Shown here: piece by piece, positions 1 to 34,547 of the stretch
How positions within the stretch are numbered: the stretch's first letter is position 1
How the letters are laid out: each line of letters opens with the position of its first letter
Assembly (NCBI GenBank): GCA_014382705.1
Contig: JACNJE010000054.1
Coordinates: 1 to 34,547, forward strand
Origin: Verrucomicrobiota bacterium
GTDB lineage: Bacteria; Verrucomicrobiota; Verrucomicrobiia; Limisphaerales; UBA1096
DNA: 34,547 nucleotides
Direction of reading: 5' to 3'
Notes under the pieces: model-generated
Databases searched by the model: none
What the model was told of the DNA's origin: nothing
What the model saw: the letters and a program-made list of their open reading frames with translations, nothing else
Translations under genes and position numbers: made by a program

Positions 1-1454
1 CGGAAACTTCTTCGAGTTCCGCGACCGCTACATCCGAAGACTCGACGGTCCGCCACCGCCAAGCTCATCACCGTACCGTTGACCCCGTAAATTGAAATCA
101 ACCGGCCCGTCGCCGCGTCGAGCGACACGGTGTACCCGTTGCCGCCGGCGAAGAGCGTCTGCCCGGCCAAGGCCATCGGCCCCAGTTCACCGGCCACCGC
201 CAACGGCCCCAACTGTTCACGGGCCATAAACCATTTCACCCGCGCGGCATTCAACGCCTCCTTTTCCTTGGAGATAGCCGTCAAGCGGCCGGTCGCCTGG
301 TTGAGTTCGGTCGTGGCCTTGGCCAAGTCGTCGGCGTTGCCTGCCTTGGCGGCGGCCTTGTGTCGGTCGCGAATCTCCGCGATCGACTTGACCATGGCGG
401 TCTCCTCCTTGTTCAGCTTGGGCACATCGGCGGTGGCCTTCGCGTTGGCTGCCCGGTCGATGGCATACAGTCCCTTCTGCGTGGCGAGGTAGGCGACCTC
501 CTCAGTCATCACCATGTCGATGGAGGGAAAACTCGCAAACTGGTCACCGCGGTTCGCGCCGGAAGTGGCGTCGAATGTGATCTTCGTGTCGGCGCCCTGA
601 TTATCGTTGCCGGCGTACAACTCGTCCCCCGCCATTTGCACCCACGCTCCGCCAACCTTGCCGCCAGCGTGGAGAAATTTTTTGAACTTACCCGAGCGTT
701 TATCGAACGCCGCCGGCATGCCGCGCCCGGTTGGCACATACAGGTTGTCGGCCGATGCCACGAGATAACCTTGCGGTGCCATGCCGCCGTATTGGTGGCC
801 CCAAGCCTGGTCGCCCGAGGTGTCGTTCAGCCAAATCTCCCTCCCGGTCTTCGCCTCCAACGCTGCCACGTAAAGCCCCTCGTACGGGAAAATCCCGGCG
901 GCGAGATACAGCGTCCCTCCCTCCATCAGCAACCCGGTCCGAACCGGCCAGAGCGAGATCATCCGACTGTTGCCGATCACCCGCTCGCCGCTCGGGCTGG
1001 GCCTGTATTTCCAGACAAGCGAACCGTCCGGGGCGTTGAGGCAGTAAACGTGTCCGTCATCGGAGCCGAAATATAGGCGGCCCCCGTGCACGACTGGCGC
1101 GAACCGAACCGATCCGTCCGCCGCGAAGGACCACCGCTCCGCCCCACTGCGGGTGTCCAGCGCGTAAACATGGTTGTCGACGTTGTTCCCGAAAAACAGC
1201 GTGCGCCCGGCCACCACCACGGGGTAATCGCGATCGGTGTGCATTCTCGGCGTCTCTTCACCCGGCATCGGCCAGGCGCTCACCGGCTGATGCCGTGAGG
1301 CATACACCCATTGCGGGTTCAACTGCCCTGACATCGGCTCCGGGCTGACCGACGAGCGGTTCCCGTCATGGCGATACGTCGGCCAGTCGGCGGCGATCAC
1401 GCCTTGGGCAAACAATGCAATTCCGGGCAACACCAACCAGCGGTAGGATTTCAT
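1..1454 (-). CDS. Secreted PQQ-like beta-propeller repeat protein (3' end cut by window edge)
   Basis: The reading frame opens at ATG 1454 on the minus strand and stays open for about 484 codons to the left edge, so the C-terminus is missing. The N-terminus (MKSYRWLVLPGIALFAQGVI then AADWPTYRHDGNRSS) is a signal peptide followed by the D-W-P-x-Y/F-R-x-D opening typical of secreted PQQ-like propellers. Propeller blades are recognisable from repeated phrases such as NNVDNHVYALDTRSGAERW and GSDDGHVYCLNAPDGSLVW (about residues 90-150). Residues about 335-410 form a charged, Ala/Lys/Glu-rich stretch (e.g. AEIRDRHKAAAKAG, RLTAISKEKEALNAAR) that looks like a helical hairpin inserted between blades. 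Family proteins bind PQQ or serve as scaffolds; no catalytic residues can be assigned here, so the substrate is unknown. It is divergent from the esterase gene at 1569, with 114 bases between the starts. Confidence 0.85.
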   Translation of the reverse strand, partial: MKSYRWLVLPGIALFAQGVIAADWPTYRHDGNRSSVSPEPMSGQLNPQWVYASRHQPVSAWPMPGEETPRMHTDRDYPVVVAGRTLFFGNNVDNHVYALDTRSGAERWSFAADGSVRFAPVVHGGRLYFGSDDGHVYCLNAPDGSLVWKYRPSPSGERVIGNSRMISLWPVRTGLLMEGGTLYLAAGIFPYEGLYVAALEAKTGREIWLNDTSGDQAWGHQYGGMAPQGYLVASADNLYVPTGRGMPAAFDKRSGKFKKFLHAGGKVGGAWVQMAGDELYAGNDNQGADTKITFDATSGANRGDQFASFPSIDMVMTEEVAYLATQKGLYAIDRAANAKATADVPKLNKEETAMVKSIAEIRDRHKAAAKAGNADDLAKATTELNQATGRLTAISKEKEALNAARVKWFMAREQLGPLAVAGELGPMALAGQTLFAGGNGYTVSLDAATGRLISIYGVNGTVMSLAVADRRVFGCSGRGTRRSF

Positions 1455-1547
1455 GCGCCGAAACCTGAAGTCGCCCCGTCGAAAAAACAAGGAGGAATCA
1501 CCCCGCCAGCCAAGCGCAGGCTTGCACCCTGTGCTGCGATCAACCAC

Positions 1548-1559
1548 GCTTGGCCAAGC
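1548..1559. repeat. Iterated palindrome copy in divergent intergenic region
   Basis: Perfect 12-base GCTTGGCCAAGC, extended by C and G on the outside, lying ten bases upstream of the esterase start. A weaker half-site pair (CCAAGCGCAGGCTTG) lies about 35 bases further left, as does an AAGGAGG sequence near 1489-1495 that has no in-frame start codon after it. The 114-base gap must hold the promoters for both divergent genes, but I cannot point to -35/-10 boxes. Confidence 0.8.
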
Positions 1560-1568
1560 GCACCCGTC

Positions 1569-3443
1569 ATGATGAAACGATTTCTCCCACTATTGGCGCT
1601 TGGCTCGCTGGCCCTGCCCGGCCAAGCGGCGGAGTTGAAGACGCCCGGCGACCGGATGTTTGCCGACTATTTCAAAATCGAAACCCAGCGACTGGCCGAC
1701 CACTGCCTCGCCGACATCGAGACGCTCGACGATTGGAATGCCAAAAAAAATCTCTACCGCACGCAACTCCTCGAGATGCTCGGCCTCGACCCCCTGCCGG
1801 AACGCACGCCGCTAAAGGCCACCGTCACCGGCACGGTGCAGCACGACGAGTTCGAGGTGCGCAAACTGCACTACCAGTCCAGCCCCGGCCTGTACGTCAC
1901 CGCGAATCTTTACGTTCCGAAAAACCTCACCGGCCCGGCCCCGGCGATCCTTTACGTTTGTGGCCACGGCCGAGTGAGAATTGACGGCGTCGATTACGGC
2001 AACAAAACCTATTACCAACATCACGGCGCGTGGTTTGCGCGGCACGGCTACGTCTGCCTCGTAATCGACACAATCCAACTCGGCGAACTCGAGGGCATTC
2101 ATCACGGCACATACCGGCATGACATGTGGTGGTGGAACTCGCGCGGCTATACGCCGGCCGGTGTCGAGGCGTGGAACTGCATCCGCGCGCTCGATTACCT
2201 CGAGTCGCTTGACGTCGTCGACAGCAGCCGCATCGGGGTCACCGGCCGCAGCGGCGGCGGCGCGTACAGTTGGTGGATCGCCACGATTGACGAGCGCATC
2301 AAGGTCGCCGCGCCGGTCGCCGGCATTACCGACCTGCAAAACCACGTGGTCGACGGCGTCGTCGAGGGGCATTGCGACTGCATGTACCACGTGAACACCT
2401 ACGGCTGGGACTTCGCCCAAGTCGCCGCACTCGTCGCGCCCCGCCCGTTGCTCATCCTCAACACCGACGACGACGGCATCTTCCCGCTCGACGGCGTCAA
2501 CCGGCTGTTCACGCAGGTTCGCCGCATCTACGGGTTGCACGGAAAAAAGAGCAACCTCGGCCTCGTGATCACCCCCGGCGGGCACGCCGACTCGCAGGAG
2601 CTGCGCGTGCCGGCGTTCAACTGGTTCAACAAGCACCTGAAGGGCAAGACTGTTTTGATCGACCAACCGGCAACCAAGCTGTTCCCCCCGCAGCAACTCA
2701 AGGTGTTCGAGCAACTCCCGAGCGGGGAACGAACGACGACCATTCACGACACCTTCCCGCGAATCGCCGCTGACAACGCCAAGGCCAAGCGCCCGGAAAT
2801 CATGGCCAACCTGCGCGAGAAAACCTTTGGCGGCTGGCCCAGGCGCGGGGGGCAATTGCGGCTCGAGAATGTGTCGGACACCAAGCGCGACGGCGTGCGT
2901 GTTGCCGTGTATGAGTTCGACAGCCAACCGGGAATCCGGTTGCAAATGCAAGTCGCGCACAAAGTCGGCTTGGCCAAGGGCGCGCCCGTCCACCTCGTGG
3001 TGCTCAACGACGGCCAAGCGGAAGGCGTCGCAGGGGCTTCCGGCGTGCGCGTCACTTTTTCGCCACGCGGCATCGGCCCGACGCGTTTGTCGCAGAACAA
3101 AAAACACCTCACGCAGACCCGCCGCCGTTTCATGCTGCTTGGCCAGACGCTCGCCGGGCAACAGGTGTGGGACGTGCGCCGCTGCATTCGCGCCGTACGC
3201 ACGCTCGAGCGCTGCGCCGGTGCGCCACTGGAATTGTGGGCCACCGGCGACGCCGCCAGCCTCGTCACGCTTGCGTCGTTGTTCGAGAGGAAGATCAGCA
3301 ATCTCAACCTCAGCGACTACCCAGCGACGGACCGGGAGCAGCCGGACTTTTTGAACATCTCCCGCTTCGCCACGCCCGCGCAGTTGCTCGACCTCGCCAG
3401 GCGCAAAATCGGGGTGAGACTCCAGGGCGGGACGCAACGGTGA
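1569..3443 (+). CDS. Secreted alpha/beta-hydrolase, acetyl-xylan-esterase-like
   Basis: 624 residues from ATG 1569 (a second ATG follows at once at 1572). The frame extends upstream, but the signal peptide MMKRFLPLLALGSLALPGQA fixes the start. The first ~360 residues are an alpha/beta-hydrolase of the acetyl-xylan esterase / prolyl-oligopeptidase-like type common in Verrucomicrobiota and Planctomycetota. The nucleophile is Ser228 in G-R-S-G-G, an acidic cluster D300-D302 lies in LILNTDDDG, and His339 lies in T-P-G-G-H-A-D. The remaining ~260 residues form a C-terminal extension with no motif I recognise. The likely role is periplasmic deacylation of a carbohydrate ester, inferred from fold and from the sulfatase and amine oxidase downstream. 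The stop overlaps a possible GTG start of the next gene, indicating an operon. Exact substrate unknown. Confidence 0.82.
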   Translation: MMKRFLPLLALGSLALPGQAAELKTPGDRMFADYFKIETQRLADHCLADIETLDDWNAKKNLYRTQLLEMLGLDPLPERTPLKATVTGTVQHDEFEVRKLHYQSSPGLYVTANLYVPKNLTGPAPAILYVCGHGRVRIDGVDYGNKTYYQHHGAWFARHGYVCLVIDTIQLGELEGIHHGTYRHDMWWWNSRGYTPAGVEAWNCIRALDYLESLDVVDSSRIGVTGRSGGGAYSWWIATIDERIKVAAPVAGITDLQNHVVDGVVEGHCDCMYHVNTYGWDFAQVAALVAPRPLLILNTDDDGIFPLDGVNRLFTQVRRIYGLHGKKSNLGLVITPGGHADSQELRVPAFNWFNKHLKGKTVLIDQPATKLFPPQQLKVFEQLPSGERTTTIHDTFPRIAADNAKAKRPEIMANLREKTFGGWPRRGGQLRLENVSDTKRDGVRVAVYEFDSQPGIRLQMQVAHKVGLAKGAPVHLVVLNDGQAEGVAGASGVRVTFSPRGIGPTRLSQNKKHLTQTRRRFMLLGQTLAGQQVWDVRRCIRAVRTLERCAGAPLELWATGDAASLVTLASLFERKISNLNLSDYPATDREQPDFLNISRFATPAQLLDLARRKIGVRLQGGTQR

Positions 3444-3451
3444 GCACCGCC

Positions 3452-4594
3452 ATGCCGGGGCCATACGATGCGATCGTTGTCGGCGTCGGCTCGATGGGTG
3501 CGGCGGCCTGTTATCACTTGGCCAAGCGCGGCGCGCGAGTGCTCGGCATCGACAGCCAATCGGTTCCCAACACGAACTCATCCTACAACGGCGACACGCG
3601 CGTCATCCGGTTGACCTACCAGGAGCATCCCAACTATGTGCCGCTGCTGCGCGATGCCTACCGGCTTTGGGAGGAGATCGGGCAGGAAACCGGCGCGACA
3701 CTGCTCCACAAAACCGGCGTGCTGTACATGGGCTTTCCGGACGGCGAGGCGATCCGTGGCGTCAGGCTCGCCTCCGAGACTCACAAGCTCCCCTGCTCCA
3801 CGCTGACGCACGGCGAGTTGGCCAAGCAGTTCCCGCAGTTCACTTTGCACGACGGCATGATCGGCGCGCTCGAGCCGGAGGGCGGCTATCTGCTCTCCGA
3901 GTTGGCCGTCGAGACGTACGCGCAAGCCGCACAGCGGCTTGGCGCTGAACTGCTCACCAACGAGCCTGTCATCGACTGGGCGAGCGATGGCAACGGCGTA
4001 ACCGTCCGCACCGCCACCGGCAGTCACGACGCGGCCAAGCTGATCCTCTGCCCCGGCGCGTGGGCCGGCGGATTGCTTCGACTGCCGGATGTGCCGCTCA
4101 CCGTCACACGGCAGGTGCTCGGCTGGGTGCAGCCTGGGCGGCCGGAGCTGTTTCAGCCCGGCACCTTCCCCGTGTGGAATATCGACCCCAACGGCGACGG
4201 CGATCTCACCGGCATTTACTACGGCTTCCCGATGAGCGGCGACGGGCTCAAGCTGGCGCGCCATCACCCCGGCCAAGCGATGGCGCCGGACGCGATCACC
4301 GACGAAACCTTCCCCGCCGACGAGGAGGAAATCGTCCTGCCGCTGCGCCGCTATTTGCCGGACGCGCTTGGCCAAGTGCGGACGATCAAGGTCTGCAAAT
4401 ACACCAACTCGGCCGACGGGCATTTCATCATCGACCGACACCCGGAGAGCGACCACGTGCACTTCGCCTGCGGCTTCAGCGGACACGGCTTCAAGTTCGC
4501 CAGCGTCATGGGCAAGGTGCTCGCCGAATTGGCGCTCGACGGCAAAACCGAGCGACCCATCGACTTCCTCCGCCTGTCGAGGTACTCCCACTAA
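3452..4594 (+). CDS. SolA-like FAD-dependent oxidase (N-methyltryptophan/sarcosine oxidase family)
   Basis: 380 residues. The start is a choice between ATG 3452 (MPGPYDAIVVGVGSMG, matching the N-terminus of E. coli SolA) and GTG 3440, which would overlap the upstream stop as GTGA; I prefer ATG 3452. Evidence is the dinucleotide-binding glycine motif G-V-G-S-M-G at residues 11-16 and the block KVCKYTNSADGHFIIDRHP near the C-terminus. In that block Cys315 corresponds to the cysteine carrying covalent FAD in monomeric sarcosine oxidase and SolA. Family enzymes oxidatively demethylate secondary amines with O2, releasing formaldehyde and H2O2. No signal peptide is seen, so it is cytoplasmic. In this operon it may act on an N-methylated amine or amino sugar released outside, but that is inference. 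The palindrome is translated inside it as HLAKRG, ELAKQF and ALGQVR. Confidence 0.85.
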   Translation: MPGPYDAIVVGVGSMGAAACYHLAKRGARVLGIDSQSVPNTNSSYNGDTRVIRLTYQEHPNYVPLLRDAYRLWEEIGQETGATLLHKTGVLYMGFPDGEAIRGVRLASETHKLPCSTLTHGELAKQFPQFTLHDGMIGALEPEGGYLLSELAVETYAQAAQRLGAELLTNEPVIDWASDGNGVTVRTATGSHDAAKLILCPGAWAGGLLRLPDVPLTVTRQVLGWVQPGRPELFQPGTFPVWNIDPNGDGDLTGIYYGFPMSGDGLKLARHHPGQAMAPDAITDETFPADEEEIVLPLRRYLPDALGQVRTIKVCKYTNSADGHFIIDRHPESDHVHFACGFSGHGFKFASVMGKVLAELALDGKTERPIDFLRLSRYSH

Positions 4595-4608
4595 CCAGCA
4601 ATCGGCAT

Positions 4609-4630
4609 TGCCAAGCGGTTGGCCAAGCGG
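4609..4630. repeat. Two degenerate palindrome units in tandem between solA-like gene and sulfatase gene
   Basis: TTGCCAAGCGG followed directly by TTGGCCAAGCGG: two head-to-tail units in the 50-base gap between the amine oxidase stop and the sulfatase ATG at 4645. It is one of several places where units repeat with a period of about 12 bases. Confidence 0.75.
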
Positions 4631-4644
4631 CACGATTCGCCGCC

Positions 4645-6069
4645 ATGAAGCGACTGCTGATAGCCCTGTTTCTGACTGCGCTTGGCCAGGCGGCCGCGGT
4701 GGCCAAGCCGTACAATGTGCTGGTCATCCAGACGGACGAGCACCACTTCAAGACGCTCGGCTGCTACGGCGGCAACATCGTCGGCACACCGCACATCGAC
4801 TGGATCGCGAAGAACGGCGCCATCGCCACGAGCTTTTACGCCACCACCCCGGTCTGCTCCCCTTCACGCGGGTCGCTGATCAGCGGGCGGTATCCGCAGG
4901 CCACGCCGGTCACGAACAACAACATCCCGCTTGGCGACCACGTCGTGACCTTCGCCGAGGTGCTGCGCCGGAACGGCTACGCCACCGGTTACGCCGGCAA
5001 GTGGCACCTCGACGGCTTGGGCAAACCGCAATGGGCGCCCAAGCGGAAATTCGGCTTCGACGACAACCGCTACATGTTCAACCGCGGGCACTGGAAGAAA
5101 TTTGAAATCACCGGGGACGGCCCGCGTGTCGCGGCCATCAAGCGCGGCAAACCGCATTACGGCGTCGAGAACGCCGACAACAAATCGTTCTCCACCGACT
5201 GGCTGGCCGACCGCCCGACCGACTTCATCAACGCCAACAAGGCCAAGCCGTTCTGCTACATGGTTTGCTTCCCCGACCCGCACGGCCCGAACACCGTCCG
5301 CAAACCGTACGACACAATGTACAAAAACGTGAAGGTGCCAATCCCGGTTTCCGTCAACAAGCCGCGCGCACAGACCCCGCGCTGGGGAGCGGGCAGCCCG
5401 AAGATCACCGCCGACACCGTGCGCGCGCTCATGCCGAAATATTACGGGATGGTGAAATGCCTCGACGACAACATCGGCCGCATCCTTGGCGCGCTCCGGA
5501 AAAACGGGCAGATTGACAACACGATCATCGTGTTCACCTCCGACCACGGCGACCTCTGCGGCGAGCATGGCCGACTCAATAAAGGCGTCCCGTACGAAGG
5601 CTCGGCGCGCATCCCGTTTCTTTTTTATTGTCCCGGCAAAATCCCGGCCGGCACCGTCGTCAACCAAGCGCTGAGCTGCGTGGACTTCGTGCCGACCCTC
5701 TTCGCCCTCACCGGCGACAAGTTGCCCGAGGGCGTCGAGGGCCGCGACGCCTCGGCTCTCTTTCGCGGCGCAAAAACCAAGTGGGACGACATTGCCATTC
5801 TCCGTTCGACCTCCGGCGTCAAGCCTTGGCTGGCCGCCGTCACCGACCGCCACAAACTCGTCTACTCCGCGCTGGGCGACCCGTGGCTGTACGACCTGCA
5901 AACCGACCCCGACGAGTTGCACAACGCATTCACCAATCCCGGTTCCGAAAAAATCGTCCGGCGACTCACCGCCAAGCTGGCCACCTACGCCAAGCGACAC
6001 AACGACCCTTATGCCACCGACCCTCAGATTAAAGCCGACATGGCCCAAGCGCTTGGCCAAGCGCAGTGA
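4645..6069 (+). CDS. Secreted type I (formylglycine) sulfatase
   Basis: 474 residues from ATG 4645. The frame is open further upstream, but the signal peptide MKRLLIALFLTALGQAAAVA places the start. The sulfatase signature C-S-P-S-R is at Cys71, the cysteine converted to formylglycine by a maturase, and is followed by GSLISGRYPQ. Metal and substrate residues are visible in VLVIQTDEHH (D31), AGKWHLDG and FTSDHGDLCGEHG. Length and motif order fit the arylsulfatase / choline-sulfatase-like S1 family. It hydrolyses sulfate esters in the periplasm or outside; the particular sulfated substrate cannot be read from sequence. The gene follows the amine oxidase by 50 bases and its stop overlaps a GTG start of the next gene. 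The last residues, AQALGQAQ, are encoded by a double copy of the iterated palindrome (6045-6064). Confidence 0.9.
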   Translation: MKRLLIALFLTALGQAAAVAKPYNVLVIQTDEHHFKTLGCYGGNIVGTPHIDWIAKNGAIATSFYATTPVCSPSRGSLISGRYPQATPVTNNNIPLGDHVVTFAEVLRRNGYATGYAGKWHLDGLGKPQWAPKRKFGFDDNRYMFNRGHWKKFEITGDGPRVAAIKRGKPHYGVENADNKSFSTDWLADRPTDFINANKAKPFCYMVCFPDPHGPNTVRKPYDTMYKNVKVPIPVSVNKPRAQTPRWGAGSPKITADTVRALMPKYYGMVKCLDDNIGRILGALRKNGQIDNTIIVFTSDHGDLCGEHGRLNKGVPYEGSARIPFLFYCPGKIPAGTVVNQALSCVDFVPTLFALTGDKLPEGVEGRDASALFRGAKTKWDDIAILRSTSGVKPWLAAVTDRHKLVYSALGDPWLYDLQTDPDELHNAFTNPGSEKIVRRLTAKLATYAKRHNDPYATDPQIKADMAQALGQAQ

Positions 6070-6506
6070 ACAACCCCGGCAAATCACTTTCCCCGGCCAA
6101 GCGGCTGGCAGCACTCAACCTGCTGGCCCTGCTGACCGCCGGTAGCGCCAACATCGGACTGATCTTTCTGAACATCTGGATCGTGGAAGAACTCGGTTTC
6201 AACATCCCGCTGTTCCCGCTGGTGATGATCGGCACGGCGCTGGGCTGCATCCTGTTTTGGCTGTGGTGCGCCAGCCGACTCCGTCTGGATCGTGCCGGGA
6301 TCAGGCGGTGCGCGATTTTCGCCGCGCTGCCGTGGTGGAGTTTTGGACTGCTGGCACTTGCGGCCACGATGGTCTCGGTGTTCACCGCCGAGGACACCAT
6401 GAAAGCCGCCGGCTGGGGCTTTCTCACCGCGCTTGGCCTCGCGGCGGGCACCGCCTGTTTCGTCGTCCACCTCATCGCCGCCAAACCCCACGACCCCGAG
6501 CCGTAA
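6066..6506 (+). CDS. Small integral membrane protein of unknown function
   Basis: 146 residues from GTG 6066, which overlaps the sulfatase stop as GTGA. The protein is hydrophobic with about four membrane segments: around LLALLTAGSANIGLIFLNIW, FPLVMIGTALGCILFWLW, FAALPWWSFGLLALAATMV and WGFLTALGLAAGTACFVVH. A short basic loop (ASRLRLDRAGIRRC) separates segments two and three. I recognise no family. Position and overlap say it is co-translated with the sulfatase, so it may be an accessory membrane component of that pathway, but nothing in the sequence shows this. It converges on the minus-strand gene at 6529 with a 16-base perfect palindrome between them. Confidence 0.65.
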   Translation: MNNPGKSLSPAKRLAALNLLALLTAGSANIGLIFLNIWIVEELGFNIPLFPLVMIGTALGCILFWLWCASRLRLDRAGIRRCAIFAALPWWSFGLLALAATMVSVFTAEDTMKAAGWGFLTALGLAAGTACFVVHLIAAKPHDPEP

Positions 6507-6511
6507 CCCAT

Positions 6512-6527
6512 CCGCTTGGCCAAGCGG
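6512..6527. repeat. 16-base perfect palindrome between convergent genes
   Basis: CCGCTTGGCCAAGCGG fills almost all of the 22 bases between the stop of the membrane protein gene and the stop of the minus-strand gene at 6529. As RNA it could form an 8-bp stem only if the loop were opened, and no U-tract follows, so it is a poor intrinsic terminator. It is best treated as a strong member of the iterated palindrome family. Confidence 0.75.
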
Positions 6528-6528
6528 G

Positions 6529-6774
6529 TCAGTCGCCGAGGAAAAACTCCGGCGGGAGGAACCAGAGAGGCGAATCGTTGCGCAGTCGAGTGGTGACGTT
6601 GGCCAAAGCGGTGGGCAGAACCGACCCGAGACGCGTATCGTCAAGGCCGATTTCACTGAACCGCTCGAGAAGGAATTGTTCCGTTCCCAACCCCTCGTCG
6701 TAGCCGGGGCGGCGGATGCCGAATGAGATGATGCGCCCGATCTCGTCGAGCATGCTGTTCGCGGAGAATTTCAT
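6529..6774 (-). CDS. Short protein, possibly the N-terminal remnant of a longer hydrolase
   Basis: 81 residues starting at ATG 6774, which overlaps the stop of the deacetylase gene as ATGA. The N-terminus (MKFSANSMLDEIGRIISFGI then RRPGYDEGLGTEQFLLERFS) reads like the first ~50 residues of a metallopeptidase- or esterase-type hydrolase, where a short helix and E-Q-F-L-x-x-R-F-x-E-I-G-L precede the first domain. After about residue 50 the sequence (LPTALANVTTRLRNDSPLW) loses that character and stops just before the 16-base palindrome at 6512-6527. It may be a real small gene coupled to the deacetylase, or a 3'-truncated remnant. The family impression is from memory and weak. Confidence 0.45.
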   Translation of the reverse strand: MKFSANSMLDEIGRIISFGIRRPGYDEGLGTEQFLLERFSEIGLDDTRLGSVLPTALANVTTRLRNDSPLWFLPPEFFLGD

Positions 6775-7718
6775 TTCCGGTGCGTCCGTTGCAGTTCGCG
6801 CAGCGGACGGTAGCCGATCCGGATGATGCCCTGTTGCTTGACCAGCTTCTTCATCTCGGCGTCGTTGGTGAACGTCTCGTATTCCTCCCCGCGCGTTTTC
6901 CAACTGTTGGTGATGTGCCGCAGTTCGTCGGTCGGCTTGGCGGCGTGGATGAACAACTCAGTGACACCCGGCTTAAGATTTCGCAGCGTTTTCATCCAAT
7001 ACGCCTTCACCCCTTTTTTCGACTCGTCGAGATCGTCAAAAATAAGATCGTCCGGAAACACGATTCCCTTCGCGGCAAACTGCCCCCGCAATTCACCGAA
7101 ACCAAACCGCGCCGCCGTGGATTGCGACGGCATCCGCAGCGGCAGGTCGAACTCCAGCGCGAGTTGCTGGTAAACCCGCACGTAGCGCGGGTCGTAATTC
7201 AGCGCGCCCATGTGCGTGTCGAGATGCGTCACGTCGATCCCGGCGTCGAGCGCCTTTTGGATCTGCGCGCGGGCCTCGACCAGCGCCTCCTCCGGCGTGG
7301 CGTGCTGGTAAACCTCCAGCACGGAACGCCACAGGTAGCCTTCGTTGTCCAGCAGGCCCGGCACCAGATCACGAGAGGCGACCGGCCCCCAGCGATACAC
7401 CTGCCACTCGGAGGTGTGGGCGAGGTGGATTCCGAAATCCATTTTCGGATTGGCCTTGGCGTAGCGGGCGATCTCCGTGAACCACGGGCACGGCACCATG
7501 ATGGTGGCGGAGGTCATGAGGCCGCGCTCGAGCGAGTCGATGGTGGCGTCGTTGGCGGCGTGGCACATGCCGGTGTCGTCGCCGTTGATAATCAGCAGCT
7601 TGTCGGTGGCCTTGTAGCCAAGTCGCTCGGCGAGCGTCGGGTCGTCGGCCTTGGCCAAGGGGGCGGCCAAGGCAGCGGTCAACGCCACGGCCAAGGCGTT
7701 TTTTGTGAGCCAGTTCAT
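6771..7718 (-). CDS. Exported YdjC/ChbG-family carbohydrate deacetylase-like protein
   Basis: 315 residues from ATG 7718 with a signal peptide (MNWLTKNALAVALTAALAAP then LAKADD). The family's metal-site elements are present: INGDDTGMCHAAND (D47, D48, H53), DFGIHLAHTSEW and DVTHLDTHMGAL. YdjC/ChbG proteins remove acetyl groups from N-acetylated oligosaccharides such as chitobiose; E. coli ChbG is cytoplasmic, whereas this one is predicted to be exported, as often in this phylum. It is divergent from the Gfo/Idh/MocA gene (115-base gap). The signal peptide cleavage region P-L-A-K-A is encoded by a copy of the iterated palindrome at 7651-7658. The stop overlaps the start of the short downstream gene by 4 bases. 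Confidence 0.82.
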   Translation of the reverse strand: MNWLTKNALAVALTAALAAPLAKADDPTLAERLGYKATDKLLIINGDDTGMCHAANDATIDSLERGLMTSATIMVPCPWFTEIARYAKANPKMDFGIHLAHTSEWQVYRWGPVASRDLVPGLLDNEGYLWRSVLEVYQHATPEEALVEARAQIQKALDAGIDVTHLDTHMGALNYDPRYVRVYQQLALEFDLPLRMPSQSTAARFGFGELRGQFAAKGIVFPDDLIFDDLDESKKGVKAYWMKTLRNLKPGVTELFIHAAKPTDELRHITNSWKTRGEEYETFTNDAEMKKLVKQQGIIRIGYRPLRELQRTHRK

Positions 7719-7762
7719 CGGGACAAATCGTCAAGGATGCCGTTGCGCCGGGCAAGCCCAAA

Positions 7763-7787
7763 CGGCCAAGCGCTTGGCCAAGCGCGG
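7763..7787. repeat. Double palindrome in divergent promoter region
   Basis: CGGCCAAGCGCTTGGCCAAG followed by CGCGG. It contains two overlapping perfect palindromes, CCAAGCGCTTGG (7766-7777) and GCTTGGCCAAGC (7772-7783). It lies in the 115 bases between the divergent deacetylase (start 7718) and Gfo/Idh/MocA (start 7834) genes, so it could overlap promoters or act as an operator as well as belonging to the genome-wide family. Confidence 0.8.
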
Positions 7788-7833
7788 AATTAGGGTTGAC
7801 GAACCGGCGGCCCGAGGGGTACGGGTTTTCCCG

Positions 7834-9234
7834 ATGAACAAACCATTGGACTTCTCCCACGCCAATCGCCGCGACTTTATCAAGACCACGGGCTCCGCGA
7901 CGGCCGCCTCCGTGCTGGCCGGCGTCGCCCTCCCCCGCGTACACGCCGCGGTCGATGACACCACCCAGATTGCGGTCGTCGGCGCGGGCGGCCGAGGCAC
8001 CGGCGCCGCCGACAACGCCCTCTCCGTCCCGGAAAATATTGCACGAAACCGGCTCGTGGCGATGGCGGATGTCTCCACGGCCAAAATGGACAACAGCTAC
8101 AAGGCGCTCAAGCGACGCCACAAGGACAAGGTCGACGTGCCGGCCGAACGGCGCTACATCGGGTTCGACGGCCACGCCAAGGCGATGGAGCACCTGAACC
8201 GGGGGGATGTCGTGATCTTCACCACGCCGTGCGCCTTTCGGTGGGTGCATTTTCAACGGGCGATCGAGAAGGGGCTCAACGTGTTCATGGAGAAGCCGGT
8301 CTGCCCGGACGGCCCGACCGCGCGCCGGATGCTTGACCTCAACGAGGAGGCCAAGAAGAAAAACCTCAAGGTCGGGGTCGGCCTCATGTGCCGCCACAGC
8401 CGTGCCCGCGGCGAGTTGTTCAACCGAATCAAGGACGGCGAAATGGGCGAGATCAACCTCCTGCGCGCCTACCGCCTGCACGGCCCCGTGGCCTCCTGCT
8501 ACTCGCTGCCGCCGAAGAAAAACGAGAGCGAACTGCTGTACCAGATCCGGCGCTTTCACAGTTTCATTTGGGCGAGCGGCGGCTCGTTCAGCGACTATTT
8601 TATTCACAACATCGACGAATGCTGCTGGATGAAGGACGACTGGCCAGTGAAGGCTCAGGCCGCCGGCGGCCGCCATTTCCGCGGGGAATACGTCGACCAG
8701 AACTTCGACGCCTACACGGTCGAGTACACCTTCGCCGACGGGGCCAAGCTGTACATGCACGGGCGAACCATGCCGGGCTGCTACGGCGACTTTGCCAGCT
8801 ACGCACACGGCTCGAAGGGGCTGGGTATCATTTCCATGCGCGGCCACGCCCCGGCGCCGTGCAAGATTTTCAAGGGCCAAAGCATGAAGGACGACGTCGC
8901 GTGGGCCTACCCCGGCCGCGAGTCCAACCCGTACCAGGACGAGTGGAACGACCTGATGACCGCCATCCGGGAGGACACGCCGTTCAACGAGGTGGAGCGC
9001 GGCGTCATGGCAAGCGTCGTCACCGCGGCCGGACGCTTTGCCGCCCACACGGGACAGGAGGTCACCATCGACCAAGTGCTCAACCACGATCACGACCTAT
9101 CGCCAAACTCGGACAAGCTGACGATGGACTCCCCCGCCCCGCTGCAAATGAACCCGGACGGGAAGTACCCGGTGCCGCAGCCCGGCATCATCAAGGATCG
9201 CGAATACCTCGAGATTGACGCCGACGAGGCGTAA
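7834..9234 (+). CDS. Tat-exported Gfo/Idh/MocA family oxidoreductase
   Basis: 466 residues. ATG 7834 is chosen because it gives a complete twin-arginine signal, NRRDFIKTTGSATAASVLAG with R12-R13, ending near RVHAA. The Rossmann motif follows in QIAVVGAGGRGTGAAD, and the family's E-K-P motif occurs in NVFMEKPVCPDG, where the lysine is catalytic. The second, C-terminal domain contains GGSFSDYFIHNIDECCWM, as in the many exported members found in Verrucomicrobiota and Planctomycetota. These enzymes oxidise or rearrange sugars and sugar derivatives with tightly bound NAD(P), folded before export. The substrate is unknown. The gene converges on apbE with 6 bases between the stop codons. Unlike its neighbours I found no full palindrome copy within this gene. 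Confidence 0.88.
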   Translation: MNKPLDFSHANRRDFIKTTGSATAASVLAGVALPRVHAAVDDTTQIAVVGAGGRGTGAADNALSVPENIARNRLVAMADVSTAKMDNSYKALKRRHKDKVDVPAERRYIGFDGHAKAMEHLNRGDVVIFTTPCAFRWVHFQRAIEKGLNVFMEKPVCPDGPTARRMLDLNEEAKKKNLKVGVGLMCRHSRARGELFNRIKDGEMGEINLLRAYRLHGPVASCYSLPPKKNESELLYQIRRFHSFIWASGGSFSDYFIHNIDECCWMKDDWPVKAQAAGGRHFRGEYVDQNFDAYTVEYTFADGAKLYMHGRTMPGCYGDFASYAHGSKGLGIISMRGHAPAPCKIFKGQSMKDDVAWAYPGRESNPYQDEWNDLMTAIREDTPFNEVERGVMASVVTAAGRFAAHTGQEVTIDQVLNHDHDLSPNSDKLTMDSPAPLQMNPDGKYPVPQPGIIKDREYLEIDADEA

Positions 9235-9240
9235 GGCGCG

Positions 9241-10296
9241 CTACTCCCCGGCCCTTGGCCAAGCGCGGAACACCGGGGAGGCAACCTCCCGCACCTGGCC
9301 AAGTGCGCCGCGATACGCCACACGGGCGCCGAGCCGTTTGTCGCCGTTCACCAGGCGCAGCCCCTCCCCCGGCCCCAGCACGCTGATGGCGGTCGCGAGG
9401 CTGTCCGCCGTGAGGCCGTCCGGGGCAACCACGTGAACGAGCCGCTGTTCCGTCAACGCCCGGCCGGTGCGCGGATCGACGATGTGCGAATACCGTATGC
9501 CATCGATTTGCAAAAACTGAAACAAATCTCCCGACGTGGCCACCGCACCATTGGCAAGCCACAGTAACTCCGGTTGGGTCTCTGCCTCCAACCCGATCAA
9601 TGCCACGCGCCAGCCCTCTTTGTCCGGCGGCGCATCCCCGGCCACGATGTCGCCTCCGGCCGAAACCAACGCCTGCCGCAGCCCATGTTTTTTCAGCACA
9701 GCCAACGCCTCGTCCAGCGCATAGCCTTTCGCGATGCCGCCGAGGTCGAGGCGCGTCCCCGCCTTGGCCAACTCAGCGGTGCACTTTTTTGCATCGAGAT
9801 TCAGACTCCGAAAACCGACCGTTTTAAACGCCTTCTCGAGCACGTATAGCGGCGGCAAACGCTTCACCCGTCGCGCACGCCGCCATAGCTGAATCGACGC
9901 CCCGGCCGTGACATCGAACGCCCCGCCAGTCTGTTCTGACAGCGCCTGCGCACGTCCGAGCACGCTGTAAAGTTCGGCACTGATCTTTGCCGCTTTCCCG
10001 CTCCCGGCCAAGTCGGAGAGCTTGTTCAACTCACTCTCCGGCGCGTAGTCGCTCAGGATCTGGTTGAGCGTCGCCACGCGGTCGAACGCCGCTTTCGCCG
10101 CCCCGTTTGCTTTTGACTCGTCGCCCGAATAAACAACAATGCGAAACGCCATCCCCATCAGCGGCCGCGAATATTCGTGACGCTGCGCTTGGCCAAGCGA
10201 TACCGCGAACAGCAATCCCAGAATTGGGATGACTGTCCCCAGCCGTCCGACCCCCCCGACGCGCTGGGGACAGTAAGCTCTACCTTCCTTTAACAT
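9241..10296 (-). CDS. apbE: ApbE, FAD:protein FMN transferase
   Basis: 351 residues. ApbE transfers FMN from FAD onto a threonine of target proteins (e.g. NqrB/C, RnfG) on the outer face of the membrane. Diagnostic motifs are LGGIAKGYALDEA (about 185-197), V-S-A-G-G-D-I (211-217), IVDPRTG (272-278) and LTADSLATA (295-303). Start ATG 10296 is backed by a very strong ribosome site, AAGGAGGAGGA, directly upstream (10297-10307), and it overlaps the previous gene by 7 bases. The N-terminal hydrophobic segment VIPILGLLFAVSLGQAQ is the export signal, but it is preceded by about 20 unusual residues encoded by a REP-like hairpin (10232-10274). The C-terminus FRAWPRAGE reads through a palindrome copy in the rarely used third frame. 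No flavinylated acceptor is visible in this window. Confidence 0.9.
   Translation of the reverse strand: MLKEGRAYCPQRVGGVGRLGTVIPILGLLFAVSLGQAQRHEYSRPLMGMAFRIVVYSGDESKANGAAKAAFDRVATLNQILSDYAPESELNKLSDLAGSGKAAKISAELYSVLGRAQALSEQTGGAFDVTAGASIQLWRRARRVKRLPPLYVLEKAFKTVGFRSLNLDAKKCTAELAKAGTRLDLGGIAKGYALDEALAVLKKHGLRQALVSAGGDIVAGDAPPDKEGWRVALIGLEAETQPELLWLANGAVATSGDLFQFLQIDGIRYSHIVDPRTGRALTEQRLVHVVAPDGLTADSLATAISVLGPGEGLRLVNGDKRLGARVAYRGALGQVREVASPVFRAWPRAGE
10232..10274. repeat. REP-like inverted repeat inside the 5' coding end of apbE
   Basis: Perfect 12-base arms ACTGTCCCCAGC (10232-10243) and GCTGGGGACAGT (10263-10274) flank a 19-base loop whose ends (CGTC/GACG) pair further, with one bulged C. 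C/G-run arms of the CTGTCCCC / GGGGACAG kind are typical of extragenic REP or RAYT-mobilised palindromes in many bacteria. No RAYT transposase gene lies in the window. The element is in frame and encodes roughly residues 8-22 of ApbE. It is unrelated to the TTGGCCAA family. Confidence 0.75.
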
Positions 10297-11216
10297 TCCT
10301 CCTCCTTCAATTTTCGCTTTGCCTCGGCCAAGTCGGCGGGAGTGTTGATGTTGAACAGTTCCAGTTCACGCCCCGCCGGGGGGTGCCACGTCCGCGCCTT
10401 CAGCCGCTTGGCCAAGCGCTGCAATGACAATTCGCCGTTAACGATCTGTTTTTCGACAACGGACAGGTCGGCCCGAGATAGCATGAACGGAAAACCCATT
10501 CCGCGCTTGTGCTGAGTGAACATTGCACCCACGCCGCCGGTTGCTGCCGCGAGAAATTCACCGATCAGGTCGCCGGACACAAACGGCATATCGCAGCCGA
10601 CAAAAAGCAGCCGCGAATGTCTGGCCGAGCGGAGCGCCGTGACGATGCCGCCGAGCGGCCCCAAGCCGGGCTGCAGATCTTTCGCGGCGACTCGCGGCTT
10701 GTGGCCAGCCGACTCCAGCACGGCTCTCGCGTGGCCGAGCAGCGTGCGTCGGCCCAGCCGGATGCGGCTTTTGTCTTGGCCCATCCGCTTGGCTTTGCCA
10801 CCGGCCAAAATAACCGCGTCGGCTCCACCGCTGCCCGCTACGGCGTCGGCCTCGATCTCCACCAACAGCGCCGGATCGATCAACCGGTTGACTTCGACCA
10901 GTGTGGCCGCCGGTCGAGTCCGGCCAAAGACTTTGCTGTGCGCTTGGCCAAGCGCGTCGGCATTGGCGATGTCGGTGACGTACATTCGCGTGCGCACCAC
11001 ATCCTCGATGCTCGCGCCGAGCTCACCCAATGAACCTTCGATGATTTCAAAAATCCGCCGGGCCTGTGCGCGGACATCGCCTTTGCCAACCACCCTGCCC
11101 TTGGGATCCACGGCGGTGGTGCCGGAAATGAAAATCTGCCGCCCGACTCGCACCGCGCGGCTGTAACCAACCTTGGCCTCCCACTTGGCACCGGAGGAAA
11201 CGAGTTGCCGTCTCAT
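10290..11216 (-). CDS. Fusion of a RidA-like domain with a MobA-like nucleotidyltransferase
   Basis: 308 residues from ATG 11216. Residues 1-127 are a RidA/YjgF-type domain (VGYSRAVRVGRQIFISGTTA, EDVVRTRMYVTDI, LVEVNRLIDPALLVEIEADA). The position of the catalytic arginine of E. coli RidA (P-A-R-S-x-V-E-V) is alanine here (R-P-A-A-T-L-V-E-V), which places it with the arginine-less Rid subfamilies that probably do not hydrolyse imines. Residues 132-308 are a MobA-type domain: AVILAGGKAKRMGQDKS (nucleotide binding), GPLGGI, FVGCDMPF with metal ligand D209, and a closing NINTPADL. MobA joins GMP to molybdopterin. The two halves are separated by only about five residues (AGSGG), so this is a real fusion and not a missed boundary. 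It sits between the subtilase (ATGA overlap) and apbE (7-base overlap). Confidence 0.88.
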   Translation of the reverse strand: MRRQLVSSGAKWEAKVGYSRAVRVGRQIFISGTTAVDPKGRVVGKGDVRAQARRIFEIIEGSLGELGASIEDVVRTRMYVTDIANADALGQAHSKVFGRTRPAATLVEVNRLIDPALLVEIEADAVAGSGGADAVILAGGKAKRMGQDKSRIRLGRRTLLGHARAVLESAGHKPRVAAKDLQPGLGPLGGIVTALRSARHSRLLFVGCDMPFVSGDLIGEFLAAATGGVGAMFTQHKRGMGFPFMLSRADLSVVEKQIVNGELSLQRLAKRLKARTWHPPAGRELELFNINTPADLAEAKRKLKEEEC

Positions 11217-13840
11217 GGCTTGTGTTCAGCGCGCACGCGGTAAAACCGGACTCCCGTCGTTCCCGGTTCGGCCACCCATCCGGTTTGGAATTTGCCCGGC
11301 TCAATCGTTGCCTGATCGGTCCACGGGCCAAGCGCGTGGCCGGCAGATTGCACGCGGTACTCAAAGCCGTGGCGGCTTGGCCATACGAATCGCAGCGTGC
11401 CGTTGGCCAAGCGGCGGTAGCGCAAGTCAAAGTAGCCGTCGTATGAGTTCGGGTCGGTTCGCAACGCCTGCTCGCGGGCATTGGGCATGCCGTCGCCGTC
11501 CGGGTCGCCGGCCGCCACTTGGCCAAGCGACTGGAACTGATCGGTTTCCCAATCGTCGTCGAGGCCGTCGCTGTCTGTGTCATTGATCGCCGTCCCGCGC
11601 ACGGTCAACTCGACCGCGCTCAACACGCCTGTGAAGTTCTTGGCCATGTCGCTCACAGCAACCGTCCAGTCACCTTGCGCCGGCTCGTAAAAAAATCGGT
11701 TCGACCAAAACGTCCAGTCGCCGCGCCACGCGCTGCCGTCGGGGACGTTGGCCTGCAGCACACTGCGCGTGCCGGACGGCGACTCGACGGTAAGCCGGAT
11801 GTCGCCCCGGATGCGGTGGGTCATTTTGATGCGCACGCCAACCTGTTCGCAGAGCAACGTGTCCGGCACGTTCACCGCGACGACCGTTGAGGCGAGAGAG
11901 AGCATGGCCTTCGTGCCGTCATTTCCGGCTGTGGCCAGCAACTCTTTCACCGCGAGTCCGTCGTTTTGCGAGAGGAAGATGGCGGGGATCGGCGTGAAGT
12001 CCATGCCGCCCAAAATGAACCGCTCGGTTCCGTTTCGGTGGTTGTACAACACGGCAAACGTTGCCCCGGCCTCGGCGGCGTGTCGCACTTTTTCGGAGAA
12101 AAACGCACCGCCGCGCTCGATCAATGCCGCCTTGCCTGTGAGGTCGATATCCAGTTTCACAGTAGCCCTGCCCACGTCCACCAACGGCACCGACTTCGTC
12201 GGTTCATCCGCCACGAGACCGTTGCCGGGGCTGGCCGAAAAAACAGTTTCTTCGCCATTGACCGTCAAGCGCAGTCGCAGCCCGTCGTCCGGCACTTCGG
12301 TGAGAGCGTTTTGTTTGAACGTTTTCTTCACCAACGCACCGGCGCTTTTCCAGCGCTTGGCCAAGCGCACTGCCGCACCGGCATCCGGAACGCCGTAACC
12401 CGTGTTTAAACTGAACCAATAACCGGCGGCGTTGGGGCGCAAAAACGGATCGTCAAAGTCGAAATGCCGGGAGGCGTGAATCAGCAACTGCTGCACGTCG
12501 CGGTAGCTCAAGTCGGGGTTCGCGCCGAGAATCAACGCGACCACTCCGGCGATCTGCGGTGCGGTGAACGAGTTGCCGCCCCGGGTGATGGCGTGGTAAC
12601 TGCCCACCTCCGGGTCGTCGCCGCTGGAACTGCGGTTCCAGCCCAGCGCACCCATGCGGTCCGTGGTGTAAACCGGGTGGTCGGCCGCCGTGCTGCCCAT
12701 CAGGCCGGCGCACAAGACGCAGGCGCCGGGGTTGCTGAATGCGGCCACGCGCCCATCCGGCCCGACCGCCCCGACCGTCACGACACGGGGATCGTTCGAG
12801 TAGCCGTCGTCCGCGGCATTCCAGTCCTCCTCGCGGTTGTTGCCGGACACACGAATCATCACCACCCCCCGGCCGTCGCGCCCGTTCTCGATAGAATTTT
12901 CAATCGCTGCGGCTTCGACCGCCGGCACCTCGAGTTGCTCGATCGTGCTGTTTCCCCAGCTGTGATTCTGCACATCGATCGCGTTATTTTTGTACTGGAA
13001 CATGTCGGCCACCTCCTCCTCCGTGCCGAATAGATCCGAGGCATTCCAGACGACCAAGCTGGCCAGCTTGGCCCCGGGCGAGACGCCGGCGATCCCGATT
13101 CCATTGTCCGCCCGTGCCAGCGCCAGCCCGGCAACGATGGTCCCGTGCCCTTGGTTGCTTGCGGCAGGGTTGCCGTCCCTCTTGCCATTGGTGAAATTGA
13201 AATGCAGATCGTCCGCCCCCTGTCCAACGAAATCCGTATGAGCCAAGTCCACCCCGTCATCGGCAATGCCGACCACCACGCCTTGGCCCGTGGACGCCGC
13301 CCATGCCTCGCGAATGTTGAATTCCGGGCCGAGGATTCCCCCCCCATCGGGATCGCGGTTCTCAAGCGGCCACTGCGTCGGGTAGAGCGGGTCGTTCGGG
13401 CGCTTGGCCAACGGCGCCGCTTTGCGCATCAGTCGCCGTCGCACGGGGTGGCTCACAAGCACTCCCGGCCGCCTGGCCAAGCGCTGGGATTGCTCGAGAG
13501 CCTCCGCCGCGCTGTCCGCCTGCAGGATGAACAGTCCCCCACCCAACTCGCGATCCGGCTTGATAGGGCTTCCCTGCAGCGCTTGGCCAAGCGCGACCCC
13601 GTCGGCCAGTTGCAACACAACCCGGGAACCGAACTGGACGCGCACCGTCGGCCGATCCCGCTCGCGGCCCGGCACCCATTGCCCGTTCAAGCCAGACGGG
13701 TCGACCAGATACAGCACCGGCCGCGGCGTCTTCAGCGCGCAGGCAACCGGGGTGCCTGATTCAGCCGCGCGCGGCATCAGCTCCGGCGGCGAGAGCAGAG
13801 TGGCGACGAGCAACGGGAGGGTTCGAAGGACATCACGCAC
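11213..13840 (-). CDS. Secreted kexin-like subtilisin protease (S8 + PA + P domain)
   Basis: 875 residues from ATG 13840. The order is a signal peptide (about 1-27), a pro-region to about 150, and an S8 catalytic domain with Asp194 (VGIADDGVDL, the D-D-G form of kexins), His232 (NQGHGTIVAGL), oxyanion Asn near 334 (VSGNN) and Ser424 (GGNSFTAPQIAG). A PA-like insert follows (GKAALIERGGAFFSEKVRHA), then a proprotein-convertase P domain (IRGDIRLTVESPSG, GDWTVAVSDMAKNFTG), an Asp-rich thrombospondin-3-like calcium repeat (DTDSDGLDDDWE, GDPDGDGMPN), and a C-terminal module ending GVRFYRVRAEHKP. It is a calcium-dependent extracellular endoprotease by family; its substrate is unknown. The stop overlaps the next gene as ATGA. 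Palindrome copies appear as ALGQAL, RLAKRW, PLAKRP, RLANGT and SLGQVA. Confidence 0.93.
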   Translation of the reverse strand: MRDVLRTLPLLVATLLSPPELMPRAAESGTPVACALKTPRPVLYLVDPSGLNGQWVPGRERDRPTVRVQFGSRVVLQLADGVALGQALQGSPIKPDRELGGGLFILQADSAAEALEQSQRLARRPGVLVSHPVRRRLMRKAAPLAKRPNDPLYPTQWPLENRDPDGGGILGPEFNIREAWAASTGQGVVVGIADDGVDLAHTDFVGQGADDLHFNFTNGKRDGNPAASNQGHGTIVAGLALARADNGIGIAGVSPGAKLASLVVWNASDLFGTEEEVADMFQYKNNAIDVQNHSWGNSTIEQLEVPAVEAAAIENSIENGRDGRGVVMIRVSGNNREEDWNAADDGYSNDPRVVTVGAVGPDGRVAAFSNPGACVLCAGLMGSTAADHPVYTTDRMGALGWNRSSSGDDPEVGSYHAITRGGNSFTAPQIAGVVALILGANPDLSYRDVQQLLIHASRHFDFDDPFLRPNAAGYWFSLNTGYGVPDAGAAVRLAKRWKSAGALVKKTFKQNALTEVPDDGLRLRLTVNGEETVFSASPGNGLVADEPTKSVPLVDVGRATVKLDIDLTGKAALIERGGAFFSEKVRHAAEAGATFAVLYNHRNGTERFILGGMDFTPIPAIFLSQNDGLAVKELLATAGNDGTKAMLSLASTVVAVNVPDTLLCEQVGVRIKMTHRIRGDIRLTVESPSGTRSVLQANVPDGSAWRGDWTFWSNRFFYEPAQGDWTVAVSDMAKNFTGVLSAVELTVRGTAINDTDSDGLDDDWETDQFQSLGQVAAGDPDGDGMPNAREQALRTDPNSYDGYFDLRYRRLANGTLRFVWPSRHGFEYRVQSAGHALGPWTDQATIEPGKFQTGWVAEPGTTGVRFYRVRAEHKP
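13054..13071. repeat. 18-base perfect palindrome in the subtilase gene
   Basis: CCAAGCTGGCCAGCTTGG, centred on GGCC like the iterated motif but with CTGGCCAG in place of TTGGCCAA. It encodes A-K-L-A-S-L in the conserved S8 phrase SPGAKLASLVVW, so protein constraint alone could have produced it. Confidence 0.6.
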
Positions 13841-13866
13841 GCCGGCAATCTACCAAACTCCCCCGC

Positions 13867-13887
13867 CCAAGCCCACACCAGGCTTGG
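13867..13887. repeat. Hairpin in the divergent subtilase / small-gene intergenic region
   Basis: Perfect 7-base arms CCAAGCC and GGCTTGG with a 7-base loop, followed on the plus strand by TTTT. It resembles a small intrinsic terminator, but nothing on the plus strand ends here. It lies 31 bases before the ATG at 13919 and 27 bases upstream of the subtilase start, so it could also be a 5' leader hairpin. It is half-site-like relative to the iterated palindrome. Confidence 0.4.
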
Positions 13888-13918
13888 TTTTGTGCGTCAC
13901 GGCTGGCACAGTGGCCGC

Positions 13919-14167
13919 ATGACGACAACAGAGCAGCAACTCCTCGGCGCACTCAAGGAACTGGAAGCCGTTGTCGCGGACATGAGCACAGAGCCGAAGC
14001 CGGATCTGATGTCGCACTTTGACCGCGTTGATGCGCTGAGCGCCTCGCTGCCAGATGGGACGGATGGCGAACTGCGGCATTATCTCCAAAAGAAAAGTTA
14101 CGAGAAGGCGCGGCTCTTTCTCGAGGAACGGTTCGCGGAAATCGAGAAAGGCGGCTGCCTGCGATAA
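13919..14167 (+). CDS. Conserved small helical protein of unknown function
   Basis: 82 residues from ATG 13919 (MTTTEQQLLGALKELEAVVA). The frame is open to 13892, but the upstream residues look non-coding and the internal ATG gives a clean start. It is predicted to be all helical and acidic, with a distinctive C-terminal phrase LRHYLQKKSYEKARLFLEER. I believe small proteins ending this way occur in other Verrucomicrobiota, but I cannot name a family. It lies 12 bases before mnmE on the same strand, so the two are probably co-transcribed. Confidence 0.7.
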   Translation: MTTTEQQLLGALKELEAVVADMSTEPKPDLMSHFDRVDALSASLPDGTDGELRHYLQKKSYEKARLFLEERFAEIEKGGCLR

Positions 14168-14179
14168 CCGGCCGGCACG

Positions 14180-15550
14180 ATGCTTGACGACACGATCGCC
14201 GCGATCGCGACCCCGCTGGGCCAGGGCGGGCTGGCCGTCATCCGCATCTCCGGCGGCAAGGCGCTGGCGGTGGCCGGCTCGCTGTTCGCTCCCGGCGGCA
14301 AATCAAAAAAAAAGCTCGCCGCGGCCAAGACGCACACGCTGCATTACGGGCATATTGTCCGCGACGCCCAACGGCTCGACGAAGTGCTCGTCTCGGTAAT
14401 GAAGGCGCCGGCGACGTTCACACGGGAGGACATCGTCGAGATCAGCTGCCACGGCGGCATCCGCTCCACGCAGGCGGTGCTCGACGCCGTGCTCGGCGCC
14501 GGGGCGCGGCTGGCCCTGCCGGGCGAGTTCACCAAGCGCGCCTTCCTGCACGGGCGGATCGACCTCGCGCAGGCCGAGGCGGTCGCCGACCTGATCCACG
14601 CCCGGACCGACCTCGCACTGAGCGCCGCCAACGAGCAACTCGCCGGAAAACTGTCGCAACGCATCAACACGTTGCGGGACGACCTGATGCTGGTGCTCGC
14701 CCACATCGAGGCGCACATCGATTTCCCGGACGAGGATATCGAGCCGGACACGGTCGACGGGCTGGCCCGGCGACTCGACAACGCTGGCCGCCTGATTGAT
14801 GAATTGCTCGCCACGGCCAACGAGGGGCAGCTGATCCGCCGAGGCATCCGCGTGGCGATCATCGGCCGCCCCAACGCCGGCAAGTCGAGCCTGCTCAACC
14901 AACTGCTGGGGCGCGACCGGGCAATCGTCTCCACCGTGGCCGGCACCACGCGCGACACAATCTCGGAGGAAGCGCAGATCCGGGGCATCGCCGTGGTGTT
15001 CATCGACACCGCCGGCCTGCAGGAGTCCGACGACATGATCGAGCGGGAGGGCATCCGGCGCAGCCGCGAGTCGCTTGGCCAAGCGGACCTCGTGCTGCAC
15101 GTGCTCGACACCTCCGAGCCGCTGACGCCGGACGACCAGCGGCACCTGGAGGAGTTTGCCGGCAAGCCGCGCCTCCTTGTGCTGAACAAAAGCGACCTGC
15201 CGAACCGGCTTGGCCAAGCGATGAACGATGGCCAGCCGCCCGTGAGCGTGAGCTGCCTCGACGGCAGCGGGATCGAGGCGTTGAAGGACGCCATCCGCAG
15301 CCAGGTTTGGGACGGCGAAATCACGGCGGAAATGCTGGAAGTGATGATCAACTCGCGGCATCAGGAGGCGCTGCGCCGGGCCGCCGAGTCGATCCGGACG
15401 GCGCTGGCACAGCTCCGGGCCGGGACGCCGCCGGATCTGGTGGCGGTCGATCTTCGCATCGGCACAAACGCTGTCGGCGAGATCGTCGGACAGACCAGCA
15501 CCGAGGACTTGCTCGACTCCATTTTTAGCACGTTTTGCATCGGGAAATGA
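14180..15550 (+). CDS. mnmE: MnmE (TrmE), tRNA wobble-uridine modification GTPase
   Basis: 456 residues from ATG 14180, full length for the family. With MnmG it installs the aminomethyl or carboxymethylaminomethyl group at C5 of U34 in tRNAs. The N-terminal folate-binding domain starts TIAAIATPLGQGGLAVIRIS and contains LPGEFTKRAFLHGRIDLAQA. The G domain has G1 GRPNAGKS (229-236), AGTTRDT, DTAGLQ (276-281) and NKSD (336-339), and the protein ends in the diagnostic C-I-G-K with the catalytic cysteine. It is cytoplasmic and housekeeping. Two perfect palindrome copies lie in the G domain: one gives SLGQADLVLHV (298-308) beside the strand before G4, and the other gives RLGQAMND just after NKSD. 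This shows that the motif is tolerated inside conserved enzymes. Confidence 0.97.
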   Translation: MLDDTIAAIATPLGQGGLAVIRISGGKALAVAGSLFAPGGKSKKKLAAAKTHTLHYGHIVRDAQRLDEVLVSVMKAPATFTREDIVEISCHGGIRSTQAVLDAVLGAGARLALPGEFTKRAFLHGRIDLAQAEAVADLIHARTDLALSAANEQLAGKLSQRINTLRDDLMLVLAHIEAHIDFPDEDIEPDTVDGLARRLDNAGRLIDELLATANEGQLIRRGIRVAIIGRPNAGKSSLLNQLLGRDRAIVSTVAGTTRDTISEEAQIRGIAVVFIDTAGLQESDDMIEREGIRRSRESLGQADLVLHVLDTSEPLTPDDQRHLEEFAGKPRLLVLNKSDLPNRLGQAMNDGQPPVSVSCLDGSGIEALKDAIRSQVWDGEITAEMLEVMINSRHQEALRRAAESIRTALAQLRAGTPPDLVAVDLRIGTNAVGEIVGQTSTEDLLDSIFSTFCIGK

Positions 15551-15630
15551 CCTTGCGCCTGGCCAAGCAGCTTGAAAAACGAGCCGCCAATGGGTAGGTT
15601 CCCCGCGCCCAAATTGTCGCTCCCCCATCG

Positions 15631-15640
15631 CTTGGCCAAG
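15631..15640. repeat. Iterated palindrome copy before the Mrp operon
   Basis: CTTGGCCAAG, with a G-rich GGGAGG at 15641-15646 that could serve as a distant ribosome site for mrpE (ATG 15661). A degenerate copy (CCTGGCCAAGCAG) lies at about 15568-15580. The 110 bases between mnmE and mrpE show no clear terminator. Confidence 0.65.
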
Positions 15641-15660
15641 GGGAGGCGACCGGCTGACTG

Positions 15661-16149
15661 ATGAAATACCTGTATTCATTCGTGGTTCTGTTCGCGCCTT
15701 GGCTAGTCTTGTCGGGCAAGTTCGACCCGCTGCACGTCGGCATGGGGGTTCTCTGCTCGCTGCTGGTTGCATGGTGGTGCGCGGATCTGCTGTTTCAGGA
15801 TCGCAAAAGCAGCACCGGCGACCGTCTGCGCCAACTGGTCGCCTTCACCGGGTACACCGGATGGCTCTTCGTGCAAATCATTCGCGCCAACCTGCACGTG
15901 TTTCGCGTCGCGTTTTCACCTCGCATGAACCGGCTGCTTGCCCCGCGAATGGTCGAATTCGACACCGGGCTGGAAAAGGAACTGTCCCGCTTCGTGTTGG
16001 CCAATTCAATCACCCTGACCCCCGGCACCGTGACGGTCCGGGTCGACGGTAGCCGCTTTCTCGTCCACGCCCTGACCGAGACTGCGGCACACGATCTGCA
16101 CGGCGCGATGGAGCGGCGCATCGCCAACATTTTTGAGAAAGGCCGTTGA
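15661..16149 (+). CDS. mrpE: Na+/H+ antiporter subunit E (MrpE/MnhE)
   Basis: 162 residues from ATG 15661. Hydrophobic N-terminal segments (MKYLYSFVVLFAPWLVLSGK, VGMGVLCSLLVAWWCADLLF) are followed by the family core GWLFVQIIRANLHVFRVAF and the soluble C-terminal part with SITLTPGTVTV and FLVHALTE, which are characteristic of MrpE. It is an inner-membrane structural subunit at the periphery of the Mrp complex, which exchanges monovalent cations for protons. First gene of a nine-gene cluster in which nearly all junctions overlap or abut. The stop overlaps the TTG start of mrpF. Confidence 0.93.
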   Translation: MKYLYSFVVLFAPWLVLSGKFDPLHVGMGVLCSLLVAWWCADLLFQDRKSSTGDRLRQLVAFTGYTGWLFVQIIRANLHVFRVAFSPRMNRLLAPRMVEFDTGLEKELSRFVLANSITLTPGTVTVRVDGSRFLVHALTETAAHDLHGAMERRIANIFEKGR

Positions 16150-16448
16150 ACACCTTCATCACAGGCGCCGGCGTCGCATTGATCAGCCTGATGCTCCTTG
16201 CCCTGCTGCGGGCCGTCAAGGGGCCGACGGTCATCGACCGGCTCGTGGCCATCAATGTGATCGGCACGAAGTCGATCGTGCTGCTGCTCTTTGCCGGCAT
16301 CCTCTTCGGGCAACTGGAGATGTTCGTCGACATCGCGCTGGGCTACGGGCTGCTCAACTACATCGTCTCCATCGCTGCCTCTCGCTATTACCAGCACCGC
16401 CGATGTCTTGAACCGGAGCCCCCGGCCGGAAGGGAGGCGCAAAGCTGA
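16146..16448 (+). CDS. mrpF: Na+/H+ antiporter subunit F (MrpF/MnhF)
   Basis: 100 residues read from TTG 16146, which overlaps the mrpE stop as TTGA; no ATG gives a better N-terminus. Three membrane helices are visible, with the family core LRAVKGPTVIDRLVAINVIG between the first and second, where R and D are conserved in MrpF. The tail after RYYQHRR is hydrophilic. Small membrane subunit of the Mrp antiporter. Its stop shares one base with the mrpG start (TGATG). Confidence 0.9.
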   Translation: MNTFITGAGVALISLMLLALLRAVKGPTVIDRLVAINVIGTKSIVLLLFAGILFGQLEMFVDIALGYGLLNYIVSIAASRYYQHRRCLEPEPPAGREAQS

Positions 16449-16762
16449 TGGTGATCCTTGGCTGCATTCTCATTGCCGTCGGGTTGCTCTTTTTCCTGGG
16501 AACGACCCTCGGGCTGCTGCGGTTCCCCGATTTTTACTCCCGCATGCACGCCGCCGGCAAGGGGGACACGCTCTCGACGGTGCTGATCCTGCTCGGCTGC
16601 ATCTGCCTCGTCTCGACGCAGGGCGGCATGAGTTGGCTGCTCGGGCTCAAGATTCTGCTGATCATCAATTTCGTCTTCATCGGCAGCCCGACCGCCACCC
16701 ACGCGATGATGGACGCCGGCGACAAAGCAGGGGCCACACCGTGGAAAAGGGAGTCCGAATGA
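16448..16762 (+). CDS. mrpG: Na+/H+ antiporter subunit G (MrpG/MnhG)
   Basis: 104 residues from ATG 16448. The signature is the first-loop phrase GLLRFPDFYSRMHAAGKGDT, highly typical of MrpG, within three membrane segments (VILGCILIAVGLLFFLGTTL, STVLILLGCICLVST, LLGLKILLIINFVFIGSPTA). Small membrane subunit with NuoJ-like ancestry. The stop overlaps the start of the next gene as ATGA. Confidence 0.92.
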   Translation: MVILGCILIAVGLLFFLGTTLGLLRFPDFYSRMHAAGKGDTLSTVLILLGCICLVSTQGGMSWLLGLKILLIINFVFIGSPTATHAMMDAGDKAGATPWKRESE

Positions 16763-17802
16763 TGCCGTCACTCCCCATCTGGCAGTTCGATCTCCCGCTT
16801 CTCGTGCTGGTGGTGCTGTTCGCGGTGGTGGCACTGTCGATCCGCAATCTGATGGGCGCAGCGATCGTCTTCGGCGCGTACAGCTTCATGATGTGCCTGA
16901 TCTGGGCCGGCATGGGGGCGGTGGACGTGGCCTTCACCGAGGCCGCCGTCGGCGCGGGAGTCAGCACGGTGTTCATCGTGTCCACCATTTACAACACGAG
17001 CGCCACCATGAAGCGGCGACCGGGAGGGATGGCGTTCAAGCTGTTCATCGGCGTGGTGGTGACGGTGGCGGGCGGATTCCTGCTGTCGGCCCTGCCGGAC
17101 TTCCCGGATTGGGGCGACCCCAACTCGCCAGTCAACGCCACCGTGGCCCCCTACTACATCACCCACTCCATCCCCGACACGCACGTGCCCAATCTCGTCA
17201 CCTCCGTGTTGGCCGATTATCGGGGATTCGACACGCTGCTGGAGACGGTCGTGGTCTTCATCGCCTGCATCGGCATTTACTCAATTCTTCGTATCGAGCC
17301 GGCTAGGACGAGCATCGATGAAACGGACGAGGAGATTGCCGCGCCTGCGAGCTACGACCCCACCGACAGCCTGATTGTGCGGCAGGCGAGCCGGTTCATG
17401 GTGCCGTTCATGCAGTTGTTCGCCCTGTACGTCATCGCCCACGGGCATTACAGCCCGGGCGGCGGATTTCAGGGCGGCGTCATCCTCGGCGCGAGCCTGA
17501 TCCTGCTGGCGGTTTCGTTCGACCTGAAATTCCTGCTGAGCCGATGGCGGGAGAAATCGTTGATGCTGCTTGTGGCGACCGGCGTGGGTCTTTACGCCGC
17601 CGTCGGCCTGGCCTGCCTGTTCATGGGAGGAAACTTTCTCGACTACGGCACGCTCGACGCGGTGTTGCCGGGCAAGCAGGACATGGCACGGTCGCACGGC
17701 ATCCTGCTGGTGGAAATCGGCGTCGGCATCACGGTGATGTTCAGCATGCTCGCCATCCACATCAACCTAGCCTCGAACGGCCGCCTTGAGCGTGGGCTTT
17801 AA
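16759..17802 (+). CDS. mrpB: Fusion of the MrpA C-terminal region (MbhD/MbhE-like) with MrpB
   Basis: 347 residues from ATG 16759 (a second ATG follows at 16762). The frame is open far upstream but overlaps mrpF/mrpG, and the ATGA overlap with the mrpG stop decides the start. Residues 12-80 are the DUF4040/MbhD-like part with VDVAFTEAAVGAGVSTVFIV (conserved E61). Residues about 150-180 are MbhE-like (YRGFDTLLETVVVFIACIGI). Residues about 205-347 are the MnhB domain with HGHYSPGGGFQGGVILGAS. In canonical Mrp the first two belong to the C-terminus of the giant MrpA subunit; here they are fused to MrpB, and the MrpA N-terminal channel part is a separate gene (21430-23235). About nine to ten membrane helices. 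Followed by mrpC after 3 bases. Confidence 0.92.
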   Translation: MMPSLPIWQFDLPLLVLVVLFAVVALSIRNLMGAAIVFGAYSFMMCLIWAGMGAVDVAFTEAAVGAGVSTVFIVSTIYNTSATMKRRPGGMAFKLFIGVVVTVAGGFLLSALPDFPDWGDPNSPVNATVAPYYITHSIPDTHVPNLVTSVLADYRGFDTLLETVVVFIACIGIYSILRIEPARTSIDETDEEIAAPASYDPTDSLIVRQASRFMVPFMQLFALYVIAHGHYSPGGGFQGGVILGASLILLAVSFDLKFLLSRWREKSLMLLVATGVGLYAAVGLACLFMGGNFLDYGTLDAVLPGKQDMARSHGILLVEIGVGITVMFSMLAIHINLASNGRLERGL

Positions 17803-17805
17803 TTC

Positions 17806-18171
17806 ATGGAAAACCTGATCGCCAACTTCAACTACGTGATTGTCGTCATCCTGATGATGATCGGCCTGTGGTCGATGCTGGCGCAGAAGAATTTGATCAA
17901 GAAGTGCATTGGGATGGCCATCTTCCAGACCGGCATCATCCTGTTTTTCATCTCCATCGGGGCCAAGCGCGGGGCCAAGGTGCCGATCCTGACTGGGGAC
18001 GAAGCACCGGTGGTGGAGCAGTTGGCCAACCCGTTGACGCAAATCCTGATGCTCACCGCGATCGTCGTCGGCGTCGCGACGCTTGGCATGGCCCTGGCGC
18101 TGGCGCAGAAGATTTACCGGCAGCATGCCTCCTTCGACGAGGATGAGATTCTCGAGAACCAGCGGAAATGA
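17806..18171 (+). CDS. mrpC: Na+/H+ antiporter subunit C (MrpC/MnhC, NuoK-like)
   Basis: 121 residues from ATG 17806. Three helices as in NuoK, with the family phrases LIKKCIGMAIFQTGIILFFI and ANPLTQILMLTAIVVGVATL (P-L-T/P-Q-x-L-x-L-T-A-I-V is diagnostic for MrpC/NuoK). The hydrophilic tail KIYRQHASFDEDEILENQRK is ordinary. The loop E-Q-L-A-N-P is encoded by a TTGGCCAA core (18022-18029). The stop overlaps the next start as ATGA. Confidence 0.93.
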   Translation: MENLIANFNYVIVVILMMIGLWSMLAQKNLIKKCIGMAIFQTGIILFFISIGAKRGAKVPILTGDEAPVVEQLANPLTQILMLTAIVVGVATLGMALALAQKIYRQHASFDEDEILENQRK

Positions 18172-19673
18172 CGGAGCAACTCCCCATCATCGTCATCCTT
18201 GGCCCGCTGCTGGCGGCGATCCTCTCCGCGTTCGCCGCCTGGTTCCGGCCCAAGTGGTCCCACCCATTGGTGGTCCTCGGCTTGGCCGTCTCGTGTGCCG
18301 CGGCATTGAAGCTGGTTTTCATTGTTGCCGGTGAAGGCGCGCAAAACTATTGGCTCGGCGGCTGGGGAAACCAAGCGCACGACTATGTCGTCGGCATTCA
18401 AATCACGGTGGATTCCCTCAACACCCTGCTCTTGGCCGCCGTTTCCGGCATCGCCCTGTTGACCGCCCTGTATGCCAAGCGGCTGGTGGACGCCGAGCTG
18501 GCCGGGCGGCAGCGCTACTTTTACGCGCTGTTCTCGCTGCTGGTCACCGGGCTGCTCGGCATCGGAATCACCGGCGACATCTTCAACCTGTACGTCTTCA
18601 TGGAGATCGCCGCGCTGTCCAGCTACGTGCTGATTGCCTGCGGCAAGGGCCGTGCCTACATGGCCGCGTTCAACTATCTGATCATGGGCACCATGGGCGC
18701 CTGCCTCTACCTGCTGGGAGTCGGTTTTATTTTCGTCAAAACCGGCACACTCAACATCGACGATGTGTCGACCCTCCTTCCCGCGCTTGGCCAAGCGCAG
18801 GCTCTGTTCGTCGGCTTCGTGCTGATCCTGCTTGGCGCGTGGGCCAAGATGGCTTTCTTCCCGTTCCACGGCTGGCTGCCCAACGCCTACGCCCACGCGC
18901 CCACCGCCAGCGCGGCCGTGCTGGCACCGCTCGCCACCAAGGTCGCCGTCTACGCAATGCTCCGCATCATGGTCACGGTCTACTCGATCGACTACATCCT
19001 CGACTCCCCCGGCATCCAGTCCGTCGTGCTGCTGCTCTCCAGCATCGCGATCGTGGTTGGCTCGTTTTTCTCGCTGACACAAACCAACCTCAAACTAATC
19101 GCCTGTTATTTTGTGGTCTCAGAAATCGGCTACATGGTCGGCGGCGCCTGGCTGGCCAACGGGCCGGGGCTGACCGGCGCGATGTACCACGTCGTCGCCG
19201 ACGCGGCGATGACCTCGGCGCTGTTCATGGCGGTTGGCTGCATCGTGTACCGGCTTGGCCAAGCGCAGCTTAACGACCTCCAGGGCGCGTTCTTCAAGAT
19301 GCCGGTGACCATGGCTGCCTTCGTCGTCACGATGGCGGCGCTGATCGGCGTGCCGCCGACGTGCGGGTTCTTCAGCAAATGGTATCTCATCCAAGGCGCG
19401 GCCCAAGCGGGCGTGTGGCACTTCGTCGCCGCGTTGCTCCTCTCAAGTCTCGTCAAGGCGATCATTCTCTTTCGCATCGTCGAGATCGGCTACAACCGCG
19501 TTCCTCACCCGGCGGTCGAGGGCAACCCAGCCATCCCGCGCAACGAGGCCCCGTTGTCCATGCTCATCCCCACGGTCGCCATGGCACTTGGCCTGATCGC
19601 GCTTGGCCTCGCTACCAGCCCGCTCGTGAACACGATCATCAGCAAGGCGCTCCCCGACGGATTGGCACCGTAA
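18168..19673 (+). CDS. mrpD: Mrp antiporter subunit D (first of three antiporter-type large subunits)
   Basis: 501 residues from ATG 18168; about 14 membrane helices of the NuoL/M/N superfamily. Proton-path residues expected in MrpD are visible: the helix-5 glutamate in LYVFMEIAALSSYVLIA and the helix-7 lysine in GAWAKMAFFPFHGWLPNAYA, followed by HAPTASAAVLAPLATKVAVY. FFSKWYLI near residue 400 is a further family signature. It is a proton/cation-translocating subunit in the inner membrane. Palindrome copies give LPALGQAQALF and YRLGQAQLND, both in loops between helices. Four bases separate it from the next gene. Confidence 0.92.
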   Translation: MTEQLPIIVILGPLLAAILSAFAAWFRPKWSHPLVVLGLAVSCAAALKLVFIVAGEGAQNYWLGGWGNQAHDYVVGIQITVDSLNTLLLAAVSGIALLTALYAKRLVDAELAGRQRYFYALFSLLVTGLLGIGITGDIFNLYVFMEIAALSSYVLIACGKGRAYMAAFNYLIMGTMGACLYLLGVGFIFVKTGTLNIDDVSTLLPALGQAQALFVGFVLILLGAWAKMAFFPFHGWLPNAYAHAPTASAAVLAPLATKVAVYAMLRIMVTVYSIDYILDSPGIQSVVLLLSSIAIVVGSFFSLTQTNLKLIACYFVVSEIGYMVGGAWLANGPGLTGAMYHVVADAAMTSALFMAVGCIVYRLGQAQLNDLQGAFFKMPVTMAAFVVTMAALIGVPPTCGFFSKWYLIQGAAQAGVWHFVAALLLSSLVKAIILFRIVEIGYNRVPHPAVEGNPAIPRNEAPLSMLIPTVAMALGLIALGLATSPLVNTIISKALPDGLAP

Positions 19674-19677
19674 CGGC

Positions 19678-21162
19678 ATGGACAACCTACCATCAACGAC
19701 ACCACTTTGGATCGTGCTGACCTCCTCACTGGCCGCGCTGCTGATCGCGCTGCTGGGCCGTTGGCCGAACCTGCGCGAGGCGTGCATCTTCGTCGCCGCG
19801 ATCATCAAGCTTGGCCTGCTGCTCACACTCGCGCCCGCCGTGCTTGATGGCAAACTGTACGAATTCGAAGTCATCAAACTGTTGCCCGGTGCCGGCCTGG
19901 CCTTCCGGGTCGATGCGCTTGGCCTGTTGTTCGCGTTGGTCTCGGTGAGCCTGTGGATTCCCACCACGATCTTCTCAATGGGGTTTCTGCGCCCGCTCAA
20001 GCGGCACGCTCAAACTCGGTTCTATTTCTTTTTTGCCATCGCCATCTCGTCGGCGGTCGGCGTCGCCTTCTCGGCGAACCTGCTCACTCTGTTTATTTTT
20101 TACGAAATCCTCTCGCTCTCGACCTATCCACTGGTCACGCATCATCAGGATGACGACGCGATCAAGGGCGGGCGCAAGTATCTCACGTACCTGCTCGGCA
20201 CGTCGGTCGCCTTGGCGTTGCCGGCGATGATTATTGTTTACCAACAAACCGGGAGCCTCGACTTTGCCAACGGTGGCGTGTTCGCCTATGGCACCAGCAC
20301 AACCTTGCTCGTCGTGTTGCTGGTGATGTTCCTTTTCGGCTTTGCCAAGGCGGGACTGATGCCGTTTCACGCCTGGCTGCCCGGTGCGATGGTGGCCCCG
20401 GCCCCGGTCAGCGCGCTGCTCCACGCGGTGGCCGTCGTGAAAGTCGGCGTGTTTTCGATCCTCCGCGTGCTGACCGGCATTTTCGGGGTGGATCGTTTGA
20501 CCAACACACCGTCGCTCAGCACCATCGTCTGCGTCTTGGCCGCGATCACGCTGATCGTCGCATCGTTCATCGCACTCACGCAGGACAACCTCAAGAGCCG
20601 CTTGGCCTACTCCACCATCGGGCAGTTGTCGTACATCATCCTCGGAGTCGGCTTGGCCACGAAAGCCGGCATCGCCGGCGCCGCGCTGCACATCCCGATG
20701 CACGCCTTCGGCAAGATCACGTTGTTCCTTTGCGCCGGGGCGATTTATCAGGCGTGCGGTGCGAAATACATCAGTGAAATCCACGGATTGGGACGAAAAT
20801 TCCCGTTGACGATGACCGCGTTTTTCATCGGCTCGCTCTGCGTCATCGGCCTGCCGCCGACCGGCGGATTCATCAGCAAATGGTATCTGCTCAACGGCTC
20901 GCTAGAGGCCAGGCTGCTTTGGCCGTTCTGCATATTTCTCACCAGTTCCCTGCTCAATGCCGCCTATTTTTTGCCGGTTGTTTACAAGGCGTTCTTTGCC
21001 AAGCCATCCGACCCGGCCCGATTGGAGAAAGCCAAGGAGCCGCCGGCCATGACTGTCGTGCCGTTGTTCATCACCTCCGCCGGTTGCCTGCTGCTGTTTT
21101 TCTTTTCCGGCAAACTGTTCCAGTTCGCCAACACGTTCGCTGAAATGTACACAGGCCCATGA
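19678..21162 (+). CDS. Second Mrp subunit D / NuoM-like proton-translocating subunit
   Basis: 494 residues from ATG 19678; about 14 helices. The helix-5 glutamate is in LFIFYEILSLSTYPLVTH and the helix-7 lysine in FGFAKAGLMPFHAWLPGAMV, followed by PAPVSALLHAVAVVKVGVFS, a hallmark of MrpD/NuoM proteins. It also has DNLKSRLAYSTIGQLSYI and GGFISKWYLLNGS. It is clearly homologous to, but diverged from, the preceding gene, so the operon carries paralogous channels and not a recent duplication. No full TTGGCCAA core was found in this gene. The stop overlaps the start of the 94-residue gene as ATGA. Confidence 0.9.
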   Translation: MDNLPSTTPLWIVLTSSLAALLIALLGRWPNLREACIFVAAIIKLGLLLTLAPAVLDGKLYEFEVIKLLPGAGLAFRVDALGLLFALVSVSLWIPTTIFSMGFLRPLKRHAQTRFYFFFAIAISSAVGVAFSANLLTLFIFYEILSLSTYPLVTHHQDDDAIKGGRKYLTYLLGTSVALALPAMIIVYQQTGSLDFANGGVFAYGTSTTLLVVLLVMFLFGFAKAGLMPFHAWLPGAMVAPAPVSALLHAVAVVKVGVFSILRVLTGIFGVDRLTNTPSLSTIVCVLAAITLIVASFIALTQDNLKSRLAYSTIGQLSYIILGVGLATKAGIAGAALHIPMHAFGKITLFLCAGAIYQACGAKYISEIHGLGRKFPLTMTAFFIGSLCVIGLPPTGGFISKWYLLNGSLEARLLWPFCIFLTSSLLNAAYFLPVVYKAFFAKPSDPARLEKAKEPPAMTVVPLFITSAGCLLLFFFSGKLFQFANTFAEMYTGP

Positions 21163-21443
21163 GCGAGACCCCCGAAAAACCCTTCGTTCCCGACAAGCCG
21201 ACGGTGAGCCGCAGGTTCTGGCTTGCCCTGTGGTTGACCTGTGGCGCGTCCGTTTTGCTCGAGTTTTTTGTACACCGGCACGAGCATTTTACAACGAGCG
21301 AATCGGCTTTCGCATCGGCGACAAACGGATTCGGCTTTTACGTCGCGCTTGGTTTCGTCGCCTGCAGTGGTGCGATCCTCTTGGCCAAGGGCTTGGGATG
21401 GTTCCTGAAGAAGAAGGAAGATTTTTACGATGACACTCCTTAG
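21159..21443 (+). CDS. Small two-helix membrane protein of the Mrp operon, uncharacterised
   Basis: 94 residues from ATG 21159. After a Pro-rich cytoplasmic start (MSETPEKPFVPDKPTVSRRF) come helix one (WLALWLTCGASVLLEFFV), a His-rich loop (HRHEHFTTSES) and helix two (GFYVALGFVACSGAILLAKG), then an acidic tail with EDFYDD. I recall similar short proteins (R-x-x-W helix, H-R-H loop, G-F-Y-A-x-Y/L-G-F-V-A-C, terminal E-D-Y-Y-D) in Mrp-like clusters of other bacteria, which suggests a conserved accessory subunit, but this is from memory and has no named function that I know of. It overlaps both neighbours (4 bases upstream, 14 downstream). A palindrome copy gives I-L-L-A-K-G in helix two. Confidence 0.75.
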   Translation: MSETPEKPFVPDKPTVSRRFWLALWLTCGASVLLEFFVHRHEHFTTSESAFASATNGFGFYVALGFVACSGAILLAKGLGWFLKKKEDFYDDTP

Positions 21444-23235
21444 CAACATCCCGCCGGGACTCATCCTGATCCTCGGTGCGATCGTGCTGCTGCTGCTCCC
21501 GGCAACGGCACGCAAGGCCGGTGCCATCGGCTTGGCCGCGCTGGGGTTCTTCGCCACCTCCCAACTTGATGCCGACGAGCAACTCTCGATTTCATTCCTT
21601 GGTTACGACCTCATGCTGCTTTGGGTGGACTCCACGAGCAAGGCGTTCGGCTACATCTTCACGCTCTGCGCGGTCGCCGCGTTTATTTTTTCGTGGCACG
21701 AAAAACGCCGCGCCGAGAACACCGCCGCCTTGGTTTACATCGGCAGCGCGCTTGGCGTGGTATTCGCCGGCGATATGATCACGTGGTATGTCTGCTGGGA
21801 GTTGATGGCCATCGCGTCCACCTTCCTCATCCTCGCCCGCAAAACGGACAAATCGCTCAAGGCAGCCCAGCGCTACATCCTCGTCCACTTGGCCGGCGGC
21901 TTGATTTTGCTCTCCGGCATTTTGCTCCACATTCACTTTACCGACTCGATCGAGTTTAACGCGTTACCCAAGGGCGAAATAGGGAGTTGGCTCATCTTGA
22001 TTGGCATTTTGATCAACGCGGCGGCGGTACCGTTCTCCAGTTGGCTGCCGGACGCCTACCCGGAATCGACCGTCATGGGCGGGGTCATCCTGAGCGCGTA
22101 TACCACCAAGACCGCCGTTTACACGTTGATCCGTGGTTTTCCTGGTTGGGAGATTCTTGTCGCGGTCGGCTGCGTGATGGCCATTTATGGCATCGTCTAC
22201 GCCCTGCTCGAAAATGACATGCGCCGCATCCTCGCCTACAGCATCATCAACCAAGTCGGCTTCATGGTGTGCGGCGTGGGCATCGGCACCGAACTCGCCA
22301 TCGCCGGCGTCGTCGCGCACGCCTTTTGCCACATTATCTACAAGGCGCTGCTGTGGATGTCCGCCGGGGCCGTTCTGTTTCGCACCGGCAAGAGCAAATG
22401 CACGGAACTGGGCGGCCTTTACAAGACGATGCCCCTCACGATGCTCCTCGGGACCATCGGCGCGCTGGCGATTTCCGGCGTGCCGTTGACCAGTGGGTTC
22501 GTCAGCAAAACACTCATCGTCGCTGCCGCCGAACATCAGAACTACATCTGGGCCTGGCTGGTTTTGGAGATTGCCTCGGCCGGTGTGTTCCTGCATGCCG
22601 GCATCAAGTTCCCTTACTTCGTGTTTTTCAACGTCGATCGCGGACTTCGCCCCAAGGAAGCCCCCAAGCCGATGCTCATCGGCATGGGCCTGCTGGTATT
22701 CCTCTGCATCTTCCTCGGCTGCCGCCCTGCCCCGCTGTACGACATTCTCCCGTTCAAGGATGCCATCGAGTCGACAACCTTCTCGGCCATCTACGTCGAT
22801 CACTTCGCGCACGTGGTGACGATGTTCCAGATGCTGGCCTTTTCTGCGCTGGCCTTTTTTGTCTTCCTGCCGTGGCTCAAGCGCACGCCGACCATCTCCA
22901 TCGACTTCGACTGGTTTTACCGCAAGGGCGCCAAGCTCTTTTACATGGCAATGGATCGGTCGCTCAACGGCCTGAACCGAGCCGCCGACAAATACGTGAT
23001 CAAAACCTTCCTCCCGGCGCTGGCGCGGTTTGCGCTTCAAGCCCCAGCGGCCCTCACCGCCATGGCGCTCAAGCCGGTTTGGCGTGCGATCGATCCCGAC
23101 GAGACCCGCTTGGCCAAGCGCCGCGACGAACTTTTGGCCCAGTTCACCACCGGCACGTTCCCCATCGCCTACTCCGCCGCTTGCATCCTCATCCTCCTCA
23201 CCCTGCTCATCCTCATCGGCCGCGCCACCGCCTGA
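21430..23235 (+). CDS. Third large Mrp/NuoL-like subunit (MrpA N-terminal-like or MrpD-like)
   Basis: 601 residues from ATG 21430, starting 14 bases inside the previous gene. Proton-conducting superfamily: ITWYVCWELMAIASTFLILA carries the helix-5 glutamate, SAYTTKTAVYTLIRGFPGWE and DMRRILAYSIINQVGFMV are strong family matches, and HAFCHIIYKALLWMSAGAVL has the helix-12 lysine region. At the helix-7 site the usual lysine seems replaced (L-I-N-A-A-A-V-P-F against W-A-K-M-A-F-F-P-F in the first D subunit). Residues about 470-570 are a hydrophilic C-terminal arm (SIDFDWFYRKGAKLFYMAMD) ending in a last helix. It probably stands in for the channel part of MrpA. Last gene of the operon; the palindrome gives T-R-L-A-K-R-R near the end. 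Confidence 0.88.
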   Translation: MTLLSNIPPGLILILGAIVLLLLPATARKAGAIGLAALGFFATSQLDADEQLSISFLGYDLMLLWVDSTSKAFGYIFTLCAVAAFIFSWHEKRRAENTAALVYIGSALGVVFAGDMITWYVCWELMAIASTFLILARKTDKSLKAAQRYILVHLAGGLILLSGILLHIHFTDSIEFNALPKGEIGSWLILIGILINAAAVPFSSWLPDAYPESTVMGGVILSAYTTKTAVYTLIRGFPGWEILVAVGCVMAIYGIVYALLENDMRRILAYSIINQVGFMVCGVGIGTELAIAGVVAHAFCHIIYKALLWMSAGAVLFRTGKSKCTELGGLYKTMPLTMLLGTIGALAISGVPLTSGFVSKTLIVAAAEHQNYIWAWLVLEIASAGVFLHAGIKFPYFVFFNVDRGLRPKEAPKPMLIGMGLLVFLCIFLGCRPAPLYDILPFKDAIESTTFSAIYVDHFAHVVTMFQMLAFSALAFFVFLPWLKRTPTISIDFDWFYRKGAKLFYMAMDRSLNGLNRAADKYVIKTFLPALARFALQAPAALTAMALKPVWRAIDPDETRLAKRRDELLAQFTTGTFPIAYSAACILILLTLLILIGRATA

Positions 23236-23240
23236 CCGTG

Positions 23241-23262
23241 CGCTTGGCCAAGCGCTTGGCGG
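23241..23262. repeat. One and a half palindrome units after the Mrp operon
   Basis: CGCTTGGCCAAGCGCTTGGC plus GG: GCTTGGCCAAGC (23242-23253) overlapping CCAAGCGCTTGG. It lies six bases after the stop of the last Mrp gene, in the 99-base gap before the LamG gene. The gap has no obvious U-tailed terminator. Confidence 0.75.
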
Positions 23263-23334
23263 CGGCACTTTGAGCCTTGTACTTTTGGCGGCTTGGGTTG
23301 AAGTTTTTCGAGTCCGTACAAATCCAATAAAATC

Positions 23335-26300
23335 ATGAAACTCATCCGTTCATTCAACCGCTCAGGCGCTGTTTACGCCTGTGTTCTCGCTGTTCTGATT
23401 GCAACACCGCGCCTGGCCACGGCGGAGATCACCGGGCAATGGAATTTCACCGACGGCTTGGCGGCGGAGATCGGGCAGGATCTCGAGTGGAATTATGAAC
23501 AAGGCGAGGCCAAGCTTGGCAAAGCGAGCGAACTCAAGGCCAAGCCCATCAACGGCGAAGACCCGATGGTGCTCAGTTTTCCCAACAGCAACCCCGAATC
23601 AGAGTTCAGCGGGCTGGACGTCTACCACGGCGGCGAGCCCAACGGCGGCTCCGACTGGCTGCTCAACCAGTACACGGTCGTCATGGACTTATTTTACTCG
23701 ACGCGCTCCTACAACAAGCCAAGGGCGCTGATCGCACTGAACGATTTTGAAGGGCCACAACTCCTGGTCAGCACCAGCAACGGGATCGGCAGCCGTTCGT
23801 TCCACGGCAAGCTGCGGCCCAACCGCTGGCACCGTGTGGCGCTGACCGTGGATCACGTCTCCGGCGAGGCCAACTATTTTGTCGACGGCGTGCATGTCGG
23901 CACCGAGCAGATCGGCAAAGCAACGGACAACGACGGCCGGCTCGCCATGGAAGATCTGTTTTACCTTTTCAAGCACCCCTCCGAGTCCTACGGCGGATTC
24001 ATCAGCAGCCTGCAGTTTCGCGACGAGGCGGTGCCGGCGTCGGTGATCGAGGCGCTAGGCCAGCCGGACGCCGCCGGCATCCCCTCCGAGCCCCCGGCCA
24101 AGCCGTACCTGGTCTCCGTAACGCCGAAGCCGACGCCGTTCCGGCGCCCCGTGCCGACCGATATCCTGCCGAACACCGTCATCCAATCCACTTGGAAAGA
24201 CGGCACGGCGTCAATGAAAGAAGGCACGGCCAAGCTGCATCTCAACGGCCAAGCGCTCGACGCCACGGCCAAGCGCACCGAGAACATGGTCACAATTTCC
24301 GCGATGCCGCAGGCGTTGCTCGAGCCGCTGGGCAACTACGAGGTGCTCGTGACGTTCGACGACAGCAACGGCGAGAGCCACTCGAAGCAATGGCGCTTCA
24401 CGGTGACGGATTTTCAGAAATTGCCGGCCGACATCGCCCTGCCGGTCAGCATGGGGAGCGAGACCGGTTTTCTGGTGCGCTCGGCGCAGGCCACCGCCGA
24501 GGCGGCGATCCGGCATGACTTCAGCCGGGCCATCCACCAACTCGAGGGCATCCTGACCGACACCGCCGGCAACGCCGTTGAAAATGTCGCCTATCCGCCC
24601 GAGGGCGGCGGCGGGTTCGACCTGATGGAATGGGTCGATTTCCAGAAGGACGGGTCGATTTTCGGGCACTTTGAGATGGAGGAGTATTTCCCCGGCATCC
24701 CCGGCGAGGAGGATCACGACACGAATTTCAGCACCGAGGTGCTGACGTACTTGGCGCTCAAGGCGGGGACGCACCGTCTCGGTGTCACCGTCCACGTATC
24801 CAAGCCTGATCAGAATGATGAGGACCGGTTCAAGGTGTTCGTCGGCGCGAGCGCCCGCGACCGGTTCGCGCAGGAGATCGGCAGCTTCGAGTTGACGCTG
24901 CTTGGCTTCCGCGACGGGCCGAACGAGACGACGTTCGACTTCACCGTCGAAAAGGAGGGACTGTACCCATTCCGGATCGTGTACTGGAACAAATCGCGGA
25001 ACGCCGCGCTCGAGTTTTACTCGGTCGATCTCGAAACCGGGGAGCGCGTCCTGATCAACGATGCGGAAAATGATGCCGCCATCATGGCTTACAGTTCGGC
25101 GGGGCAGGTTCGTCAACCGTACGTCGCCCTGGCCGGCCCCGCGCCGGGCACCTCCGGCAACAGCAAGGAGACACCGATCTCCATCGTGCTCGCCGACGAC
25201 GAAACCAAGGTCGCTGCCGACTCGGTGAAACTGTACGTCAACCGCCGCCTCGCCAAGCCAAGCGTGACGAAAGACGGGCGTCACACGCACATCGAGTTTC
25301 AGCCGGAACACAAGAGCCTCAGCGAACTTGATTACGATGTGAAGCTGACCTTCGACGATTCCGCCGGCAACACCCTCACGCGCGAGTGGCGTTTTAGCGT
25401 CGATGCACGCGACGAAATCGAGATCACTGGCTACTGGAATTTCGGCAGCAAACTCAAGGCCGCCATCGGCAGCGACCTTGCCTATCTCGATGGCCCGAAC
25501 GGCGCGACCGCCTCAGCGACGGAGTTTGGCACGACAACCGACTTTGGGCTGCCGGACATCGGCGGCAAGCCGGCCAGCGTGATGAAGGTTGGCCACGTCG
25601 GCTCCAACGCAAACTTTGGCTACCTCATGGAACACGGCGTCTCTCCCAATGGAGGTGGCAAAAAAATCAACCAATACACCCTTATTTACGACGTCTTTTT
25701 CACCGGCACCGGCAGCGGCTGGGCGTCCATGCTGAACATGGACAGCCAGGGCGACGGCGATCTGTTTTGGCGGCGCGGCGACGGCGGCCTTGGCCAAGGC
25801 GGCGGCGGCTACGAGCCGGACGACCCCGAAATCAAGGTCAACAAGGGCCAATGGCATCGCATCGTTTTGGCCGTCGACTTGGCCAAGGGCGTTTACGAGA
25901 AATCTGTCGATGGCCAATACCACTCCGCCCAGGCCAACGCCGGACTGGACGGGCGGCAATCGATGAAGCCAAGCGCGTGGCTGTTCAACGACAATGACGG
26001 CGAGAACGGCGAGGTGTACGTGGCGGCGGTGCAGGTGCGAAACGGCAAGGTCAGCCGCGACGAAGCCAAAGCGCTCGGCGCCGCCTCGGCGCTGGGCATC
26101 CCGATGCCGACGCCGGTGCGCGGGCTTTGGAGTTTTGACGAGGGCGACCTCTCGGCCACGCTTGGCCAAGCGCTTGGCTACCTCGACGGCGCGAAGGGCG
26201 CGACCGCCGGGGCCACCGAGTTCGGCACCACGGAGTCGTTCGGCATCGACGGCATCGACGGACAGACGGCGAACGTCATGAAAGTCGGCCACGTCGGCTC

Positions 26301-27525
26301 GAATGCGAATTTCGGCTACCTGATGACCCACAACATCGAGCCGAACGGCGGCGGCAAACGGATCAACCAGTTCACCCTCGCGTTCGACGTTTACTTTTCT
26401 GGCAAGGGTGGTGGATGGGCATCGCTCGCGAACTTCGACAACAAGGGCGACGGCGATCTGTTTTGGCGGCGCGGCGACGGCGGCCTTGGCCAGGGCGGCG
26501 GTGGCTACGAGCCGGACGACCCGGAGGTGAAGGTGAACACCGGCAAATGGCACCGCATCGTGCTCGCCTTTGACCTCGCGGCTGGCAGCTACAAAAAATA
26601 TGTGGACGGCACATACCACTCCTCCCAGGCGAACGGCGGCCTCGACGGGCGGCAATCGATGGGCGCGACCGCGTGGCTGTTCAACGACAACGACGGCGAA
26701 AATGGCGAGGTGTACGTGGGCAGCATCGCGGTCTATGAACGCGAACTCACGGCGGACGAGGCCGCAGCCCTGGGGTTGCCGAAGGCCTCCGGCATCCCCA
26801 CCGGCCTTGAATCAGCCCCCGAAGTCCTTGATTTGTTTTTCTATCAGGTTGCCGAGGGAAGCAGCTACAACAAACTCTTGGAAATACGCAACCCCACTGA
26901 TTTGGAAATCGATTTGTCAGGTTACGCGTTTCCCAACCAAAACAACGGTGCCAATGACGCGGGTAGTTTTGACTACTGGAACCGCTTCCCGGAGGGGGCA
27001 ACGGTTGCCCCGGGGGGGAGTTACATTATTGCGCATCCCGATGCCGATCCTGCAATCGTGGCGGTTGCGGATCATTTCCACAAATACCTAAGCAACGGCG
27101 ACGATGCCTACGCCCTGGTAAAGGGAACAAAGGAAAGCTACGAGATCATCGATGTCATCGGTGACATCGCCGGAGACGATCCGGGAAGCGGTTGGAGTGT
27201 GGCAGGAGTGTCAAACGCAACCAAGGATCATACGTTAATCAGAAAGGACACCGTCAACCGGGGCAACACCGATTGGGCGGCGTCAGCGGGAACGACCCCT
27301 GAAGATTCTGAGTGGATCATCCTGGGCAAGGATGTATGGGACGGAATCAAAAGCATCCCAACAATATCCGTTATCAGGCAGGCAGATGGAGCGATAGGGA
27401 TTGAGTTTGAAGGCAAGCTGCAATCGTCGGCCAACGCCACCGGCCCGTGGGAGGACATCGACGCCAGCAGCCCGGCATCGATCAGCGCCAGCGAGGCACG
27501 CCAATTTTACCGCGCCCGGAATTAA
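23335..27525 (+). CDS. Giant secreted LamG / Ig-like / lamin-tail protein
   Basis: 1396 residues from ATG 23335, with a signal peptide ending about VLAVLIATPRLATA. The order is: LamG/concanavalin-like domain 1 (about 30-250, with RPNRWHRVALTVDH); Ig-like strand-rich domain (about 256-360, ending DSNGESHSKQWRFTV); a middle domain of unknown type (about 365-595, possibly PA14-like); a second Ig-like copy (about 600-692, ending DSAGNTLTREWRFSV); two tandem LamG copies (about 697-925 and 928-1160, sharing DGDLFWRRGDGGLGQGGGG); and a lamin-tail-like domain (about 1161-1345, SSYNKLLEIRNPTDLEIDL, GATVAPGGSYIIAHPDADPA). A final module has ANATGPWEDID and ends RQFYRARN. It is probably an extracellular adhesin or carbohydrate-binding surface protein; no enzyme motif is visible. 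The lamin-tail part is lower in GC. Its stop codon overlaps the stop of the convergent LOG gene in the sequence TTAA. Confidence 0.88.
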   Translation: MKLIRSFNRSGAVYACVLAVLIATPRLATAEITGQWNFTDGLAAEIGQDLEWNYEQGEAKLGKASELKAKPINGEDPMVLSFPNSNPESEFSGLDVYHGGEPNGGSDWLLNQYTVVMDLFYSTRSYNKPRALIALNDFEGPQLLVSTSNGIGSRSFHGKLRPNRWHRVALTVDHVSGEANYFVDGVHVGTEQIGKATDNDGRLAMEDLFYLFKHPSESYGGFISSLQFRDEAVPASVIEALGQPDAAGIPSEPPAKPYLVSVTPKPTPFRRPVPTDILPNTVIQSTWKDGTASMKEGTAKLHLNGQALDATAKRTENMVTISAMPQALLEPLGNYEVLVTFDDSNGESHSKQWRFTVTDFQKLPADIALPVSMGSETGFLVRSAQATAEAAIRHDFSRAIHQLEGILTDTAGNAVENVAYPPEGGGGFDLMEWVDFQKDGSIFGHFEMEEYFPGIPGEEDHDTNFSTEVLTYLALKAGTHRLGVTVHVSKPDQNDEDRFKVFVGASARDRFAQEIGSFELTLLGFRDGPNETTFDFTVEKEGLYPFRIVYWNKSRNAALEFYSVDLETGERVLINDAENDAAIMAYSSAGQVRQPYVALAGPAPGTSGNSKETPISIVLADDETKVAADSVKLYVNRRLAKPSVTKDGRHTHIEFQPEHKSLSELDYDVKLTFDDSAGNTLTREWRFSVDARDEIEITGYWNFGSKLKAAIGSDLAYLDGPNGATASATEFGTTTDFGLPDIGGKPASVMKVGHVGSNANFGYLMEHGVSPNGGGKKINQYTLIYDVFFTGTGSGWASMLNMDSQGDGDLFWRRGDGGLGQGGGGYEPDDPEIKVNKGQWHRIVLAVDLAKGVYEKSVDGQYHSAQANAGLDGRQSMKPSAWLFNDNDGENGEVYVAAVQVRNGKVSRDEAKALGAASALGIPMPTPVRGLWSFDEGDLSATLGQALGYLDGAKGATAGATEFGTTESFGIDGIDGQTANVMKVGHVGSNANFGYLMTHNIEPNGGGKRINQFTLAFDVYFSGKGGGWASLANFDNKGDGDLFWRRGDGGLGQGGGGYEPDDPEVKVNTGKWHRIVLAFDLAAGSYKKYVDGTYHSSQANGGLDGRQSMGATAWLFNDNDGENGEVYVGSIAVYERELTADEAAALGLPKASGIPTGLESAPEVLDLFFYQVAEGSSYNKLLEIRNPTDLEIDLSGYAFPNQNNGANDAGSFDYWNRFPEGATVAPGGSYIIAHPDADPAIVAVADHFHKYLSNGDDAYALVKGTKESYEIIDVIGDIAGDDPGSGWSVAGVSNATKDHTLIRKDTVNRGNTDWAASAGTTPEDSEWIILGKDVWDGIKSIPTISVIRQADGAIGIEFEGKLQSSANATGPWEDIDASSPASISASEARQFYRARN
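25423..26798 (+). repeat. Tandem duplication of a LamG domain within the secreted protein gene
   Basis: Two direct copies of about 690 bases (about 25423-26110 and 26113-26798) remain highly similar in DNA, for example from gatctgttttggcggcgcgg (25759 and 26455) onward. The encoded copies share KVGHVGSNANFGYLM and WLFNDNDGENGEVYV. They give an internal comparison for the iterated palindrome: copy 1 has I-G-S-D-L-A-Y-L-D-G where copy 2 has L-G-Q-A-L-G-Y-L-D-G, with no length change. Confidence 0.8.
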
Positions 27526-28067
27526 CCCGCCAAGCGGTCGAGCAACCGCGCCGCGTCGGTTTCCATGAAGAACAGGTCGCGATGGTTTGAGTGCAGGAAT
27601 CCGTCCCGCTCCATCGTCGCGAAGAAGCCGTCAACGCCGTCGTAAAAGCCGCCGACGTTGAGCAGCGCGACCGGCTTGTCGTGGTAGCCGAGTTGCCGCC
27701 ACGTCACCGCCTCGAAGAATTCCTCCATCGTGCCGATGCCGCCCGGCAGTACGATGTAGGCGTCGCTCAATGCGTGCATCTTCGCCTTGCGCTCGTGCAT
27801 GGTGCCGACCATGTGCAGGTCGGTGAGCCCTTCGTGCGCCAGTTCGCGGTCGACCAGTTTTTCCGGGATGACGCCGGCCACCTTCCCTCCCGCGGCCAAG
27901 GTCGCATCGGCCAAAACCCCCATCAGGCCGACGTTCCCCGCTCCGTAAACCAATCCCAGACCCCGCTCCGCAATCGCTTGGCCAAGCGTACGGGCCACCT
28001 CGGCGAACGCGGGGCGGTTCCCTGCCGACGCGCCACAAAAAACGCAGATATTCCGCACCGTCCGCAT
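27522..28067 (-). CDS. LOG-family nucleotide 5'-monophosphate phosphoribohydrolase
   Basis: 181 residues from ATG 28067. The Rossmann-like N-terminus ICVFCGASAG and VYGAGNVGLMG is followed by HERKAKMHALSDAYIVLPGG and the diagnostic P-G-G-x-G-T-x-x-E (PGGIGTMEE, 108-116). LOG proteins hydrolyse nucleoside monophosphates, including cytokinin riboside monophosphates, to free base and ribose 5-phosphate; in bacteria the physiological substrate is often plain AMP or purine nucleotides, so the old label 'lysine decarboxylase' would be wrong. Cytoplasmic. It is transcribed with the sulfatase upstream (18 bases between them), a pairing with no obvious logic. A palindrome copy gives R-T-L-G-Q-A-I-A. 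Confidence 0.92.
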   Translation of the reverse strand: MRTVRNICVFCGASAGNRPAFAEVARTLGQAIAERGLGLVYGAGNVGLMGVLADATLAAGGKVAGVIPEKLVDRELAHEGLTDLHMVGTMHERKAKMHALSDAYIVLPGGIGTMEEFFEAVTWRQLGYHDKPVALLNVGGFYDGVDGFFATMERDGFLHSNHRDLFFMETDAARLLDRLAG

Positions 28068-28068
28068 C

Positions 28069-28080
28069 GCTTGGCCAAGT
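28069..28080. repeat. Iterated palindrome copy between the sulfatase and LOG genes
   Basis: GCTTGGCCAAGT occupies most of the 18 bases between the sulfatase stop and the LOG start. A second, double copy (GGCCAAGCGCTTGGCCAACG, 28131-28150) lies inside the 3' end of the sulfatase gene, encoding A-L-A-K-R-L-A-A. Confidence 0.7.
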
Positions 28081-28085
28081 TCAGC

Positions 28086-29618
28086 CTATTGCCGTAACCC
28101 GGTGCGCTTGGCCCATTCACCCCAGTCAGCGGCCAAGCGCTTGGCCAACGCAGGATGATTCGCCGCCAAGTCGGTGGTCTCCGTCCGGTCAGCCTCCAGA
28201 TCAAACAGCGACCATCTCTTGTCGAGTTTGTCCCAGACCACCTTCCAGTTGCCCTCGCGCAATGCGCGGTTGCCGGACCATTCCCATGCAATCTGGTCGT
28301 GCCCCTCCCGCGTACCGCCGCGCAGCACCTTCACGAGGCTTTTGCCCTCGACCGGAAGGATCGCGCGCCCGTTGTGTTTTTCGGGATAACCGGTGCCAGC
28401 CAACTCGAGAAACGTCGGCAGGAAGTCGATGATGTGGCCGACCTCTTTCGTGATCGCCCCTCTCGGCACGCGCCCCGGCCACCACGCGATGCACGACGTG
28501 GCGATGCCGCCCTCGTGCGCCCAGCTTTTGTAGCGGCGGAACGGCGCGTTCTGCGCCCAGCCCCACGACGGGCCGACGGCAGCGTAAAACTCCTTCGGCC
28601 CGGGAACGATCTTCGGCGAGCGCCCACCCGGTTCCTCAGCACAGCCGCCGTTGTCGGAGAGGAACAGCACCAGCGTGTTGTCGGCCTCGCCGCTCTGCCG
28701 CAGCGCCGCCATGAGGCGGCCGATGTTTTGGTCCATGCTGTCGATCATCGCGGCGTAAACCGCCATCCGCAAATCTTCGTGGTCGTGGTTGGCCGACGCC
28801 CAGTCGTACGCCCGCGAGTCGCGGCCGGACAGTTTCCACTTCGGATCGATCAGGCCCATTTTGACCATGCGCTCATGTCGCTGCCGCCGCAGGGTGTCCC
28901 AACCCATCCGGAATTTGCCAACGTACTTTTTGATGTCCTCCGGCTTGGCGTGCAGCGGGTAATGCGGCGCGGTGTAGCAAACGTGCAGGAAAAATGGCTC
29001 CTCTTTTTTCGAGAATTTCTCGACGCACTCGATGGCGTGATCGGTAAAGGCGTCCGTTGTGTAGTAGCCGTCCGGAAACTCGGAGATGTCACGGTCGTTG
29101 TGGCCGAACTTCCGGATGCGCCCGCCCTTGTACTTGGGGTCGCGCTGATTCGGGTCGAAGAAATTGCAGCAGCCGTCGAGCAGCCCATAATAGTCGTCGA
29201 AGCCGCGCCGGTACGGGTGCGTCGTCTCGCCAGAGCCGAGGTGCCACTTGCCGCTGAGCGCTGTCCGGTATCCGGCCAGTTTCATCGCCTCGCCCAGCGT
29301 GACCATGTTTTGCCGCAGCAACCCGCCCTTGCCCCGGCGCGGATACAGCCCGGTCAGGATCGACGCCCGCGTGGTCGTGCACTTTGCGTTGTTGTAAAAC
29401 TGAGTGAACCGCATCCCCTCCGCGGCGAGGCGGTCGAGGCTCGGCGTGCTGACCTCGCCTCCGTAGCAACCGATATCGCTCCACCCCATGTCGTCGCACA
29501 TGATCAACACGATGTTCGGCCGCTCCGCCGTCGTGCGCGCCTCCACCGGAGACGACACGCCAAGACCTGCCACGAACCCCATGAAAACGCCCAGCCGGAT
29601 TAGTCTGGATAAATGCAT
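28086..29618 (-). CDS. Secreted sulfatase with an atypical C-T-T-T-R active-site motif
   Basis: 510 residues from ATG 29618. A longer frame exists to 29678, but this start gives a clean signal peptide ([20 protein letters not shown], cleaved near VEA). The S1 sulfatase fold is shown by [20 protein letters not shown] (metal ligands D42, D43), [40 protein letters not shown] and [20 protein letters not shown]. The site that should read C-x-P-S/T-R reads C-T-T-T-R (Cys80), so the usual proline is missing. Either the maturase of this organism accepts it or the enzyme differs in activation. All other motifs look intact, so I do not call it dead. It is unlike the sulfatase at 4645 in motif and C-terminal part and is not a duplicate. 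Confidence 0.9.
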
Positions 29619-29691
29619 CGGCGACAAGCTAATGCACCCCGAAACACACAGCCAGTTTATTGTCGCATCACCGCTCAAGTGGTTGCGTTGC

Positions 29692-29703
29692 GCTTGGCCA
29701 AGT
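29692..29703. repeat. Iterated palindrome copy in divergent region before the thioredoxin-like gene
   Basis: GCTTGGCCAAGT, 18 bases before the ATG at 29721 and within the 102-base gap shared with the divergent sulfatase. It is followed by TTTTAATG. I cannot identify promoter boxes with any confidence. Confidence 0.65.
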
Positions 29704-29720
29704 TTTAATGTCCCGCCCGC

Positions 29721-30500
29721 ATGAACCGCTTGATATTTCCCCGATGTCTTGCCGCAACCGTGATCCTTGCCGTGGCCTGCTTCAACCCATGCCGCACGTT
29801 GGCCCAGCCCGATTCCCCCAAGATTCCCGGCTCACCGTGGCCGGAGTGGGAGTTGACCGATTTTCAGCCCAAGAGTCCCAGATTCAACGAAACGTACGGG
29901 CTGGATCATTTTCGCGGCCGAGTGACATTCGTCGCCCTGTTGGCGACCTGGTGTGGCTTTTGCAAGACCCAGATTGAGAAAATGGAGGAGATGCGAAAGG
30001 AGTTCGCGGCCAACCGCATCGAGGTCAACTTCGTCGTCGTCAACATCACCTCCGGGGAATCCGAGCAGAATGAGTTCATCTCGAGGAGCAGTTTTCCGCT
30101 GTTTCAGGACACCGCACTGGTTGACGCGTTCACACTGCACAAGGGCGGCAAGGATGACTACTACATATACAACGAGCGGGGCGAGTTGACGGACTTTTTC
30201 GCGTACGGAGGAGATCGCGAATCCAACCTCGCCACGGCCGAAGGTTTCGCAAATCTAAAACAGGCCGTTCTCGATGCGCCGTTCCGGAGCCGCGCGTCGG
30301 TGGACACCGTGGCCGCCGTGACGATCGACGGCGTCGCGGGCCGCACCTACCGGATCGACTTCAGCGAAGATCTCGGCGACAGCAAAAACTGGACCCCGCT
30401 GAAAACGGTCACCATCGACGCCGATCAGTATATTTACGTGGACCTCAAGGCGACCCGGTTGCGCAAACACCGTTTCTATCAAGTCGAAGAAGTCCCGTGA
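29721..30500 (+). CDS. Secreted thioredoxin-like protein with C-terminal F-Y-Q module
   Basis: 259 residues from ATG 29721, with a signal peptide ending near CRTLAQ. The thioredoxin/TlpA-like fold is indicated by [20 protein letters not shown] with active cysteines C78 and C81 (W-C-G-F-C), followed by [17 protein letters not shown] and a cis-Pro-like SSFPLFQD. It likely acts as an extracytoplasmic thiol-disulfide exchanger. From about residue 195 there is a separate strand-rich module ([20 protein letters not shown] ending [10 protein letters not shown]), resembling the C-termini of the subtilase and the LamG protein in this window. The stop overlaps the GTG start of glpK, so the two are coupled. 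Confidence 0.85.
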
Positions 30501-31978
30501 GGCAAAAAAAATACATCCTTGCGCTGGATCAGGGAACAACCAGTTCGCGGGCGATTGTTTTTGATGCGCTTGGCCAAGCGGTGGCGGTGGCACAAAGGGA
30601 GTTCCCGCAACTCTATCCCAAGCCCGGCTGGGTTGAGCATGACCCCGCGACGATCTGGAAAACCCAGTTGAGCACGGCCAAGCGGGCGTTGCGGCTGGCC
30701 AAGCTTTCCGCCGCCGATATCTCGGCGGTCGGCATCACCAACCAACGCGAAACCACCCTCGTTTGGGATCGGGCCACCGGCAAACCGATCGGCAACGCCA
30801 TTGTCTGGCAGGATCGCCGCACCGCAAACTTTTGCGACGCATTGCGCCGGGACAAGGCCGACCGACTGATCCGCCGCAAAACCGGGCTGGAACTGGACGC
30901 CTACTTCAGCGCGACCAAGATCCGGTGGCTGCTTCGCAACACCAAGGGTGCCTTGGCCAAGGCGCGCGCCGGGCAAATGGCTTTCGGCACGGTCGACTCG
31001 TGGCTGGTCTGGAATCTCACCGGCGGACAAACCCACGTCACCGACACCACGAACGCCTCGAGAACGATGCTGTTCAATCTCCGCACCGGCGACTGGGATG
31101 ATGAACTGCTAAACCTGTTCGGCGTGCCTCGTTCGGTGTTGCCGAAGATCGTTTCGTCGAGCGAGGTGGTTGCCGAGACGCGATCGCTTGGCCAAGCGAT
31201 CCCCGTCGCCGGCATCGCCGGAGACCAGCACGCCGCCCTTTTTGGCCAATGCTGCCACAGGCCCGGCATGGTGAAGAACACCTACGGCACCGGCTGCTTC
31301 ATGCTCATGCACACCGGCGACAAGCCGATGGCATCCCGCAACAAACTGCTCAGCACAGTGGCGTGGAAAATCGGCAACAAGACGGAATACGCACTCGAGG
31401 GCAGCGTGTTCGTCGCCGGTGCGGTGATCCAGTGGCTGCGTGACGAACTGGGCCTCATCAAGTCGTCCGCCGGGATCGAGCGCTTGGCCGAGCGTGTGCC
31501 GGACAACGGCGGCGTCTACCTTGTCCCGGCGTTCACCGGACTGGGCGCACCGCACTGGAACCCACACGCGCGCGGCACGATCACTGGGTTGACCCGTGGC
31601 ACAAACAAGGCCCACATCGCCCGTGCCGCGCTCGAGGGTATCGCGTATCAAGTCAACGACATCCTCGCCGCGATGGAGCGTGACGCCGGCTTCAGGCTCC
31701 GCGAGTTGCGGGTCGATGGCGGCGCCAGCGCCAACAACCTGCTGATGCAATTCCAGAGCGACCTGTTAAACGTCCCCGTGATCCGGCCTGCAAACACTGA
31801 GACCACCGCCTTGGGTGCGGCGTACCTCGCCGGTTTGGCCGTGGGCGTTTGGAAAAGCAAGAGTGAGATTGCCAAGCAATGGAAAATCGCCAAGCGCTTC
31901 AAGCCCAAGATGAATCCCGCGAGCCGCAGGGAACGGCTCACCGGCTGGACCCACGCCCTGTCACAAGCCCAGCTTTGA
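30497..31978 (+). CDS. glpK: Glycerol kinase GlpK
   Basis: 493 residues from GTG 30497, overlapping the preceding stop as GTGA. It converts glycerol and ATP to glycerol 3-phosphate in the cytoplasm. FGGY-family motifs: [92 protein letters not shown], and [20 protein letters not shown]. Full length for the family. No glpF or glpD is adjacent; instead it is flanked by secreted proteins, and the next gene begins 3 bases later. Two perfect palindrome copies give F-D-A-L-G-Q-A-V (residues about 22-29) and [10 protein letters not shown] just before the active-site D-Q-H. Confidence 0.96.
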
Positions 31979-31981
31979 GTC

Positions 31982-34474
31982 ATGAAACTTTTTTTCACGC
32001 TTATCGTTTGCGCCACGGCGGCATCAGGCCTGAATGCCACCGAACTCGTCTGTCGATTGGTGGATTCCCAAACCGGACGACCCCTGGCCGCCCGGGTTTA
32101 CATCGAGAACAACCGGGGCGAATGGTTCTTCGTGGAATCCAACGCCCCGGAAGGTTCGGCTGTGCTCTACGACAAGACGAACTGGTTCCAGAAGGAGTCG
32201 TTTGAGAAACACACGACTGTCTCGGCGCACCCCTTCCGGGCCGACCTCCCGCCAGGCGACTACACGATCACGGTCGAGCGCGGCAAGGAGTACTTCACCG
32301 AAACCCAGTCGCTGTCGCTTGGCCAAGCGGGTGTGCAAATCGAAATCCGGCTGCGCCGCTGGATCGATCTGGCCAAGCGCGGGTGGTTCTCCGGCGACAC
32401 CCACCTCCACCGCACGCTGCAGGAACTGCCCAACGTCATACAAGCCGAGGATCTCAATGTCGCAATGCCGCTCACATACTGGGTGACCAAGTCCGGCACC
32501 CCACCGACGAGCGGCGACAAAAACATGGGCGGCGAGATTCCGGACGAGTTGATCACGGTCGATCCCACACACGTCATTTGGCCGCGTAACACGGAGTATG
32601 AAATATTCTCGGTTGGCCCGAAACGGCACACCCTTGGGGCGCTGTTTTTTCTGAACCACAAGTCGGTGTTCAACGAGGGCGTGCCGCCGTGGGGGCCGCT
32701 GGCCAGACGCGCCCGCGCGGAGGGGACGATATTCGACATGGACAAGCTCGACTGGCCGTTCTCGATGACCCTCCCACACAGTACCGGGGCGCGCCTTTAC
32801 GAGTTGGCCAACAACCATCTGTGGCGCACAAAGTTCGCCTACACGAAGTGGAACTCCCGCGCTCCGGGCTTTCTCCAACCCCCGGCCGGCAACACCACCG
32901 GCAACGAGGAGGAATGGATCAACTACACGCTCGGGCAGTATTACACGCTGCTCAACGCCGGGTTCGACCTCGTGCCCACCGCCGGGTCAGCCAACGGCGT
33001 GCATCCCGTGCCGGCCGGGTTCAGCCGCGTGTACGTGCATTTGCCGGACGGGTTCAGCTACGAAGGATGGCTCGCCGGCTTGAAGCGCGGCCGCAGCTTC
33101 GTCACCACCGGCCCGATGTTGTTCGCGACAGCAAATGGCCAACAGCCAGGCGTAAAAATCGGGCTCCCCCCGAACGGCGCCGAAGTGGTCGTCGCCGGCG
33201 AGGTCGTCAGTGAAAAGCCGGTTGCCTTTCTTGAACTCGTCGTCAATGGCCGGCCGGTTCTGAAGGTTCACTCCCGGCCAGAGACCGCGCCTTCCGGGGC
33301 GCGCCGGATGGCCTTCTCTGCCACGCTGCCGATCAAAACCAGCGGATGGATTGCCGTTCGCTGTTACGAGGAACGCCCCGGCGGACGGCTGCGCTTCGCG
33401 CACACCGGCCAATGGATGGTGAACGTTCCCGGCAAGCCACTCCTCCCATCGCCAGAGGAAAAGGAGTACCTAGTCGATCGCGTGCAGACGGAGATCGACC
33501 GCAGCGAAGGCGTCATCTCAGCGGAGGCGTTGGCCGAATACAACGCCGCCCTCGCGCACTACCAAAACCTTGCAACAAGCAACCCGCTCACCCCCGAGGC
33601 TCGAGCGCCCAAGCGCGACAGCGAACTCGAGCGCTGGCTCGAGAACATGGTCATCCACCACCGGTACACGCCACACGAGGTGCGCGCCGCCACCGGCCTG
33701 CCGTTGGCCAAGGTGCGGGAACAATTTGCCAGTCGAAACCTCCCCGGCGAGCGCTTGGCCAAGCGAACCGCAGATGCACCGTTGAAAGTGCTGCCGTACC
33801 CCGGCGGACGCCACCCGCGCATCGGGTTCCTCGACGGTGCGCTCGTGCCCCAGCGCGACAGCAAGGTCAGCATCTTCGCCCCGTGGGATCCGCACAGCTA
33901 CGCCGTGGTCGATGTCCCGGAAGCCATCTGGTCCAACCTTGGCCTGACCTACCTCGCCCACACGCACATCCCGACCATCTGGGATAAACAGGGCAAAAAA
34001 CTCGAGCCGCTCGAGTGGACACCCAATCCCGACGGCTCACTCAGCCTGCTGCGCCCGTTACCCAACGGCATCGTGTTCGGCAGCCGGGTGGCCCCCGGCA
34101 AAAAGATCGTCAAGATGAAGCTTTGGATTCGCAACGGATCACCTGAGCCACTCACCGGGCTGCGGGCGCAGGTGTGCGTGATGCTCAAGGGCTTGTCTGG
34201 CTTTAATCAACGCATCCGTGCCAACAAAATAATAGACGGCAACTGGGTGGCCTGCCGTGATAGCGACGGCCAGCGATGGATCATCACCGGCTGGGAGCCG
34301 ATCCACCGGCCGTGGGAAAACCCGCCCGTACCCTGCCTCCACGCCGACCCCTCCTTCGCCGACTGCCCCCCAGGCAAAACGGTCGAAGCCAACGGCATTC
34401 TCGCCTTCCACGAAGGCCCCGATGTGAAGCAGCGAATCCGCAAATTGAGAGCAACCCATTTTCCCGACCGTTAG
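31982..34474 (+). CDS. Secreted CehA/McbA-type metallohydrolase-domain protein
   Basis: 830 residues from ATG 31982, with a signal peptide (MKLFFTLIVCATAASGLNA). An N-terminal carboxypeptidase-regulatory-like strand domain (about 22-125, DSQTGRPLAARVYIENN, LPPGDYTITVERG) precedes a PHP-like domain that opens with GWFSGDTHLHRT (H141, H143) and continues through PHSTGARLYEL, FDLVPTAGSANGVHP and GRSFVTTGPML, as in CehA/McbA proteins. From about residue 490 there is a charged helical stretch, then a C-terminal strand-rich domain (IGFLDGALVPQRDSKVSIFA to the end) that I do not recognise. It is probably a periplasmic metal-dependent phosphoesterase or related hydrolase. Third gene of the thioredoxin-like/glpK operon (3-base spacing). 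It carries the palindrome as SLGQAG, ERLAKRT, PLAKVR and the half-site DLAKRG. Confidence 0.82.
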   Translation: MKLFFTLIVCATAASGLNATELVCRLVDSQTGRPLAARVYIENNRGEWFFVESNAPEGSAVLYDKTNWFQKESFEKHTTVSAHPFRADLPPGDYTITVERGKEYFTETQSLSLGQAGVQIEIRLRRWIDLAKRGWFSGDTHLHRTLQELPNVIQAEDLNVAMPLTYWVTKSGTPPTSGDKNMGGEIPDELITVDPTHVIWPRNTEYEIFSVGPKRHTLGALFFLNHKSVFNEGVPPWGPLARRARAEGTIFDMDKLDWPFSMTLPHSTGARLYELANNHLWRTKFAYTKWNSRAPGFLQPPAGNTTGNEEEWINYTLGQYYTLLNAGFDLVPTAGSANGVHPVPAGFSRVYVHLPDGFSYEGWLAGLKRGRSFVTTGPMLFATANGQQPGVKIGLPPNGAEVVVAGEVVSEKPVAFLELVVNGRPVLKVHSRPETAPSGARRMAFSATLPIKTSGWIAVRCYEERPGGRLRFAHTGQWMVNVPGKPLLPSPEEKEYLVDRVQTEIDRSEGVISAEALAEYNAALAHYQNLATSNPLTPEARAPKRDSELERWLENMVIHHRYTPHEVRAATGLPLAKVREQFASRNLPGERLAKRTADAPLKVLPYPGGRHPRIGFLDGALVPQRDSKVSIFAPWDPHSYAVVDVPEAIWSNLGLTYLAHTHIPTIWDKQGKKLEPLEWTPNPDGSLSLLRPLPNGIVFGSRVAPGKKIVKMKLWIRNGSPEPLTGLRAQVCVMLKGLSGFNQRIRANKIIDGNWVACRDSDGQRWIITGWEPIHRPWENPPVPCLHADPSFADCPPGKTVEANGILAFHEGPDVKQRIRKLRATHFPDR

Positions 34475-34547
34475 CCAATCCGGTTGGTTTATGGTTCTTC
34501 GACACTTTCAGTGGGTGGAGAGTTGTGGGACTTTCAGTTTGCCAGCT
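34475..34547. other. Non-coding right end, nothing recognised
   Basis: 73 bases after the last stop. A weak inverted repeat CCAATCCGGTTGG starts two bases after the stop, but it lacks a U-tract. No gene start or palindrome-family member is seen. Confidence 0.5.

Follow-up and report, generated by a model that had tools for sequence, protein, structure and literature searches.

Short DNA words that serve the recognition of self-DNA are known from the Pasteurellaceae (USS) and the Neisseriaceae (DUS), where they also mark the proteome, and the RAATTY uptake motif of Campylobacter is a short palindrome tied to self-DNA uptake, which is methylated there. Among recombination signals, the Chi of E. 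coli is strand-biased, and we know of no DNA-uptake dialect in Verrucomicrobiota. H. influenzae contains 1,465 USS cores and N. meningitidis 1,892 DUS, and such sequences are scarcer in coding DNA under constraint and in DNA of recent acquisition, according to passages of PMC7811141, and are weaker where competence genes are damaged, as in H. ducreyi (part of PMC1626085). Known uptake sequences (DUES) are described as non-palindromic in a portion of PMC1939737. In cyanobacteria, HIP sites go with cognate methyltransferases, as set out in part of PMC4390886.

The window analysed here, the whole stretch of 34,547 nucleotides from a Verrucomicrobiota genome, contains 47 copies of the octamer TTGGCCAA, 35 of the decamer CTTGGCCAAG, 21 of the dodecamer GCTTGGCCAAGC and 19 of the 14-bp CGCTTGGCCAAGCG, while 100 dinucleotide shuffles of the window gave a mean of 0.85 octamers and at most 4. 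Hand counts in an earlier sequence-only reading (about 47 octamers and 21 dodecamers) are thus reproduced by computation, as is the span 319..33762 given there, from the start of the first core to the end of the last; its G+C estimate of about 60% was roughly right, the actual value of about 62% being slightly higher (window 62.5%, a 349,301-bp genome sample 61.6%). Simple gene calls made in the analysis place 37 of the 47 cores within predicted genes and the other 10 outside them; the copies are as follows.

318..327, strand., CTTGGCCAAG copy
1547..1560, strand., full CGCTTGGCCAAGCG copy
2969..2978, strand., CTTGGCCAAG copy
3517..3526, strand., CTTGGCCAAG copy
3818..3825, strand., TTGGCCAA core only
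4367..4376, strand., CTTGGCCAAG copy
4619..4626, strand., TTGGCCAA core only
6050..6063, strand., full CGCTTGGCCAAGCG copy
6513..6526, strand., full CGCTTGGCCAAGCG copy
6599..6606, strand., TTGGCCAA core only
7650..7659, strand., CTTGGCCAAG copy
7771..7784, strand., full CGCTTGGCCAAGCG copy, overlaps a further half-site
9254..9263, strand., CTTGGCCAAG copy
9764..9771, strand., TTGGCCAA core only
10186..10199, strand., full CGCTTGGCCAAGCG copy
10405..10418, strand., full CGCTTGGCCAAGCG copy
10941..10954, strand., full CGCTTGGCCAAGCG copy
11403..11410, strand., TTGGCCAA core only
11518..11527, strand., CTTGGCCAAG copy
12354..12367, strand., full CGCTTGGCCAAGCG copy
13404..13411, strand., TTGGCCAA core only
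13580..13593, strand., full CGCTTGGCCAAGCG copy
15072..15085, strand., full CGCTTGGCCAAGCG copy
15208..15219, strand., GCTTGGCCAAGC copy
15631..15640, strand., CTTGGCCAAG copy
15997..16004, strand., TTGGCCAA core only
18022..18029, strand., TTGGCCAA core only
18784..18797, strand., full CGCTTGGCCAAGCG copy, within an antiporter subunit D-like gene
19253..19264, strand., GCTTGGCCAAGC copy
21380..21389, strand., CTTGGCCAAG copy
23107..23120, strand., full CGCTTGGCCAAGCG copy
23241..23254, strand., full CGCTTGGCCAAGCG copy, overlaps a further half-site
25789..25798, strand., CTTGGCCAAG copy
25878..25887, strand., CTTGGCCAAG copy
26159..26172, strand., full CGCTTGGCCAAGCG copy, overlaps a further half-site
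27975..27988, strand., full CGCTTGGCCAAGCG copy
28070..28079, strand., CTTGGCCAAG copy
28141..28148, strand., TTGGCCAA core only
29693..29702, strand., CTTGGCCAAG copy
30567..30580, strand., full CGCTTGGCCAAGCG copy, within glpK
30952..30961, strand., CTTGGCCAAG copy, within glpK
31185..31198, strand., full CGCTTGGCCAAGCG copy, within glpK
31242..31249, strand., TTGGCCAA core only, within glpK
32316..32329, strand., full CGCTTGGCCAAGCG copy
32804..32811, strand., TTGGCCAA core only
33704..33711, strand., TTGGCCAA core only
33752..33765, strand., full CGCTTGGCCAAGCG copy

Over the 4,017,201 bp of the genome, TTGGCCAA occurs 4,314 times against 143 for the reversed word and GCTTGGCCAAGC 1,837 times against 2, far over background and with about one core per kb, a density similar to that of known uptake sequences, which are likewise marked by a strong excess of a single short word across the genome. 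When both strands of the 349,301-bp sample were counted, 776 octamers were observed, whereas an order-3 Markov model expects 49; the expectations rise to 442 and 692 at orders 5 and 6 because the sub-words of these models are already fragments of the motif. Enrichment nevertheless survives at order 6, with 324 dodecamers observed and 138 expected. In 50 synonymous-codon shuffles, which preserve every protein and its codon usage, coding decamers fell from 225 to 10.5 (largest of 50: 21) and coding dodecamers from 127 to 3.1, and hence codon bias does not account for the enrichment. The proposal of a HIP1-like iterated palindrome in genes and gaps is thereby borne out. The motif is a perfect palindrome, a dyad of 14-16 bp with symmetric information content, whose perfect copies outnumber one-mismatch forms, and HIP1 itself (GCGATCGC) stands at background here (18 in coding DNA, 21.4 after shuffling).

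Within the genomes searched, the motif is a trait of one Verrucomicrobiota genus. More than 1,000 octamers are found in 18 of its 21 genomes (the source and 17 of 20 other members), and each of 423 other genomes of the phylum has at most 10 dodecamers. The 11 nearest named relatives of the source are Verrucomicrobiota MAGs, and the host is not cyanobacterial. Orthologous sites differ by point substitution and not by insertion, since only 3 of 272 site alignments to 14 relatives (in which one site may count against several relatives) fall in gaps; individual sites turn over while density stays high in most members. Density is 1.5-2.1/kb between genes and about 1.06/kb inside them, and one giant gene of lower G+C is depleted (6 sites in 20 kb, 23.5 expected), much as USS and DUS are sparser in constrained coding and new DNA in the account of PMC7811141 drawn on above. 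The ratio of excess one-mismatch dodecamers to perfect ones is 0.92 in G000 and 1.11 for a pool of other members with high density, as compared to 3.5 in G020, 9.0 in G001 and 7.5 in G019, the latter two ratios resting on 1 and 0 perfect dodecamers, respectively; the halo in these three motif-poor genomes is best interpreted as relics of former copies.

An imprint on proteins is also observed. LGQ (156 versus 31 expected) and LAK (203 versus 45) are the most enriched tripeptides and WPS occurs 22 times versus 4.5, while 14 of 15 permutations of the three remain at or below 1.8x (AKL 2.1x), and the three reach only 1.1-1.4x in 20 other-family genomes of the order and L039. At least 149 of the 203 LAK are spelled with TTG, which makes up 19% of Leu codons. 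Taken together, the motif-matching tripeptides, the substitution-born sites, their turnover and the relics constitute the evolutionary signature of a drive.

Of the competence genes, comEC was detected in 9 and dprA in 12 of the 21 genus genomes, with at least one of the two in none of the six of lowest density versus 13 of the other 15 (Fisher p=5e-4, with a cut chosen after the data were seen and phylogeny ignored). Cut-free rank tests, uncorrected for phylogeny, gave p=0.006 for either gene, 0.009 for dprA and 0.03 for comEC. Two of the six, G008 and G002, have 0.50 and 0.54 octamers per kb, which is not far below the 0.63 of the next genomes and weakens the contrast. Judged by completeness, each gene should be missing from 1.5 of the six but is missing from all 6, and the controls recA and glpK were each found in 4; among the remaining 15, 3 are without dprA (3.1 predicted) and 6 without comEC (3.1 expected). 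The contrast is confounded with G+C and partly with completeness: genomes lacking the two genes have lower completeness than genomes that possess them (p=0.02), G009 and G017 (67% and 70% complete) have high density yet neither gene, and the competence-gene term is no longer significant once the model includes G+C (p=0.21 and 0.19). The association may be mediated by G+C, or G+C may be its actual cause. In G020, the block p408-pgk-tpiA-p588-p341-[ ]-nuoN-nuoM-nuoL-nuoI-nuoH is intact but without dprA, which lies between p341 and nuoN in G000 and seven of eight aligned relatives (the stretch of the eighth, L318, ends before nuoN), and no dprA remnant was found in the 156-bp gap at its position. 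This synteny confirmation covers one of the six losses; the parts of G001 examined end short of the dprA locus. With G001+G005 (support 100) in one deep clade, and G002+G008 (97) and G020 in the other, the motif-poor state affects more than one lineage. In the MrpD tree G020 pairs with ARS81 (96), which is rich in the motif at this locus, with 18 octamers over 11.6 kb; the placement of G020 relative to G002+G008 in the concatenated tree is supported below 40, and therefore a third independent loss is only likely.

Since neither comEC nor dprA, genes of DNA uptake and integration, is detectable in the six genomes with the least motif, CGCTTGGCCAAGCG, a genome-wide iterated palindrome, is on balance probably a DNA uptake sequence kept by transformation in candidate competent hosts, and a palindromic analogue of DNA uptake sequences is the best reading of it. 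Such cells, presumed naturally transformable, would preferentially take up and recombine motif-bearing DNA, with a putative surface or pilus protein that recognises the motif either as a symmetric dimer or irrespective of its orientation; biased uptake and recombination would let copies build up by molecular drive while a lineage is competent and erode after competence loss. Of three meanings offered in the sequence-only reading, an uptake or recombination tag is the best supported, by the lack of detectable comEC and dprA in the motif-poorest genomes, the G020 locus and the drive signature, although adjustment for G+C removes significance. The motif resembles USS and DUS in its density of roughly 1 per kb, its presence in genes and gaps and its evolution by point mutation, and may resemble USS in H. 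ducreyi (part of PMC1626085) in being weaker where competence genes are missing, an association that is confounded here with G+C and partly with completeness. It differs in its unrelated sequence, its phylum and its perfect palindromy, and its uptake role is putative. Palindromy, which the earlier reading rightly denied to DUS and USS (part of PMC1939737), is the main oddity here, and therefore the motif is not classed as either. It shares with Campylobacter RAATTY a short palindromic form and a link, here putative, to self-DNA uptake, and differs in its strong over-representation and in lacking a shared methyltransferase among those searched.

Perfect dyad symmetry would be more readily expected of a site bound by a homodimeric protein. 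A nucleoid or segregation protein was also among the earlier suggestions, and a chromosome-organising or segregation homodimer, binding about once per kb with selection on density and not on positions, would suit the symmetric 14-16 bp dyad, the dyads that overlap in tandem 12-13 bp apart (11 of 367 gaps) and the turnover of sites at maintained density. We consider it unlikely, since pressure that changes amino acids at thousands of redundant sites is hard to obtain from density selection and the comEC/dprA pattern is not predicted by it. Counting against the uptake reading, the copies are spaced no more evenly than random (CV 1.05), and half-sites joined to an unrelated other half are enriched as well (139 versus 39.8), which also fits readers other than uptake machinery; a bidirectional Chi-like signal read by a strand-break repair nuclease would be frequent, genome-wide and enriched in lone half-sites, and would decay upon loss of recombination. 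Yet recA is retained in four of the six motif-poor genomes and E. coli Chi (GCTGGTGG) is non-palindromic (part of PMC1939737), making such a signal very unlikely.

Maintenance by a methyltransferase, another of the earlier suggestions, is unsupported in the four families searched, none of which is common to the genus: C5 PF00145 occurs in 1 of 21 genomes, the source, N4/N6 PF01555 and Dam-like PF02086 in none, and PF02384 gives borderline, partial matches in 3, of which one is motif-poor. A HIP1-type site, made and protected by modification-directed mismatch repair, would need an enzyme beyond these families, outside which lie Eco57I-type PF07669, phosphorothioation and BREX. Like HIP1 and the alternate HIPs, the motif is an iterated palindrome at about 1 per kb with mostly perfect copies and lineage-specific loss, and cyanobacterial HIP sites do accompany cognate methyltransferases (part of PMC4390886); the absence, within the four families searched, of one shared by the carriers here, unlike in those systems, renders this decidedly unlikely, and the motif is longer (14 bp) than HIP1 and its host not cyanobacterial. 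An origin of the motif as a side effect of codon bias or of mutation towards high G+C is extremely improbable. Density climbs with G+C inside the genus (Spearman 0.67 over 21 genomes), but genomes from the order's other families, sampled at 58% G+C, are without the motif, most of the excess disappears upon synonymous shuffling, and the motif codons TTG and CAA oppose the preferred CTG and CAG, which together rule out such bias as sole cause.

An iterated palindrome about as dense as HIP1, in a genus that shares no methyltransferase of the families tested, suggests that methylation may be unneeded for such genomes. Should the uptake-tag reading be true, sequence-based recognition of self-DNA evolved outside the Pasteurellaceae and Neisseriaceae, in uncultured bacteria, and is strong enough to alter proteins. 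Tentatively, and a little short of an even prospect, this may be a third independently evolved uptake dialect and the first palindromic over-represented one, whose carriers lose motif and G+C with competence; by analogy, HIP1 might then be a remnant or an active component of transformation and not of methylation. The genus, whose species vary in motif density and in whether competence genes are present, is a natural experiment on iterated-sequence maintenance, and the motif is a practical signature for assigning contigs to it.

The octamer TTGGCCAA and the dodecamer GCTTGGCCAAGC occur 47 and 21 times in the window by tool count, the numbers that the sequence-only reading had obtained by hand, as compared to 0.85 octamers in shuffles, and the 14-mer CGCTTGGCCAAGCG is present in 19 copies. 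Across the assembly of this genome (G000; 4,017,201 bp in 181 contigs, 91% complete, with the window as contig C30), 4,314 octamers and 1,837 dodecamers are found, against 143 and 2 for control words, which are the same words read backwards. Using an order-3 Markov model on a 349,301-bp sample of G000, the palindrome and its overlaps head the enriched 8- and 10-base words, and positional information mostly stops about four bases beyond the octamer on either side, giving the consensus SCGCTTGGCCAAGCGS. Perfect decamers occupy 280 sites versus 209 for all 30 one-mismatch forms combined. That the enrichment does not arise from background composition or codon bias is borne out by shuffles, Markov models and synonymous shuffling, the last yielding 10.5 decamers against 225 observed, and chance, Markov composition and codon bias are ruled out as origins.

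The 388 copies in the sample, 86% of which is called coding, are divided into 320 coding and 68 outside, corresponding to densities of about 1.06 per kb in coding and 1.40 per kb in noncoding DNA, and coding copies are distributed over the three frames as 173, 127 and 20. Spacing is near random (CV 1.05) apart from surplus intervals of 12-13 bp that stem from overlapping tandem dyads; chained dyads or half-dyads with neighbours sharing CG can be seen, for example, at window positions 7771-7784 and 23241-23254. Translation of the motif gives R-L-A-K-R, A-L-G-Q-A and A-W-P-S, and its imprint on proteins is such that, among the 4,077 tripeptides of G000 expected 8 or more times, LGQ is the most enriched and LAK the next (5.0 and 4.5 times expectation), with WPS at 4.9 times. 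LAK is spelled TTG GCC AAG in 145 of 203 cases, while TTG accounts for 19% of Leu codons. Pooled sequence from other motif-rich genomes of the genus has LGQ first and LAK fourth of 3,191 tripeptides. Tripeptide ratios are 1.1-1.4 in an outgroup of 20 genomes from other families of the order plus the stretch L039, of which 12 regions had been picked for a listed dodecamer, a choice that biases motif counts upward and leaves tripeptides unaffected, and 1.5-1.75 in three low genomes, which hence lie close to the outside baseline. One 20-kb stretch of G000 (L008, C3:1-20000; G+C 0.561) is filled by a single open frame 6,666 or more amino acids long, possibly a giant gene that is recently acquired or fast-evolving, and carries 6 motif copies versus about 23.5 expected.

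Among the 21 genomes of the genus (G000-G020), 18, G000 included, contain more than 1,000 octamers each, and G001, G005 and G019 contain 192-265, still 4.5-4.9 times the control. Dodecamers number 0-10 in each of 37 genomes from other families of the order and 0-7 in each of 386 further genomes of the phylum, and therefore the motif is a genus trait within the genomes of this phylum searched. The features of the window bearing on its relatives and gene content are as follows.

18168-23235: three adjacent genes resembling antiporter / complex I subunit D
29721-30500: thioredoxin-fold protein, matching the TUGYCR (seleno)protein model at 62.5 bits, short of the 100-bit cut-off

With the MrpD-like antiporter subunit as query, 18 loci are retrieved, the 11 closest of which belong to Verrucomicrobiota MAGs at 74-89% identity; one of these is labelled Pedosphaerales, and NCBI places Pedosphaera in Verrucomicrobiota, Pedosphaerales.

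Of 15 comparisons with orthologous DNA, several with fewer than 10 sites, 13 show window sites better kept than the remaining NNGGCCNN words, for instance 7 of 26 versus 9% in G020 and 7 of 24 versus 6% in G009, with the opposite direction in G008 (2 of 9 versus 24%) and G006 (0 of 4 versus 10%). The majority of window sites turn over between relatives. Alignment in both directions with 14 relatives (G013 and G018 yielded none) gives 272 site alignments, comprising 136 exact ones, in which each of 68 shared sites counts once per direction, 59 with one-base differences and 3 in gaps. The outer T is replaced by C in 30 of the 59, a bias that is not a mutation signature, since the change leaves the protein unaltered in both main frames. 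The ratio of excess one-mismatch to perfect dodecamers is about 1 in motif-rich genomes and 3.5 in G020, 9.0 in G001 and 7.5 in G019, the latter two being rough values, as the sampled sequence contains one perfect copy in G001 and none in G019. This reversed balance in motif-poor genomes is read as decay of an ancestral motif.

Motif density varies with the presence of genes for taking up or integrating DNA. ComEC (PF03772) is found in 9 and DprA (PF02481) in 12 of the 21 genomes, and Pfam confirms both in G000, DprA with a winged-helix domain and ComEC with DUF4131; a weaker second DprA-family match lies at C11:9913-10518 of G000 (109 bits). Neither gene is detected in any of the six lowest-density genomes (G001, G005, G019, G002, G008 and G020), while one or both occur in 13 of the 15 others (Fisher p=5e-4, with the cut at six chosen after the data were seen; a rank test that needs no cut gives p=0.006). 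Density in G002 and G008 is just modestly under that of the next genomes. Of the controls, recA is detected in four of the six and glpK likewise in four. From completeness, 3.1 of the 15 are predicted to miss dprA and 3 do, versus 1.5 predicted and six observed for the lowest six. Completeness is, however, lower (p=0.02) in genomes with neither gene. G009 and G017, which are 67% and 70% complete, have many sites and neither gene. In G020, the one motif-poor genome of the six in which dprA loss was checked by synteny, the order p408-pgk-tpiA-p588-p341 / nuoN-M-L-I-H (p-labels denote neighbour genes) is intact and dprA is gone, with 156 bp between; no comEC locus turned up in the parts of G020 examined, nor a dprA or comEC locus in those of G001, and the two p747 matches, in G001 and G020, are Ig-like repeat paralogues. 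A tree, in which G001 and G009 are placed by GlpK only (the seed failed to retrieve their recA) and G019, with neither marker, is unplaced, puts G001 and G005 in one deep clade and G002 with G008, as well as G020, in the other. Separateness of G020 from G002 and G008 has support below 40 in that tree, and in the MrpD tree G020 pairs with the locus of the motif-rich relative ARS81 (96). Two independent losses among the motif-poor genomes are shown, and a third is likely.

Sampled G+C spans 0.39 to 0.62 inside this one genus-level group. Density rises with G+C (Spearman 0.67, p=8e-4, n=21, uncorrected for phylogeny), each genome's G+C being estimated from 4 to 349 kb of sampled sequence. With G+C in the model, the competence-gene term has p=0.21 for octamers and 0.19 for log dodecamers, and the rank test among genomes above 50% G+C gives p=0.09. 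G+C and competence genes are confounded; as a conjecture, lost transformation might have led to lost biased gene conversion and so to lower G+C.

Several origins can be discarded. An inserted mobile element is rejected by flanks nearly signal-free beyond about 16 bp and by the mere three gapped cases among the 272 site alignments. An RNA hairpin does not qualify as the selected unit, because pairing-keeping palindromic double mutants are enriched 0-4 times versus about 210 times for the exact decamer. LAK/LGQ repeats driven by protein function are likewise rejected, because sites are denser intergenically and all three frames are used. A site maintained by a methyltransferase had been offered from the sequence alone as one of several possible meanings, and no methyltransferase common to the genus was found in the four families searched by profile: PF00145 (C5) is present in G000 only (1 of 21), PF01555 and PF02086 in 0 of 21 each, and PF02384 in 3 of 21 as marginal partial matches, with control genomes positive in each search. 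Within these four families, maintenance by methylation is not supported. The single C5 gene lies at G000:C53:508-1560 (stretches L005 and L020) and is not detected in the 20 other genomes of the genus.

The motif is likely kept by molecular drive, as for DNA uptake sequences. Its overall pattern, with point-mutation origin, turnover, effect on proteins, higher intergenic density, depletion in a giant lower-G+C gene and apparent decay where competence genes are missing, resembles what is described for uptake sequences under such a drive (PMC7811141, PMC1939737, PMC1626085). The perfect dyad would be new among uptake sequences, and its reader may alternatively be a dimeric protein of the chromosome. 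For HIP, uptake was raised as an idea by Elhai and argued against from methyltransferase essentiality (PMC4390886), an argument inapplicable where no such methyltransferase turns up. No report of the motif appears among the literature matches listed for HIP, for over-represented palindromes or uptake sequences with Verrucomicrobi-, or for the octamer itself. Two viral scans, with at least 120 and with 32 stretches and a single match in each of those listed, say little on phages of the genus. The 13.7-kb viral contig L158 (IMGVR_UViG_3300032087_002358), with terminase and DnaB-like genes, contains 8 copies of TTGGCCAA versus 1 of the control word and is possibly a phage of this genus.
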